This document shows, piece by piece, positions 1 to 64,000 of a stretch of DNA of 64,000 bases. The stretch comes from Halobacillus sp. Marseille-P3879 (GTDB lineage: Bacteria > Bacillota > Bacilli > Bacillales > Halobacillaceae), in assembly GCF_900240285.1 (NCBI RefSeq), contig NZ_OESS01000001.1:620001-684000 (forward strand). The letters run 5' to 3'. The translations under genes and the position numbers were made by a program. The stretch's first letter is position 1. Every line of letters begins with the position of its first letter. The notes beneath the pieces are model-generated. The model saw nothing but the letters and a program-made list of their open reading frames with translations, was not told the origin of the DNA and made no database searches.

Positions 1-386
1 CTGCACTAGCCGGACAAACGGAACATCAGCCGAAATCTCCCGGTATGAAATATACGCACTATGCCCCGGAATCCCCTCTTTGGCTGATCGAAGGCGATGA
101 TGAATTCTTTCGTCAGCAGCTGGAGGCACTGAAGGATGAAGGGCAGCGGGTTGCGGTCATCGCAAGTCACGAACTTGCCTCTCAATTGAATCATGAGCAC
201 GTGACGGCCTGCGGCTCCCGTGAGCATCTGGCTGAAGTAGCAGGTGAACTGTACCGTGCACTCAGACATTACAAAAAAACGGATATCGACGTTATCCTGT
301 GTGAGTCTTTTCCTGAACACGGGGTCGGCGCAGCGATTATGAATCGTCTGCGCAAGGCTGCCACTCAGAAAATTAAACAGTACTAA
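1..386 (+). CDS. Threonylcarbamoyl-AMP synthase, C-terminal part (5' end outside window)
   Basis: The reading frame is open from base 3 and ends with TAA at 384-386, giving 127 residues of a longer protein. The stretch SPGMKYTHYAP is the conserved linker motif of the Sua5 (YwlC) branch, where it joins the YrdC-like catalytic domain to the C-terminal Sua5 domain. So what is seen here is that C-terminal domain. The family makes threonylcarbamoyl-AMP for t6A37 modification of ANN-decoding tRNAs in the cytoplasm. Position just upstream of mntP and ywlE matches the B. subtilis ywlC-ywlD-ywlE order. An internal ATG at 45 is inside the motif and is not a start. Confidence 0.9.
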   Translation, partial: ALAGQTEHQPKSPGMKYTHYAPESPLWLIEGDDEFFRQQLEALKDEGQRVAVIASHELASQLNHEHVTACGSREHLAEVAGELYRALRHYKKTDIDVILCESFPEHGVGAAIMNRLRKAATQKIKQY

Positions 387-445
387 TCATACGTCCCCTT
401 TTCCTCGCATATTTTACAGTAGCATGTCCGAGGAGGGGTTTTTTC

Positions 446-988
446 GTGGAATTAGAGAATATAACATCCATTATACTGCTATCGATTGCGTTAGGTATGG
501 ATGCCTTTTCGATCTCGCTTGGGATGGGGATGCAGTCTGTACGGCTGAAATATATCGGCATTGCTGGTCTGCTCGTTGGACTTTTACATATGATCATGCC
601 CGGGCTTGGCATTCTTTTAGGGAAATGGCTGTTCGTTAACGTTAGTGAATGGGCTTCTCTCGCTGGAGGGTTCCTGCTGTTAACCCTTGGCACTTATACG
701 GTGCTGGCTTCTTTTACCGAAAAACATTCCCCCGCTCATTCGATGGCCGGATTCGGGTTATGGATTTTCGCCTTCAGCGTCAGCATTGATAGTTTTCCCG
801 TGGGCTTCAGCCTCGGTTTAAACAATATGAACGTGGTCGTCTCGATTGCGAGTTTCGGCATGATGAGTATGTTTTTGACGTGGGTTGGATTTCTTGTCGG
901 CCGAAGAGCGACAAGCTATGTCGGCGCATACAGTGAAATCCTTGGAGGGAGCATTTTGTGTGCGCTCGGACTCTATACTATATTCTGA
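446..988 (+). CDS. mntP: MntP-family manganese efflux pump (YwlD)
   Basis: A 180-residue membrane protein starting with GTG, preceded by GGAGGGG at about 432-438. It has six hydrophobic segments in two related halves. Each half carries a membrane-embedded aspartate motif, GMDAFSISLG near residue 19 and SIDSFPVGFSLG near residue 115, as in MntP (DUF204) exporters of Mn(II). Length is typical. It lies between sua5 and ywlE as in B. subtilis. No manganese riboswitch fits in the short 59-bp gap upstream. The manganese role is from the family. Confidence 0.9.
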   Translation: MELENITSIILLSIALGMDAFSISLGMGMQSVRLKYIGIAGLLVGLLHMIMPGLGILLGKWLFVNVSEWASLAGGFLLLTLGTYTVLASFTEKHSPAHSMAGFGLWIFAFSVSIDSFPVGFSLGLNNMNVVVSIASFGMMSMFLTWVGFLVGRRATSYVGAYSEILGGSILCALGLYTIF

Positions 989-1043
989 TAGATAGACTTT
1001 GTGTTAAAATGGGAAAAGATGATGTAAAAGGGGAGGGTCACCG

Positions 1044-1655
1044 ATGAACGTACTATTCATTTGTACAGGCAATACATGCCGCAGCCCAATGGCAGAGGTT
1101 ATTATGAAATCCAAATACGATCAAGCGAACGTTAAATCAGCAGGGATCTTCGCCGACGTGAACCAGCCTGTCAGCAACAGCACCAACGAAGTTCTGGCAG
1201 AAATCGGGTTGAGTTTCGAGAACACGTCTACCCCTGTATCCCAGGAACTTCTGGAGTGGGCAGATATTGTGTTATGCATGACCGATAGTCATAAACAAAC
1301 GCTGGCTCTGCAATACCCGGATTGGCAGCATAAATTTTACACATTAAAAGAATATGTGCTTGTTGAGGAACATCAATGGAAACACTTAACCGATTTGTAT
1401 ACACATTTCGAAGAAAAACGAGCTTGGGTGCTCAGCCAGGCGGATGAAAATTTAAACGAAGTTGAACTTGAGCAGTATTTGCTGAAAGAACTGGATGGAG
1501 AAATCAAAGCGATTCAGCGCGCAGAAGAACAACTTCCGAATTTAAACATAACTGATCCCTATGGACAGAGCGTCCAAGTCTACCGGGAAACAAGAGACGA
1601 ATTAGAGAAGACGATTGAAGTATTAATTGAAAAGCTTCAAAATGAGAAGGAGTAG
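1044..1655 (+). CDS. ywlE: Protein-arginine phosphatase YwlE with an internal insertion
   Basis: Low-molecular-weight phosphotyrosine phosphatase fold. The P-loop CTGNTCR has nucleophile Cys7 and Arg13, with Thr11, the residue that gives YwlE specificity for phosphoarginine. The general-acid motif DPYGQS is at Asp171. YwlE removes the arginine phosphates placed by McsB and so opposes ClpCP-targeted degradation. The oddity is length: 203 residues against about 150 in B. subtilis. Compared with remembered YwlE sequence, roughly residues 106-169, between the LKEYV strand and the DPYG loop, are extra, hydrophilic and rich in Glu, Lys and Leu, probably helical. The reading frame is intact and the RBS GGGGAGG is well placed. 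Confidence 0.88.
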   Translation: MNVLFICTGNTCRSPMAEVIMKSKYDQANVKSAGIFADVNQPVSNSTNEVLAEIGLSFENTSTPVSQELLEWADIVLCMTDSHKQTLALQYPDWQHKFYTLKEYVLVEEHQWKHLTDLYTHFEEKRAWVLSQADENLNEVELEQYLLKELDGEIKAIQRAEEQLPNLNITDPYGQSVQVYRETRDELEKTIEVLIEKLQNEKE

Positions 1656-1774
1656 CATATCTGCATAATGTCCTGTTCAACCGATTGAATAGGACCTCCT
1701 CATTCAACCTCCGAAACACCTATTTAATAGGAAGAAAAGCCCCCTTAAAAAACTTTTTTACCCCTTTAATTGGA

Positions 1775-1806
1775 TTGACAGAGTATGACAGACCTGTCAC
1801 TATAAA
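1775..1806 (+). promoter_or_regulatory. Possible promoter and dyad upstream of rpiB
   Basis: TTGACA at 1775-1780 and TATAAA at 1801-1806 flank a perfect dyad TGACAG-AC-CTGTCA (1786-1799). The 20-bp spacing is too long for an ordinary sigma-A promoter, so the dyad may be an operator or the match may be chance. No regulator can be named. Confidence 0.3.
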
Positions 1807-1849
1807 ATTGACGAATTGAATATTGGTATAGAGGAGAGTGGCTGACAGC

Positions 1850-2293
1850 ATGAAAGTCATTATTGCTTCCGACCACGGCGGGGTAAACCTGCGTCGTGAA
1901 GTAGCTGAAGTGTTGGAAGAAGCGGGAATAGAATATGAAGATCTAGGCTGTGATTGTGAAGGTTCCGTCGATTATCCGGATTATGCCCTCCCGGCAGCCG
2001 AACGTGTAGCCAGCGGGGAGTTCGATAAAGGTATTCTTATTTGCGGGACAGGCATAGGGATGTCCATTTCGGCAAATAAGGTGAAAGGCATTCGTGCTGC
2101 TCTGGTTCATGACCTTTTTACGGCAAAAGTAACACGCGAGCATAATGACTCTAACGTGCTGTGCATGGGAGAGCGCGTGATTGGAGCTGGATTGGCCCGT
2201 GAGATCGCAAAAACATGGGTCCATGCCGAATTTGAAGCAGGAAGGCACAAAAACCGTATAAATAAGATTGCCGAATACGAGAATAAGTTATAG
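1850..2293 (+). CDS. rpiB: Ribose-5-phosphate isomerase B
   Basis: A 147-residue RpiB/LacAB-family protein. The N terminus has the SDHGG motif, followed by the conserved DYPDYA segment and the GTGIGMSI phosphate-binding and catalytic region containing the CGTG cysteine. It interconverts ribose 5-phosphate and ribulose 5-phosphate in the pentose phosphate pathway. ATG at 1850 is chosen because GAGGAGAG (1831-1838) lies 11 bases upstream; the in-frame GTG at 1838 overlaps that site. It corresponds to ywlF and sits in the conserved ywlE-ywlF-ywlG-glyA order. Confidence 0.92.
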   Translation: MKVIIASDHGGVNLRREVAEVLEEAGIEYEDLGCDCEGSVDYPDYALPAAERVASGEFDKGILICGTGIGMSISANKVKGIRAALVHDLFTAKVTREHNDSNVLCMGERVIGAGLAREIAKTWVHAEFEAGRHKNRINKIAEYENKL

Positions 2294-2360
2294 AATGGTT
2301 AGATAAGTGAAGAAGTCGAACCATCCTCAGGCTTAGCAGCAAAAAAGGAGATGACCCGAA

Positions 2361-2906
2361 ATGGCAGATGTGAAGGCGATTCAGCAGGATGTAGCAAATG
2401 TGGCCCGCCAATTGCTTGAGACCGGTCACATGAGGGACGGGTTGTTTGTCGTGGGCTGCTCTACCAGTGAAGTAGCAGGTGAAAAGATTGGCACATCAGG
2501 AAGTGAAGCAATTGCTGAAGTGTTGTTTGAAGAATGGACTAAATTCTCTAGACAATCAGGTGCCCAACTTGCCTTTCAATGCTGTGAGCACTTAAACCGC
2601 TCACTCGTTGTCGAGCGGGAAGTCCAGCAGAAATACGGCTTTAATGAGGTAACAGCCATCCCTGTATCAAATGCAGGAGGTTCAATGGCCTCTTATGCTT
2701 TTAAACACATGGACGACCCTGTCCTTGTCGAAGCAGTACAGGCGCAGGGCGGAGTCGACATTGGAGATACACTGATCGGGATGCATTTAAAACGCGTCGC
2801 CGTTCCGCTTCGCATTGAGCAGAAGTCAATCGGTCACGCTCACGTTACGGCAGCACGCACACGCCCGCCGCTTGTTGGAGGCGCCCGAGCTGTTTATGAA
2901 TGCTAA
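2361..2906 (+). CDS. ywlG: YwlG, UPF0340/TIGR01440 family protein
   Basis: A 181-residue cytoplasmic protein starting at ATG 2361 after AAAGGAG. It has the family's [13 protein letters not shown] segment near residue 35, the CCEHLNRSL motif near residue 75, and the C-terminal [15 protein letters not shown] motif. Members of this family are conserved next to glyA and rpiB in Bacillales, but no biochemical function is established. The conserved Cys and Glu segments suggest a ligand or metal site (inference). It ends 34 bp before glyA and is probably co-transcribed with it. Confidence 0.85.
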
Positions 2907-2940
2907 CAAATTGAATTCGGAGAGAGGGGATTTTTTACAA

Positions 2941-4197
2941 ATGGAACATGTAAAACATTCAGATGAAGAACTGTACAAAGCGGTAATTGATGAAAAGGAT
3001 CGTCAGCAGAACAATATCGAACTGATTGCCTCAGAAAACTTCGTATCAGAAGCAGTAATGGAAGCAATGGGTTCCGTGTTAACGAACAAATATGCAGAAG
3101 GCTACCCGGGCCGCCGTTACTACGGAGGCTGTGAGCACGTGGATGTTGCCGAGAACCTGGCAAGAGACCGTGCCAAAGAGCTCTTCGGCGCTGAGCACGC
3201 CAACGTACAGCCTCACTCCGGCGCCCAAGCCAACATGGCTGTTTACTTTACAGTTCTAGAGCCTGGCGACACTGTACTTGGAATGAATCTCAGCCATGGC
3301 GGTCACTTGACGCACGGAAGTCCGGTTAACTTCAGTGGAACCCTTTACAACTTTGAAGAATACGGCGTTGATGAAAAAGACGAACGTATTGATTATGAAG
3401 CTGTATTGGAAAAAGCAAAAGAAGTGCAGCCGAAGATGATTGTTGCGGGCGCGAGTGCGTACCCGCGTGAGATCGACTTTGCTAAATTCAGAGAAATTGC
3501 CGATGAGGTCGGTGCCTATTTAATGGTTGATATGGCACACATCGCAGGGCTTGTTGCCGCTGGACTTCATCCGAATCCGGTGCCGCATGCTCAATTTGTG
3601 ACGACAACCACACACAAAACACTCCGCGGACCACGCGGCGGCATGATTTTCTGTGAAGAACAGTTCGCGAAGAAAATCGACAAATCCGTATTCCCTGGCA
3701 TGCAGGGCGGACCGTTAATGCACATTATTGCGGCAAAAGCTGTTTCCTTTAAAGAAGCTCTTCAGCCTAGCTTTAAGCAGTACTCCCGTCAAATTATTAA
3801 AAATGCGAAGCAGCTAGGTGAGACGCTGACGGAGAACGGTGTACGCATCGTTTCAGGCGGCACAGACAATCACCTGCTTCTGCTTGACTTGCGGGAAGTC
3901 GGCTTAACAGGAAAAGTGGCCGAAAAAGCATTGGATGCAGTCGGCATTACAACAAATAAAAATACTATTCCATTTGATCCAGAAGGCCCATTCACAACGA
4001 GCGGAATCCGCGTTGGTACAGCTGCCGTAACGAGCCGCGGCTTCAAAGAAGATGAAATGAAGCAGATCGGTGAATTGATTGCCTTTACACTTAAAAATCA
4101 CGACAATGACGAGAAGCTGAAAGAAGCCGCTGAACGCGTCAGTGAGCTGACATCCCGCTTCCCACTCTACCAATCACTCATGCCAAGTACGCCATAA
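2941..4197 (+). CDS. glyA: Serine hydroxymethyltransferase
   Basis: A 418-residue PLP enzyme, near full identity in key blocks to Bacillus GlyA. The PLP lysine is Lys226 in [36 protein letters not shown] and [11 protein letters not shown] form the active site and folate-binding blocks. It converts serine and tetrahydrofolate to glycine and methylene-tetrahydrofolate in one-carbon metabolism. ATG 2941 is chosen because GGAGAGAGGGGA (2920-2931) precedes it. The frame is open further upstream, but that extension overlaps ywlG and lacks its own RBS. A terminator follows immediately. Confidence 0.97.
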
Positions 4198-4203
4198 AGA
4201 CAA

Positions 4204-4236
4204 AAAAGTCTACCTCACGCAGGTAGGCTTTTTTTG
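4204..4236 (+). terminator. Rho-independent terminator after glyA
   Basis: Stem AAGTCTACCT / AGGTAGGCTT with loop CACGC, followed by a run of seven T residues. It closes the rpiB-ywlG-glyA unit. Confidence 0.9.
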
Positions 4237-4337
4237 CAACTCTTTTTACAGGTGTTAATTTCCACCCCTGTTTTTTTGCTTTTTTGATGCCGTTGTTGGC
4301 CGCCATTAACAGGAAAAAGTTATTTTCTTTTTTCTCT

Positions 4338-4444
4338 GGGTACCGGGTACACCGATGCACCATTTGTGTACCTGTTACCACACAATTTAATCGGTGTACC
4401 TGGAACCACACAATGGAACCACACAATGGAACCACACAATGATA
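4338..4444. repeat. GTACC palindrome cluster A plus a 13-bp triplication
   Basis: First of six related clusters. GGGTACCGGGTACAC (4338-4352) is followed at 29 and then 27 bp by decayed copies TGTACCTGTTACCA (4367) and GTGTACCTGGAACCACAC (4394). The tail of the last copy has then expanded into three exact 13-bp units TGGAACCACACAA (4401-4439). The cluster begins right after a T-rich tract, as in clusters C, D and F. Nothing else is recognised in the glyA-upp gap apart from the upp promoter. Confidence 0.85.
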
Positions 4445-4471
4445 CAACACATAGCAATCACACATCTGCTC

Positions 4472-4500
4472 TTGCTCTTTATCGACTTTTTCTGTACAAT
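4472..4500 (+). promoter_or_regulatory. Candidate sigma-A promoter of upp
   Basis: TTGCTC (4472-4477), 17-bp spacer, TACAAT (4495-4500), 35 bp before the upp start. Good spacing and a near-consensus -10. Confidence 0.5.
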
Positions 4501-4535
4501 TAGCGGGATGCAAACTATTAAAAGGAGTGACTGAC

Positions 4536-5168
4536 ATGGGAAAAGTATATGTTTTAGACCATCCATTAATTCAACACAAACTCACGTACATACGGAAGAC
4601 GGAGACAGGCACGAAGGATTTCCGCCAACTCGTTGATGAAGTAGCCGCTCTAATGGCTTTTGAAATCACACGCGACCTGCCCCTTGAAGAAGTTGAAATT
4701 GATACCCCTGTTGTATCGAACGCCAAAGCCCAGGTGCTCACAGGGAAAAAGATTGGTCTGATTCCTATCCTCCGCGCAGGACTAGGTATGGTAGATGGCA
4801 TTATCCAGCTTATTCCAGCCGCGAAAGTCGGTCACGTCGGACTTTATCGTGATCCAGAAACGCTCCAGCCCGTGGAATACTACGTCAAGCTTCCAAGCGA
4901 CATTGAAGAACGTGAACTGATCGTCATCGATCCAATGCTGGCCACTGGAGGATCCGCTAATGAAGCGATCGATTCCATTAAGAAACGAGGCGCACGCCAA
5001 ATCCGCCTCATGTGTCTCGTAGCGGCTCCTGAAGGGGTGGAAGCTGTGCAGGAAGCTCACCCGGACGTTGACATTTATCTTGCTGCGATGGATGACCGCC
5101 TCAATGAAAAAGGCTACATTGAGCCAGGTCTCGGTGACGCCGGCGACCGTCTGTTCGGCACGAAGTAA
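4536..5168 (+). CDS. upp: Uracil phosphoribosyltransferase
   Basis: A 210-residue enzyme beginning [20 protein letters not shown], as in Bacillus Upp. The PRPP loop [10 protein letters not shown] and the C-terminal [11 protein letters not shown] uracil-binding segment are intact. It makes UMP from uracil and PRPP (pyrimidine salvage, cytoplasm). ATG 4536 follows AAAGGAG (4521-4527); the in-frame GTG at 4527 overlaps the RBS and is rejected. The gene stops 9 bp before mnaA, so the two are likely co-transcribed. Confidence 0.97.
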
Positions 5169-5177
5169 GGACATTCT

Positions 5178-6320
5178 ATGATTAAAGTCATGACCATTTT
5201 CGGCACAAGGCCCGAAGCGATTAAAATGGCGCCGCTCGTTTTGGAATTAAAAAAAAGGTCAGAGCAGTTTGAGCCCATCGTGACGGTAACAGCTCAGCAC
5301 AGACAGATGCTTGACCAGGTATTGAACATTTTCAGCATCGAGCCCGATTATGATTTAAACATAATGAAGGATCGTCAAACGCTGTCCCAGGTCACCACAC
5401 GAGCGCTTGAGGGGCTGGACGGCGTTATGAAAGAAACAAAACCCGATCTCGTTCTTGTGCATGGCGACACAACGACGACATTTGCCGCATCACTGGCCGC
5501 TTATTACAATCAAATCCCGGTCGGACATGTGGAAGCAGGATTGCGGACGTGGGATAAATACTCGCCGTATCCGGAAGAAATGAACCGGCAGCTCACTGGA
5601 GTGATGGCTGATTTGCATTTTGCTCCCACTGATCAGTCACGGGAAAACCTGTTGTCGGAAAACAAACCAGCAGAGCACATTTTTGTGACAGGCAATACAG
5701 CGATTGATGCATTGAATACAACGGTTGATAAAAACTACACCTCTGAAGTGCTGAACTCAATCGGAAGCGACAAGCGTCTTGTTCTTATGACTGCCCACCG
5801 CCGCGAGAATCTCGGTCGAAACATGAAACAGATGTTCCGTGCCATTAAGCGTCTTGTCGAAGCGAATGATGACGTTGAAGTGGTCTATCCCGTCCATTTA
5901 AATCCGGCCGTTCGTGAAGTGGCCGATGAAATCTTAGGCAATGATGACCGCATTAAGCTGATTGACCCGCTTGATGTAATTGATTTTCACAATTTCGCGG
6001 CCCGCGCCCACTTAATTTTAACGGATTCAGGCGGTGTGCAGGAAGAAGCGCCTTCTCTTGGCGTCCCTGTACTTGTTCTCCGGGATACTACTGAACGTCC
6101 TGAAGGGATAGAGGCCGGTACCCTGAAGCTTGCCGGCACAGAGGAAGATCGTATTTTCACTCTGGCTCATGAGCTGTTATCGGATGAAGCAAAACATGAA
6201 GCTATGGCTCAAGCTTCGAACCCATACGGCGACGGACAAGCCTCCGCCCGAATAGCCGAAGCGATTCGCTATTTTTTCAAGGAGCGTAACGATAAGCCGG
6301 CCCCATTTGTAACAGAGTAG
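5178..6320 (+). CDS. mnaA: UDP-N-acetylglucosamine 2-epimerase (non-hydrolysing)
   Basis: A 380-residue WecB/MnaA-family enzyme. The N-terminal FGTRPEAIKMAP motif, the HGDTTTTFA and VGHVEAGLRT blocks, the TAHRREN motif and the LTDSGGVQEEAP nucleotide-sugar site are all present. It interconverts UDP-GlcNAc and UDP-ManNAc for teichoic acid linkage units or capsule. Its position directly after upp is conserved in Bacillus. A hairpin terminator starts at its stop codon. Confidence 0.95.
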   Translation: MIKVMTIFGTRPEAIKMAPLVLELKKRSEQFEPIVTVTAQHRQMLDQVLNIFSIEPDYDLNIMKDRQTLSQVTTRALEGLDGVMKETKPDLVLVHGDTTTTFAASLAAYYNQIPVGHVEAGLRTWDKYSPYPEEMNRQLTGVMADLHFAPTDQSRENLLSENKPAEHIFVTGNTAIDALNTTVDKNYTSEVLNSIGSDKRLVLMTAHRRENLGRNMKQMFRAIKRLVEANDDVEVVYPVHLNPAVREVADEILGNDDRIKLIDPLDVIDFHNFAARAHLILTDSGGVQEEAPSLGVPVLVLRDTTERPEGIEAGTLKLAGTEEDRIFTLAHELLSDEAKHEAMAQASNPYGDGQASARIAEAIRYFFKERNDKPAPFVTE

Positions 6321-6349
6321 CCTCTTCCAGCACGGGAGAGGTTTTTTTA
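6321..6349 (+). terminator. Terminator after mnaA
   Basis: Stem CCTCTTCC / GGGAGAGG with loop AGCAC and a T7 run directly after the mnaA stop codon. Confidence 0.85.
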
Positions 6350-6413
6350 TTGCCCCTCGCATAACGACACCTCCTTAAACACACACTACCGGTAAAAAGG
6401 AGCCTCACCGACC

Positions 6414-8567
6414 ATGCCGCTCAAAATCGCCGCCTTATTCATCGTGCTCACACTGCTCGCCGGCTTCAGTCAGCCTGATCCTGACGAAGAGATTACGATT
6501 ATTCTCGAACTGAAGGAAACCTCGGTCGAATCATTTACAAACCACGTCGAATCTCGGCTGCCCAGGCTTGAGGTAGTCGCTGAATATGAAACGATTTTTA
6601 ACGGAATCGCTGTAAAAGGTACACCTGATGAGCTTGAAAAAATCTCACGTCTCAAAGAGGTCGCCAACCAATTTCCTGTGGAAACGTACACGACACAGGA
6701 GGAATTGTTGACAGAACCGGCTGATTCTTTGACCACAGATATTGTCCGGCCCGATACCTCTTATACAGGCGCTGGAGTGAAGGTGGGCGTAGTAGATACA
6801 GGAATCGATTACAATCATCCTGATCTGAAGGCGAATTTTCGCGGAGGCTTTGATGTGATTGATTATGACGACGATCCGATGGAGACGACAGAAGAAGGCA
6901 AGACACTGCACGGAACCCACGTCGCCGGCATCATTGGAGCGGATGGCGATATGAAAGGGGTAGCTCCTGACGTGGACTTATATGCCTATCGTGCATTGGG
7001 ACCAGGAGGCATGGGGACATCGGTCCAGGTTATTGCTGCAATTGAAGAAGCAGTGGAGGATGGAATGGACGTCATTAATTTGTCACTCGGCAACGACGTA
7101 AATGGGCCTGACTGGCCGACGACGAAAGCGGTCGAACGAGCCATTGAGCTTGGCACAACAGTGATTGTGGCTGCGGGGAACGCAGGACCTGACACGTGGA
7201 CGATCGGCTCACCTGCTACATCGGAGCACGCCATTACGGTCGGTGCTTCCGCTTTGCCGGAAGAGCAGGCACTGCTGACCATTCCGGGGGAAGACAAACA
7301 GCTGCCCGTCAGGATTTTACAAGGCTCTAAACCATGGAACCTGTCGAAAAAGTACCCGTTGATCGAAATGCAAGGACAGGAGGTCGAGGGCGCGACGGGA
7401 AAAATTGTGCTCATGAAACGCGGCGGTACGAGTTTTGCAGAGAAAGCACAGCGCGCCTATCAACAAGGAGCAGAAGCATTAATTATTATGAACAACTCAA
7501 ATACACTGCTCCGGGGATCAATTCAAGGACTCGATTTACCGATTCCTGTCGCAGCCGTTACAAAGGAAGAAGGAGAGTGGCTGCTTGAAAAAGGAGTAAA
7601 GAATAATCAATGGGTGGAGACTATTACGAAGGAAGCAGAGCACGGAATTGCCCCTTTCAGCTCCAGAGGACCCGTCACTTCCTCGTGGAGCGTCAAACCT
7701 GACATTTTAGCCCCAGGAGTGAATGTAGTCAGCACCGTACCCGGCGGCTACCAGGCGCTGCAGGGCACAAGTATGGCCGCTCCACACATTGCAGGGGCAG
7801 CAGCACTGTTAAAAGAAGCTCATCCAGACTGGACGCCTGCCGAGATTAAGCAGTCGCTCATGAGTACAGCCGACCTTTTACAAAAACAAGAAGAGCCGCT
7901 TCCTCCGACAGAGCAGGGAGCCGGCTACGTTGATACCGCCCAGGCACTTACGCCTGAATTATGGATGGAGCCGGGGGCGCTTAACTTCGGAAGGATTGAA
8001 GACAATCTGTTTCGAGAAAAAATAAAGCTAAAAGTAGAGAACAAACAGAATACAACCCAGACCTATCACGTCAGACAGCCAGACAAACAGCCAGGCATCG
8101 GCTGGACGCTGCCCTCCACGTTTCAATTGAACCCAGGAGAGGCAAAGGAACTCACGGTCGAAGTCAACATGAATAAAGCATTTATGAAGGAAGGCGTTCA
8201 CCAGGGATTTATCGCAGTCGAAAATGGTGAAAACGACCATCATATCCCATTTTTGTTCATGGTGGAAACCGATAATTATGAAAAAGTCTCAGGCTTTGAG
8301 TTGTACAAAGACTGGGAAACTGAAGCGGATTTAACGTATCGATTTAACTTAACAGAACCCGCCGACCGATTAACGATCGATCTTTACAGAGCAGGTACGC
8401 TGCTGCATCAAGGACGATTGCTTGAATTAGAAGACCCGAAGGAAGGACTGAACGAAGGGGAAATCGATCTTAAAATGAGTGACGACTATACCGGGCCTTA
8501 CCTTGCTGTGGTAACGATTGAAATAGAAGGACAAACGCATAGTTACCCTTTTCCGATTCAAATGTGA
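6414..8567 (+). CDS. Vpr-like secreted subtilisin-family serine protease with PA domain
   Basis: A 717-residue S8 protease. Residues 1-20 form a short signal peptide (GFSQ/P region as cleavage area), 26-100 an I9-type propeptide, and 120-480 the catalytic domain with Asp128 (VVDTGID), His166 (HGTHVAG), oxyanion Asn256 (AAGNAGP) and Ser453 (GTSMAAPH). A protease-associated (PA) domain is inserted at about 290-400. The C-terminal 220 residues look like beta-sandwich domains. This architecture is that of B. subtilis Vpr, but the product is shorter, so the C-terminal part is reduced. Presumed function: extracellular proteolysis for nutrient supply. It is a single gene between terminators. Confidence 0.88.
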   Translation: MPLKIAALFIVLTLLAGFSQPDPDEEITIILELKETSVESFTNHVESRLPRLEVVAEYETIFNGIAVKGTPDELEKISRLKEVANQFPVETYTTQEELLTEPADSLTTDIVRPDTSYTGAGVKVGVVDTGIDYNHPDLKANFRGGFDVIDYDDDPMETTEEGKTLHGTHVAGIIGADGDMKGVAPDVDLYAYRALGPGGMGTSVQVIAAIEEAVEDGMDVINLSLGNDVNGPDWPTTKAVERAIELGTTVIVAAGNAGPDTWTIGSPATSEHAITVGASALPEEQALLTIPGEDKQLPVRILQGSKPWNLSKKYPLIEMQGQEVEGATGKIVLMKRGGTSFAEKAQRAYQQGAEALIIMNNSNTLLRGSIQGLDLPIPVAAVTKEEGEWLLEKGVKNNQWVETITKEAEHGIAPFSSRGPVTSSWSVKPDILAPGVNVVSTVPGGYQALQGTSMAAPHIAGAAALLKEAHPDWTPAEIKQSLMSTADLLQKQEEPLPPTEQGAGYVDTAQALTPELWMEPGALNFGRIEDNLFREKIKLKVENKQNTTQTYHVRQPDKQPGIGWTLPSTFQLNPGEAKELTVEVNMNKAFMKEGVHQGFIAVENGENDHHIPFLFMVETDNYEKVSGFELYKDWETEADLTYRFNLTEPADRLTIDLYRAGTLLHQGRLLELEDPKEGLNEGEIDLKMSDDYTGPYLAVVTIEIEGQTHSYPFPIQM

Positions 8568-8718
8568 AAAAGAGGAAAGCAGGACAGCCGTTTGAACATG
8601 ATGACCCATCCTTCTTTTTACACAGCATCCTTATATTAACGGAATCAGTCAAAAAGTACCATTATGTAACCCTTTCCAAGACCCGATAAATAAGCTGATC
8701 GAGTCACTCGACAGCCTT

Positions 8719-8750
8719 AGGAACAGCCGTTAGACAGCTGTTCCTTTTTT
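8719..8750 (+). terminator. Terminator between the protease gene and the atp operon
   Basis: Stem AGGAACAGC / GCTGTTCCT with loop CGTTAGACA and a T-rich tail. It lies about 150 bp after the protease stop codon. The remaining gap to 8916 holds the atp promoter. Confidence 0.85.
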
Positions 8751-8819
8751 ATTAACAAAAATTGTGACAAATTTATGATAAATGCGTGTCGGACTTTTGT
8801 ACTTTTGCTCGCAAACGCA

Positions 8820-8848
8820 TTGACATGATATGACCCCTATTGTATTCT
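8820..8848 (+). promoter_or_regulatory. Candidate sigma-A promoter of the atp operon
   Basis: TTGACA (8820-8825), 17-bp spacer, TATTCT (8843-8848), about 70 bp before the first atp gene. Consensus -35 with correct spacing. Confidence 0.6.
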
Positions 8849-8916
8849 TACATAGTGTGGAATGATAAGGTTTTCATGCATTACAGCGCTTTTTTTATGT
8901 AAAAAGAGGTGTTGAA

Positions 8917-9135
8917 TTGAAACACTCACAATTTCCATTTCGAGCAATGGCCCTTACGAGTGCGATTGTGTCTCAACTGGCTGGTGGACCGCTTGTTGGA
9001 GTGTTTTTAGGGAAGTGGGTGGATAACCAATTTTCCACAAGTCCACTCTTTCTAATTCTTGGTCTACTCATTGGATTGGGAGCGGGTACATACGGAACGA
9101 TTCATTTAGTACGAGCGTACACGGGAGACGATTAA
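8917..9135 (+). CDS. AtpZ/AtpI-like small membrane protein
   Basis: A 72-residue protein with two transmembrane segments (about 16-34 and 42-62), the layout of AtpZ-type proteins encoded ahead of atpI in many Bacilli. In Bacillus pseudofirmus AtpZ and AtpI have been linked to Ca/Mg supply for the ATP synthase; a role here is by analogy. TTG at 8917 is the start because AAGAGGTG (about 8903-8910) precedes it at normal spacing. It is the first gene of the atp operon. Confidence 0.75.
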   Translation: MKHSQFPFRAMALTSAIVSQLAGGPLVGVFLGKWVDNQFSTSPLFLILGLLIGLGAGTYGTIHLVRAYTGDD

Positions 9136-9136
9136 C

Positions 9137-9505
9137 TTGGAAGATTATCAACTTATGATAGCCCGTCAGCGAAAATGGATGTTCTACCTTCTGGCAATTC
9201 TAGTTTTAGGTTGGGGTTTAACCCCCTGGCAGCCGGTTTTCCTCGGGCTTCTTTTAGGAAGCATCCTTAGTTTTTACAATCTCTGGCTCATGCAGCGGAA
9301 GATCAAAAAGTTAGGCGAATCTTCAGCAAACAGCATGAACACAAGAGGGATTGGAACATTTACGCGACTTGCATCAGGCGCTTTAGCCGTTGTAATCGCC
9401 CTTCAGTTTGAAGCACATTTCCACTTAATTTCTGTAGTATTGGGCTTAATGGCAGCCTACTTTGTCATTATTATAGATTACCTGTTTAACAGAGCAACAG
9501 ATTAG
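9137..9505 (+). CDS. atpI: ATP synthase subunit I
   Basis: A 122-residue protein with four hydrophobic segments and a conserved SFYNLWLM-type segment after the second, typical of AtpI (PF03899), which assists c-ring assembly. It starts with TTG one base after the previous stop codon, implying translational coupling; ATG at 9155 is an alternative. Not part of the mature enzyme. Confidence 0.8.
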   Translation: MEDYQLMIARQRKWMFYLLAILVLGWGLTPWQPVFLGLLLGSILSFYNLWLMQRKIKKLGESSANSMNTRGIGTFTRLASGALAVVIALQFEAHFHLISVVLGLMAAYFVIIIDYLFNRATD

Positions 9506-10252
<747 letters not shown>

Positions 10253-10265
10253 CATAAAATCATAA

Positions 10266-10514
<249 letters not shown>

Positions 10515-10527
10515 AGAAAAAGATGAT

Positions 10528-10563
10528 GGCGAAGTTCATATTTCGTGAATCTTCGCCTTTCCT
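10528..10563 (+). terminator. Hairpin after atpE, possible partial terminator
   Basis: Stem GGCGAAG-TTCA / TGAA-T-CTTCGCC with one bulged base, followed by TTTCCTTTAT. Inside an operon it could attenuate or stabilise the atpE 3' end. Confidence 0.5.
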
Positions 10564-10685
10564 TTATGTCTTCTTACAGGTACTACCCGAGTTTATAATA
10601 GGAAAAACCTTGGTATGTTGGTTTTTCTGTAATCTGGCATTTTTTACGGGTGTCGATAAAGGCGCCAATTGTTATGGGGGAGGTA

Positions 10686-12169
<1,484 letters not shown>

Positions 12170-12178
12170 TAGGGGTGA

Positions 12179-13693
<1,515 letters not shown>

Positions 13694-13737
13694 GTAACGA
13701 CTTGAACGATGTGTAAACTAGCTGGAAAGGGTGGTGA

Positions 13738-14607
<870 letters not shown>

Positions 14608-14633
14608 GTTCTTGGACTTTGAACAGTAAGTAA

Positions 14634-16058
<1,425 letters not shown>

Positions 16059-16125
16059 GCATATCATTGCAAGTGTCACTCAGATGCCTCGCCTTGAGCG
16101 GAGCATCTGACACCGGCGCTTATGA

Positions 16126-16550
<425 letters not shown>

Positions 16551-16551
<1 letters not shown>

Positions 16552-16581
16552 AAACTGCTTTCTTTTGAAAGCAGTTTTTTT
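16551..16581 (+). terminator. Terminator of the atp operon
   Basis: Stem AACTGCTTTC / GAAAGCAGTT with loop TTTT and a T7 tail. Confidence 0.92.
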
Positions 16582-16612
16582 CTGTGCTTATTCAAAGAAG
16601 AGGGGAAATAAC

Positions 16613-16906
16613 AGAGTGCTCTTATAAAGCCAGAGCGCCTAACCGCACCAGGTCCTCTTGAAAGCCAGAAACACTCATAATCACCTGCGGCACCTGGTAC
16701 CCGTGCGCACTCTCTATATAAGCCGGCACTATACAATCGACATTGCCACTCACCAATCCACCTTCTTTCGACTGCAGTGTCAATATTCCCCGGGAAATAA
16801 ATTATATTGCGCGGGAAATTATATTTCTGGCATTTCCTGACGGTTAATGTTTGTTCACAAAAAATTCACTTTTAAAGCGCAATCATTACCAGTTGCATAG
16901 TTGACA
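16613..16906. other. Non-coding stretch between atpC and ywzB
   Basis: No gene is supported. Two nested complementary blocks, GAGTGC / GCACTC and ACCAGGT / ACCTGGT, span about 16616-16713. The second includes CACCTGGTACCCGTG, which resembles a degenerate member of the GTACC family. Further on, CCCCGGGAAATAA and GCGGGAAATTATAT form a loose repeat. TTGACA at 16901-16906, followed 17 bp later by GATTCT, is a weak promoter candidate for ywzB. Confidence 0.4.
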
Positions 16907-16975
16907 AGAAAACCGTATCATGTGATTCTTGATAATGTGCGTAATAAAAGGTAGACATGAGCGAGGTGTGAATTA

Positions 16976-17209
16976 GTGGATCAATATTTCGTCGAAGAAG
17001 CGATCATGAGTATGACTTCCCACATCATTTTTATTATTATTACTTGGAAAGTCTTGCAAGCAGTGAATCTGGATGCTTTTTTTAGAAAAGGAAAAATCTT
17101 TGAGATTCGTGTATTAATGATACTCATCACAATAGCTATCGCGACATCAGTGAGTAACTTTTTCTTAGACTTAATTAACTGGTCAAGCAGCCTGAGTTAT
17201 TTGTTCTAA
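16976..17209 (+). CDS. YwzB, DUF1146 small membrane protein
   Basis: 77 residues, GTG start after GAGGTG. Two transmembrane segments (about 13-30 and 46-66) and the LQAVNLDAFFRKGKI-type loop between them identify the DUF1146/YwzB family found between atpC and murAA in Bacilli. Function unknown. Confidence 0.8.
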   Translation: MDQYFVEEAIMSMTSHIIFIIITWKVLQAVNLDAFFRKGKIFEIRVLMILITIAIATSVSNFFLDLINWSSSLSYLF

Positions 17210-17321
17210 GCAAACAGCTTATTCTACCGTCTTTGTCTAATCATGTCAGCAATTGTTTCGTATGATTCTCCTTTTTCCTGTTCAAACTTGAGATAAACAA
17301 GGGGAACGGGAGAGGTTACAT

Positions 17322-18041
17322 ATGAAACTATTTATTATGTGTTTAGCAGCAGTGGTGGCAATTGGTTCAGGTGTTTATCCTCAGGGAACGGCTGAGGGGT
17401 GGAGCCATGTGTCTCCGTTAATTGAACTAGCAGCTTTTGCTGAGGATGAACAGCTAGAGATTAAAGAGCTGAACACGACGCTTAAAGAAGATTTCCATAA
17501 AGACGAACTCAAGCAGATTCAACAACAAATTACAGACTACTTTGAGGTGCCGCAGATCACAACACAACACACTTCTGATGCAACGAAATACATTTATCAT
17601 GACGGACAGAAAACAGCTGACATCGACGAAACCTTTACCGTGCTCGTGCCCAATAACGAATCCAGTTTATTTGAAGTAGTTTATACCGTAACGTCCGCGG
17701 GTACTACACCACTAGCACCACAAATCATCGAACAAATCACGGATAGAGTAAAAACTCGAATTTTCACGGAAAATATCACTAATTACTCATTTATTAAGAG
17801 TGAATATAGTGGTATGATTAATGAAGTTTTATTCTATCAAAAATTCAAAAAAACATTCAATATAGCAACGATCGAAGTTTCTACCGAAGAAAGCTGGACT
17901 AGCAGATCCGGCTACACATCAAGATGGGATCAAGCCATTGATTTACCTGATGGTACGATGAATGTTCAGTTCGCTACAAGGAATTTGGGCAATCGGACAA
18001 CCATTACATTTGGCACACCCATCCTAACTGCTGAATATTAA
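17322..18041 (+). CDS. ywmB: YwmB family protein, secreted
   Basis: 239 residues with an N-terminal signal segment (about 1-25), located directly before murAA as in B. subtilis. The family (PF08680, named for a TATA-box-binding-protein-like fold) has no established function. Exported, presumably at the membrane-wall interface (inference). RBS GGGAGAGG precedes ATG 17322. Confidence 0.8.
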   Translation: MKLFIMCLAAVVAIGSGVYPQGTAEGWSHVSPLIELAAFAEDEQLEIKELNTTLKEDFHKDELKQIQQQITDYFEVPQITTQHTSDATKYIYHDGQKTADIDETFTVLVPNNESSLFEVVYTVTSAGTTPLAPQIIEQITDRVKTRIFTENITNYSFIKSEYSGMINEVLFYQKFKKTFNIATIEVSTEESWTSRSGYTSRWDQAIDLPDGTMNVQFATRNLGNRTTITFGTPILTAEY

Positions 18042-18075
18042 TAATAATGAATATGGACGCGGAGGAGAATGAACC

Positions 18076-19386
18076 TTGGAAAAAATCATCGTCCGTGGTG
18101 GAAGGCAGCTTGAAGGCACTGTAAGAGCTGAAGGTGCAAAGAATGCCGTACTGCCTGTCATCGCAGCAAGTATAATCGCAAGTGAAGGAAAAAGTGTGTT
18201 ACATGATGTGCCAGCTTTAGCTGATGTATACACGATTAATGAAGTTATAAGACACATGAATGCTGATGTTCAAATGAATGGAAGAACCGTTACTGTGGAT
18301 GCTTCCAGTGACTTAAAAACAGAAGCTCCTATAGAATATGTACGCAAAATGAGAGCTTCTGTGCTTGTATTGGGACCACTTTTGGCCCGCTATGGACACG
18401 CAAAGGTTGCTCTGCCTGGCGGCTGTGCAATTGGTTCCCGTCCATTGGATCAGCACCTTAAAGGGTTTGAAGCAATGGGTGCTGAAATTACTGTCGGTAA
18501 TGGCACAATTGAAGCGAATGTAGATGGCCGACTGCAGGGTGCGAAGATTTATTTTGATGTACCAAGTGTAGGGGCGACAGAAAATATTATCATGGCAGCT
18601 GCGCTTGCTAAAGGTAAGACAGTGCTTGAGAATTGTGCTAAAGAACCAGAGATTGTAGATCTCGCTAACTACTTAAACAAAATGGGTGCCCGTATCGTGG
18701 GTGCCGGTACTGAAACCATCAAAATTGAAGGGGTCGACAAGCTGTACGGCGCCACTCATCATATTATTCCGGACAGAATTGAAGCAGGTACCTTTATGGT
18801 AGCAGCAGCAATCACTGGTGGAAATGTTCTTGTCCAGGGGGCAATGCACGAGCACTTACGTTCAGTAGTAGCTAAAATGGAAGAAATGGGCGTTATTATT
18901 GAAGAAGAGGAAGATGGGTTGCGTGTCATCGGACCTGATCATCTTAAGGCTACGGACATTAAAACCATGCCGCATCCAGGTTTCCCGACGGATATGCAGT
19001 CACAAATGATGGCTCTTATGCTGAATGCCAAAGGAACGAGCGTAATTACGGAAACCGTTTTTGAAAACCGTTTTATGCACGTAGAAGAGTTCCGCCGTAT
19101 GAATGCAAAAATGCGTATTGAAGGACGCAGTGTCATCATTGAAGGACCTTCCGATCTGCAAGGTGCTGAAGTTCAGGCAACGGATCTTCGGGCCGGAGCT
19201 GCTCTCATTTTAGCAGGGCTCGTGGCTGATGGATACACCCGCGTGACTGAATTGAAACATCTAGATCGAGGCTATGTCGATTTTGCAGAGAAACTGCGTG
19301 GTCTCGGCGCAGACATTGAACGCGTTAATGAAGATGAAACGTATGTAGAAGAAGTTGAACCTAGCGAATCTGTATCGACCTTATAA
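18076..19386 (+). CDS. murAA: UDP-N-acetylglucosamine 1-carboxyvinyltransferase
   Basis: 436 residues, TTG start after GGAGGAG. Contains the KNAVLP motif (Lys22, Asn23), the active-site loop with Cys117 in [13 protein letters not shown] (the fosfomycin target), and the [10 protein letters not shown]-like [11 protein letters not shown] block. First committed step of peptidoglycan synthesis. The C-terminal 20 residues are an acidic extension. Confidence 0.96.
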
Positions 19387-19398
19387 ATATTTATAACG

Positions 19399-19439
19399 AA
19401 AGCAATCCCCATTTTTATTCGATGGGGATTGCTTTTTTT
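19399..19439 (+). terminator. Terminator after murAA
   Basis: Perfect 12-bp stem AAAGCAATCCCC / GGGGATTGCTTT, 13-base loop, T-run. Confidence 0.95.
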
Positions 19440-19509
19440 AGTTCTATTAAAGCGTATTATTGGATATATTTTAGTAGAAAGGTCTACTAATGTTTCAGGA
19501 GGACGAGAT

Positions 19510-20523
19510 ATGAAGCGAAAGCGTCGTATTGGGGTTATTACGATTCTAAGTATGTTTATGGGCATTTTATTGATTCCTGCCCTCATCGTCGCACCATTTA
19601 TCGGAAAAAACGACACAGCAACTGTTGAAGAAACTACGGCTGAAAGTGAATCGTCATCGGTAGACATCCCAGCGAGTCTTTCCCCGTTCAGCATTAATGT
19701 AATGAGAAGTGCGAGTGAGAAGGTCGAGGAAGTGCCTTTAGAGGATTACGTAGCACGCGTTGTCGCTTCAGAAATGCCGGCCAATTTTGAAATGGAAGCC
19801 TTAAAGGCACAAGCCTTAGCCGCCCGCACGTACATTACGCAGCAGCTGACGGATGGCGAACCATATTCCGATGAAGCGGATGTCACTGATACAACCCAGC
19901 ATCAAGTCTACAAGAATGACGAGGAGCTCCGTGAACAATGGCAGGATCATTATTCGAAGAACATGAACCGCATTAAACAAGCTGTTAAAGAAACGGCAGG
20001 CGAAATTATCACCTATGAGGAGGAGCCGATCACGGCCGCCTTCTTTTCGACAAGTAACGGGTACACCGAGAATTCAGAAGACTACTGGGACAATGAAATT
20101 CCTTATCTAAAAAGTGTAGAAAGTCCGTGGGATGAAGACTCCCCGAAATTTTTTGATCAGAAAATCGTTCCAATTGCTGAAATAGAGGCCGCCTTTAATG
20201 TGAAAATTGCCAATGGGTTGGAGAATATAAATCTAGCAAAAACACCAGGAGGCCGGGTAGCTGAACTCTCGGTCGGGGACCAGAAATTCACAGGACGGGA
20301 AATCCGCGAGAAGTTGAACCTGCAATCCAGTGACTTTACGATCGAACAAAAAGAGGACCATATTATTTTTACGACCAGAGGCTACGGCCACGGAGTAGGT
20401 ATGAGCCAGTATGGAGCTAACGGAATGGCCGAAGCAGGCAAAACCTACAAAGAAATTATCCAGCACTACTACCAAAATACAGAAATCACCCCCGTCAGCA
20501 AACAAACCGCCTCCCTCTCTTAA
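19510..20523 (+). CDS. spoIID: Stage II sporulation protein D
   Basis: 337 residues: one N-terminal membrane helix (about 7-30), then the SpoIID lytic transglycosylase domain with catalytic Glu88 in VVASEMP, AQALAARTYI, and the C-terminal GYGHGVGMSQYGANGMA zinc/structural motif. It degrades septal peptidoglycan with SpoIIP and SpoIIM during engulfment. ATG 19510 follows CAGGAGGA; the frame runs on upstream through the murAA terminator, so a longer start is excluded. Confidence 0.95.
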   Translation: MKRKRRIGVITILSMFMGILLIPALIVAPFIGKNDTATVEETTAESESSSVDIPASLSPFSINVMRSASEKVEEVPLEDYVARVVASEMPANFEMEALKAQALAARTYITQQLTDGEPYSDEADVTDTTQHQVYKNDEELREQWQDHYSKNMNRIKQAVKETAGEIITYEEEPITAAFFSTSNGYTENSEDYWDNEIPYLKSVESPWDEDSPKFFDQKIVPIAEIEAAFNVKIANGLENINLAKTPGGRVAELSVGDQKFTGREIREKLNLQSSDFTIEQKEDHIIFTTRGYGHGVGMSQYGANGMAEAGKTYKEIIQHYYQNTEITPVSKQTASLS

Positions 20524-20526
20524 CGC

Positions 20527-20718
20527 GGGTACCAGGTACACAAAATAAATTGTGTGGTACCCGGTACACAGCATCGACTTTCGTGTACCGGGTACCACAC
20601 AGTTAAAATCACGTACCTGGTACACGCTTATAACCACCGAAAGCCAGTCAAGCCGCCTTTTAAGGTGGCTTTTTTGTGTACCCGGTACACCGAATGAGCC
20701 TCTCTGTACCTGGTACCC
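20527..20718. repeat. GTACC palindrome cluster B, six copies
   Basis: Copies at 20527, 20552, 20583, 20613, 20676 and 20705. The second and third form an exact 18-bp inverted repeat: GTGTGGTACCCGGTACAC is the reverse complement of GTGTACCGGGTACCACAC. First (centre A) and fourth (centre T) are complementary around them, so the group can nest. The spoIID-spoIIQ gap contains nothing else besides a terminator. Confidence 0.9.
20650..20675 (+). terminator. Terminator between repeat copies, downstream of spoIID
   Basis: Stem AAGCCGCCTT / AAGGTGGCTT with one G-T pair and a T6 tail, lying between the fourth and fifth GTACC copies. Confidence 0.75.
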
Positions 20719-20824
20719 TCACAGTAGATATCCCAGCACTCCTCCCCTGTCCCCAATAAAATTTTTTCTACTCGATGTATATATTTCCATAAAAGCGTTC
20801 AGAATGATTTTTGAGGTGATGAAC

Positions 20825-21772
20825 ATGAGAGAGGATGGAAAGAAAAGCGTGACTAAATTAAAGTTTAAACGCTTAATGCGCAAGAAGTGGCTCTATCCCG
20901 CTTTATATTTAGCGGTAGCCGCGTTGGTGTTGGTGGGAGTCTTTTGGTATCAGCAAAGTTCTAATGATGTCGCTGATCAGTTGAATGAAGGAAATCAGGT
21001 TGAAGATGATGTGTTTGTCAATGAAGATGGCGAGGAAGCCGTACCTGTTACAGGTCAGGATGAAAATCTTGTAATGCCGGTAGCAAGTGATCTAGAAGCA
21101 GCAATCGTCACAAAGTATTTCGATTATGACGCATCCGATGACGAACAAGAAAGTGCACTAGTCCTTTACAACAATAAGTATTACCAGAGCAAAGGAATCG
21201 ACGTCGCAACAAGTGAAGGCGAAGCGTTTGATGTAACAGCTGCTCTATCTGGAACCGTAACAGAAGTAAAAGAAGATCCATTATATGGAAATGTTGTGGA
21301 ACTAACTCACGACAATGAAGTAACGACGGTTTACTCCAGTTTAGCTGAAGTTGCTATCCAATCTGGTGATGAAGTAAAACAAGGCGATGTTCTTGGACAA
21401 GCTGGTCAGAATTCTTTCGGACAGGCAAATGGCGTTCACGTTCACTTTGAAGTAAGAAAAGATGACGAGCCAGTTAACCCGGAAACATTCTTCGGTCAGG
21501 CTGTAAGCACGATTGAATCTGCAGAAGCTACAACTGAAGAAGAAGCCGAGGGATCTGAGGAGTCTGAAGAAGCAGCGGAAGAAGAGCCTACGCTTGAAGA
21601 AGAGCCAACTGAATCTGACATCGAGCCGGCACCTGAACAGGACGAAGCTCCTGAAGCCGACGGTGAAGAAACTGAGTCTGATGATGCAGGAACAACAGAT
21701 GACGCTGGTGAAGGTGAAGACACAGAAGAACCATCTTTAGAAGATGAAAGCTCTTCATCTACACAATCGTAA
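20825..21772 (+). CDS. spoIIQ: Stage II sporulation protein Q
   Basis: 315 residues: N-terminal membrane helix (about 24-43) and a LytM/M23 fold at about 110-230 ending in HVHFEVRKD. As in B. subtilis SpoIIQ, the first zinc ligand is lost: the canonical His position is Ser in QSKGID, so it is probably not a peptidase but the forespore partner of SpoIIIAH in the engulfment channel. The last 85 residues are an extremely Glu/Asp-rich tail, consistent with a halophile. ATG 20825 is preferred over ATG 20819 because GAGG (20813-20816) is only 2 bases from the latter. Confidence 0.9.
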   Translation: MREDGKKSVTKLKFKRLMRKKWLYPALYLAVAALVLVGVFWYQQSSNDVADQLNEGNQVEDDVFVNEDGEEAVPVTGQDENLVMPVASDLEAAIVTKYFDYDASDDEQESALVLYNNKYYQSKGIDVATSEGEAFDVTAALSGTVTEVKEDPLYGNVVELTHDNEVTTVYSSLAEVAIQSGDEVKQGDVLGQAGQNSFGQANGVHVHFEVRKDDEPVNPETFFGQAVSTIESAEATTEEEAEGSEESEEAAEEEPTLEEEPTESDIEPAPEQDEAPEADGEETESDDAGTTDDAGEGEDTEEPSLEDESSSSTQS

Positions 21773-21804
21773 ATAGCAAAAGCAAAGCATTACCCACGTG
21801 CCAA

Positions 21805-21840
21805 AAATGGAGGCTGAACCGGCCTCCATTTTTTTCTTTT
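21805..21840 (+). terminator. Terminator after spoIIQ
   Basis: Stem AAATGGAGGC / GCCTCCATTT, loop TGAACCG, long T-rich tail leading straight into repeat cluster C. Confidence 0.92.
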
Positions 21841-21846
21841 TTTTCT

Positions 21847-21945
21847 GGGTACCAGGTACAGAGAATTAGTTGTTTGGTACCAGGTACACAAAATGTCGTC
21901 TTCTGTACCGGGTACACGTGCTCTTTATTTCTGTACCTGGTACCG
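21847..21945. repeat. GTACC palindrome cluster C, four copies
   Basis: Copies at 21847, 21876, 21904 and 21932 (spacing 29, 28, 28 bp) with unrelated spacers of about 14 bp. First (GGTACCAGGTACA) and fourth (TGTACCTGGTACC) are exact reverse complements. Confidence 0.9.
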
Positions 21946-22126
21946 CCATGCTCCCATTGAAAAAGATAGCGCATAACTCCGGCTTTCTTATAATAGAATG
22001 TTCATAACCGAAGAATCGGTACCATCCAGGGTGATACAACGAGAGCTTCACTACCAACATAGACGCTAAAACCCTATCCCGTCTCACCCCACCCCCTTGG
22101 ATAGTCAATATCAGGAGGCGAGAGAT

Positions 22127-22405
22127 GTGCATGACTACATCAAAGAGCGAACAATCAAGACTGGTGAGTACATTGTTGAGACAAAAAAGACGGTACGTGT
22201 GATTGCGAAAGAATTTGGTGTTTCTAAAAGTACGGTGCATAAAGATTTAACAGAACGCCTGCCCGAAATCAATGGTCCGCTGGCACAGGAAGTCAAGAAA
22301 ATCCTCGATCATCATAAGGAAATACGGCATCTCAGAGGCGGAGAAGCCACACGTATGAAATATCGTACAATCGGAAAAGATACACCTGCAGAACCAACGC
22401 TTTAG
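22127..22405 (+). CDS. spoIIID: Sporulation transcriptional regulator SpoIIID
   Basis: 92 residues, GTG start after AGGAGG (22113-22118), giving VHDYIKERTIK as in B. subtilis. The helix-turn-helix VRVIAKEFGVSKSTVHKDLT is virtually invariant and the basic C-terminal segment RHLRGGEATRMKY follows. It regulates mother-cell genes after engulfment. Confidence 0.96.
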   Translation: MHDYIKERTIKTGEYIVETKKTVRVIAKEFGVSKSTVHKDLTERLPEINGPLAQEVKKILDHHKEIRHLRGGEATRMKYRTIGKDTPAEPTL

Positions 22406-22573
22406 CGTTCTTTCCTCCCGGGACAATTGACACCTTTACAAATTGGAACTTTTTTCTTAACAATTAGAGCGAATGATGTAACTTTGTGATAGAATATAGA
22501 ATTAGATGTGCATTTTTAAACATAAAACCAATTCGAATAGTTTTTCTGATAAATAGGGAGGATCTACTAAAAG

Positions 22574-23575
22574 ATGTTTGCGCGAGATATTGGAATTGAC
22601 TTAGGTACAGCAAACGTACTTATTCACGTAAAAGGTAAAGGCATAGTATTAAACGAGCCGTCTGTCGTAGCGATGGACCGTAACAGCGGCAAGGTTCTTG
22701 AAGTTGGAGAAGCGGCCCGGCGCATGGTTGGACGTACACCCGGAAACATCGAAGCGCTGCGTCCGCTGAAAGACGGTGTGATTGCGGATTTCGACGTAAC
22801 AGAAGCGATGCTGCGTCATTTTATTCAAAAAACGAATGTTAAAGGTTTTCTATCGAAGCCTCGCATGCTGATTTGCTGCCCGACAAACATTACGAAGGTC
22901 GAGCAGAAAGCGATTCGCGAAGCAGCTGAGAAATCAGGCGGGAAGAGAATCTATCTCGAGGAAGAGCCTAAAGTAGCGGCGATTGGAGCGGGCATGGATA
23001 TTTTCCAGCCGAGTGGCAATATGGTCGTTGACATTGGTGGAGGAACGACAGATGTGGCCGTGCTTTCGATGGGGGATATCGTAACCGCTTCATCCATCAA
23101 AATGGCTGGCGATAAATTCGACAGCGAGATTTTGCATTACATTAAGAAGACATACAAACTCCTCATTGGGGAGCGTACCGCAGAAAACATAAAAGTGGAA
23201 GTAGCGACCGTATTTAAAGGATCCCGTAACGAAGAGATTGAGATTCGCGGCCGGGACATGGTTTCAGGTCTGCCGCGCACGATTTCCGTTAACTCCGAAG
23301 AGATCGAAGTTGCTCTTCGCGAGCCGGTGCAAACTATTACACAAGCAGCCAAGCAGGTTCTTGAGCGCACACCGCCTGAGCTGTCTGCGGATATTATTGA
23401 CCGCGGCGTTATCATGACAGGTGGAGGCGCGCTTTTGCATGGAATTGATCAGCTTCTCGCTGAAGAATTAAAGGTTCCTGTCTTTGTCGCAGAAGATCCA
23501 ATGGATTGTGTGGCAAAAGGCACCGGAATTATGCTTGAAAATATCGATAAAGTAACTCGCAATAAAATTGGGTAA
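22574..23575 (+). CDS. mbl: MreB-like rod-shape protein Mbl
   Basis: 333-residue actin homologue. Phosphate-1 motif DIGIDLGTANV, phosphate-2 VVDIGGGTTDVAVLS, adenosine motif TGGGALLHG. Forms membrane-associated filaments that direct lateral wall synthesis. It is Mbl rather than MreB from its place between spoIIID and flhO. Confidence 0.94.
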   Translation: MFARDIGIDLGTANVLIHVKGKGIVLNEPSVVAMDRNSGKVLEVGEAARRMVGRTPGNIEALRPLKDGVIADFDVTEAMLRHFIQKTNVKGFLSKPRMLICCPTNITKVEQKAIREAAEKSGGKRIYLEEEPKVAAIGAGMDIFQPSGNMVVDIGGGTTDVAVLSMGDIVTASSIKMAGDKFDSEILHYIKKTYKLLIGERTAENIKVEVATVFKGSRNEEIEIRGRDMVSGLPRTISVNSEEIEVALREPVQTITQAAKQVLERTPPELSADIIDRGVIMTGGGALLHGIDQLLAEELKVPVFVAEDPMDCVAKGTGIMLENIDKVTRNKIG

Positions 23576-23590
23576 GAAGGAGCGATCGTC

Positions 23591-24418
23591 TTGCTGAGAG
23601 GATTCAATACGGCGGCATCAGGAATGATAGCCAACCAGCGGATGCAGGAAACCCTGTCAAACAACATAGCAAACGCAGACACCCCGGGATATAAGGCCGA
23701 TCAAGGTACGATGAGAGCTTTTCCTGAGTTATTGCTGCAGCAAATGGGCGGGGAAACAGTCCCGACGAGCAATGGAGGATTGACGCTTCCGGTGCAGAAG
23801 GAGCTCGGATCCCTGAATACAGGTGTTTATATGCAGGAAGCCGTACCTGAATTTTCTCAGGGCGATTTAAGGGAGACAGGCAATACGACCGATCTGGCTC
23901 TCTTAAATGGTGATTTACCTGACGAGGAAGGCTTTCTTTTTTTCAATGTCCAGAATCCGGACGGTGATGTCAGACAGACGCGTAACGGGAATTTTACGGT
24001 AGATGGAGACGGCTTTCTGACGACAAATCAAGGCTATTACGTGCTCGACAATAACGAGGAGCCGATTCAAACCGACGGGATGGAGTTTAACGTTCAGGAA
24101 AATGGCACGCTTGAGGTCGGTGGGCAGCAGGTACAGCTTGGGCTCGCCTATTCGGCCAATGCAGCGGATATGGTAAAAGAGGGCAATGGCTTATACACAC
24201 CTGGCGAGGACGGAGGCCCGTTGGAAAATGCCCGTGAAATCGACGGCGTGAATTTTGAAGTCAGGCAGAACAGTTTGGAAGGCTCGAATGTGGATCCTTC
24301 CGCAGCGATGACGGAGATGATGAATACATACCGTACATTTGAAATGAACCAGCGTGCGTTAAAAGCTTATGATCAGAGCATGCAGAAAACCGTCAACGAC
24401 GTTGGTAAACTGGGATAG
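23591..24418 (+). CDS. flhO: Flagellar hook-basal body protein FlhO
   Basis: 275 residues, TTG start after AGGAGCG. Contains the N-terminal rod/hook motif SNNIANADTPGYKA and the C-terminal NVDPSAAMTEMMNTYRTFEMNQ helix typical of FlgF/FlgG-like proteins. Expected in the flagellar rod. Adjacent to mbl and flhP as in B. subtilis. Confidence 0.92.
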   Translation: MLRGFNTAASGMIANQRMQETLSNNIANADTPGYKADQGTMRAFPELLLQQMGGETVPTSNGGLTLPVQKELGSLNTGVYMQEAVPEFSQGDLRETGNTTDLALLNGDLPDEEGFLFFNVQNPDGDVRQTRNGNFTVDGDGFLTTNQGYYVLDNNEEPIQTDGMEFNVQENGTLEVGGQQVQLGLAYSANAADMVKEGNGLYTPGEDGGPLENAREIDGVNFEVRQNSLEGSNVDPSAAMTEMMNTYRTFEMNQRALKAYDQSMQKTVNDVGKLG

Positions 24419-24433
24419 GAAGGGGCTTACACT

Positions 24434-25252
24434 ATGAATCTATCAATGCTGCAGGCTTCCAATACAATGGGACAGCTTCACCACAAGCTTGACCTTATTG
24501 GGAACAATATGTCCAATATGAATACACCAGGTTATAAAAGCAGACAAGCGGATTTCGCTTCCTTATTATCTCAGCAGGTCAACAACCAGTCGAACGAGGA
24601 TGCCGAAGTGAACCGTCTCACACCGAACGGCATCAGGGTTGGCTCGGGAGCTAAGCTGGCTCATACGAATCTTGATTTAACGCAGGGAACGTTAAAAGAA
24701 ACTGACCGTGGACTGGATGTCGCTTTACTTGAGGACAATCATCTGTTTCAATTGCAGGTAAGCACAGAAGATGGTCTCGAGACGCAGTACACCCGTGCCG
24801 GGAATTTTTATTTAAGTCCGACGGATGATGAAGAAGTGATGCTGACCGATGTAAACGGCCGGCCGGTTCTCGATAATGATGAAGAACCGCTGACCTTTGC
24901 GGATAATATGGAAGATATCAACGTGCGCGAAGACGGAGCGATTATGGTCACCCGTAACGGGGTTGAAGCAGCAGAAGGCCAGCTTGGCGTCGTAGAAGCA
25001 GTGCGCCCGAGAATGCTTGAAGCGGCCGGGCAGAATCGCTTCCGTATTCCTGGAGAAGCGGGAGCCGCAGCGGAGGAAATTGTGGCCGGTGCGGATGCTG
25101 AAGTTCAATCAGGCCGCCTCGAGTCCTCCAACGTGGACTTAGCGAAGCAAATGACGGACATGCAGAACGCACAGCGAGCCTATGAGTTCAACTCCCGCTC
25201 CATCTCAACAGGAGATGAGATGATGGGACTTGTGAATCAACTAAGATCTTAA
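24434..25252 (+). CDS. flhP: Flagellar hook-basal body protein FlhP
   Basis: 272 residues, paralogous to the preceding gene: N-terminal GNNMSNMNTPGYKSRQ and C-terminal SNVDLAKQMTDMQNAQRAYEFNSR. Second rod-type protein of the flhO-flhP operon, 15 bp downstream. Confidence 0.92.
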   Translation: MNLSMLQASNTMGQLHHKLDLIGNNMSNMNTPGYKSRQADFASLLSQQVNNQSNEDAEVNRLTPNGIRVGSGAKLAHTNLDLTQGTLKETDRGLDVALLEDNHLFQLQVSTEDGLETQYTRAGNFYLSPTDDEEVMLTDVNGRPVLDNDEEPLTFADNMEDINVREDGAIMVTRNGVEAAEGQLGVVEAVRPRMLEAAGQNRFRIPGEAGAAAEEIVAGADAEVQSGRLESSNVDLAKQMTDMQNAQRAYEFNSRSISTGDEMMGLVNQLRS

Positions 25253-25271
25253 GGGTAAGGAGAAGCTATCC

Positions 25272-25541
25272 ATGGCAACAGAGGAAAAGAACGCAAAGAA
25301 ACTACAACCGGGTAAACAACAGCGAAATAAAGATAAAAAGCCAAAAGAAAAGCGTCAGGTTAAATCACGGCGGCGTATTCTTCCTATCTGGCTTAGAATC
25401 ATCATTGTTCTCGTACTCAGTGCATTGGCGCTGGCCATTGGGCTGATGATCGGCTACGGCGTCCTTGGAGACGGCGATCCGCTCGATGCTCTCAGCTGGT
25501 CCACGTGGGAGCAGATTATTAATATAGTCACAGGTGAATAG
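25272..25541 (+). CDS. EpuA/DNA-directed RNA polymerase subunit beta-like small membrane protein
   Basis: 89 residues: a strongly basic N-terminal half (Lys/Arg up to 37), one membrane helix (about 41-62) and a short external tail containing GYGVLGDGDPLDALSWSTW. This matches the PF11772 EpuA family, often named RNA polymerase subunit beta in databases without biochemical support. It ends the mbl-flhO-flhP operon. Confidence 0.75.
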   Translation: MATEEKNAKKLQPGKQQRNKDKKPKEKRQVKSRRRILPIWLRIIIVLVLSALALAIGLMIGYGVLGDGDPLDALSWSTWEQIINIVTGE

Positions 25542-25586
25542 AGGTTGTCCTTTTTTATTATATATGAACGGACAAGCTGATTTATG

Positions 25587-25627
25587 AACACACGAGCTCT
25601 TTTCTAAGGGCTCGTGTGTTTTTGTTT
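25587..25627 (+). terminator. Terminator after the flh operon
   Basis: Stem AACACACGAGC / GCTCGTGTGTT with a 12-base loop and a T-rich tail. Confidence 0.9.
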
Positions 25628-25711
25628 AGAAATCAAAAGGTTTCTTCTCCTGCATTTTGTGGAACTATTCAGTAATAGAAAAAAGTAAGCCGCGTACAGG
25701 GGGGAGCTACG

Positions 25712-27040
25712 TTGAAAACCGAAGTATTCATAGCGGGGGGAGGTGTCGGCGGGCTTGCCCTTGCTGCAAAGCTCGCAAGCCGAGGTGTCCATGTCACCAT
25801 TGCTGAACAGCTTAAAGTTAAATCCCACGCCTACAAAGGAGAACTGCTTCAGCCGAAGACGCTCGCGATTTTAGATGGGCTGGGGGTCCTTGATGAGGTG
25901 GAAGCGAGCGGCCACGTCATTGATCAGCTGCGTTTTCAGGAAGTTAACAGCCGGCCGAATGACACCCCTGAACCTCTTCAGCTTACCGAACTTAACTACA
26001 GCCGGGTCGCAAGCCGCTACGACCATGCACTTATGGTACCGCACGAGACCACGAAGGACATTTTACGAAAAAAAGGACAGGAGTACGACCAGTATTTTCA
26101 TTATCTGCCCGGGGCCCGCTTTCTCGGCTTTGAAAATGGCTTGGCGAAAGTGCGCCGGCAGAAGAAGACTTTCCACATTAAAGCCGAAGTTTACATTGGA
26201 GCGGAAGGCCGTGCTTCTCCTACGCGTGACGCGATGAAGGTAAGCGTGAATCGAAAAGATTACAATCACCATTTTCTAACCGTAACGATCCCGCGCCCCG
26301 ACACATTCACCAAAGGCAAGATCATTACAACGAACAGCTGCTTTCTCGGCCTGTTTCCACTGCCGGACAATCAAGTACGCACCGTGTATCTCATTAAAGC
26401 CGGTGAATTTAAGAATGTGAAGAAAAAAGGTCTCGAACATCTTTATCGAGCATATGGCGAGCTTGAACCCGAGCTAGCCGAAACGGTCAAAACGCTTGAT
26501 GACTGGCGGCAGATTCAGCTGATGATCCCTTATACGTACCACGTCGACCGCTACTACTCCGGCAATCTGGCACTTATTGGAGATGCTGCTCATACTGTGC
26601 ATCCTATGGCTGGTGAGGGGATGAACCTGGCTATTCAGGACGCTGACGTGCTCGGGGAGCTGCTTGCCTGGTGTAAAGAGGAAGGCCGGCCGTTTTATGA
26701 GAACCTTCATTATTACGAAGACGTTCGCAAACCGCGTGTTTCCTTTTTGCTGACATTAAGTCACATGTCCGCACTCGTTTATTCGTTTCCCAACCCGTGG
26801 TGGCGGCAGCTGCGGATGCGGGCCGTCCAGCGGATTTACGATGATGACCAACTGCACGTCAAGCAGATGCTCAACATCTCAGGACTTGGGCGCTGGAGTT
26901 TTTCACTAATTGACCGCGCGATTCAGGGGAGTGTCCTTCCTGTACGTTCGAAGCAGATTAGTGACTATAAGCAGCAGAAGAAGCTATTTACCGAAGCGGA
27001 GGATTATCCGTGGAGATTTGAACAAAAAGGGAAGGTGTAA
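25712..27040 (+). CDS. FAD-dependent monooxygenase (UbiH/PHBH-like)
   Basis: 442 residues, TTG start after GGGGGGAG. N-terminal Rossmann motif AGGGVGGLALAAKLA with Glu at the ribose position, and the second FAD motif GDAAHTVHPMAGEGMNLAIQD near residue 290, both diagnostic of class A flavin hydroxylases. Substrate unknown. It is 2 bp from a methyltransferase gene, suggesting sequential hydroxylation and methylation of one metabolite. The pair separates flhP from fabZ, which are neighbours in B. subtilis. Confidence 0.8.
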   Translation: MKTEVFIAGGGVGGLALAAKLASRGVHVTIAEQLKVKSHAYKGELLQPKTLAILDGLGVLDEVEASGHVIDQLRFQEVNSRPNDTPEPLQLTELNYSRVASRYDHALMVPHETTKDILRKKGQEYDQYFHYLPGARFLGFENGLAKVRRQKKTFHIKAEVYIGAEGRASPTRDAMKVSVNRKDYNHHFLTVTIPRPDTFTKGKIITTNSCFLGLFPLPDNQVRTVYLIKAGEFKNVKKKGLEHLYRAYGELEPELAETVKTLDDWRQIQLMIPYTYHVDRYYSGNLALIGDAAHTVHPMAGEGMNLAIQDADVLGELLAWCKEEGRPFYENLHYYEDVRKPRVSFLLTLSHMSALVYSFPNPWWRQLRMRAVQRIYDDDQLHVKQMLNISGLGRWSFSLIDRAIQGSVLPVRSKQISDYKQQKKLFTEAEDYPWRFEQKGKV

Positions 27041-27042
27041 GT

Positions 27043-28128
27043 ATGAATGAATGGATTAACGCCATGCAGGCACGCAAATGGATGAAAAAGAACGAATCCT
27101 TTTTACCGGTCTGGCACGCTTATGTCGGGTCCGAGCTGCAATTATTCGATTATTTTAAAAAAGCACGCACTGTTGAATCTGTCAGTGAAGAAACGGGATA
27201 TCCGCTCGATCTGCTCGCTTCCTGGGTCCGCGTCGGGGTTGCCGTAAAGCACATGAAACGCCGGCCGAACCAGACCTTTCGCACATCTAAGAAACGCTGT
27301 GCTTCCATCGTCGGCAATAACGCTTCCCCTGGAGTTAAAGCGTTGGTAAAAGAAATTATGGAACTTCATATGCCGACACTGCTTAAATATCCCGAATATA
27401 TGCGCGAACAAAGCCGTGCACGCTTTGACCATGAACGCCACGGGGAAGTCGTCGCGGAAACGTCAGCTCTGCTCGAACACTTCGCTATTAAGAAAATTAA
27501 AAAAATGCTAAGTGACCGCAACGTCAGAAATATCGTTGACTTGGGCTGCGGCCACGGAGGATACTTGCGCAAGCTCGCGGACGAACACCCTCATGTCCAG
27601 ATGACCGGCGTGGATTTAAATAAAAACGTCATTATGCGTGCCCGCAAGGAATCAGCCGCTTATCCGAACATCAGCTTTGAAGTCGGTGACATTAATTCCT
27701 GGGTTCCTGAAGAAGGAAGCGCAGATGTCATTTTACTGCACAACATTTTTCATTACATTCATCCCGATTCGAGAGAAGGACTGCTTGAACATTTAAATAC
27801 GTATGCGGCCAGAGACGGCCTTATTTCGGTGATTACGCCTATCAGCGAAACCGAACATGGAGAAGCCTTCTCATCTGCCTTTAACAGCTTTTTCGTTGCT
27901 CATTCCAATCTGTTTGCTCTGCCAAATAAGCTGCAGCTTCAGGAAATCTCAGAGTGCTGTCATTTCGAAATGTTCGATCTGGATCCGATTGTGAAGGAAG
28001 GCTCCTGGTATACGTTCTGGCTTACACCAAGCATTCACGTCCACAATCTGCACCAGCGAACCGGTACTGACAACGAGGAACAAACGATCCCAGGCCAGAA
28101 ACAGCCCCAGCTCACCCAGACCTCATAG
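27043..28128 (+). CDS. Class I SAM-dependent methyltransferase
   Basis: 361 residues. An N-terminal helical, winged-helix-like region (about 1-90) precedes the SAM fold, whose motif I is [15 protein letters not shown] (about residue 165), followed by the acidic VDLN strand end and the motif [13 protein letters not shown]. This layout recalls small-molecule O-methyltransferases with an N-terminal dimerisation domain. Translationally coupled to the monooxygenase. Substrate unknown. Confidence 0.78.
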
Positions 28129-28130
28129 AA

Positions 28131-28160
28131 AAATCCGTCACCTGCAGGGGTGACGGATTT
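28131..28160. terminator. Bidirectional terminator
   Basis: Perfect 12-bp stem AAATCCGTCACC / GGTGACGGATTT, loop TGCAGG. It serves the methyltransferase gene on + and the small membrane gene on -. Confidence 0.88.
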
Positions 28161-28162
28161 AT

Positions 28163-28309
28163 TCACGATTTACCTCGTCCTCGAATCACTTTCATAATGA
28201 TAATAATCGCCGCAACAATCAATAACAGATTTATCAGACCGCCAGCAATATCGAGAACAAGGCCAAGCAGCCAGATAATAAGGATAACGATAACAATAGT
28301 CCAAAGCAT
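28163..28309 (-). CDS. Small membrane protein, lmo0937-like (DUF5670 type)
   Basis: A 48-residue product, [16 protein letters not shown] at the start, two hydrophobic segments separated by DIAGG, ending VIRGRGKS. The composition and order match the short lmo0937-family membrane proteins of Bacilli. A strong AGGAGG (complement of 28319-28324) is 9 bases upstream of ATG. Function unknown; often stress related (family annotation). Confidence 0.7.
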
Positions 28310-28379
28310 AATCAGTAACCTCCTTCTAATGACAAGATTTCCTTACACGGATGACCTCAAACCTTTTTGCGGAAAAATT

Positions 28380-28408
28380 TTGTCCAAATCCGCCGATACC
28401 TTTATAAT
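28380..28408 (+). promoter_or_regulatory. Sigma-A promoter of fabZ
   Basis: TTGTCC (28380-28385), 17-bp spacer, TATAAT (28403-28408), 31 bp before fabZ. It overlaps the divergent leader of the small membrane gene. Confidence 0.7.
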
Positions 28409-28439
28409 AGGAGTAGTTTGTACGGAAAGGAGCCAAACT

Positions 28440-28862
28440 ATGCTGGATATACAAGAAATTAAAGAAATCATTCCGCACCGCTACCCGTTTCTTCTTATCG
28501 ATCAAGTCGAAGAACTCGAAGAAGGCCAATACGCGGTTGCCTACAAAAACGTAACCGTCAATGAACCCTTTTTTCAAGGACACTTCCCGGACTACCCGGT
28601 CATGCCCGGGGTGCTGATCACAGAAGCTCTCGCCCAGACAGGCGCAGTCGCTATGCTGAAAAAAGAAGAAAATCAAGGCAAACTCGCTTTTTTCACCGGA
28701 ATTGACAAATGCCGCTTCAAGCGCCAGGTCAAGCCGGGTGACCGCCTTAAGCTCGAAGTTGAAATCGTCCGTCTCAAAGGGCCGATGGGCAAAGGAAAAG
28801 CCACAGCCTCCGTTGATGGCGAAGTAGCCTGCGAAGCGGAAATCATGTTCGCTCTCAAATAA
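28440..28862 (+). CDS. fabZ: 3-hydroxyacyl-ACP dehydratase FabZ
   Basis: 140 residues. The [10 protein letters not shown] motif opens the hotdog fold; catalytic His48 ([11 protein letters not shown]) and Glu62 (ITEALAQ) are present. Removes water in each cycle of fatty-acid elongation. ATG 28440 after AAAGGAG is chosen; the frame is open for 240 bp upstream, but that part overlaps the promoter and is non-coding. Corresponds to ywpB. Confidence 0.95.
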
Positions 28863-28873
28863 TAAATTCATGG

Positions 28874-28906
28874 AAAAGCTGTCCTCTCATAAGAGGCAGC
28901 TTTTTT
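28874..28906 (+). terminator. Terminator after fabZ
   Basis: Stem AAAGCTG-T-CCTCT / AGAGG-CAGCTTT, loop CATA, T6 tail. Confidence 0.85.
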
Positions 28907-29008
28907 GATTTGCCATCATGTTACAAATATCTCCAGTCCCATGTATATCCAAATAAAAAAGTGGACACACTAGCAATCGAAACATAACACTCGAAGGAGG
29001 AACATCTA

Positions 29009-29260
29009 ATGAAAAGTGCTTTACTTAAACTACTCATCGCGATGTTAGCTGTATCTGTTCTTGGAGCGTGTGCTCAGGAAGAGGAACCTGCAGAAGAAGA
29101 AAACAACACAGAAGAAGAAGAAAACATGCAGGAAGAGGAAGATATGCAGGAAGAAGATGACATGCAGGAAGAAGAAGGCAACAACGGTGAAAACGGTGAA
29201 AACGGTGGAAATGGTGAAGATGGAAACAACGAAGATACAATGAATGAGGATGAAGAGTAA
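29009..29260 (+). CDS. Small acidic lipoprotein
   Basis: 83 residues. Signal peptide with lipobox LGAC (Cys21), then a low-complexity mature part: Glu-rich with MQEEEDMQEED repeats followed by GENGENGGNG repeats. No fold is recognisable. Presumably a surface lipoprotein; strongly acidic as expected in a halophile. RBS AAGGAGG. Confidence 0.7.
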   Translation: MKSALLKLLIAMLAVSVLGACAQEEEPAEEENNTEEEENMQEEEDMQEEDDMQEEEGNNGENGENGGNGEDGNNEDTMNEDEE

Positions 29261-29277
29261 TCTTCATATTATGTAGG

Positions 29278-29307
29278 GCCGCTTCTACTTAAGGGAAGCG
29301 GCTTTTT
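29278..29307 (+). terminator. Terminator after the acidic lipoprotein gene
   Basis: Stem GCCGCTTC / GAAGCGGC with a 9-base loop and T5. It ends at the last base before the stop codon of the convergent small ORF. Confidence 0.88.
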
Positions 29308-29478
29308 CTAATGGTTTCCTTGTACAATCACGGCCAGCGCAATGATAGACAAGCCGCTCAGCGTTAAGAACGGGACGACTACACTCGTCTGGTCTACCCA
29401 TTCAACTACAAACAAGGCGATCCCCACATAGAAAAGACCAACGCCAAGCAATGCTAGCCGCTTCGCCATCTGCCTCAT
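29308..29478 (-). CDS. Small two-helix membrane protein, unrecognised
   Basis: Predicted 56 residues, MRQMAKRLALLGVGLFYVG at the start, two hydrophobic segments (about 8-26 and 34-53) separated by EWVDQTSVV. No strong RBS before ATG 29478; ATG 29469 (fourth codon) with GAGG close upstream is an alternative. Membrane-protein-like composition is the main support. Confidence 0.5.
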   Translation of the reverse strand: MRQMAKRLALLGVGLFYVGIALFVVEWVDQTSVVVPFLTLSGLSIIALAVIVQGNH

Positions 29479-29493
29479 GCCATCCCAGCTTTC

Positions 29494-29530
29494 AAAAAAG
29501 ACTAGACGGTTCAGGAACCGCCTAGTTCTT
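29494..29530 (-). terminator. Terminator of the yjfB-like gene
   Basis: On the minus strand GAACTAGGCGGTTC / GAACCGTCTAGTC (one bulge) is followed by TTTTTT (complement of 29494-29499). Confidence 0.75.
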
Positions 29531-29532
29531 AT

Positions 29533-29712
29533 TTACCCTTTTACATCAATTTGACTCCCCTTAGTCGGGTGAGGCGCCGATTCGGAAAGCATTTCTACCA
29601 TTTGGCTGCCCTGCTGCTCCGCATGGGTTTTCGCCTGATTCATCACAGCCAGGCTGGACTGCTGCTTCACATTCGCCTGACTCATCGCCATCGAAGCCTT
29701 CGCTACATCCAT
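29533..29712 (-). CDS. YjfB-like putative motility protein
   Basis: 59 residues starting MDVAKASMAMSQANVKQQ and ending HPTKGSQIDVKG. Gln/Met/Ala-rich helical N terminus plus the HPxxGxxID C-terminal motif fit the YjfB_motility family (PF14070). GGGAG lies 9 bases upstream. A sigma-D-like promoter precedes it, supporting co-expression with flagellar genes. Molecular role unknown. Confidence 0.7.
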   Translation of the reverse strand: MDVAKASMAMSQANVKQQSSLAVMNQAKTHAEQQGSQMVEMLSESAPHPTKGSQIDVKG

Positions 29713-29736
29713 TCCATCACACTCCCTTCTCTTTAA

Positions 29737-29763
29737 CCATCGGCTGTCATCGGGAAATAATTA
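29737..29763 (-). promoter_or_regulatory. Sigma-D-like promoter of the yjfB-like gene
   Basis: Minus strand TAAT, 15-bp spacer, GCCGATGG; the B. subtilis sigma-D consensus is TAAA-N15-GCCGATAT. Located 25 bp before the start codon. Confidence 0.55.
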
Positions 29764-29903
29764 ACAACTCAGTCCGGATTCTTGTCATTAGAATCAACAA
29801 TTCGGTAGAATAGAAGAAAAGCCCCGATAAATTTTCCACATTTCTTAAATAGTAGTTTTCCCGACTTAAAAGTGTGGAATAGGGGAACGAGAGGTGATTT
29901 CCG

Positions 29904-30530
29904 ATGAAGTACAGAACAGCCGAAGACTTAAAACCATTACTGTTCGACGAAGAAGAAAGAGTCGTCAACCAAATCCCGCGGGAGAAAGTGGACGTCTACG
30001 CCTATCTCAACCTAAACTTTGACTTTACGTATGTACCCGATGACACGATTTACCAGTTCGTCTTTCGCCACTTCTTTAAGCTGGACAACCCCAGCCTTAC
30101 CAACGAATTCGAACATGAATATTTCAAACTGATGGAAGAGCAGCGCAGCGAAGAACGCCCAAACATCGTTAATATCACAAAAACCCTTTACAACATTAAA
30201 AACCACAAAGGAAATCCAACGATGCAATTCCCGCTTGCCGCAGCTATGCTGCATGCCATCAATCCCGTATTCCCATCCTATGACAGTGACATCGCGAAAG
30301 CATTTGACTTTTCATCCACCTACCATCTGTCCGGATTTGATAAGAAAATGAAACGTTACATGGGACAATACCAACACATATTTAACACCTACAAAGAGCT
30401 GCTTGAAGACGAAGCCGTAAAGCCGCTTCTTAACCACTTCGACGAGAAATTCCCGGACCACCGCGATGAACTCCCCGAAGTGAAAAAACTCGAACTCATC
30501 ATCGCCCAGCTGGGCCACAGTATGCAATAA
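29904..30530 (+). CDS. Hypothetical cytoplasmic protein
   Basis: 208 residues, not recognised. No signal peptide or membrane segment. Acidic, rich in Phe, Tyr and His; predicted mostly helical, with segments such as TYVPDDTIYQFVFRHFFKLD and MQFPLAAAMLHAINP. RBS AGAGGTG before ATG 29904. It has its own terminator and no operon partner, so context gives no clue. Confidence 0.65.
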   Translation: MKYRTAEDLKPLLFDEEERVVNQIPREKVDVYAYLNLNFDFTYVPDDTIYQFVFRHFFKLDNPSLTNEFEHEYFKLMEEQRSEERPNIVNITKTLYNIKNHKGNPTMQFPLAAAMLHAINPVFPSYDSDIAKAFDFSSTYHLSGFDKKMKRYMGQYQHIFNTYKELLEDEAVKPLLNHFDEKFPDHRDELPEVKKLELIIAQLGHSMQ

Positions 30531-30544
30531 TCATTCACCCATAC

Positions 30545-30581
30545 ATAACCGCCGCCCCCACCAGGGCTGCGGTTATTTTTC
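30545..30581 (+). terminator. Terminator after the 208-residue hypothetical gene
   Basis: Stem ATAACCGC / GCGGTTAT with an internal CCC/GGG extension and long T-rich tail running into repeat cluster D. Confidence 0.85.
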
Positions 30582-30604
30582 TTTTTTATTTTTCTTTTTT
30601 CTCT

Positions 30605-30702
30605 GTGTACCGGGTACACTGTAGAAATTGTTTGGTACCAGGTACACTGAGTGTCTATCGGTGTACCCGGTACACGACAACTGCTTCATGGTACCTGGTA
30701 CC
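30605..30702. repeat. GTACC palindrome cluster D, four copies, upstream of the transposase
   Basis: Copies at 30605 (centre G), 30634 (A), 30661 (C) and 30690 (T), spaced 29, 27 and 29 bp. First and third, GTGTACC-G-GGTACAC and GTGTACC-C-GGTACAC, are exact reverse complements; second and fourth are complementary over 13 bp. Confidence 0.9.
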
Positions 30703-30721
30703 AGCCTCCCTATGGTATACT
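30693..30721 (+). promoter_or_regulatory. Extended -10 promoter of the REP-associated transposase
   Basis: TGG-TATACT (TATACT at 30716-30721) 24 bp before the gene. The -35 position lies inside the fourth palindrome of cluster D, so a protein bound there would occlude the promoter. Confidence 0.45.
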
Positions 30722-30745
30722 ATAAAAAAATAATGGAGGTGCTAT

Positions 30746-31300
30746 ATGGCCAGAGTCAGACGCATTTGGTATCCAGGAGCTATGTATCATATCACATCAA
30801 GAGGAAATCGAAAGGAAAATATCTTTCTCCATGACTACGACCGCATAAGGTATCTTAACATCCTCAAATTCGTGCACAAAAAATACCCATTTAAGCTTCA
30901 CGCTTACTGCCTCATGAGCAATCACATTCACCTGCTGCTTGAAACCACACAATTTCCCCCGGGTAAGATTCTTCATCTGCTTCATCTTAATTACGCCAAA
31001 TTCTTTAACAAAAAGTACAACCACAACGGCCATCTTTTTCAAGGCAGGTATCATGCCAAACTTATTATGGACCGTTATTACTTCATGGACGCCTTCAGCT
31101 ACATCCACCTCAATCCATTCCGCGCCAGCCTCTCAGATAAAGAAGAAACCAACCCACTATGGTCCTCTCACTACTATTACACCCACAACGAAACAGACAA
31201 TATCCTCACAAAAGACTTGTTCCACACTTATCTTGAATCCACCCCCTACGATCAATGGTTCAGCAGCAAAAAACTTAAAATAGAAGAAAATGAACGGTAA
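30746..31300 (+). CDS. REP-associated tyrosine transposase (Y1/HUH family)
   Basis: 184 residues of the TnpA_REP (RAYT) type, related to the IS200/IS605 transposases. Motif HIH within SNHIHLLLE (His60, His62) is the metal-binding HUH pair, and Tyr119 in SYIHLNPFRASL is the candidate nucleophile. The opening ARVRRIWYPGAMYHITSRGN is characteristic. No terminal IS ends are seen; instead the gene is bracketed by GTACC palindrome clusters D and E, the classic RAYT arrangement. RBS TGGAGGTG. Intact and probably active in mobilising or maintaining the repeats (inference). Confidence 0.9.
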   Translation: MARVRRIWYPGAMYHITSRGNRKENIFLHDYDRIRYLNILKFVHKKYPFKLHAYCLMSNHIHLLLETTQFPPGKILHLLHLNYAKFFNKKYNHNGHLFQGRYHAKLIMDRYYFMDAFSYIHLNPFRASLSDKEETNPLWSSHYYYTHNETDNILTKDLFHTYLESTPYDQWFSSKKLKIEENER

Positions 31301-31324
31301 TAATTGAATTTTTATGTCTTTTTT

Positions 31325-31366
31325 TGTACCGGGTACACAAAATGCACATCTCTGTACCTGGTACCA
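31325..31366. repeat. GTACC palindrome cluster E, two copies, downstream of the transposase
   Basis: TGTACCGGGTACAC (31325) and TGTACCTGGTACCA (31353), 28 bp apart, 25 bp after the transposase stop codon. Confidence 0.88.
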
Positions 31367-31516
31367 AACAATTCCCAACTCCCTCTTCCTCACACAACTG
31401 TCACATGGATCATCGACAAAACCTTGCATCAGTCTCCAAATTCTAGTAACATTATCCATACTTATGACCACTCAGTCACGCATTAGAGCGACACAAAGAG
31501 AGAGGAAGACCTACAT

Positions 31517-32854
31517 ATGAAGCGAACGATTCTCAGCCTCCTGCTCATCACGACCGCGACCCTCACCGCGTGCAACAACAATGACAACAGCGAACCCGAG
31601 GAACGGACCACACCTGTAGAAACCGCCGAAGTCACTCAGGAAGACTTTACCATTGAACGAAAAATAGCCGGCAGAGCGGCTGCAGATGACGGCACTCCCG
31701 TCACTCCGAGCATCGCCGGGGAGCTGGTGACGTTAAACGTAGCCAAGGGAGACCGTATCGAGGAAGGGGAGACGGTCGGCGTAGTATCCCCGGCCGACCA
31801 GGGAAGCCAGGTAGAACTGCAGGAAATTGCCGTCCGTCAGGCCCAATCTCAACTTGATGATGCCCGCACCCAATATGACCAGGCCGTCGAAGGTGTTGAG
31901 ACAGCAGAAGAACAAGTAGAGCTTGCCCGCCAGGCTTCTGGTTCAGAAACAGAACAGACCATCGAGCAGGCGCGTGAGCAGTTCGAGTCAGCTCAGCAAA
32001 TTGCGGACGAAACGAAGAAGCTGGCTGATGAAGGATCCGTCCCGGAATCGATCTATGAACAAGCTCAGGAACGCGCTGATCAGGCCGAAGCACAATTTAA
32101 TCAAGCGTCCGACCAAGATAAAGGCGGTATGTCTTCTTCAGCTGTAGCCGAAGCTGAAGCCCAGGTTGAGCAGGCTGAGCAGGCTGTCTCTCAAGCGGAG
32201 TCCGCCGTGGAACAGGCAGAGCTCGGCGTTGAACAGGCACAGATTCAGCTTGAAGACGCCCGTGAACAATCGGAGAACGAAGCGGTTATTGCAAGTGAAT
32301 CAGGGGAGGTCGCCTCCGTAGAAGCAAGTGAAGGGGATCAAGTTTCAAATCAGCAGCCGTTTGCCACGATCATCAGTTTAAATCCGATCACGCTTACGGC
32401 TTCCATCACCGATGAACAGCTTTCCCTTTTCGAAGAAGGCCAGGAACTCGATATAGAAATCCCAACGTTAGATGAAACAGTCACAGCCACGATTGATTAT
32501 GTGCCTTCCGTCCCTGACGATACGAATCTGTATCCAGTCGAAGCTACGGTCGATAACCCGGAAGAGAACATTAAGCCAGGCATGATGGCTTCTTTCCTGC
32601 TGCCGGAAAATGTGCTGGAGGAAACGCTGATTGTTCCTTCAAATGCCGTCGTGGAACAAAGCGGCGAATCGTATGTTTACGTAGTTAGTGAAGACGAGAA
32701 TGAAGTTGAACGAGTCGACATTGAAATCAATGAGTCCCAGTCCGATCGCACAGCGATATCAGGCGACGTATCGCCCGGCGATATGGTCGTCACCAATGGG
32801 CAGCTGACGCTAGACGACGGAGCGAAAATTGAAGTTATGAAGGAGGACGACTAA
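31517..32854 (+). CDS. RND efflux periplasmic-adaptor-like (HlyD/MFP) lipoprotein
   Basis: 445 residues: signal peptide with lipobox LTAC (Cys19), a split biotinyl-lipoyl domain (about 55-95 and 265-300), a long alpha-helical hairpin (about 95-260) very rich in Gln/Glu/Ala heptads, and a beta-barrel plus C-terminal domain. In Gram-positives such proteins are membrane-anchored partners of RND pumps. Directly coupled to the pump gene (stop codon TAA abuts GTG). Confidence 0.88.
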   Translation: MKRTILSLLLITTATLTACNNNDNSEPEERTTPVETAEVTQEDFTIERKIAGRAAADDGTPVTPSIAGELVTLNVAKGDRIEEGETVGVVSPADQGSQVELQEIAVRQAQSQLDDARTQYDQAVEGVETAEEQVELARQASGSETEQTIEQAREQFESAQQIADETKKLADEGSVPESIYEQAQERADQAEAQFNQASDQDKGGMSSSAVAEAEAQVEQAEQAVSQAESAVEQAELGVEQAQIQLEDAREQSENEAVIASESGEVASVEASEGDQVSNQQPFATIISLNPITLTASITDEQLSLFEEGQELDIEIPTLDETVTATIDYVPSVPDDTNLYPVEATVDNPEENIKPGMMASFLLPENVLEETLIVPSNAVVEQSGESYVYVVSEDENEVERVDIEINESQSDRTAISGDVSPGDMVVTNGQLTLDDGAKIEVMKEDD

Positions 32855-35800
32855 GTGAAGCTCGTCAACCTATCCGTTAAGCGCCCCGTCGGCGTCATCA
32901 TGGTCGTTGCTGCAATTTTAGCGCTCGGCTTTGTTTCGCTGCGCTCACTCACGATTGACCTTTATCCTGAAATCGACCTTCCTGTAGCTGTCGTTTCCAC
33001 TCAATACGAGGAAGCAGCTCCACAGGAAGTTGAGCGACTCGTCAGTCAACCTGTTGAATCGTCAGTCAGCGCCATTGAAGGTCTGGAAGTGCTTCAATCC
33101 CAGTCCCAGTCTGGAGCCTCGCTCGTTTTCATGCAGTTCAGTATGGGAACGGATCTCGATAGTACGCTCCTTGAAGTACGGGAAAACGTCGATCAAGTGA
33201 CCGAAGCGCTTCCTGAAGGGGCAGGAGAGCCAAGCGTGCTTCGCTTTGATCCGCAGGCGCTTCCAATTATGACTGTCGGTTTATCGGGCGATTCACCTGA
33301 AGACCTTCAACGTGTAGCGGAAGATCAACTGATTCCACAAATCGAACGTCAGGAAGGCGTAGCGTCTGTCGATATCGAAGGCGGAAGCACGCGGCAGGTG
33401 GACATTTTGATCGATCGTTCCAAAATGGCCAGCTATGAACTCGATACCCAAACGATTACTCAAACCTTAAATGCCTCCAACCAGGCGGCTTCAGCCGGAT
33501 CCGTTGAAAAAGGCGATCAAGACATCCAGATTAGGATCGACGGCGAATTTGAGTCAGTGGAAGATATAGAAGAAACGACGATTCAATCACCATCCGGCGC
33601 CCAGGTGACACTTGATCAAATTGCCGAAATCGAAGAGAAATACGACTCAGACACCGTTTCCGAAGTCGGCGGCGAAGCGTCCGTAGCGCTTTCCATTATG
33701 AAGAAAACAGACGGAAATACGGTCGAAACCGCCAATAACGTGCGCGATGCCCTCGACGAGGTAAAAGGCGATCTGCCGGAGAACACGAATACCGAGGTCA
33801 TCCTCGATACGAGTGAGTTTATAAAAACATCGATCAACAGCGTCGTCATTAACATCATCCTGGGAGGCATTTTCTCGATTATCGTGCTCATGCTTTTCTT
33901 AAAAAGCTTCCGAGCAACACTTGTCATCGGCATCTCGATTCCAATCGCCATCATCTCCACGTTTACGCTCATGTACTTCACAGGCGAAACGCTGAACGTC
34001 CTTACGATGGGAGGACTCGCGCTCGGCATTGGAATGATGGTCGACAGCTCGATCGTTATATTAGAAAGTATTGTCAGTTACCGGCAGCGCGGCTACTCGA
34101 TGGTCGAAGCAGCGAAACAAGGAGCATCCGAACTCGCCCCCGCTGTTATCGCATCAGCTACGACCACACTCGTCGTCTTCCTGCCGATCATTTTTGTAGA
34201 AGGAATCGCTTCCGAGCTCTTTACACCGCTCGCGATCACGATCTCCTTCGCCTTAATCACAGCACTTGCCGTATCGGTGACCCTTATCCCAATGCTATCG
34301 TCCAAGCTGCTGACGAAACCTTTGCAGACAAGCGGCCGCCGCTATTGGTTCGACCGCTTCTTAGAAAAAGTTAACAATAAATACCGAACCCTGCTGCAAA
34401 AAGTACTCAAATGGCGTAAAACAACCATTGCCCTCACACTCGCAGCCATCGTCGGCAGCGTCGCCCTGATCCCAAGCATCGGCACCGAATTTATCCCACC
34501 GTCGGATCAAGGACAAATCGAAATCGACGTCGAAATGCCAGCCGCCACATCACTCGAAGGCACTCAGCAAACAACAGCAGCCATCGACCAGCGTCTGGAA
34601 AATTTCAGCGATGATATCGAAGTTCGTTACCTCTCGATTGGCGGAGGAGGCATGGGGGGAGATATAGGAAACGGAAGCTCCGACAGTGCCACGTACACCC
34701 TGCAGCTGGTCGACCCCGATCAGCGTGAACGTACGACTCAGGACATCATGAAGCAGATCGACGAAGAATTAAGCGATATACCAGGAGCAGAAATCGCCGT
34801 CACTGAACTTGACGCCGGCTTAGGCACAGGAGCCCCGCTGCAAATTCAGCTCAACGGCCCGGAATATGAAGTGCTTGATGAATTGTCTCAGCAGGTCACC
34901 TACGTCATGGAGGATGTAGATGGTGTAAGCGAACCGACATCTTCTACAGAAGAAGGCCGTCCGGAGATGAATATTGAAGTCGACCGTGACAAAGCCGCCC
35001 AATATGGGCTCACAGAGCAGGAAATCATCACCCAAGTGCAGACATCGTTCACTGGTCAGGTGGCAACGAGATACCGTGAAGCCAATGAGGAAATCGATGT
35101 TCAGATGATTTTGCCGGAGGAAGAACGACAGACCATTACTGATTTAGAAGGCATGTCAGTCCAGACCGCAAATGGAGGCATTATTCCACTGTCTACGGTC
35201 GCTGAGCTTGAACAGGTGCAGGGACCTGTCAATCTGCTGCGCGAAGATCAGCAGCCGCAGGTCAATGTTGAATCCGAGATTGTCGACCGGGACCTCGGCA
35301 GTACAACCGAAGATGTCCGTGCGGAACTTGAGAGTCTCAATTTTCCTGAAGGTTATTCGTACGAGATCGGCGGTCAGGCACAAGACATGGAAGAAGCGTT
35401 TGGAGACTTAGGACTCGCGCTCATCTTCTCGATCTTTCTCGTCTATGCCGTCATGGCCATTCAGTTTGAGAACTTCCTGTTTCCTTTTATTATTATGTTC
35501 TCGCTGCCTGCTACTGTGGTCGGCATTACGACTGGTTTGTTTATTACTGGCCTGCCGTTTAGCTTACCGGCATTCGTTGGAATTATTATGCTCGCCGGGA
35601 TCGTGGTCAACAATGCCATTGTGCTTGTTGACTACATCAATATACTCAGGGAGAAAGGGTACGACCGAACCGAAGCGATCTTAGACGCTGGCCCGAGCCG
35701 GTTGCGCCCGATCCTGATGACGACCCTGACAACAGTACTCGGAATGGTACCGCTCGCCATCGGTATCGGCCAGGGAGCTGAAGCCCAGCAGCCGCTCGCT

Positions 35801-35932
35801 GTGACGATCATCTTTGGCTTGACGATCTCAAGCTTCTTTACCCTTATCCTCATACCCGTCGTCTACACCTATTTTGACGATCTTTCAAGAAAAATTACCG
35901 GCTTCTTCCGCAAAAACCGCGACGAAGCTTAG
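32855..35932 (+). CDS. RND multidrug/surfactin-type efflux transporter (AcrB/SwrC-like)
   Basis: 1025 residues with the two-fold RND layout: TM1, a large extracytoplasmic loop, TM2-7, second loop, TM8-12. GGLALGIGMMVDSSIVILE in TM4 corresponds to the proton-relay region with conserved acidic residues, and the second half has the related PAFVGIIMLAGIVVNNAIVLVDY. GTG start. The closest known relative in Bacillus is SwrC (YerP), which confers surfactin resistance; the substrate here is unknown. Confidence 0.9.
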   Translation: MKLVNLSVKRPVGVIMVVAAILALGFVSLRSLTIDLYPEIDLPVAVVSTQYEEAAPQEVERLVSQPVESSVSAIEGLEVLQSQSQSGASLVFMQFSMGTDLDSTLLEVRENVDQVTEALPEGAGEPSVLRFDPQALPIMTVGLSGDSPEDLQRVAEDQLIPQIERQEGVASVDIEGGSTRQVDILIDRSKMASYELDTQTITQTLNASNQAASAGSVEKGDQDIQIRIDGEFESVEDIEETTIQSPSGAQVTLDQIAEIEEKYDSDTVSEVGGEASVALSIMKKTDGNTVETANNVRDALDEVKGDLPENTNTEVILDTSEFIKTSINSVVINIILGGIFSIIVLMLFLKSFRATLVIGISIPIAIISTFTLMYFTGETLNVLTMGGLALGIGMMVDSSIVILESIVSYRQRGYSMVEAAKQGASELAPAVIASATTTLVVFLPIIFVEGIASELFTPLAITISFALITALAVSVTLIPMLSSKLLTKPLQTSGRRYWFDRFLEKVNNKYRTLLQKVLKWRKTTIALTLAAIVGSVALIPSIGTEFIPPSDQGQIEIDVEMPAATSLEGTQQTTAAIDQRLENFSDDIEVRYLSIGGGGMGGDIGNGSSDSATYTLQLVDPDQRERTTQDIMKQIDEELSDIPGAEIAVTELDAGLGTGAPLQIQLNGPEYEVLDELSQQVTYVMEDVDGVSEPTSSTEEGRPEMNIEVDRDKAAQYGLTEQEIITQVQTSFTGQVATRYREANEEIDVQMILPEEERQTITDLEGMSVQTANGGIIPLSTVAELEQVQGPVNLLREDQQPQVNVESEIVDRDLGSTTEDVRAELESLNFPEGYSYEIGGQAQDMEEAFGDLGLALIFSIFLVYAVMAIQFENFLFPFIIMFSLPATVVGITTGLFITGLPFSLPAFVGIIMLAGIVVNNAIVLVDYINILREKGYDRTEAILDAGPSRLRPILMTTLTTVLGMVPLAIGIGQGAEAQQPLAVTIIFGLTISSFFTLILIPVVYTYFDDLSRKITGFFRKNRDEA

Positions 35933-35937
35933 TTTTA

Positions 35938-35966
35938 CCCCTGCCGTGCTGGCAGGGGACTTTTTA
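35938..35966 (+). terminator. Terminator after the RND operon
   Basis: Stem CCCCTGCC / GGCAGGGG, loop GTGCT, T5. Confidence 0.9.
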
Positions 35967-35983
35967 TTTTCCGGCAATATTCG

Positions 35984-36003
35984 ATTATTTCCCCGGAAAT
36001 AAT
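35984..36003. promoter_or_regulatory. 20-bp palindrome upstream of the first pgs operon
   Basis: ATTATTTCC-CC-GGAAATAAT, perfect 9-bp arms, about 190 bp before pgsB. Possible operator. The following 36004-36195 stretch is AT-rich; TTTACA (36103) and TATAAA (36124) are only 15 bp apart, so no promoter is called with confidence. Confidence 0.4.
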
Positions 36004-36195
36004 TCAAATAAATTTCTAACCTCCAGTAACCTGTCGAAATTCCTCCCGCCCCGTCGACAAATCAAAAATTTTCTAAAGCAAATTTACAATCCTTTGAAAA
36101 CCTTTACATAAACCTTACAAAACTATAAAAAAATCAACAAATTCATATGATAGGTTTTGAGTGTAGAAAGAGTAAAAGAGAGGGAAGGGGATCAG

Positions 36196-37386
36196 ATGTT
36201 ACTTATACCGCTTATGATCATCATCGCGCTTTGTCTCGGCATCTTTGAATTAATCAGGCACCAGCGCCGTATTCATTCGATTCCAATTCGAGTGAATGTG
36301 AATGGTGTACGAGGGAAATCCACCGTGACGCGATTGATTACAGGGGTGTTGAAGGAAGCGGGCAAGAAAACCGTCGGTAAGACGACCGGTACATCAGCCC
36401 GTATGATTTACTGGCATACGAATGAAGAAAAGCCGATACAGCGCCGGCTGGAGGGACCGAATATCAGTGAGCAGAAACACGTCGTCACTGAAACGCGCAA
36501 GCTTAAGGCTGAAGCATTAGTGAGCGAGTGCATGGCTGTCAATCCGGACTATCAGATTACGTTTCAAAATCAAATGCTGCAGGCGAATATTGGTGTGATT
36601 GTCAATGTTCTTGAGGATCATCTTGACGTCATGGGACCGACGCTGGATGAGGTGGCGGAAGCTTTTACTGCGACGATTCCTTACCGCGGCCATCTTATTC
36701 TTACAGAGTCTCCATATACATCTTATTTTAGAAAAATAGCCAGAAAGCGCAAAACCCGTGTCATTATGGCGGATAACTCGAGAATTACAGAAGAATACTT
36801 ACGCAAGTTTGAATATATGGTGTTTCCTGAGAATGCCTCCCTCGCGTTAGCGGTTGCGGAGGCGCTTCATATTGATGAGGAAACAGCGTTTCGCGGAATG
36901 TTAAAGGCGCAGCCGGACCCTGGAGCGATGAGGATTATGCCGTTTATGGACGAGAAGGATCCTTGCTACTTTATCAATGGATTTGCCGCCAATGATGCTG
37001 CATCCACACTCAACATATGGCGGCGCATCGAACAGACAAGCTATCCGCATGAGAAGCCCATCGTGATTATGAACTGCCGGGAGGACCGCGTCGACCGCAC
37101 GGAGCTGTTTGCACGTGACGTGCTGCCGCATATTCAGGCCGATCGGCTCGTGCTCATCGGGGAGATGACCTATCCGATCATAGAAGCCTATCAACAGGGT
37201 GATCTCTCATGCCGCTCTATTATGAATCTTGAAAAACAGTCAACCGAAGAGATATTCCAGGCTCTCACGCCTTATCTTAACAAAAAAGTCATTTACGGCG
37301 TCGGTAATATTCATGGCGCCGCCGAACCGTTAATCGAAAAATTCAAGACGAAGCATCAACCGAAAAAAGAATTAGTCGTCAGCTAG
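36196..37386 (+). CDS. pgsB: Poly-gamma-glutamate synthase PgsB (CapB), copy 1
   Basis: 396 residues, amide-ligase family. An N-terminal membrane anchor (1-20), then the ATP-binding loop NGVRGKST at 36-43, the KTTGTSARMIYW and RLEGPNISEQ blocks, and VNVLEDHLDVMGPT. It is the catalytic subunit that polymerises glutamate at the membrane with PgsC. ATG 36196 with AAGGGG upstream is chosen; the in-frame start at 36157 lacks an RBS. It heads pgsB-pgsC-pgsA-ggt-pgsE. Confidence 0.95.
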   Translation: MLLIPLMIIIALCLGIFELIRHQRRIHSIPIRVNVNGVRGKSTVTRLITGVLKEAGKKTVGKTTGTSARMIYWHTNEEKPIQRRLEGPNISEQKHVVTETRKLKAEALVSECMAVNPDYQITFQNQMLQANIGVIVNVLEDHLDVMGPTLDEVAEAFTATIPYRGHLILTESPYTSYFRKIARKRKTRVIMADNSRITEEYLRKFEYMVFPENASLALAVAEALHIDEETAFRGMLKAQPDPGAMRIMPFMDEKDPCYFINGFAANDAASTLNIWRRIEQTSYPHEKPIVIMNCREDRVDRTELFARDVLPHIQADRLVLIGEMTYPIIEAYQQGDLSCRSIMNLEKQSTEEIFQALTPYLNKKVIYGVGNIHGAAEPLIEKFKTKHQPKKELVVS

Positions 37387-37396
37387 GAGGCGTCCC

Positions 37397-37846
37397 ATGT
37401 TTGGATCTGATTTGTATATATCGTTAGTTGTAGGTGTGATTTTAAGTCTGATTTATTCTGAAAAAACCGGCATCCTGCCCGCCGGCCTCATCGTACCCGG
37501 TTACCTGGCGTTAAGCTTTGACCAGCCGGTGTACATGCTGACCGTTTTTATGATCAGCTTTTTAACGTATTTCATTGTCCAGCACGGGATTGCCCGATTT
37601 ACGATCCTGTACGGCCGGAGGAAATTCGCCGCTATGCTGACGACGGGCATTGTCATTAAACTGCTTCTTGATGCCGTATACCCGATCGTGCCGTTTGAGG
37701 TTTACGAGCTCCGCGGCATCGGAGTTATTGTTCCTGGTTTGATCGCAAACACTATTCAGAAGCAAGGCATGTTTCCAACGGTAATCAGCACACTGCTTCT
37801 CAGCGGCCTTACGTTTTTAATTATGTTTGCTTACTTCTTATTTTAG
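37397..37846 (+). CDS. pgsC: Poly-gamma-glutamate synthase membrane subunit PgsC, copy 1
   Basis: 149 residues with four or five hydrophobic segments and the conserved YSEKTGILPAGLIVPGYLAL, FTILYGRRKFAAMLT and VIVPGLIANTIQKQG blocks of PgsC/CapC. Functions with PgsB as the polymerase core. RBS AGGAGG. Confidence 0.94.
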   Translation: MFGSDLYISLVVGVILSLIYSEKTGILPAGLIVPGYLALSFDQPVYMLTVFMISFLTYFIVQHGIARFTILYGRRKFAAMLTTGIVIKLLLDAVYPIVPFEVYELRGIGVIVPGLIANTIQKQGMFPTVISTLLLSGLTFLIMFAYFLF

Positions 37847-37858
37847 GGTGACTACTAT

Positions 37859-39019
37859 ATGGCAAAAAAACTGAACATGAAAGAAAAGATGTTAAAGCAC
37901 AGCAAATGGCACAAAAAACGCGCCCCTTTTCATACGTTTACAGCCTTGCTGGTTGTCCTTGCGCTCGTTTATCCACTCAATCATTTATTAAGGCCATCAG
38001 CCATCGCGGTAGAGGAGGGGAATGACCGATTCACCGCATCGGTCGTCGGTGACATCATGTTTGGACGATTTGTCGAAAACGTTGCTGAGAAAGACTCTTA
38101 CGATGCGCATTTTGACAACGTCCGTGACTTGTTTAACCAATCTGATTACGTCGCCGGCAACTTCGAGAATCCGGTCGTCCTTAACGACGATGCCATTCCG
38201 ATTGAAAAAGCGTACAACTTTAAGACGAAGCCGGAAGCCGTCGAAGCCCTGGATAACGCCAATTTCACCGTCGCCAATCTTGCCAATAACAACGTGCTCG
38301 ACTACGGCATAGCCGGATTAACCGATACGATGAACACTTTTAACGATGCAGAAACCGACTTCATCGGCGCTGGGCAGAATTTATCTGAAGCGGGAGCGAT
38401 TCACTATAAAGAATACAATGGCGTCACGGTCGCAAGTCTCGGCTTTAACGATATCCTTGATTACAGTACCCAGGCGACCGAAACGGCAGCTGGTGTGCTC
38501 GGTGCTGATCCGGAGACGTTTATGCCGCTCATTGAAGAAGCGAAAGCCAACGCCGATCTCGTTTTCGTCCACGTGCACTGGGGCAAAGAATACGAGCACG
38601 ATATCCAGCCTAAGCAGCGCGACTATGCGCACGCCATGGCTGAAGCAGGAGCCGATGCGATTTTCGGTACTCACGCCCACGTGCTGGCCCCTATTGAGAA
38701 ATACAAAGACACTGTCATATTTTACAGTCTTGGGAACTTCATTTTTGATCAAGGCTGGTCGCGCACGAAGGAATCCGCCATTGTCCAGTATCATCTGGAG
38801 CAGGACGGCTCCGCCCGGTTTGAAGTACTGCCAGCCTACATTGAAGATACTAAGCCGTCACCATTGAAGGAAAACAACCATTACCGCAACACACCCATTT
38901 TAAGAAAGATGACAAAGGAACTTGACGACGCAGACTGGAACAAGCAAGGCAACCGTGCCGTCATCCCTGTCGATCACTCACACATCACAGCCGAGGAGGA
39001 GAGCAGCCGTGCAGAATAA
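37859..39019 (+). CDS. pgsA: Poly-gamma-glutamate export/assembly protein PgsA (CapA)
   Basis: 386 residues: a basic cytosolic N terminus, one membrane anchor (about 28-46) and an extracytoplasmic CapA domain of the metallophosphoesterase-like superfamily, with GDIMFGR, AGNFENP, HVHWGKEYEH and FGTHAHVLAPIE. Needed for polymer assembly and transport. Its 3' end overlaps the next gene by 11 bp in another frame. Confidence 0.93.
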   Translation: MAKKLNMKEKMLKHSKWHKKRAPFHTFTALLVVLALVYPLNHLLRPSAIAVEEGNDRFTASVVGDIMFGRFVENVAEKDSYDAHFDNVRDLFNQSDYVAGNFENPVVLNDDAIPIEKAYNFKTKPEAVEALDNANFTVANLANNNVLDYGIAGLTDTMNTFNDAETDFIGAGQNLSEAGAIHYKEYNGVTVASLGFNDILDYSTQATETAAGVLGADPETFMPLIEEAKANADLVFVHVHWGKEYEHDIQPKQRDYAHAMAEAGADAIFGTHAHVLAPIEKYKDTVIFYSLGNFIFDQGWSRTKESAIVQYHLEQDGSARFEVLPAYIEDTKPSPLKENNHYRNTPILRKMTKELDDADWNKQGNRAVIPVDHSHITAEEESSRAE

Positions 39020-40670
39020 GATCATCATCACTGTCCTGTCCGCCATCGTCATCGGCGGCATGTGGTTTTACTACCAGGTCGAAGGCGTATCGCCCGAGCT
39101 TGCGATATTTAATCAAGGAGATAAACAAACCGACCGCGATCCCGTTGAAACCGTAGATGGCTACGGCGTCAGCGCCTCCAATCCGCTTGCCGTCGAAGCC
39201 GGTATGGAAATTTTAGAAAAAGGAGGATCTGCCGCAGACGCCGCTGTCACCGTATCCTACGTCTTAAGCGTGGTTGAGCCATACGGTTCCGGCATTGGAG
39301 GGGGAGGCGAAACGCTTTATTACCCTGCCGACGGCGAACCGACAACCTACGTCTATAACGAAAATGCACCATTAAACGGACAGATGCCCGACGATAACGT
39401 AGGACTGCCCGGATTTGTTAAAGGCATGGAACGCCTGAATAAAGACCTCGGCAACCTGAAGATGAGCGAACTGATCCAGCCCGCGATCGACATTGCCGAA
39501 GAGGGCTTTAAAGTCGACAACAGCCTGCATGGACGTCTCGAAGCCGCCCAATATCGCATGCCGATATCCGAGCTGCCGCACCTGTATCCCGGCGGCACCC
39601 CCGTCAATCCAGGCGTTGAAATCAAGCAGGAACAGCTCGCCGGAACACTCAAAGCGATACGCGACGGAGGAGCCGACAGCTTTTACAACGACCAGCTCGG
39701 CCAGAACTTCCTCGCCCAGACATCCGGCCATACCGAACAAGACTTAACCCAGTACGAAGTCAAGACAGCCGCACCAGCAAAAGGCAGCTTCGCCGGCTAC
39801 GACGTGCTCACCGCACCCCCGCCCTTTGGCGGCACCACCTTAATTCAGACCTTAAACATGGTTGAAGACATCGGGTTGGAAAAAGCTGCAGCGAATGACG
39901 AACAATATATCCACCTCTTAGGGGAAGTGATTAAACGAAGCTACAGCGATCGGTTAGGCACAATCAGCGATCCTGAATTTAATCCGATTAATGTAGACGA
40001 ATTAACAAGCGACGCCTATGCGGAAAAACTGGCCTCTGACATTTCAATGGAGAATCTATCAGAGGAGTACGAGATTAACGACAGCCCCGCAGACGAGGCC
40101 GATCACAACAACACGACTCATTTCGTAATCGTCGATAAAGAAGGCAACATGGCATCGACTACAAATACGCTCAGCAACTTTTTTGGCTCCGGCAAATTCG
40201 TCGACGGCTACTTTTTAAACAACCAGCTGTCTAATTTCAGCGAAACCCCAGGATCCGTTAACGCTCCAGAACCCGGCAAAAGTCCGCGAAGCTACACGGC
40301 ACCGACCATCTTAGCGAAGGACGGCCAGCCGTTTATGGGAATTGGAACACCGGGCGGGAAGCGGATCCCGATGATGATTGCTGACGTGCTCACCCGTCAT
40401 CTGCTGCTCGATCAGCCGCTTGAAGACGTCGTCGAAGCACCTCGCTTTTACGTGGAAGAAGAGGAGGTGATCATGGAAGAAGCCTTTGCCGACAACTTAG
40501 ATGAAGACACGAAAGCCAAGCTTCAGGTCCAAGGATACAGACTCGACACCTACAACTCGGACCAATTTTACGGCGCCATCCACAGCCTCGTCATCAACCG
40601 CGACAAGGAAATGATGTACGGCGCCTCCGACAGCCGCCGTGCCGGCGACTGGCAAATCAAAGAAAACTAG
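39009..40670 (+). CDS. Gamma-glutamyltranspeptidase-type PGA depolymerase/anchorase (PgsD/CapD), copy 1
   Basis: 553-residue Ntn hydrolase with an N-terminal membrane anchor (about 4-22). Autoprocessing should occur before Thr369 in NNTTHFVIVDKEG; the GSGIGGGG loop and PGGKRIPMM segment belong to the family. CapD anchors or trims the polymer; whether this one anchors or hydrolyses cannot be told. GTG 39009 is chosen because GAGGAGGAGAG (38992 onward) precedes it and the product then begins with the membrane anchor. Confidence 0.88.
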   Translation: MQNKIIITVLSAIVIGGMWFYYQVEGVSPELAIFNQGDKQTDRDPVETVDGYGVSASNPLAVEAGMEILEKGGSAADAAVTVSYVLSVVEPYGSGIGGGGETLYYPADGEPTTYVYNENAPLNGQMPDDNVGLPGFVKGMERLNKDLGNLKMSELIQPAIDIAEEGFKVDNSLHGRLEAAQYRMPISELPHLYPGGTPVNPGVEIKQEQLAGTLKAIRDGGADSFYNDQLGQNFLAQTSGHTEQDLTQYEVKTAAPAKGSFAGYDVLTAPPPFGGTTLIQTLNMVEDIGLEKAAANDEQYIHLLGEVIKRSYSDRLGTISDPEFNPINVDELTSDAYAEKLASDISMENLSEEYEINDSPADEADHNNTTHFVIVDKEGNMASTTNTLSNFFGSGKFVDGYFLNNQLSNFSETPGSVNAPEPGKSPRSYTAPTILAKDGQPFMGIGTPGGKRIPMMIADVLTRHLLLDQPLEDVVEAPRFYVEEEEVIMEEAFADNLDEDTKAKLQVQGYRLDTYNSDQFYGAIHSLVINRDKEMMYGASDSRRAGDWQIKEN

Positions 40671-40682
40671 GAGAGACCTGAT

Positions 40683-40859
40683 ATGATAAAAAAACTATTA
40701 AAAGAATCACGCTCTTTTCTGTTACTTGCACTCGTCATCATTGCCATGGCCACATTTAAACAAGTCGACACCATTACCGAAGAAGACAAAACCTTTATCG
40801 AAAACTACAATACCGAACAAACCAATAATCAGGAAGACGAATCCATCGTCCGCAACTGA
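40683..40859 (+). CDS. pgsE: PgsE/CapE-like small membrane protein
   Basis: 58 residues, ATG 40683 after AGGAGAG. Basic start (MIKKLLKESR), one membrane helix (about 11-24), acidic hydrophilic tail. Size, topology and position as last gene of the pgs operon match PgsE (YwtC), which stimulates polymer production in B. subtilis. Confidence 0.75.
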   Translation: MIKKLLKESRSFLLLALVIIAMATFKQVDTITEEDKTFIENYNTEQTNNQEDESIVRN

Positions 40860-40887
40860 GCTCCCGTCAGAGGGAGCTCGTTTTTTT
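40858..40887 (+). terminator. Terminator of pgs operon 1
   Basis: Stem GAGCTCCC / GGGAGCTC, loop GTCAGA, T7. It overlaps the pgsE stop codon by two bases. Confidence 0.9.
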
Positions 40888-40888
40888 C

Positions 40889-40972
40889 GTTAAGGCGCAA
40901 ACCTGTCGCGTTAGGCCGTAATCCTCTCGAGTTAAGTCGTAATCCCCTTACGTTAGGGGCTAATCCCGTTAA
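40889..40972. repeat. Four degenerate 21-bp tandem repeats
   Basis: Units start at 40889, 40910, 40931 and 40952, each beginning GTTA(A/G)G and containing (C/G)TAATCC or CAAACC near the middle, for example GTTAAGTCGTAATCCCCTTAC. Period exactly 21 bp, i.e. two helical turns. Directly behind the pgs operon terminator. Confidence 0.75.
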
Positions 40973-40995
40973 ATTAAGGAACATTTTTGTAGTTA

Positions 40996-41136
40996 ATGAA
41001 TCTTAAAGATTTAAAAATCAGAGCAGAACTGATTGCTAAAACAGACAGATTTCGAGAAGATGGGTACGAAGGTTTTAATATGGCTGAAGCAATGCCGAGA
41101 TTAACATCCAATAAGGACACCGACAAATTTAAGTAA
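40996..41136 (+). CDS. Small unrecognised ORF upstream of the SDR gene
   Basis: A 46-residue reading frame, MNLKDLKIRAELIAKTDRF at the start, with a protein-like composition (basic, charged, helical). Weak RBS (TAAGGA, 15 bases away). It may be a leader peptide, a small gene, or the tail of a lost larger gene of the SDR operon. The stop codon overlaps the RBS of the next gene. Confidence 0.35.
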   Translation: MNLKDLKIRAELIAKTDRFREDGYEGFNMAEAMPRLTSNKDTDKFK

Positions 41137-41147
41137 GGAGTTTTCTT

Positions 41148-41903
41148 ATGAATCAACTATTTGACTTATCGAATAAGGTTGCTGTCGTAACCGGGGGCAA
41201 CCGCGGTCTTGGAAAAGACATCGCATTAGGCCTGGCTAGTGCTGGGGCTGACGTGGTTGTGATAGCGAGAAATGTGAAAGAAGAAGTAGTAGATGAATTG
41301 CGTAACGAGGGTGTAAAAGCGTTAGGAATAAACTTCGATTTAAAGCACAGTGAGAAGTATGATGAGTTAATTGAGCGCGTGACGAATGAATTCGGCAGGG
41401 TGGATATTTTAGTAAACAACGCCGGGGTGCAGAAGCGTCACCCTTCAGTTGAATTTCCTAAAGAAGATTGGGATTTTGTTATGGACATTAATGCAAACGC
41501 TGTCTTTTTGCTGTGCCAGAAATTTGGCAGAAAAATGATTGAACAAGGCAGCGGCAAAATTATTAATATGGCGTCGATGCTCTCTTTTCATGGCGGATAC
41601 ACCGTTCCTGCCTATGCGGCGAGCAAGGGGGCTGTGATGCAGTTTACCAAGTCACTGGCTAATGAGTGGGCCGAAAAAGGGGTCAACGTCAATTGCATTG
41701 CGCCAGGTTATATGGCCACTGAAATGAATACAGCGTTGATCAATGATGAAAAAAGAAATCAGGAAATCCTCGGGCGGATTCCTGCAAAAAGATGGGGAGA
41801 ACCAACAGACTTACGTGGAGCAGCCATCTTTTTAGCTTCCCGTGCCTCTGACTATATTCACGGTTTTACACTCGCGGTGGATGGAGGATACTTAGGTCGA
41901 TAA
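41148..41903 (+). CDS. SDR-family oxidoreductase (KduD/gluconate dehydrogenase-like)
   Basis: 251-residue classical short-chain dehydrogenase: TGGNRGLGKDIA cofactor loop near residue 15, NNAGVQ, catalytic Tyr-x-x-x-Lys in YAASKGAVMQF, and the C-terminal DGGYLGR. Closest named families are 2-deoxy-D-gluconate 3-dehydrogenase (KduD) and gluconate 5-dehydrogenase; substrate not determinable. It sits alone between the two pgs operons with no kdu/uxu genes nearby. RBS TAAGGAG. Confidence 0.82.
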   Translation: MNQLFDLSNKVAVVTGGNRGLGKDIALGLASAGADVVVIARNVKEEVVDELRNEGVKALGINFDLKHSEKYDELIERVTNEFGRVDILVNNAGVQKRHPSVEFPKEDWDFVMDINANAVFLLCQKFGRKMIEQGSGKIINMASMLSFHGGYTVPAYAASKGAVMQFTKSLANEWAEKGVNVNCIAPGYMATEMNTALINDEKRNQEILGRIPAKRWGEPTDLRGAAIFLASRASDYIHGFTLAVDGGYLGR

Positions 41904-41917
41904 AAACCCAAAACGAT

Positions 41918-41957
41918 AAACCTCAATCTTAAAACAAGTAAGATTGAGGTTTTTTTA
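41918..41957 (+). terminator. Terminator after the SDR gene
   Basis: 13-14 bp stem AAACCTCAATCTTA / TAAGATTGAGGTTT, loop AAACAAG, T7. Confidence 0.93.
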
Positions 41958-42477
41958 TGGGAAACACCTGAGTCGTGATACCCCCATCAATCTCAAGCCA
42001 TGAGACAAACCACCTAAATGGATGAATTTTCTTCTGTAAGTCTTCATTTTCCCCTACAATTTAACAGTAAAAATAAAACATAAAACCAATATATTTACAA
42101 TAAAGTTGGGTCCTTCCTAAATTATTTCAATCACGCGACAGGAAAAATAGCGCCCAGGTCATAGTCTTAGATTCGCAGCTTCTACTCCACGGTTTTGTTT
42201 CATCCTCCATCCATGCGGTTTTTGTCGAATTTTGTTTAGAATCCAAGATGATAATATTGGAAAAATTACCACCATATATGGAATAAATACATCAATCGGA
42301 CTACATAAGTATAGATTTAGTATGTCATCTAGTTGTTATCATTTTTAATCCTTGTGTAACTGCAAAGTAATTGATCTCTAGTATATTGGATTGCGGACTA
42401 ACCCGTGCATCCCACTCAACCAATCCAGCCTGCGGGGGGCGTCCGAATACATGAGATCGATGCTATGGAGGTAAAAC
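41958..42477. other. 520-bp AT-rich non-coding region before pgs operon 2
   Basis: No reading frame of protein-like composition on either strand and no repeat of the families seen elsewhere. It must hold the promoter of the second pgs operon, but no hexamer pair with correct spacing stands out. GGAGG at about 42466 is the pgsB RBS. Confidence 0.5.
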
Positions 42478-43671
42478 ATGGTAGTAGAACTTAGCATTAT
42501 TCTGTTATTGGGCTTAATTGCTTTTTTCCTTGGCGCGAAGGAGAAAGTGAAGAATAACAAAAACATAGAGAGCATTCCCGTGCGGGTGAACGTCAATGGG
42601 ATTCGTGGAAAGTCGACGGTAACGCGTCTCATTACAGGGGTACTGCAGAAAGCCGGCTACAAGACAGTCGGCAAAACGACGGGCACCGACGCGCGGATGC
42701 TGTACTGGTTTGATGCGCAGGAGGAACCGATTCAGCGGAGACTGGAGGGTCCGAATATAGGAGAGCAGCGTAAAGTATTGGACAAGACGGTAGAGCTTGA
42801 TGCGGATGCGCTCGTCAGTGAGTGTATGGCGGTGAAGCCGGATTATCAGGTGATTTTTCAGGACCAGCTGCTGCAGGCAAACATTGGCTTGATCGTCAAT
42901 GTCCTGGAGGATCATATGGACGTACTTGGTCCGACGCTGGAGGAGGTCGCGGATTCATTTGGAGAAGCGATTCCTTATGATGGGGATTTGATCGTAAACG
43001 ATAGTCCGTATGTGCCGCAGTTTAAGGAGCTGGCAGCGGAGCGCAATACGACGCTGCACGTCTGTGATACATCGCTTATTTCGGAAGAGTTTTTGAAAAA
43101 ATTTGAGTACATGGTATTTCCGGAGAATGCCGCGCTGGCTTTAGCGGTAGCGGATGTGCTCGGAATTGATCATGAAACGGCGAAGCAGGGGATGCTTGAA
43201 GCGTGGCCGGATCCGGGTGCGATGCAAATTCTTCCGCTGGGAGATGCACGAAATCCAAGCTATCTCGTGAACGGGTTTTCAGCCAATGACCCGACATCGA
43301 CCTTAAACATTTGGGAGCGGGTGAAGCAGCTCAGCTATCCGACCGAGGATCCTGTTGTCATTATGAACTGCCGGGAGGACCGGGTCGACCGGACTGAACA
43401 GTTTGCAAAACAGGTGCTTCCGTATCTGCCATGTGAAACGCTCATCCTCATGGGCCAGACAACAGGACCGATTATTGACGCTTACAAAAAAGGCGCACTC
43501 CCTGTACGTAACCTGCTTGACTTAGAAGGCTATGAAACTGATGAAATTGTGCGCGTGCTGCAGCCATATCTCTCGGGTAAAACGATTTATGGCATCGGCA
43601 ACATTCACGGAGGCGCAGAAGAACTCACTGAACGGCTTGAACAGAAGAAGATTATAAAAGGAACGGCATAG
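42478..43671 (+). CDS. Poly-gamma-glutamate synthase PgsB (CapB), copy 2
   Basis: 397 residues, closely related to the first copy throughout (ATP loop NGIRGKST, KTTGTDARMLYWFD, RRLEGPNIGEQ, VNVLEDHMDVLGPT, NIHGGAEEL). All ligase motifs are intact, so it should be catalytically competent. The main differences lie in the N-terminal anchor and the acidic C terminus. Heads a separate operon with its own long leader. Confidence 0.93.
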   Translation: MVVELSIILLLGLIAFFLGAKEKVKNNKNIESIPVRVNVNGIRGKSTVTRLITGVLQKAGYKTVGKTTGTDARMLYWFDAQEEPIQRRLEGPNIGEQRKVLDKTVELDADALVSECMAVKPDYQVIFQDQLLQANIGLIVNVLEDHMDVLGPTLEEVADSFGEAIPYDGDLIVNDSPYVPQFKELAAERNTTLHVCDTSLISEEFLKKFEYMVFPENAALALAVADVLGIDHETAKQGMLEAWPDPGAMQILPLGDARNPSYLVNGFSANDPTSTLNIWERVKQLSYPTEDPVVIMNCREDRVDRTEQFAKQVLPYLPCETLILMGQTTGPIIDAYKKGALPVRNLLDLEGYETDEIVRVLQPYLSGKTIYGIGNIHGGAEELTERLEQKKIIKGTA

Positions 43672-43684
43672 AAAGGAATTCATT

Positions 43685-44161
43685 ATGTTTATTTTTGATA
43701 CAGGAGATGTTTATTTAGCGTTAGTCGCTGGAATTGTTCTTAGTTTATTTTATACAGAAAAAACTGGTGTACTGCCGGCCGGCCTTGTCGTGCCAGGATA
43801 TATAGCTATGCTGTTCACCTTCCCGGTCAGTGTGGCGGTCGTATTTATGATTAGTTTTATAACCTATTTAATCGTCATGAAGGTGATTGCCAAATTCACC
43901 ATTTTATATGGCAGGCGCAAGTTCACCGCCATGCTGACAGTGGGAATTGTGCTCAAAATTGTTTTTGATATGGCAGTGCCGGGATACTCCACGCCGGATG
44001 TCGTCGACGGCATGATGGCGATCGGAGTTATAATCCCTGGACTGATCGCGAATACTATACAAAAACAAGGGGTGCTCCCGACGACAGCCAGTACGCTGCT
44101 CCTCAGCGGCGTTACGTTTGGAATCGTTACTTTATCAAGCTTTATTGGAGGAGGCATTTAA
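43685..44161 (+). CDS. Poly-gamma-glutamate synthase membrane subunit PgsC, copy 2
   Basis: 158 residues, same block order as copy 1 (YTEKTGVLPAGLVVPGYIAM, FTILYGRRKFTAMLT, VIIPGLIANTIQKQG) with a slightly longer N terminus and C terminus. Its TAA stop is immediately followed by the ATG of the next small gene. Confidence 0.92.
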   Translation: MFIFDTGDVYLALVAGIVLSLFYTEKTGVLPAGLVVPGYIAMLFTFPVSVAVVFMISFITYLIVMKVIAKFTILYGRRKFTAMLTVGIVLKIVFDMAVPGYSTPDVVDGMMAIGVIIPGLIANTIQKQGVLPTTASTLLLSGVTFGIVTLSSFIGGGI

Positions 44162-44326
44162 ATGGAAGCGGCATTACAATATAAAAAGAAGACACGCAAA
44201 GAACAGAAATTAACTTTTAGCCAATGGGTGTTAAAAACGATTAAACGCCACAAGAAACGCACCACCACCGATGTCACGATCGGGCTGATTGTCTCTGTCG
44301 TCCTTTTCTTCATTAATCTGGTATAA
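44162..44326 (+). CDS. 54-residue membrane protein in the pgsA position of operon 2
   Basis: ATG follows the pgsC stop codon with no gap. The product has a basic N-terminal part (YKKKTRKEQK, IKRHKKRTTT) and one C-terminal membrane helix (about 38-54). This mirrors the basic segment and anchor at the start of PgsA in operon 1 (KWHKKR followed by a membrane helix), but the whole CapA domain is absent. It may be a PgsA remnant reduced to its membrane anchor, or an unrelated small PgsE-like accessory subunit. Confidence 0.65.
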   Translation: MEAALQYKKKTRKEQKLTFSQWVLKTIKRHKKRTTTDVTIGLIVSVVLFFINLV

Positions 44327-44330
44327 GGAC

Positions 44331-45983
44331 ATGGGCAGAAACAAAACGTTTAACATTCTCATCATCAGTCTGTTCATCCTCATTCTTTTACTGTTGTCGA
44401 TGAAACAGGGAACCATTGAAGAAGAGGAGCCAGCAGAGGATTATACGTTAAACGATACCGCACCGGAGAAGGAAGAGACAGGCTCGTACGGCGTGACATC
44501 AGATAGTGAAATCGCAACCGAAGTCGGAATGAAAGTGATTGAACAGGGCGGGAACGCCGTTGATGCGGCGATTGCCGTAAGCTACGTCTTAGGCGTGGCG
44601 GAACCTTATGGCTCGGGAATCGGCGGAGGCGGAACAATGCTGATTCATCCGGAAAAAGGAAGCGGGGAATCACCCGTCGTCTACGATTACCGCGAAACCG
44701 CCCCGGACTCTGAATCCGCCCCCGAAAGCGGGATCGGCGTTCCTGGTTTTGTGAAAGGCATGGATAAAGTACACGAGGACTATGGCTCTGTTGACATGAA
44801 GCAGCTCATAGAACCATCGATTAATTTTGCCAGCAACGGCATCACCGTCTCAGAAACGCTGCACAACCGGTTAAAAGGCGCCGAATACCGCATGCCTGAC
44901 CTGGACCATATGTATCCGGACGGCGAAGCGATCGAGGCGGGAGAGGTACTTGAGCAGCATCAGCTGGCCGATACACTGCGGGCTATCCAGGAAGACGGCC
45001 CCGACGCTTTCTACAGCGGTGATCTGGCTTCAGAAATGAACAATGAGGAAAAGAAACTCGACGAAGATGATTTAGAATCTTATGAAGTCAATATTTCCGA
45101 ACCGATCCAGGGCGAATTCGGCGACTATGACGTCGTAGCTCCACCCCCGCCATCAGGAGGCATCATGCTGCTGCAAAGCTTAGAAATGGCCGAGGAGCTG
45201 AACATCGAGGAGACGAAGGAGAAACCCGTCGACTATGCGATGATGATGGGGATGATCAACCGCGTCAGCTATAAGGACCGCCTTGAGAACGTAGGCGACC
45301 CTGAGTACACCGATGTCCCGGTGAAAAAGATGCTGGCTGAAGATCATATTAAAGCACTCGCATCCGATATCAACGGATCCGATCTCTCTGAGGAGTACCG
45401 CTCAAAACTCGATTCGGACGCCGATCTAGAAGATCATGAGAACACCACTCACTTCGTTGTCGTCGATAAAGACGGCATGATGGTTTCCGTGACGAATACA
45501 CTCAGTAACTTCTTTGGCTCTGGTGAATATGTTGAAGGCTTCTTCTTAAACAATCAGCTGAAAAACTTCAGCAACAGCGAAAATTCACCAAACCGGCCGG
45601 AGCCTGGTAAACGACCGTTCAGCTATACAACGCCGACCGTTTTAGCCAAAAACGGCAATCCCGTCATCGGAATCGGAGCTTCAGGAGGACGGCGTATCAC
45701 GCCAATTGTCGCCCAGCAGCTCGTCCGCATGATCAAGTTCAATGAACCCGTGCAGAGCTCGGTTGAAGAACCACGCACATTCCTGGAATTGGACGAGGAT
45801 ACATTGCAAGTCGAGAACGATTACGTCTTCCTCGATGATCCGGAAAATCTCGGAATCAACGTTAAATATTCCGACCGCACCACCTACTTCGGCAGCGTCC
45901 AGGGGCTCGTGATCGACTACGAAAACAACAAAATACACGGAGCCAGCGACCCCCGAAGACAAGGAAGCTGGGAATCCGAATGA
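44331..45983 (+). CDS. Gamma-glutamyltranspeptidase-type PGA depolymerase/anchorase (CapD-like), copy 2
   Basis: 550 residues with N-terminal membrane anchor (about 6-23). Predicted processing threonine Thr372 in ENTTHFVVVDKDG; GSGIGGGG and ASGGRRITPI match copy 1. ATG 44331 is chosen (AAGG just upstream, anchor follows at once); the frame extends upstream only through the preceding small gene. Last gene of pgs operon 2; there is no pgsE after it. Confidence 0.87.
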   Translation: MGRNKTFNILIISLFILILLLLSMKQGTIEEEEPAEDYTLNDTAPEKEETGSYGVTSDSEIATEVGMKVIEQGGNAVDAAIAVSYVLGVAEPYGSGIGGGGTMLIHPEKGSGESPVVYDYRETAPDSESAPESGIGVPGFVKGMDKVHEDYGSVDMKQLIEPSINFASNGITVSETLHNRLKGAEYRMPDLDHMYPDGEAIEAGEVLEQHQLADTLRAIQEDGPDAFYSGDLASEMNNEEKKLDEDDLESYEVNISEPIQGEFGDYDVVAPPPPSGGIMLLQSLEMAEELNIEETKEKPVDYAMMMGMINRVSYKDRLENVGDPEYTDVPVKKMLAEDHIKALASDINGSDLSEEYRSKLDSDADLEDHENTTHFVVVDKDGMMVSVTNTLSNFFGSGEYVEGFFLNNQLKNFSNSENSPNRPEPGKRPFSYTTPTVLAKNGNPVIGIGASGGRRITPIVAQQLVRMIKFNEPVQSSVEEPRTFLELDEDTLQVENDYVFLDDPENLGINVKYSDRTTYFGSVQGLVIDYENNKIHGASDPRRQGSWESE

Positions 45984-46020
45984 GATAGATTAAGAAAATA
46001 AGTTAAGCAAAAGAAAAAAA

Positions 46021-46051
46021 GAGTGGAGCAGTATACTCCACCCTTTTTTTC
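46021..46051 (+). terminator. Terminator of pgs operon 2
   Basis: Stem GTGGAG / CTCCAC with flanking partial pairing, loop CAGTATA, long T-rich tail that leads into repeat cluster F. Confidence 0.8.
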
Positions 46052-46061
46052 TTTTTTTTCT

Positions 46062-46104
46062 GGGTACCGGGTACACAGAAGGTCACTCCCTGTACCCGGT
46101 ACAC
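46062..46104. repeat. GTACC palindrome cluster F, two copies
   Basis: GGGTACCGGGTACAC (46062) and TGTACCCGGTACAC (46091), 29 bp apart with complementary central bases (G and C). It ends one base before the stop codon of the convergent PAS-STAS gene. Confidence 0.9.
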
Positions 46105-46105
46105 A

Positions 46106-46870
46106 TTATCGTGCGTTTAAGTTTATTCCTAAGTAAGAGAGTGCATCTTTGACTGTAGCCAATGTTAGGATAGAAGATGAATCTATATTGAGGTTTGTGG
46201 CTGCTACAGATAATTCAGGTCTTAATCCGGTGATAATAGGGCGCACGCCAAGCAGAGATAAAACGCTGTTTATACTAAAAAGGTTATCAATGACAACGTT
46301 ATCTATGGTATAAACGCCTGAAAAATCAATAATTAAACAACTAATGTTTTGATTTTGCACCTTCACTGGTACAATCTCTAAAAGTAGTCGTGCTTTCTCT
46401 TCATCAATTTTACCTACTAATGGAAGAACTGCGATTTCATTTAAGATAGGAACAATGGTTGCAGACAATTCATTTATTTGTTGGATCATTTCATTTTGCT
46501 TCTTTTCCGTTTCTTTTCGCTCTGTAATGTCTCGTACATAGGTTTGAATCGCTTTTTTATTCTCAACCACAATAGGATGACAGTATAATTCCACATCAAC
46601 TGTTGTTCCGTCTGTTCGATAGATCGTTTCTTCAATTACATCTGCTGGTTGTCCGTAGGCAGATTGGATTCTTTTTCTTATCGCAGCTTTTGACGTTTCC
46701 TGAAATATATCCAGCGGGCTCCCGCCGATCACATCTTCTTTCTTCGTTCTAAAAAATTTTTCGGCCGCCTTGTTTATATAAATGATCTTATAATCCGTAT
46801 GGATAATGAGCGGATCAAGAGAGTATTCAATAACCTCAAGGTAATCGATTTCTGAAATATTAGTGCTCAA
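46106..46870 (-). CDS. PAS-STAS protein (RsbR/stressosome-like)
   Basis: 254 residues: PAS domain at about 12-118 (SLDPLIIHTDYKIIYINKAAE, ending YVRDITERKE), a short linker helix, and a STAS domain at about 145-250 (FSGVYTIDNVVIDNL, IITGLRPELSVAATNLNI). This resembles RsbR paralogues and YtvA, but the PAS part lacks the flavin-binding cysteine motif of LOV domains. TTG 46870 is preferred, 8 bases after AAAGGGG; the GTG at 46879 abuts the RBS. It is an orphan, with no rsbS/rsbT neighbours. Confidence 0.82.
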   Translation of the reverse strand: MSTNISEIDYLEVIEYSLDPLIIHTDYKIIYINKAAEKFFRTKKEDVIGGSPLDIFQETSKAAIRKRIQSAYGQPADVIEETIYRTDGTTVDVELYCHPIVVENKKAIQTYVRDITERKETEKKQNEMIQQINELSATIVPILNEIAVLPLVGKIDEEKARLLLEIVPVKVQNQNISCLIIDFSGVYTIDNVVIDNLFSINSVLSLLGVRPIITGLRPELSVAATNLNIDSSSILTLATVKDALSYLGINLNAR

Positions 46871-46984
46871 AATTTTCACCCCTTTTTAAAATACAGTTTC
46901 TCCTTATTGTTCGCAAGGAGTCTGTCAATTATAAACTGAAGATAGGGAGAGAAGTTAATTATTGGAGATGAGGAGGTGCATGTA

Positions 46985-47185
46985 TTGAAAAATAGTAAAA
47001 CAGTGATCCTGATCGTTGCCGCTTCAGCGCTGATTCTATATGTTATCGGCGCATTACTGAATACGGATCTACTCACTCCCGTAATTTTTCGCGATGGCGA
47101 ATTTACGATAAGCTTTATAGGCATCATTTTATTGTTCATTCTTTCTTTTATTGCAGGATCCATTGTTATTAGGAAAAAGAAGTAG
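46985..47185 (+). CDS. Small two-helix membrane protein, unrecognised
   Basis: 66 residues with two membrane segments (about 6-25 and 41-61) and a basic end (RKKK). TTG 46985 follows AGGAGG (46971-46976) at 8 bases. Not recognised; monocistronic. Confidence 0.55.
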   Translation: MKNSKTVILIVAASALILYVIGALLNTDLLTPVIFRDGEFTISFIGIILLFILSFIAGSIVIRKKK

Positions 47186-47223
47186 CAGTCAGCATATAGT
47201 GCTGGCTTTTTTATCATTGATAA

Positions 47224-47282
47224 TTGTTGCAATTACAACAAAAAACCCTTAAAATATTATTATTGCATTTACAACAAAAAAC
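47224..47282 (+). promoter_or_regulatory. Probable MarR operator pair
   Basis: Two copies of a 20-base motif, TTGCAATTACAACAAAAAAC (47227-47246) and TTGCATTTACAACAAAAAAC (47263-47282), 36 bp apart and immediately upstream of the marR gene. The first also forms the dyad TTGTTG-N6-CAACAA. Confidence 0.65.
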
Positions 47283-47296
47283 TGAAGGAGTTCATA

Positions 47297-48287
<991 letters not shown>

Positions 48288-48302
48288 AAAGGGGGAAGCT
48301 GA

Positions 48303-48911
48303 ATGTATATTCCGAAGCATTTTAAAATGAATGAGGATGAAGTCTATGAGTTTATCAATGCCAATGGATTTGCGATTCTTTTTTCACAGCATAACGGAGA
48401 ACCTTGTGCGACGCATCTTCCGCTGATGTTCAATCAATCGGAGCACGCGTTATATGGCCATTTTGCCCGTGCTAACGAGCAGTGGAAGGATGCAGAAAAC
48501 CAGCAGGTACTTGCCGTATTCCAGGGTCCCCACTGCTATATTTCCCCGTCCTGGTATGAAACAGAGAAAGCCGTCCCTACCTGGAATTATGTATCGGCCC
48601 ATGTGTATGGAAAAATGGAATTAATGGAGGAAAGCCAAGCGATTTACGACTCCCTGCAGGAGCTGGTCGCTAAATATGAAAGTCCTGACAGTACGTACGA
48701 TTTAAATGATCTGGAGCCTGGTTTTATCGAAGGAATGAGTAAAGGAATTGCAGCTTTTTGCATTAAAATTAATAAAATTGAAGCTAAGGCTAAATTAAGT
48801 CAAAACCATTTGGTGGAACGTCAGGAACGGGTCATTCAGCATTTAGAGAATTCTTTGCGGCAGGATGATCAAAATATTGCTTCGCTTATGAAGAAGAACC
48901 TTAAAAAGTAA
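48303..48911 (+). CDS. paiB: PaiB, FMN-binding regulatory protein
   Basis: 202 residues: starts MYIPKHFKMNE, with the split-barrel flavin-binding core (HYISPSWYE-like CYISPSWYETEKAVPTWNY). The family is described as a transcriptional repressor of protease synthase and sporulation genes acting with PaiA. RBS AAGGGGG. Confidence 0.92.
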   Translation: MYIPKHFKMNEDEVYEFINANGFAILFSQHNGEPCATHLPLMFNQSEHALYGHFARANEQWKDAENQQVLAVFQGPHCYISPSWYETEKAVPTWNYVSAHVYGKMELMEESQAIYDSLQELVAKYESPDSTYDLNDLEPGFIEGMSKGIAAFCIKINKIEAKAKLSQNHLVERQERVIQHLENSLRQDDQNIASLMKKNLKK

Positions 48912-48996
48912 GAATGTGTAAAAAGTTAATTGCTTTAACTGGATTATTCTGGAATAATTAGTGAGGGAGTGACACTACTTATAAAGGAGTGATTCA

Positions 48997-49689
48997 ATGA
49001 AGAATCGAAAGAAATTAAGTTATTTCTCCCTGTTGCTGCTTGTACTACTACTTGCTGCATGTTCAAACGGAGCGGACGGAAAATCAGAAGCAGAATCTGC
49101 TGATTCGAAAGAAGAAAAAACAGCTTCAGAAGAAGATAAGGCAAAAGACAAGGCAAGCGACAAATCAGATTCAGAAGCTGCGGAAGATAAAAATGCAGAG
49201 GATACGGAAGAGAAAGATTCAGAGGATACATCTTCAGAAGAAACAAACGATGACGACACAGAGAATACATATGAAAAAGAGGAGCAAGCCCTGGATGAAT
49301 ATTCTCCCAAAGAAATCGAGTACGCCCGCGTCTGGAGGCAGCTTGGACCGAATCAGGATATCGAACAATTAAGTGTTGAGCACATCCCGGCCGGCACACC
49401 GCTTAACCCTGACGAGGAAATTAGGCTGGATTATCCAGAGAATGTCGTTCAACTGCGCGGCTCCCGCCTGGTCGATGGAGAGGGTGTAATTTATAGTGGA
49501 AATGGGGACGGTACGATTAATGTTTATGACGTACCGATACGATGGTATGGCGGTTTATCCCGTCCTGATCATCTCGATGATAATGAAATTCTTGAAGACA
49601 TGGAAGACATGATCAACAACACAGAAGAAGTATACGTGGAGCCGGGAAATGATGAAGAAATCATAAATATTATCGAAAAGATTCAATAA
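48997..49689 (+). CDS. Acidic lipoprotein
   Basis: 230 residues: lipobox LAAC (Cys22), a 75-residue Ser/Glu/Lys/Asp-rich linker, and a C-terminal domain (about 105-230) with EIEYARVWRQLG, PAGTPLNPDEEIRLDYPENVVQLRG and IRWYGGLSRPDHL. The C-terminal domain resembles small conserved lipoproteins of Bacillaceae but no function is known. RBS AAAGGAG. Confidence 0.7.
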   Translation: MKNRKKLSYFSLLLLVLLLAACSNGADGKSEAESADSKEEKTASEEDKAKDKASDKSDSEAAEDKNAEDTEEKDSEDTSSEETNDDDTENTYEKEEQALDEYSPKEIEYARVWRQLGPNQDIEQLSVEHIPAGTPLNPDEEIRLDYPENVVQLRGSRLVDGEGVIYSGNGDGTINVYDVPIRWYGGLSRPDHLDDNEILEDMEDMINNTEEVYVEPGNDEEIINIIEKIQ

Positions 49690-49744
49690 AATTTTCCGAA
49701 AGTGGAAAAAGATTCAAGAAGTATTAAATAAACCATCATATAGA

Positions 49745-49771
49745 TAAAGGGAGCAGCACGCAGCTGCTCCC
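49745..49771 (-). terminator. Terminator of the Ltp-repeat gene
   Basis: Stem GGGAGCAGC / GCTGCTCCC, loop ACGCA; on the minus strand it is followed by TTTAT. Confidence 0.65.
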
Positions 49772-49783
49772 TACACATCTCTA

Positions 49784-50899
49784 TCACAAACCAACCTGGC
49801 CTGCAGCGTATGTGGCATCTTCAGTGCTGTACCCTTCAAACACTAATTGGTCGATTAAACCCTGTCTTGAAAAAGAAGTATAATCAAGATAGTCCTGGGC
49901 CGCAATAACCGCCTGCTCTCTCCAGTCAACCGTGATATTTTCTGCAGCATATGTGGCATCTTCAGTGCTGTACCCTTCAAACGCTAATTGGTCGATTAAA
50001 CCTTGTTTTGAAAAAGCAGTGTAATCAATATAGTCTTGGGCTGCAATAACCGCCTGCTCTCTCCAATCAACCGTAATATTTTCTACAGCGTATGTGGCAT
50101 CCCCTTGACTGAATCCCTCGTACTCTAATTGCTCAATCAGGCCTGATTTAGAGAAAGCCGTGTAATCAAGATAGCTTTGAGCCGTACGAACAGCTTGTTC
50201 TTGAGAACCCGTTACGCTGTTTTCTTCAGCTTCCTTAGCTTCTTGCTCTTCCTTCTCTTTTTGAGCCTGTTCTTCAGCTTCCTTAGCTTCTTGCTCTTCC
50301 TTCTCTTTTTGAGCCTGTTCTTCAGCTTCCTTAGCTTCTTGCTCTTCTTTCTCTTTCTGAGCTTGTTCTTCAGCTTCTTTAGCTTCTTGCTCTTCTTTCT
50401 CTTTCTCTGCTTGTTCCTCAGCTTCTTTAGCTTCTTGTTCTTCTTTCTCTGCTTGTTCCTCAGCTTCCTCTTCCTGTTTAGCCTTTTCCTCAGCCTCTTT
50501 ATCTTCTGCCGAGGCTTCACCGGCAACATCTTCAGCAACAGGTGCTTCTTCAGCGATTGATCCCAGAATTACTGCTAGAACTAGAAACGCAAACAGAAAA
50601 CCACCTGATTTAGCAAAGTTTCTGCCCCTGTTCCCCTTACCTTTCACAAAAGCTGAGACAACAAAAACCACCATCCCTGCTAATGCCGTTAACATTAAGA
50701 TCAATAAAGTCGTTTCCCATGCAGAATCATCACCCGTTGATCCAAAAATCATGGATAAAACAAGAAGTGCGAACAGGAAACCACCAGACTTAGCAAAATT
50801 ACGAAGTCTGTTCTCCTTCCCTTTGACGAAGGCTAAGACAGCAAAGAATATCATACCTGCTAATGCCGCTAACATTAAGATGAATAAGAATGACTCCAT
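49784..50899 (-). CDS. Modular membrane protein with duplicated TM hairpin, E/K/A-rich repeats and three Ltp domains
   Basis: 371 residues. Part 1 (1-120): two tandem copies of a two-helix membrane unit (FxLMLAALAGM ... FAKSGGFLFA). Part 2 (about 125-230): a charged coiled coil built from 16-residue repeats EEQAQKEKEEQEAKEA, encoded by 48-bp DNA repeats. Part 3 (about 232-371): three copies of the Ltp/host-cell-surface lipoprotein domain (PF07553), each with EQAVxxAQxYLDYTxFSxxGLIxQLxxEGxSxxDATYA. RBS AAGGGGAG. No lipobox, so it is membrane-anchored by helices rather than lipidated. Function unknown; Ltp of phage TP-J34 blocks DNA injection. Confidence 0.85.
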   Translation of the reverse strand: MESFLFILMLAALAGMIFFAVLAFVKGKENRLRNFAKSGGFLFALLVLSMIFGSTGDDSAWETTLLILMLTALAGMVVFVVSAFVKGKGNRGRNFAKSGGFLFAFLVLAVILGSIAEEAPVAEDVAGEASAEDKEAEEKAKQEEEAEEQAEKEEQEAKEAEEQAEKEKEEQEAKEAEEQAQKEKEEQEAKEAEEQAQKEKEEQEAKEAEEQAQKEKEEQEAKEAEENSVTGSQEQAVRTAQSYLDYTAFSKSGLIEQLEYEGFSQGDATYAVENITVDWREQAVIAAQDYIDYTAFSKQGLIDQLAFEGYSTEDATYAAENITVDWREQAVIAAQDYLDYTSFSRQGLIDQLVFEGYSTEDATYAAGQVGL

Positions 50900-50974
50900 T
50901 GATTAATCTCCCCTTATTTAGTTTTAAACGAACTGATTACATCGTACGAGGATTTTTGCCCTCACTCTGATTCT

Positions 50975-50983
50975 ATTATACCA
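50975..50983 (-). promoter_or_regulatory. Extended -10 promoter of the Ltp-repeat gene
   Basis: Minus-strand TGG-TATAAT, 76 bp before the start codon; no good -35, as allowed for extended -10 promoters. Confidence 0.45.
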
Positions 50984-51095
50984 CTTCCAAAGCCATGCTT
51001 TCTCATGTAATTCCTGTTAGTAATTAAAAGCCAAGTCATGCTCATTTGCTTTATCACTATTAGAGATGGAGCTTCTTATGCAGTTGACGAAATAA

Positions 51096-51452
51096 ATGGC
51101 CGACAAAAAGTTCGAAGATGTTTTTTATTGATTTCCCCAGAAACGGAGTAAGATGGTTTCGACTTTTGGAGCAAAAACGACCACTTTGAAAAAAGTCAGA
51201 CTACACATGGGGCTGTGGAAAAAGGTTTTCAAATAGAGGTCTTTGATAACAGACGCCCTAATGAGCAGGAGATGGAGGAAGGGGGAGCGCCGTATACCCT
51301 TGGAGAAAAAGGAAGAAAGAACTACTACATCTGGTTTCATATATTTGAAGATGAAATCAATCATACAGGGCAGACACGGTTATAAGAAAAATGTTGCCGT
51401 GAATATATGTAATGGAAGTTTTAATGAATTGGTAGATGAAGTTACTTCCTAA
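51096..51452 (+). pseudogene. Decayed unknown gene with two frame changes
   Basis: Protein-like stretches continue from one frame to another: MADKKFEDVFY at 51096 (frame 0) stops, then an open frame from 51152 to 51385 reads FDFWSKNDHFEKSQ, QIEVFDNRRPNEQEMEEGGAP and NYYIWFHIFEDEINHT, then frame 0 resumes with KNVAVNICNGSFNELVDEV to 51452. Low coding quality of the alternatives and matching tone of the three parts suggest one gene broken by indels. The family is not recognised. Confidence 0.4.
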
Positions 51453-51551
51453 GAGCTAACTGGAGGGCGGTTGTTCAATACTGACAATTGCTTTTCCAAA
51501 GTGAAACTTTATACTAAGAGCTTTCGTAACATTACTAAAGGAGTGCTTCAA

Positions 51552-51743
51552 TTGAGTAAAGATAAAGAAACACCAGAACATAGGAGAGAGAGGCTGCGAC
51601 AAAAAGAACTAAACCATCCTTCGAGCAGTATACACGGCAGCAATGCTTCTGATGTAGTAGGCAGCTTAAATTGGAAGGTCACTGGATTACTTATTCTTTT
51701 AATAATTATAGGGTTTGTCATCTATGCTGTATTTTTTCGTTGA
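51552..51743 (+). CDS. DUF6366-like small membrane protein
   Basis: 63 residues, TTG 51552 after AAAGGAG (51537-51543). Starts MSKDKETPEHRRERLRQKEL (charged), followed by a loop with DVVGSLNWK, a single membrane helix and the end FFR. This composition matches the short DUF6366 family of Bacillaceae. Function unknown. The frame extends upstream to 51471 but without an RBS. Confidence 0.65.
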   Translation: MSKDKETPEHRRERLRQKELNHPSSSIHGSNASDVVGSLNWKVTGLLILLIIIGFVIYAVFFR

Positions 51744-51799
51744 TGGGTGGTCGAAAAGCATTTGAAGGAGGAGGAAATGAAAACAACATACGGTTAATT

Positions 51800-51935
51800 G
51801 GGGGTGGAAAAAGTAAAGTTATATGGAAGTCTACTAAAAAACTTCCTCCAATAGACCTTATCACGAGCGTACAGGGATTCTGCGGCAAACCAAAAGTAGT
51901 CTTATTCTCTTGCTTTGTTGTGAATGGGGGGGCGC
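51800..51935 (+). pseudogene. Possible Nudix hydrolase N-terminal remnant
   Basis: The frame reads VIWKSTKKLPPIDLITSVQGFC followed by KPKVVLFSC, which resembles the first beta-strands of Bacillus Nudix proteins, but the Nudix box does not follow. Probably a fragment left after deletion. Confidence 0.3.
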
Positions 51936-52129
51936 ATAAATTGAGAATCATTCAACATGAAGCATCCTGGATCTATTATACTTTCAGATTAAATGACTCT
52001 CGTTCGTCACTCGTCAAAAATTTCCCTCTATAGAGAGAAAGATAATTAACCTGAAAGCTGAGCTTGATGTGATGAAAGACAAACGTAAACTATAACGTCT
52101 GACTTACTATGAAGGAAACATATGCGGGG

Positions 52130-52350
52130 GAGTTTCGGGTTATTACAACTGGTTGAGTCTTTCTTTGGGTACATTGACTTTAAAACGTGTACTTCTGTTT
52201 TGAAGTGAAACAAGTGGTTGAAAATTATATGGAGTATTATAATCATGGGTGATATCAGTGGGGCTTAAAAAAACGACCCCGGCCCAATACCGAGGTCATC
52301 TATTAGCAGCCTAGACTTTTGTTAAACTGTACATTTTTTAGGGTTACAGT
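52130..52350 (+). mobile_element. IS3-family (IS150-like) insertion sequence remnant
   Basis: Degraded C-terminal end of an OrfB transposase split over two frames: ESFFGYIDFKTCT, then QVVENYMEYYNHG, then YQWGLKKTTPAQYRGHLLAA ending at TAG 52312-52314. This is the usual DDE transposase tail of the family. It is followed by AAACTGTACATTTTTT and GGGTTACAGTTTA, which look like an IS150-type right end. No left end or OrfA is present. Confidence 0.7.
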
Positions 52351-52355
52351 TTATT

Positions 52356-53729
52356 TTATGCCTGCTCCTTCTTTTTTAAATAGGGAACGACTTTCTGATG
52401 CTGACCCATTCCTTCATACACGTAAGCTTCATGATTTTTTATCCATAATTTCATCAACGAGATATAAATAACTCCAGCTGGAATTATGCCCATGAACCAT
52501 GAGAGGTCCATATTAATAAAAGAACATAAGGTTCCGATTAATATGGCGATCAGGGCGGCAGGGTTCCAGCCTTTAAAAGCAGCAAATAAATCTGCTTCAT
52601 ACAGTCTGGATACGTTATAATCACCTTTATGGATGACGTAGTAATCCGCAATCATAACAGCAAATATCGGGCCCAGAAATGCGGAAACAATAGTAATAAA
52701 TGACGTGAAGTAAGCGGCATTCATGATCCACCAAGGACATGTGAAAATACTTAGTATTCCAATGATTACACAGGACTTGGCCCAGGAAAACTTAAAAATG
52801 TCCATCGCAACAAATACGGTTGGTGTGATATTTGCGACCAGATTCGTGGTGACCTGGGCGAGAGCGATCACAAATAACACTAAGATACTGGCAAATACAT
52901 TGGAAATGTACTCTGACATAATGTCGACGGGGTTCCACATGCCGACAGCCGCCGCTCCTAAGATTCCCACAAACGGCAGAAGGATCATCGGTGGCACGAT
53001 ACCGATAACATGTGACCCTACAAATGTTTTATTGGTGGATTTACGAGGGAAGTACCTCGTGTAATCTGAAACATTTATAAATAGAGCGGAAAACTGTCCT
53101 AACAGCACGGTCATTCCCAGCCAGAATGGAATGCCCCAAGTACCGTCAATGGATGCTGTTTCTTCAACCTGAAGTCCGAAGGTGGATAGAAAGAGAAAGA
53201 TTAAGTACATGACACCGAGCATAATGATAATGGCTCCGAAAATCTCCACCCACTTTATGGATTTGATTCCTTTCGCTGATAAGTAAATCTGTAAAAGTTG
53301 AAAAGCGAAGAACCACAGCCATACGTTACTGAAGCCGGTAAGATTTAAGAAAATCTGGTCAATCGCCTGGGCTCCAAGCCACGATTGCACGCCATACCAA
53401 AAGAGGGCAGGCACCGCTCTTAAGAGGGAAGGAAACTTAGCTCCTATAGGTCCAAAGGAAGAACGCAGCTGGATGACCATCGGAATTCCGTGTTTCCAGC
53501 CGACTCTTCCATTTAAAGAAAAAAGCAGGGCGGCAAGAATATTGGCCAGAATTAATGCAGTAAACGCCTGATACAAATTGAGCTCGCCAAAGGGTGGGAT
53601 CATACTGGATCCTAACATAAACGATCCGACCATGATGGCATCTCCCCACCACATCGCAATATAAGCTTTTGGGCCAAGAATCCGGTTTTTCTCAAGATTG
53701 ATCGGCAGTAAGTTGTGATTGATATTCAT
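52356..53729 (-). CDS. pucI: NCS1-family allantoin permease (PucI-like)
   Basis: 457 residues, about twelve membrane segments. WWGDAIMVGSFMLGSS at the start, RSSFGPIGAKFPSLLRAVPALFWYGVQSWLGAQ, and NVSDYTRYFPR are NCS1 nucleobase/allantoin transporter landmarks. The specific allantoin assignment comes from its neighbours pucH, pucF and pucG. AGGAGGA precedes ATG. The stop codon lies 6 bp from the decayed IS end. Confidence 0.82.
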   Translation of the reverse strand: MNINHNLLPINLEKNRILGPKAYIAMWWGDAIMVGSFMLGSSMIPPFGELNLYQAFTALILANILAALLFSLNGRVGWKHGIPMVIQLRSSFGPIGAKFPSLLRAVPALFWYGVQSWLGAQAIDQIFLNLTGFSNVWLWFFAFQLLQIYLSAKGIKSIKWVEIFGAIIIMLGVMYLIFLFLSTFGLQVEETASIDGTWGIPFWLGMTVLLGQFSALFINVSDYTRYFPRKSTNKTFVGSHVIGIVPPMILLPFVGILGAAAVGMWNPVDIMSEYISNVFASILVLFVIALAQVTTNLVANITPTVFVAMDIFKFSWAKSCVIIGILSIFTCPWWIMNAAYFTSFITIVSAFLGPIFAVMIADYYVIHKGDYNVSRLYEADLFAAFKGWNPAALIAILIGTLCSFINMDLSWFMGIIPAGVIYISLMKLWIKNHEAYVYEGMGQHQKVVPYLKKKEQA

Positions 53730-53750
53730 GGAATCCTCCTCATTATTTAT

Positions 53751-55208
53751 TTAAACGCCGGTCCATTGAATGGCTTGAGCAATAATTAAGAAAACGACAC
53801 TGACAGACACCCATATCCCGAATAGAGGGAGATAGAATTTGACCCATTTATGCCATTTCACTCCTGCTAGAACGAGTGTCGCCATAAAGTAACCGGATGT
53901 TGGGAAGAGGATATTCCCTAACCCATCTCCAAACTGATAGGCTAAGATCGCTGTTTGTTTCGTGACCCCAATAATTTCGGCAAGAGGGGCCATAATTGGA
54001 ATGGTTACTAAGGCTTGTCCGCTGCCTGAGGGAACTAAGAAATTAAACAGAAACTGAATGAAAAACATGCCGATCGCACTGAAAATTGCAGGAAAGTTGC
54101 CAACCACTTCTCCTAAGGCAAATACGATGGTATCCATGATTTGCGCATCTTCCATAATGACAGCCACAGCCCTCGCTACTCCTACAATAAAGGCGCCGAG
54201 CATCACGTTTTTAAATCCTTCATTAAACCCTTCGCAAATCTGAGTAGAGGACAGCCCTGCCACAAGCCCTACAGTGATTCCCATAATAATGAACAACCCA
54301 GACATTTCCATCATGAACCATCCATGCTGGAGGACCCCGTAGACTAACAGGCCGAAGAACAATAGGGCTGCAGCGGCTGCGGCTTTTTGTCTGCCTGTTG
54401 CCGTATAGCGGTCTGTACTTTTGACACTTTTATAAAGCTCTCTTTTTTCCTGGTCATCTTCAAAGACAAGACTGCTTTCCGGCCTGGAATAGATTTTTTT
54501 GGCGTACCTCATCACATACCATGAACTGATGGCAAGAATGATGATAAATGCTGTTAACCGAAGACCGATCCCGCTATACAGAGGGAGACCCGCCAGTTTT
54601 TGGCCTAACCCCGTATTAATAGGATTTAAGAATCCTGCTGTAAAGCCTGCAGTTGTAGCACATAAAGCAATTGCGACCGCCGTCATGGAATCGTATCCGA
54701 GAGCAATAATTAATGGTAAGATGACCGGCACGTACACGAGGCTTAATTCCTGGGTGCCTATCAGGCTGCAAACAACTGCGAACACAACCATTAATACTGG
54801 AATCACCGCGATCCTTTTATTTGAAAAGGTTCTAGTCAATGAGTCGACGGCGTTTTCAATAATTCCGGTTTTGCGTAAAACCATAAACATACCGCCAATA
54901 ATGAAGGTGAAAAAGACGATCTCTCCTGCATCTACCAGACCTTTTGGAAAAGCAAGCATAAAGTCCATAAATGTAGTTGGATTAGAATCAATGGTCTGAA
55001 AAGATTGAGGATCAATTGTTTCTCTGCCCTCCGGACCTTCAATTCGATCGTAAGAACCTGCCGGTACAAAATAAGTGGTAATGGCAGCGATCGCGCTGAA
55101 AACAAATAAAATAACGTAAATATGAGGCATTTTAAAACCTTTAGCCGAAGATGAAAGCTCCTCTCCTTCACGAAGATAATCTACAGACGTTTCTTTTTTT
55201 AATCCCAT
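53751..55208 (-). CDS. YfcC/DcuC-family membrane carrier
   Basis: 485 residues with about 12 membrane segments and the family's TYFVPAGSYDR, GTQELSLVYVPVILPL and FLVPSGSGQALVTIPIMAPLAE blocks. Relatives transport basic amino acids, C4-dicarboxylates or peptides. It is in one transcription unit with pucI (21 bp apart), so it may export or import an allantoin-derived product, for example oxamate or an amide (inference). Confidence 0.8.
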   Translation of the reverse strand: MGLKKETSVDYLREGEELSSSAKGFKMPHIYVILFVFSAIAAITTYFVPAGSYDRIEGPEGRETIDPQSFQTIDSNPTTFMDFMLAFPKGLVDAGEIVFFTFIIGGMFMVLRKTGIIENAVDSLTRTFSNKRIAVIPVLMVVFAVVCSLIGTQELSLVYVPVILPLIIALGYDSMTAVAIALCATTAGFTAGFLNPINTGLGQKLAGLPLYSGIGLRLTAFIIILAISSWYVMRYAKKIYSRPESSLVFEDDQEKRELYKSVKSTDRYTATGRQKAAAAAALLFFGLLVYGVLQHGWFMMEMSGLFIIMGITVGLVAGLSSTQICEGFNEGFKNVMLGAFIVGVARAVAVIMEDAQIMDTIVFALGEVVGNFPAIFSAIGMFFIQFLFNFLVPSGSGQALVTIPIMAPLAEIIGVTKQTAILAYQFGDGLGNILFPTSGYFMATLVLAGVKWHKWVKFYLPLFGIWVSVSVVFLIIAQAIQWTGV

Positions 55209-55603
55209 CTTTCTCCCTCCAATAATTTAAAATGTGACTTATTATGTAACTATTCCTTACATAATAACGAACTAGCAGTTGATAGTCATTGGGCAAATTG
55301 ACTATAATTTTGCTGAATTTTTAGATAAATAAAACAAAAATAGTAGTTTGTGTTAGAAAATATGACATGTTACTTGTGGGAGCGAAGGCAGGAGATTAAG
55401 ATATAAAAAATAATAGTGAATTTTGGCTTGTATATCTCTGCGGGGAACCATGAATCCCTGCGTTTTTCTGCAAAATATCTAAAGGAGATTTTCCGTCGGC
55501 GGCATTTTTGCCGTTCTGCGTTTAAAGGCAGGGAGCTGTTCGTTCACACCCCGCCTATGAAGAGAGAGTGGTTGGTGTAGATAAAGTGCCAGGGGGAATG
55601 GAA
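55209..55603. other. Divergent intergenic region between the carrier and the amidase genes
   Basis: No gene. It should hold two divergent promoters. A 7-bp hairpin GCGGGGA / TCCCTGC lies at about 55439-55463. A clear PucR-type box could not be assigned by eye. Confidence 0.4.
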
Positions 55604-56797
55604 ATGGAAGATCGCTACAATGCTTATGTGGACAGAAATGTAATTCTGGAGCCATCAGGTTCGGGAGTGCTGAGTGGGAAGACATTTTCTGTGAAGGATG
55701 TGTTTTCCGTTAAAGGATATAAGAACACGGCAGGAAATCCTGTCTGGCTGCATACTCACCAGCCGGCAGCTGAGCATGCACCAGTCATTCAGCGTCTGTT
55801 GAATGAAGGAGCTGCAATGCACGGCATGACTCATACGGATGAGTTAATGTACAGCCTTAATGGTGAGAACATTCATTACGGAACACCTGTCAATCCAAAG
55901 GCTGAGGAACGAATTCCGGGAGGCTCATCAAGCGGATCCGCCGTGGCTGTCGCCGCACAAGAAGTAGACTTTGCTTTAGGAACAGACACAGGTGGTTCAG
56001 TTCGCATTCCTTCTTCTTACTGCGGTATTTATGGGTTTAGACCCACTCACGGCACTGTTTCAGTTGAAGGCGTTATTCCGCTTGCATCAAGCTTTGATAC
56101 GGTAGGCTGGATGGCGAGGAGTTCTCAGCTCTTAGAGGATATCGGAGAAGTTCTCCTTACTGATCAAAAGGAGGAACCATTTTCCCGGCTGGTTATTGGC
56201 AGGGATGCCTGGGATTTACTGCTTCCGGAGGCGGAAAATGCATTCTCGAACGTAATAAGTGAGCTGAGTTCGCAATTTGAAACAACGCGTGTGATGACTG
56301 TAGCCCGCGATGGACTGGATCATTGGTTTCAAACCTTTAAGTACCTTCAGGCTCAGGAAATCTGGCAGGAGCACGGGGGGTGGATAAAAAAGGAACAGCC
56401 GGTTTTTGGTCCCGATATTGGAGAACGTTTTAGTTGGGCGGGGACGTTAGAAAACCAAGAATTCGCTCATTTGGCAGCTCATCGAGAGTATATTACTAAA
56501 TTAATGGATGAAATTTTAAAACAAAACGCTGTTCTTGCTATTCCGACTGTTCCTGGAGGGGCCCCGAAGCGGGGAACAGAACAGGAAAAGCTGCAGGACT
56601 TACGATCCCGAACAATGCAGTTGTCCTGTATTGCCGGCCTGGCAGGTCTCCCGCAAATCACCCTGCCGCTTGGTCATTTAAATACCTTGCCGATCGGTAT
56701 TTCCTTGCTTGCCGGAAGAGGAGGGGATCGAAGGTTATTGTCCCTCGCGAATCGATTCGTAAGCGCCATGAGTGATGACCTTGTAGAAAAAAGATAA
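55604..56797 (+). CDS. Amidase signature family hydrolase
   Basis: 397 residues. The catalytic triad is complete: Lys31 (FSVKDVF), cis-Ser108 (GGSSSGS) and nucleophile Ser132 (GTDTGGSVR). ATG 55604 is preferred, 7 bases after AGGGGG (55591-55596); earlier in-frame starts (GTG 55568) lack a good site. Lying within the allantoin cluster, it may hydrolyse an amide or ureido product of the pathway, such as oxamate or oxalurate (inference); no substrate can be read from sequence. Confidence 0.8.
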   Translation: MEDRYNAYVDRNVILEPSGSGVLSGKTFSVKDVFSVKGYKNTAGNPVWLHTHQPAAEHAPVIQRLLNEGAAMHGMTHTDELMYSLNGENIHYGTPVNPKAEERIPGGSSSGSAVAVAAQEVDFALGTDTGGSVRIPSSYCGIYGFRPTHGTVSVEGVIPLASSFDTVGWMARSSQLLEDIGEVLLTDQKEEPFSRLVIGRDAWDLLLPEAENAFSNVISELSSQFETTRVMTVARDGLDHWFQTFKYLQAQEIWQEHGGWIKKEQPVFGPDIGERFSWAGTLENQEFAHLAAHREYITKLMDEILKQNAVLAIPTVPGGAPKRGTEQEKLQDLRSRTMQLSCIAGLAGLPQITLPLGHLNTLPIGISLLAGRGGDRRLLSLANRFVSAMSDDLVEKR

Positions 56798-56811
56798 GGA
56801 ATACCAATAAA

Positions 56812-56847
56812 AAACCAAGCATCGCATATTTAAACGATGCTTGGTTT
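56812..56847. terminator. Bidirectional terminator between amidase and pucH
   Basis: Perfect 13-bp stem AAACCAAGCATCG / CGATGCTTGGTTT with a 10-base loop. The pucH stop codon lies in its loop. Confidence 0.9.
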
Positions 56848-58200
56848 ATTCTCTGTCTGCATCCAAGTTCCTCGTGACTGGCTTGCTGGAAAGTCATTAT
56901 TCCGAAAAACTAAACGTCCCCGACTGAAGGTAGCAGCAATGGTGCAAGGGAAGGTATGGTTCATGTAGAGAGAAATTTTATGCTTGGCATGGAAAGTATC
57001 GGCTGAAACGTGAAAAGGTTGATTAAGATCAACAATGGCAAGATCGGCGTCGTTTCCGATTGTGATTTTCCCTTTACGTGTAAGCTTAAATCTTTCCGCC
57101 GGGCGGCAGGCAGTTAAAGCCGCCACCTTTGCAAAAGGAATCTCAAATGTAAGTGCCAGTTCAATCATAGTGAGCAGTGTAAACTGACCGCCGCTGATTC
57201 CACCCCAGGCCTCCAGTAAGTTTAACGAACGGTCCTTTAATGAAGCAGGGCAGGGAGAGTGATCCGATGAGATCATATCAAATTGGCTCTCTTTTACTTT
57301 TTGGATCAGTTTCTGCTGCTCATCTACGTCTCTTAAAGGAGGGGCACATTTCGCCACTGCGCCTTTTTCCGCTAAGTCGTCATGGGAAAAAAGCAGATAA
57401 TGGGCACACGTTTCTACGGACACATCCACTCCTCTATTTTTAGCCTGTTCAATCAACTCGACGGCCCGTATGCTGCTGATATGGACAAAATGAAGGGGGC
57501 AGCCGGTAACTTCAGCGTAATGTATCGCTCTTTCGACAGCTTCTGTTTCGGCCTGGATTGGTCTTGTCGCTGCATAGTCATCCGCCGTTATGTCTTTTTG
57601 CCATGCTGTTTGTTCTGTTAAATATTGAATGATAGGTCCACTTTCTGCATGCAGAGCCAGTAATTTTCCTGTTTTGGCTATTTCCTTCATCCCTCTTAGA
57701 AGGGTCATATCATCAGCTGCTTCGAATTCCTTGTTTCCAGTTGGTGATAAAAAAGCTTTAAACCCGATGACCCCATGGGCAGCCAAGTCAGCAATGTGTG
57801 ATTCATTCCCTGGGACTAATCCACCCCACAAACCAAAATCAATGATTGATTTCTCTTTTCCAATGGCTGCTTTCTCAAGCAGTGCTTCTGTTGTCGTCGT
57901 AGAAGGAATACCGTTTAACGGCATATCAAAGAAAGTTGTACCTCCTGCTGCAGCAAGCATTCGTGAGCCTGTGGTGAACCCTTCCCAGTCTTGACGGCCT
58001 GGCTCGTCTAAGTGTACATGGACATCGATCATCCCGGGGAAAATGTAGTTCCCTTCAGCATCATAGATTTTATCTGCCGAAGCGGTAATTGATTCCTGCA
58101 GGGAGGAGATGGTGCCGTCGGTGATGCCGATGTCCAGGGATTGAACGCTGTCTTCTAAAACGACATTTCCATTTTTAATAATCGTATCGTAATGACTCAT
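56830..58200 (-). CDS. pucH: Allantoinase
   Basis: 456-residue cyclic amidohydrolase. Metal ligands HVH (His61, His63) in DVHVHLDEPG, carboxylated Lys148 in GFKAF, His in LHAES and HFVHISS, and Asp in SSDHSPC. Opens allantoin to allantoate. Part of the minus-strand cluster pucF-pucG-pucH but separated from pucG by 390 bp. Confidence 0.92.
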   Translation of the reverse strand: MSHYDTIIKNGNVVLEDSVQSLDIGITDGTISSLQESITASADKIYDAEGNYIFPGMIDVHVHLDEPGRQDWEGFTTGSRMLAAAGGTTFFDMPLNGIPSTTTTEALLEKAAIGKEKSIIDFGLWGGLVPGNESHIADLAAHGVIGFKAFLSPTGNKEFEAADDMTLLRGMKEIAKTGKLLALHAESGPIIQYLTEQTAWQKDITADDYAATRPIQAETEAVERAIHYAEVTGCPLHFVHISSIRAVELIEQAKNRGVDVSVETCAHYLLFSHDDLAEKGAVAKCAPPLRDVDEQQKLIQKVKESQFDMISSDHSPCPASLKDRSLNLLEAWGGISGGQFTLLTMIELALTFEIPFAKVAALTACRPAERFKLTRKGKITIGNDADLAIVDLNQPFHVSADTFHAKHKISLYMNHTFPCTIAATFSRGRLVFRNNDFPASQSRGTWMQTENKPSIV

Positions 58201-58590
58201 GGTTTTCTCCTTTCAGTAGTAAAGGTCAGCTTCGAGAACCATCGGTATTGTTTAATTTAATGAGAAAGTCGGGATTTCCTATGAGTGAACAGGGAGCTCC
58301 CTCAGGTTTTACACCTTCAGGGATATCACGCTCCTCTTTTCTCCTATAGGAGTCCCGCCGGCCCTTTATGTTAATAAGGATAAGCGGAACCTTACAAGGC
58401 AATAGTGCTTCTTTCCGTGAACTTCACGAATAAAAAGGCGTTCCTATCACCCAATTAACGCTTAAGTTAATGGGAAATTGTGAGACTCCTACAGGGAGAT
58501 AGAGCCAAGGTGAAATCGTGAGTGTCACCCGTCTCTCTGCTTAAAAGTGAGTACTTTCAACGGAATAGACCAGAATGAAACTCCTCATTT
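58201..58590. repeat. Large imperfect stem-loop element between pucG and pucH
   Basis: Non-coding. TCTCCTATAGGAGTCCC (58340-58356) pairs imperfectly with GAGACTCCTACAGGGAGA (58482-58499). Between them lie two smaller dyads: TTCCGTGAA / TTCACGAA near 58413-58431 and TTAAC / GTTAA near 58454-58470. The overall style, with a GAGACTCCT core, is like dispersed repeats known from Bacillaceae genomes (recollection), but this is the only copy in the window. Confidence 0.5.
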
Positions 58591-59850
58591 TCACTGCTCA
58601 ACAGTTTCCTTTACCGTCGCAGCACTATAGGAATCTAAGGCGGCCTGCAGGGCAGCTCCGTGATTTACAGAAAAACCATGGCGGATCAATACGGCTTCAA
58701 GAGCTCCAAGTGTATAGAGAATATTTTCCTTTCGACAGCTGTAGCCCATTGTGCCGATTCTCCATATCTTCCCTTGTAAAGGACCGAAAGAACTGGCAAT
58801 TTCCACCCCAAATTCGTGAAGCAGCATATGCCTCACTGATTCTCCATCTATGCCTTCAGGGATAGTCACACAAGTGACGGTCGGCAGCTTACAGTCAGGA
58901 TTTCCGTAGATTTCAAGGCCCATCGCCTCGATGGCTGAAACGAGTGCTTTTTCGTGATACTTGTGACGGTTAAACCTGTTCTCAAGTCCTTCTTCCAGTA
59001 CGACCCTTAAGCCTTCCCGAAGGGCGTACAGCATAGAGGTGGCTTCGGTATGGTGGTTTAATCTTCTTTCGCTCCAATAATCTTGAAGCATGCTTAAGTC
59101 GAGGTAATTACTTTTAATAATAGGGACGTTAAGTTTTACCTCTTTTTGCCGGTCCTCCTCGGTAGAAATTCCTTTCTCGACCTTCTTACGAGAGGTAATA
59201 ATTTTTTCAACCCGCTCGTTGTAAGTAAGGGGAGACATGCCTGACGGAACAGACAGACATTTCTGGGTTCCGCCGACAAGCCCGTCAATCATCCACTCAT
59301 CTACTTTTATATCCGCTCCCCCAATGGAAGCAACGGCATCGACGATCAGAAGCGCATCTTCCTGTCGGCAGGCAGCTCCGATTTCTTTTAACGGCTGCAT
59401 GCGTCCTGTTGATGTTTCGCCATGAACGACCGCTACGATCTTAGGGGATAGCCGCTTTATTTCAGCGCTGATCTCCTGGGAGTCAAATACTTCTCCCCAT
59501 TGGCACTCGATCGTATGGACTTCCGCACCGTATCGTTCGCAAATCTCTGTCAACAGGTAGCCGAATCGGCCGAAAATTGGAACGAACACTTTATCGCCAG
59601 GTTCGATCACGCTGCATAACAGTGCTTCAATTCCTGACCTTGACGTCCCATCTACGGGGAATGCCCATCGGTTTTTCGTTTGGAACACTTTACGCAGCAT
59701 TTCCATAACTTCATTCATTATTTCTGTAAATGCAGGATCGAACTGCCCGACAATAGGTGTGCTCATAGCTCTTAAGACTCTCGGGTCAACTTCGACAGGA
59801 CCGGGGGTCATTATAGTACGCAGGGGTGTATTTAAATCTTTATAGGTCAT
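58591..59850 (-). CDS. pucG: (S)-ureidoglycine-glyoxylate aminotransferase (PucG)
   Basis: 419-residue class V aminotransferase. PLP lysine Lys197 in GGTQKCLSVPSG, Asp171 contacting the pyridine nitrogen in VDAVASIGG, and the N-terminal TPGPVEVDPRVL. Gln36 and the Asn265 preceding HHTEA match the residues recalled as diagnostic for ureidoglycine specificity in B. subtilis PucG rather than alanine-glyoxylate transaminase. It uses the ureidoglycine made by PucF, yielding oxalurate and glycine. 18 bp downstream of pucF. Confidence 0.88.
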   Translation of the reverse strand: MTYKDLNTPLRTIMTPGPVEVDPRVLRAMSTPIVGQFDPAFTEIMNEVMEMLRKVFQTKNRWAFPVDGTSRSGIEALLCSVIEPGDKVFVPIFGRFGYLLTEICERYGAEVHTIECQWGEVFDSQEISAEIKRLSPKIVAVVHGETSTGRMQPLKEIGAACRQEDALLIVDAVASIGGADIKVDEWMIDGLVGGTQKCLSVPSGMSPLTYNERVEKIITSRKKVEKGISTEEDRQKEVKLNVPIIKSNYLDLSMLQDYWSERRLNHHTEATSMLYALREGLRVVLEEGLENRFNRHKYHEKALVSAIEAMGLEIYGNPDCKLPTVTCVTIPEGIDGESVRHMLLHEFGVEIASSFGPLQGKIWRIGTMGYSCRKENILYTLGALEAVLIRHGFSVNHGAALQAALDSYSAATVKETVEQ

Positions 59851-59868
59851 TATTTATGAGCTCCCTTC

Positions 59869-61116
59869 TTATGTATAAGCTAATTCATACAGTATAGCGG
59901 TTAATGCTGCAATTCCGTTTTCCAAGTCTTCAGCTGAAGTAAATTCTTTGGGTGAATGGCTAATTCCGTTACAGCTCGGCACAAATAATAGAGAAGTGGG
60001 GTAGGTGGTACCTAACATCTGGGCATCATGACCAGCTCCGCTGATCATGAACTGATAAGGAATCTCCTGCTGCTGAGCGGCTTGCTCGCAAAGGCGAGTC
60101 AGTTGTGGATGCATTTGTACAGGTTTAACATCGGTCCATTTATCCATCGAGATGTGTAAATCCTGTTTTCTGGCGATCTTGCTGCAGTAGTCCTCAATCT
60201 CCTTACAAAAATGGTCCAGTGTTTCCTGATTGTGGTGGCGAACGTCGAGAGTGAAGGAAGTTTCACCAGCGATAACATTCGGCACGTTCGGTGAGGTCGT
60301 AAGCCGACCTATCGTAGCTACTAAACCAGAGTCTGTTTCTTTTGCTTTACCTGTAATGGAGTGGATAATATCGGCTGCGGAGCTCATCGAATCTTTACGG
60401 TAAGACATCGGTGTTGTGCCTGCATGGTTGCTTTCGCCGAGAATGGTAATCGTAAATCTTTTCTGTCCGACGATGTCGCTTACAATACCGAGACTTTTAC
60501 GGGCTCTTTCCAGGACAATGCCTTGTTCAATATGACACTCTATAAAACAATCAATGTCTTTTCGAGCAGGAGATTGATAAAATTGTGGATCAAATCCAGC
60601 TGATTTCATAGCTTCTTTTAAAGAGATCCCCTGTGTATCTTTAATTCCTTCAGCATCGGAAATATCATATTTTCCCGTTATATTGCCGGAGCCCCAGAAG
60701 GTGATGGGGAAGCGGCTTCCTTCTTCTTCGCATAGAGAAACAATTTCAATCGATTTCTTAGGAGATCCATAGGCTTCCTTTAGACGCTGGACGGCTGAGA
60801 AGCTGGCGATTATACCATAAACTCCATCAAATTTGCCGCCATTTGAAACACTGTCGATATGGGAACCTGTTAGAATACAAGAGGAAGACTCCTTGCCTTC
60901 TAACCTTCCAAATAAGTTTCCGACACTATCGAAAGAAGTGACAAGCCCATGCTCTTCCCATTGAGACTTTAGGGCTTTCTGCGCCTCTACCCATGGTTTC
61001 GAATAAAGCAGCCGGTTCACACCGCCTTTATCAGACAGACCAAAAGACGAAAGCCAGTCGACCAGAGATTCCGGACTGTCCGCTGTTTTCATTACATGCT
61101 TTGTCTCAAATGCCAT
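59869..61116 (-). CDS. pucF: Allantoate amidohydrolase (PucF)
   Basis: 415-residue M20/carbamoylase-family enzyme. Metal ligands in TGSHIDSV, the bridging Asp in GGKFDGVYGI, Glu pair in CEEEGSRFP, His in ECHIEQG and the C-terminal SGAGHDAQ. Hydrolyses allantoate to ureidoglycine. ATG 61116 is chosen, 8 bases after GGAGGA; the TTG five codons upstream lies in the RBS. Divergent from pucR. Confidence 0.9.
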   Translation of the reverse strand: MAFETKHVMKTADSPESLVDWLSSFGLSDKGGVNRLLYSKPWVEAQKALKSQWEEHGLVTSFDSVGNLFGRLEGKESSSCILTGSHIDSVSNGGKFDGVYGIIASFSAVQRLKEAYGSPKKSIEIVSLCEEEGSRFPITFWGSGNITGKYDISDAEGIKDTQGISLKEAMKSAGFDPQFYQSPARKDIDCFIECHIEQGIVLERARKSLGIVSDIVGQKRFTITILGESNHAGTTPMSYRKDSMSSAADIIHSITGKAKETDSGLVATIGRLTTSPNVPNVIAGETSFTLDVRHHNQETLDHFCKEIEDYCSKIARKQDLHISMDKWTDVKPVQMHPQLTRLCEQAAQQQEIPYQFMISGAGHDAQMLGTTYPTSLLFVPSCNGISHSPKEFTSAEDLENGIAALTAILYELAYT

Positions 61117-61242
61117 GACTTGTTCCTCCAATTTTCAAAACTTTGTTACTCACTAGTTTATCAACCGAATCATCATTCATCATTGGCAGATGTGTCGGAA
61201 TTGGGGTGATTTTTTGTGCATATTCCACAAATAGTCTAAAAA

Positions 61243-61271
61243 TTGTGATAAGGTAAACAATAAATTATGAT
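61243..61271 (+). promoter_or_regulatory. Candidate promoter of pucR
   Basis: TTGTGA (61243-61248), 17-bp spacer, TATGAT (61266-61271), 21 bp before pucR. Confidence 0.5.
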
Positions 61272-61292
61272 AACAGAAAAGGAGTGAGGTCT

Positions 61293-62909
61293 TTGAAAGT
61301 GTCACAAGTGCTTGAAGTATCTTCTCTGCAAGGAAGCAAGGTAATTGCGGGTGAGGCAGGACTTGGAGAAGAAGTCCTGCATGTCAATATGATGGATGCT
61401 CCGGATATCGCTCAGTTCCTGAAGCCGAATGAAATGCTCGTTACGACGGCTTATCACGTCAGAGAGGATCCAGAATCTTTAGTGAAGCTCGTGGAAAATA
61501 TGAAACAGCAGAAGTGTGCAGCCCTTGGAATTAAAACACAGCGATTTTTAAAAGAAGTACCGTCTGAAGTTACTAACACCGGCAATGCCTTAGATTTTCC
61601 CATTATCGAAATCCCCATTGATAACTCTCTTGGTGATATTGTAAATGAGATATTAAGCCGTATATTAGATAAACGTACGAATGAATTAAGGTTTGCTCTT
61701 GAAACACACAAGCAATTTTCCGATCACGTAATGAGTGGGAAAGGGGTTGATAAGCTTATAAAAAGCCTGGCCAGTAAAATTCATCGTTCTGTTGTGCTTC
61801 TCGATCAATATGGCAAACCTATTACATATTCGAACGTCAATGACTTTAATAAATCCTCCGTCCAGGAGTTATACTTCAACGATTCGGCTGTTCATTTTCC
61901 CGACGAAGTATTTTTTACGTTCTCCACAACATATGACAGAGAAACCTACTCTGCCTTTTTAGTGAATTCCCATAAAAAAAGAGCCGGATTCCTGCTCATT
62001 CTGGGAGAAATACAGGCCAGTGATCATGTGACGATGCTGACGATTGAACAGGCGACAAATGTTATTTCTTTTGAACTGATGCGGGAAAATGAATTAAAGC
62101 AATATACGAAACGAGTTAAAAATGACTTTTTCTTTAATTTTATTGAGGGCATGTTTACTTCTGAAGAAGAAGTCGTCAACCGGGCGAAGGAGTTCTCCCT
62201 CAACCAGGATCAGAATTACCTCTGCGCCACGGGAAAAATCGAGGATTACATTTATACAAAAAGCTATACACAAAGCCAAAAAGAGATCGATGAAATCTAT
62301 GAATATATTGAAGATGAAATCGTCGGGCTGTCGCTGTCCACTCATTTATTTACGAAAGGTGATCTCTGTGTTCTGCTGTTTGAAGTTAACGATTCGATAG
62401 ACAACATCAGGAATTATGCTGAAACTTCATTGGAACTCGTACAAAAGAAGGTGGATCAGCGTTTCCACCGTTCCTTATCCTTTGGGGTAAGCAACATTTC
62501 CAGAGGCCTCTTAAATGTGAAAAATGGATTCAAGGAAGCGCAGAATGCCTATCAATCCGGACGGCTAGCGGCTAAGTCAAAGTTTATCCAAATCTATCAG
62601 GCGAAAGACGTAAACGAATTATTAAGAACACTGCCTAAGGAGGATTTGCTGGATTTTTATTACCATTCACTGGAGCCGCTGCTCCGCCCGGGAGAGGATA
62701 AGGATGAAGTTCTTCTGCAGACACTCTTTGTTTTTCTCGAAACCCACTGTCAAATCTCAGAGACAGCGAAGCGGCTGTTTGTCCACCGCAACACCGTGGT
62801 GTACAGAATAGAAAAATGTGAAGAGTTATTAGGAGAAAGTCTATCTGATTCAGAAACCACCATTCAACTGCGGCTGGCCTTACGAATTAAAAGGCTTCTT
62901 GAAGAATGA
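61293..62909 (+). CDS. pucR: Purine catabolism regulator PucR
   Basis: 538 residues in the PucR layout: N-terminal PucR domain (about 1-120), a middle CdaR/GGDEF-like domain (about 280-410) and a C-terminal helix-turn-helix HTH_30 (CQISETAKRLFVHRNTVVYRIEKCEELLG). In B. subtilis it activates puc genes, with allantoin-type metabolites as inducers. TTG 61293 is chosen because AAAGGAGTGAGG spans 61278-61289; the GTG at 61284 lies inside it. Confidence 0.9.
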   Translation: MKVSQVLEVSSLQGSKVIAGEAGLGEEVLHVNMMDAPDIAQFLKPNEMLVTTAYHVREDPESLVKLVENMKQQKCAALGIKTQRFLKEVPSEVTNTGNALDFPIIEIPIDNSLGDIVNEILSRILDKRTNELRFALETHKQFSDHVMSGKGVDKLIKSLASKIHRSVVLLDQYGKPITYSNVNDFNKSSVQELYFNDSAVHFPDEVFFTFSTTYDRETYSAFLVNSHKKRAGFLLILGEIQASDHVTMLTIEQATNVISFELMRENELKQYTKRVKNDFFFNFIEGMFTSEEEVVNRAKEFSLNQDQNYLCATGKIEDYIYTKSYTQSQKEIDEIYEYIEDEIVGLSLSTHLFTKGDLCVLLFEVNDSIDNIRNYAETSLELVQKKVDQRFHRSLSFGVSNISRGLLNVKNGFKEAQNAYQSGRLAAKSKFIQIYQAKDVNELLRTLPKEDLLDFYYHSLEPLLRPGEDKDEVLLQTLFVFLETHCQISETAKRLFVHRNTVVYRIEKCEELLGESLSDSETTIQLRLALRIKRLLEE

Positions 62910-63226
62910 TTTTGATGCATTCTGTTTAAAGACTGTAGCAATCCTTAGTGATGGTAAACAATAACCTTTTTCAGCATTTGAGTCGTGAATGACAGGCAGC
63001 AGTAAAAAACTGTTTGAAAGGAAAAAGGGACTTTGCTTATTTACATATGCCCAGCTTAAAATCTTATAACAAAAGCTCCAACACTTGCTATAAAATATTG
63101 AAAAGAGTCTGAAGAAATTGACTTATGATTCATTCGTCGAATTTAGTATTTATTCGTATGATGTAATTTATTTTACATATATTATGAATGGGGATTTTTG
63201 TAATTAGAGGAGCTGGAATATTTAAA
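62910..63226. other. Intergenic region between pucR and the germination gene
   Basis: AT-rich, no gene seen. It ought to hold a forespore (sigma-G type) promoter for the gerA operon, but no convincing -35/-10 pair was identified. Confidence 0.4.
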
Positions 63227-64000
63227 ATGTTTAGGTTTTTAAAAAAGATCCGATCATTAAAATCTTCCTCTACAAATGGGGCTCAAAATAATCAAGCAAA
63301 CGGTGAGTCGATAGACATAAAATTAAATAGTAATTTAAATAAATTACAACAAATATTTGAACATAGTGCTGATGTGAAATTTAGGGAGTTTGAAATTTAC
63401 AATCGTGCCCCAGTAAATGTTTTTGTCTGTTTCATTCAAGGGTTAGTTAGTGAAGAGTATATTAATTTTCATATCATTAAGCCATTAATGAGAGCTGATT
63501 TATTCGAGGATATAGAGAATACATCATCAGAGGATTTATTGAAAATCATAGGTAAAAGAGTGTTAAGTTCTTCAGATATTAAAGAAGTCCAAACAATGGA
63601 TAAAGTAAATGAAGGTATATTAGCTGGAAAGGCTATCATTTTTCTGGATGGTTTTCGTAAGGCCCTGCTTATAGGGGCACACGGGTTTGAGTCTAGAGGG
63701 ATAGAAGAACCTGAAACGGAAGCAAGTGTTAGAGGTTCACGTGAAGGGTTTAATGAAGTATTGAAAGTTAATATTTCTTTAATTCGCAGAAGAATCCAGA
63801 ATAAAAAACTAGTGTTTGAAGATATGCAGATAGGAAAACAGACAAAAACGAATATTTGGATAGGTTATATTAAAGGTATAGCAAACCCAGAGGTTATAGA
63901 TGAAGTGAGGAATCGTTTAAAACGAATTGATACAGATATGATTTTAGAATCGGGTTATATTGAGCAATTTATTGAGGATCACCCTTACTCTATATTCCCA
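63227..64000 (+). CDS. GerA-family spore germinant receptor subunit A (3' end outside window)
   Basis: An open frame of 258 codons runs off the window. The block EPETEASVRGSREGFNEVL is the signature of the GerAA/GerBA/GerKA family, followed by NISLIRRRIQNKKLVFED and IANPEVIDEVRNRLKRID. Only the cytosolic N-terminal domain is seen; the membrane domain should follow. Start ATG 63227; AGAGGAG is 13 bases upstream, slightly long. The gene is visibly more AT-rich than its neighbours. Confidence 0.88.
   Translation, partial: MFRFLKKIRSLKSSSTNGAQNNQANGESIDIKLNSNLNKLQQIFEHSADVKFREFEIYNRAPVNVFVCFIQGLVSEEYINFHIIKPLMRADLFEDIENTSSEDLLKIIGKRVLSSSDIKEVQTMDKVNEGILAGKAIIFLDGFRKALLIGAHGFESRGIEEPETEASVRGSREGFNEVLKVNISLIRRRIQNKKLVFEDMQIGKQTKTNIWIGYIKGIANPEVIDEVRNRLKRIDTDMILESGYIEQFIEDHPYSIFP

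Follow-up and report, generated by a model that had tools for sequence, protein, structure and literature searches.

The 64,000-nucleotide stretch of the genome of Halobacillus sp. Marseille-P3879 that was analysed in this study (the window) contains short GTACC palindromes that are arranged between genes in phased arrays, which raises the question of what kind of element they represent and how their spacing is kept. We consider them to be, very probably, cognate REP-like non-autonomous repeats that are maintained by a single-copy RAYT gene at 30746-31300, which lies between two of the clusters and was overlooked in the preliminary description of this DNA. A scan of the window found the six clusters and 21 copies where they had been described, 19 being exact matches to GTACCNGGTAC and two having one mismatch, as well as one missed exact copy (the 20th) at 47398-47408 inside a mechanical 150-aa ORF. 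The arrays, none of which was assigned a strand, comprise three palindromes at 4338..4411 (steps of 28 and 28; one exact and two one-mismatch copies), six at 20527..20718 (steps of 28, 28, 28, 65 and 28), four each at 21847..21945 and 30605..30702 (steps of 28), and two each at 31325..31366 and 46062..46104 (a step of 28). At up to two mismatches, the window had 39 matches compared with 10.6 +/- 3.4 after shuffling, and none of 100 shuffles reached as many. The regular phasing held, but not the range of 25-31 bp, mostly 28-29, that had been given for it: measured on the 11-mer, the step was exactly 28 bp in 14 of the 15 intervals, and the sole exception, 65 bp, crosses a terminator-like hairpin in the array at 20527..20718, which begins approximately 4 bp past a stop codon.

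Judged from its sequence, the gene at 30746..31300 on the plus strand encodes a RAYT-type Y1 HUH transposase. Its 184-aa product matches PF01797 (Y1_Tnp; Pfam, E 7.8e-13), and the alignment shows that the catalytic residues H60 and H62 (the HUH motif, H60-I-H62), Y119 and N123 were kept. It is the single PF01797 match in the whole genome, and the arrays at 30605..30702 and 31325..31366 lie immediately upstream and downstream of it, respectively. The NCBIfam model REP_Tyr_transpos scored 67.5 bits, which is below its cut-off of 80, and the identity with the E. coli TnpA_REP was only 16%; FQ replaces WQ, and the residues E100, H101 and R104 that are named in E. coli were apparently not kept in the alignment as we interpret it. 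Pfam gave Y1_Tnp only, with no helix-turn-helix in the 184 aa, and the longer relatives L135 and L136 had weak C-terminal helix-turn-helix matches.

The genome contains 92 exact copies of the palindrome compared with four of the reversed pattern, and a detailed census that covered 91 of the 92 gave 39 clusters and 103 copies at up to two mismatches. The phasing seen in the window is found genome-wide, contrary to the first of the two outcomes that the preliminary description had named as refuting its reading (spacing with no 28-29 bp peak): among 64 neighbour steps of at most 70 bp, 48 were of 28 bp, five of 38, three of 53 and one each of 33, 41, 54 and 65, with four (7 or 21) being overlap artefacts and none being 27 or 29. 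The 100-kb stretch with the RAYT gene contains 27 of the 91 exact copies. A second dense stretch, C9:1085-1150 kb, contains 28 of the 91 with no RAYT remnant in its searched pieces, which was counted against a cognate relationship with the RAYT; near other sampled repeat-rich regions, no convincing remnants were found (best E 0.45).

Palindromes were surveyed in 121 genomes, and repeat labels were placed on a FastTree phylogeny of 134 RAYT loci. The four genomes that have a close RAYT (67-100% identical) contain 31-54 phased GTACC copies (forward matches: 47 in the window's genome, G000, 54 in G001, 31 in G003 and 38 in G009); the other seven members of the genus have none, and their best RAYT matches are 46-52% identical. 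As is characteristic of RAYT/TnpA_REP, the protein of the window has a Y1_Tnp domain with the HUH motif and the tyrosine, its gene is single-copy in the genome, and the gene has its own repeats on both sides in all four GTACC species. The RAYTs of these species group in a single clade (97) whose sister is the GTGCC clade of Halobacillus (99), in which GTGCC palindromes occur mostly at 28 bp (forward matches at this step: eight in G026, five in G028 and nine in G029; none in the window's genus). A third RAYT clade is accompanied by ACCTCAGG hairpins, with 14-53 in ten genomes and 0 in the remaining 111, including zero copies of this pattern in eight genomes whose RAYTs are placed next to the clade. 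Taken together, the repeat labels required 28 changes on the tree compared with 43.4 when shuffled (0/200 as low), and the GGGWC label was weakly clustered (14 vs 16.2 changes). The longest word common to both RAYT flanks was at least 13 nt at 23/70 loci vs 40/1400 cross-genome pairs. No repeat label was assigned at 89/134 loci, and G043, an assembly of about 1000 contigs with 6% contamination, had 23 GTACC and 20 ACCTCAGG forward matches and no RAYT found; these two observations, the eight genomes without ACCTCAGG and the weak clustering of GGGWC were counted against the cognate reading.

Since the arrays bracket the RAYT gene and track the RAYT lineage, they belong with the REP/RAYT and TIRYT-type systems, and the proposal of an undescribed repeat family is plausible, although not as a free-standing set. 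Rfam had no match anywhere in the window, and the GTACC family was not named in the literature searched, whose coverage was partial. An alternative that we regard as improbable is that the arrays are phased sites for a host DNA-binding protein (a regulator or nucleoid protein), with the RAYT merely located among them. A comparison of orthologous sites from as many as four species, among them that of the array at 20527..20718, showed that the phase was kept, while the copy number and nearly all of the spacers differed; palindromes and a phase that persist over four species as most spacers drift are what protein sites would show. However, this does not accord with three palindrome families that track three RAYT lineages, and the gaps between divergent ORFs hold only 2/26 gap-located arrays, a weak argument as such gaps are few (8/60 among gaps >60 bp at the same loci).

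The arrays might also act mainly as RNA, their hairpins ending or protecting transcripts and being selected for the genes in front. In accordance with this, 20/26 arrays start within 100 bp past the end of the left plus-strand ORF (one overlaps the ORF by 21 bp), T-tracts adjoin the arrays, and eight chosen arrays, five from the window and three from other loci, form strong hairpins when folded as DNA (z -3.1 to -10.5). The T-tracts had been assigned to terminators that four of the clusters follow; the tracts are indeed there, but they are partly a repeated block of the palindrome family (TTTTTTTCTTTTTTCTCTG) that recurs at array ends, and inspection of these ends found the block also in places with no visible terminator hairpin. 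At the left end of the array at 21847..21945, the T-rich block TTTTTTTCTTTTTTTTCTGG (21829..21848, plus strand) is identical over 20 bases to 46044-46063. A role as RNA has little chance of being the main explanation, as it lacks an Rfam match and leaves the RAYT linkage, the exact 28-bp step and the palindrome swaps between clades unexplained.

The spacers had been described as unrelated, and their likeness was 0.43 within one array vs 0.44 between arrays, but they are not wholly so. Two pairs were 88 and 94% alike, and of the 25 spacers in G000 with AC/AG on both sides, 18 were mixed (AC...CT) and seven alike, which suggests head-to-tail neighbours, a hint that was counted against the cognate reading. 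Complementary spacer arms were not found, the complementarity in G000 being below that of shuffled spacers (2.39 vs 2.98). Spacers common across species were considered and rejected: among the matches shown, the best were 82% (two rows, both through the recurrent flank ATAAATTGTGTG), followed by 76% (three rows) and 71%, one of the 76% pairs being window 21877 and L090:5706 from the same orthologous array (13/17 alike). It is very improbable that the arrays arose long ago by tandem duplication of a 28-bp unit, with the step set only by slippage and no transposase taking part, despite the varying copy number at a kept step in orthologous arrays, the weak common spacer polarity and the 25-bp arrays with near-identical spacers in Rossellomorea vietnamensis, as spacers within an array are no more alike than those between arrays and both the dispersal to many sites and the match to RAYT lineages are left unexplained. 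A CRISPR-like reading was rejected because the anatomy, 2-6 dispersed repeats of 11 bp, does not fit.

The central bases of the copies in a cluster had been described as often complementary, and such bases do occur in the window (ACGT, CT, AAGT, GACT, GT and GC by array). Their covariation, the absence of which was the other outcome named as refuting in the preliminary description, was rejected as there was no support beyond array polarity: in G000, 14/44 adjacent pairs were complementary vs 12.4 expected (p 0.34), and 11/29 first-last pairs vs 8.95 with polarity preserved (p 0.25). Free shuffles gave a nested-pair excess in three of the four genomes (nominal p 0.06 in G000, 0.009 in G009 and 0.008 in G001; 0.27 in G003), largely because of a polarity in which the first copy has A/G at its centre and the last has C/T. 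In the 29 chains of G000, the first centre was A/G in 22 and the last was C/T in 23; a reversed polarity in 2/3 chains of G003 was counted against the cognate reading. Because G000 arrays mostly start in one orientation and end in the other, single-stranded array DNA can form strong hairpins, and the folding of the eight chosen arrays was counted in favour of the cognate reading.

The arrays are best read as a Bacillota repeat system akin to REP/RAYT or TIRYT, in which the palindromes lack the GTAG tag and the RAYT lacks a helix-turn-helix. As in the REP/REPIN systems of E. coli and Pseudomonas, a low-copy RAYT is flanked by its own palindromes, whose copies are dispersed between genes at fixed distances with the outer ones often inverted; the differences are the perfect 11-bp palindrome, the 28-bp step, the arrays of 2-6 and the lack of the tag, which was counted against the reading. 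GTAG was within 6 nt of 1/91 exact copies (1.3% of random window positions), and GT[AG]G was near 11/91, the palindrome's own G included (7.2%). Such phasing had been thought foreign to ordinary REPs; it is regular, but fixed distances of 71 and 110 bp are reported for the REPINs of P. fluorescens SBW25 (PMC3116915). Regarding the inverted pair at a fixed distance that marks a REPIN, the step of 28 and the well-folding hairpins stand beside a polarity that differs between genomes (22/29 and 23/29 in G000, reversed in 2/3 in G003) and mixed spacers (18/25) that suggest head-to-tail neighbours. TIRYTs/TIRtrons, as presented in the available sections of Di Nocera 2013 (PMC3733652), consist of a RAYT-like gene and, on its two sides, inverted repeats (TIRs) that have no relation to GTAG REPs; some of these TIRs are self-complementary, many form dimers or clusters, and there are dispersed families. 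The GTACC arrays are likewise flanking inverted repeats and not GTAG REPs, and the GGGAC/GGGTC palindromes that adjoin 17/134 Bacillota-type RAYT loci resemble the TIRYT motif GGGGWSAS in those sections, which report no counterpart of the fixed 28-bp phase. According to PMC6006769, all 20 TIRYTs of subclass 2.1 include a helix-turn-helix domain, unlike the RAYT in the window, in which Pfam found none at the C-terminus; REP-like sequences were not found there for the large TnpA_Y1 subclass 2.1, and further analyses were called for. The Bacillota RAYTs may be near this subclass (Bertels group 1), to which FQ in place of WQ, the apparent loss of E100, H101 and R104 and the weak C-terminal helix-turn-helix matches of L135 and L136 are points of resemblance; they differ from its description there in that a palindrome family is linked to the RAYT.

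As a mechanism, the RAYT would bind palindrome hairpins on the strand exposed during replication and would nick and rejoin the DNA, thereby spreading or restoring copies, mostly downstream of genes near T-rich terminator tails. Less firmly, the geometry of the RAYT-DNA complex might set the 28-bp step, which would explain why the step survives despite spacer drift. A further, tentative suggestion is that the short Bacillota RAYTs lacking a helix-turn-helix maintain REPs of a new type, i.e., tag-less odd palindromes with a lineage-specific period measured by the enzyme, copies being written or restored in register beside existing ones and the intervening DNA being free. The RAYTs of these Bacillota are clearly accompanied by partner repeats. 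The palindromes fall into several families that vary together with the enzyme while the phase is constant, and in related bacteria a different palindrome is found next to the local version of the RAYT. As the families change together with the RAYT, substrate recognition can be tested by swapping enzyme and palindrome between the sister GTACC and GTGCC clades. By lineage, the period is 28 for both Halobacillus-type clades, 25 for Rossellomorea and 23 beside GGGCC.

The arrays of GTACC palindromes, which are short intergenic repeats, and the Y1 HUH transposase-like gene (RAYT) are probably a REP/RAYT-like system of Bacillota that has a strict, lineage-specific phase. The six clusters listed in the preliminary description were all recovered in place and comprise 21 copies, 19 of them exact and two with one mismatch; at up to two mismatches, the window had 39 matches compared with 10.6 ± 3.4 in shuffles. 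When measured on the 11-mer GTACCNGGTAC, the step between neighbouring copies was exactly 28 bp in 14 of the 15 intervals of the window. The whole genome (4.17 Mb, nine contigs) contained 92 exact copies compared with four for the reversed pattern, and the phased pattern GTACCNGGTAC-N17-GTACC had 47 forward and 45 reverse matches compared with none. The 91 exact copies that were inspected, of these 92, fell into 39 clusters, which hold 103 copies when up to two mismatches are allowed. The spacing peak that had been proposed was present genome-wide: 48 of the 64 neighbour steps of up to 70 bp were 28 bp and none was 27 or 29 bp. The others were five of 38 bp, four of 53 or 54 bp, one each of 33, 41 and 65 bp, and four of 7 and 21 bp, which were overlap artefacts. 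A 28-bp step occurred in 28 of the 39 clusters.

The RAYT, a 184-aa ORF at 30746-31300 on the plus strand, is bracketed by the clusters at 30605-30702 and 31325-31366 and is the sole PF01797 match in the genome. Its protein matched Y1_Tnp in Pfam (E 7.8e-13) and the NCBIfam model REP_Tyr_transpos at 67.5 bits, which is below the curated cut-off of 80; the sole solved structure matched at E ≤ 1 was TnpA_REP (chain 4er8_A, E 0.07). The residues H60-I-H62, Y119 and N123 are retained. Pfam detected no helix-turn-helix in the 184-aa protein, and two longer relatives had weak C-terminal matches to this domain, every one below the cut-off. A second dense region, C9:1085000-1150000, holds 28 of the 91 exact copies inspected; no RAYT or clear remnant was found in its searched pieces.

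Among the 121 genomes compared, a RAYT relative (E ≤ 0.001) was found in 83 and the phased GTACC pattern in 11. The strain itself, Halobacillus andaensis, Halobacillus sp. A5 and genome G003 had 31-54 forward matches each, and exactly these members of the genus have RAYTs that are 67-100% identical; the pattern was absent from the seven other members. Six further genomes (G026, G028, G033, G036, G038 and G110) had 0-7 forward matches. Genome G043, an assembly of about 1000 contigs with 6% contamination, carried both the GTACC (23 forward phased matches) and ACCTCAGG (20) families, and a RAYT was not found in it. In G026, G028 and G029, whose RAYTs are about 50% identical, copies of GTGCCNGGCAC flank the gene, spaced mostly at 28 bp or multiples with one step of 27. 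The phased GTGCCNGGCAC pattern occurred in nine of the 121 genomes (forward matches: 8, 5 and 9 in these three, at most four in six others) and in none of the window's genus. Hairpins of ACCTCAGGTCATCCA flank the RAYTs of a third clade; these hairpins number 14-53 in ten genomes, G043 among them, and are absent from 111, including eight whose RAYTs adjoin this clade.

In 49 of 134 distinct RAYT loci, the two 450-nt flanks had a word of 13 nt or longer in common, and some of these words were not palindromic; in the control, which covered the first 70 loci, this was the case in 23 of 70 compared with 40 of 1400 cross-genome pairs. When loci were labelled by palindromes occurring at least twice within 600 bp, four were GTACC, seven GTGCC, four GAGCC, two GGGCC, 17 GGGAC/GGGTC (GGGWC), eight ACCTCAGG, three other and 89 had none. 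The 28-bp step characterised the GTACC and most Halobacillus GTGCC loci; GAGCC loci had 25 bp (some 26, 50 or 75), GGGCC loci 23 bp, and the remaining labels were mixed. In a FastTree phylogeny of 130 RAYT proteins (four of at least 230 aa were omitted), the GTACC RAYTs formed a single clade (97), with the Halobacillus GTGCC RAYTs as its sister group (99). Taken together, the labels required 28 changes compared with 43.4 when shuffled (0 of 200 as low), and GGGWC by itself was weakly clustered (14 compared with 16.2 changes, 27 of 500 as low). We consider it likely that the RAYT and the palindromes are partners.

H. andaensis and Halobacillus sp. A5 have arrays with 28-bp steps at the same place as the window arrays near 20529 (at up to one mismatch, as in all counts given here for these arrays, six copies in the window, three in A5, five in H. 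andaensis) and 21849 (four, three and five, respectively). Both sides of the RAYT also carry such arrays in these two and in G003 (4/3/3/3 and 2/3/4/4 copies in the strain, A5, H. andaensis and G003). Aligned regions were 66-92% identical. Nearly all of the spacers differed between orthologous arrays; one pair (window 21877 and L090:5706) was alike at 13 of 17 positions. In the compared stretches, the steps that departed from 28 bp were one 27 and a 66 in H. andaensis, a 64 in A5 and a single 22 in G003; a 53-bp element, separate from these, was a further exception. That the step outlasts spacer drift points to a distance between copies that may be under constraint; it is rather doubtful that the enzyme sets the phase.

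PMC6006769 places GT[AG]G REPs near genes of subclasses 2.2, 2.4, 2.5, 2.7 and 2.8, and states that neither automatic nor manual search found REP-like sequences for subclasses 2.1 and 2.3, subclass 2.1 probably being the TIRYTs. GTAG lay within 6 nt of one of the 91 copies inspected here. The nearest known system is the TIRYTs, whose genes have TIRs on their flanks; some of these TIRs are self-complementary and many form dimers or clusters (PMC3733652). Fixed distances are described for REPINs (PMC3116915). Our literature search did not find these palindromes named among the matches listed, exact-letter matches being judged by title.

ORF context was counted for the 28 clusters with a 28-bp step and, of the other 11, solely for the window copy at 47398. 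Two of the 28 sit within mechanical minus-strand ORFs of 119 and 124 aa, which are probably spurious; 16 lie between co-directional, eight between convergent and two between divergent ORFs. The preference for gap type is weak because all gaps above 60 bp at the same loci were 43 co-directional, nine convergent and eight divergent.

The outward flanks of the arrays are asymmetric. CAGAGAAAAAAGAAAAAAAG, T-rich on the other strand, is common at array ends and also occurs within 38-bp steps; at some of these sites no terminator hairpin was visible on inspection. The central base of the first copy was A or G in 22 of 29 chains of the genome and that of the last copy C or T in 23 of 29, a polarity reversed in two of three chains of G003. 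The proposed complementarity of central bases within clusters was not supported beyond this polarity (in the strain, 11/29 compared with 8.95, p 0.25; in A5, 6/8 compared with 3.5, p 0.06). Folded as DNA, eight chosen arrays were stabler than shuffles (z -3.1 to -10.5). Several array ends continue into CCAAAA and then, some 25 bp away from the centre of the palindrome, into a further palindrome, AAAATTSAATTTT or a close variant of it (e.g., the right flanks at C7:638258, C8:286475 and C9:1090473). In a longer relative element, two GTACC palindromes stand in inverted orientation at a distance of 53 bp, and the loop is partly conserved where several copies cluster (L078:1600-1920, L077:2250-2380 and L092:13600-14020; decayed near window 16645-16700). 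In Rossellomorea vietnamensis, long tandem GAGCCNGGCTC arrays lie downstream of the RAYT at loci L161 and L191 (15 and 17 exact copies), mostly with 25-bp steps and near-identical spacers.
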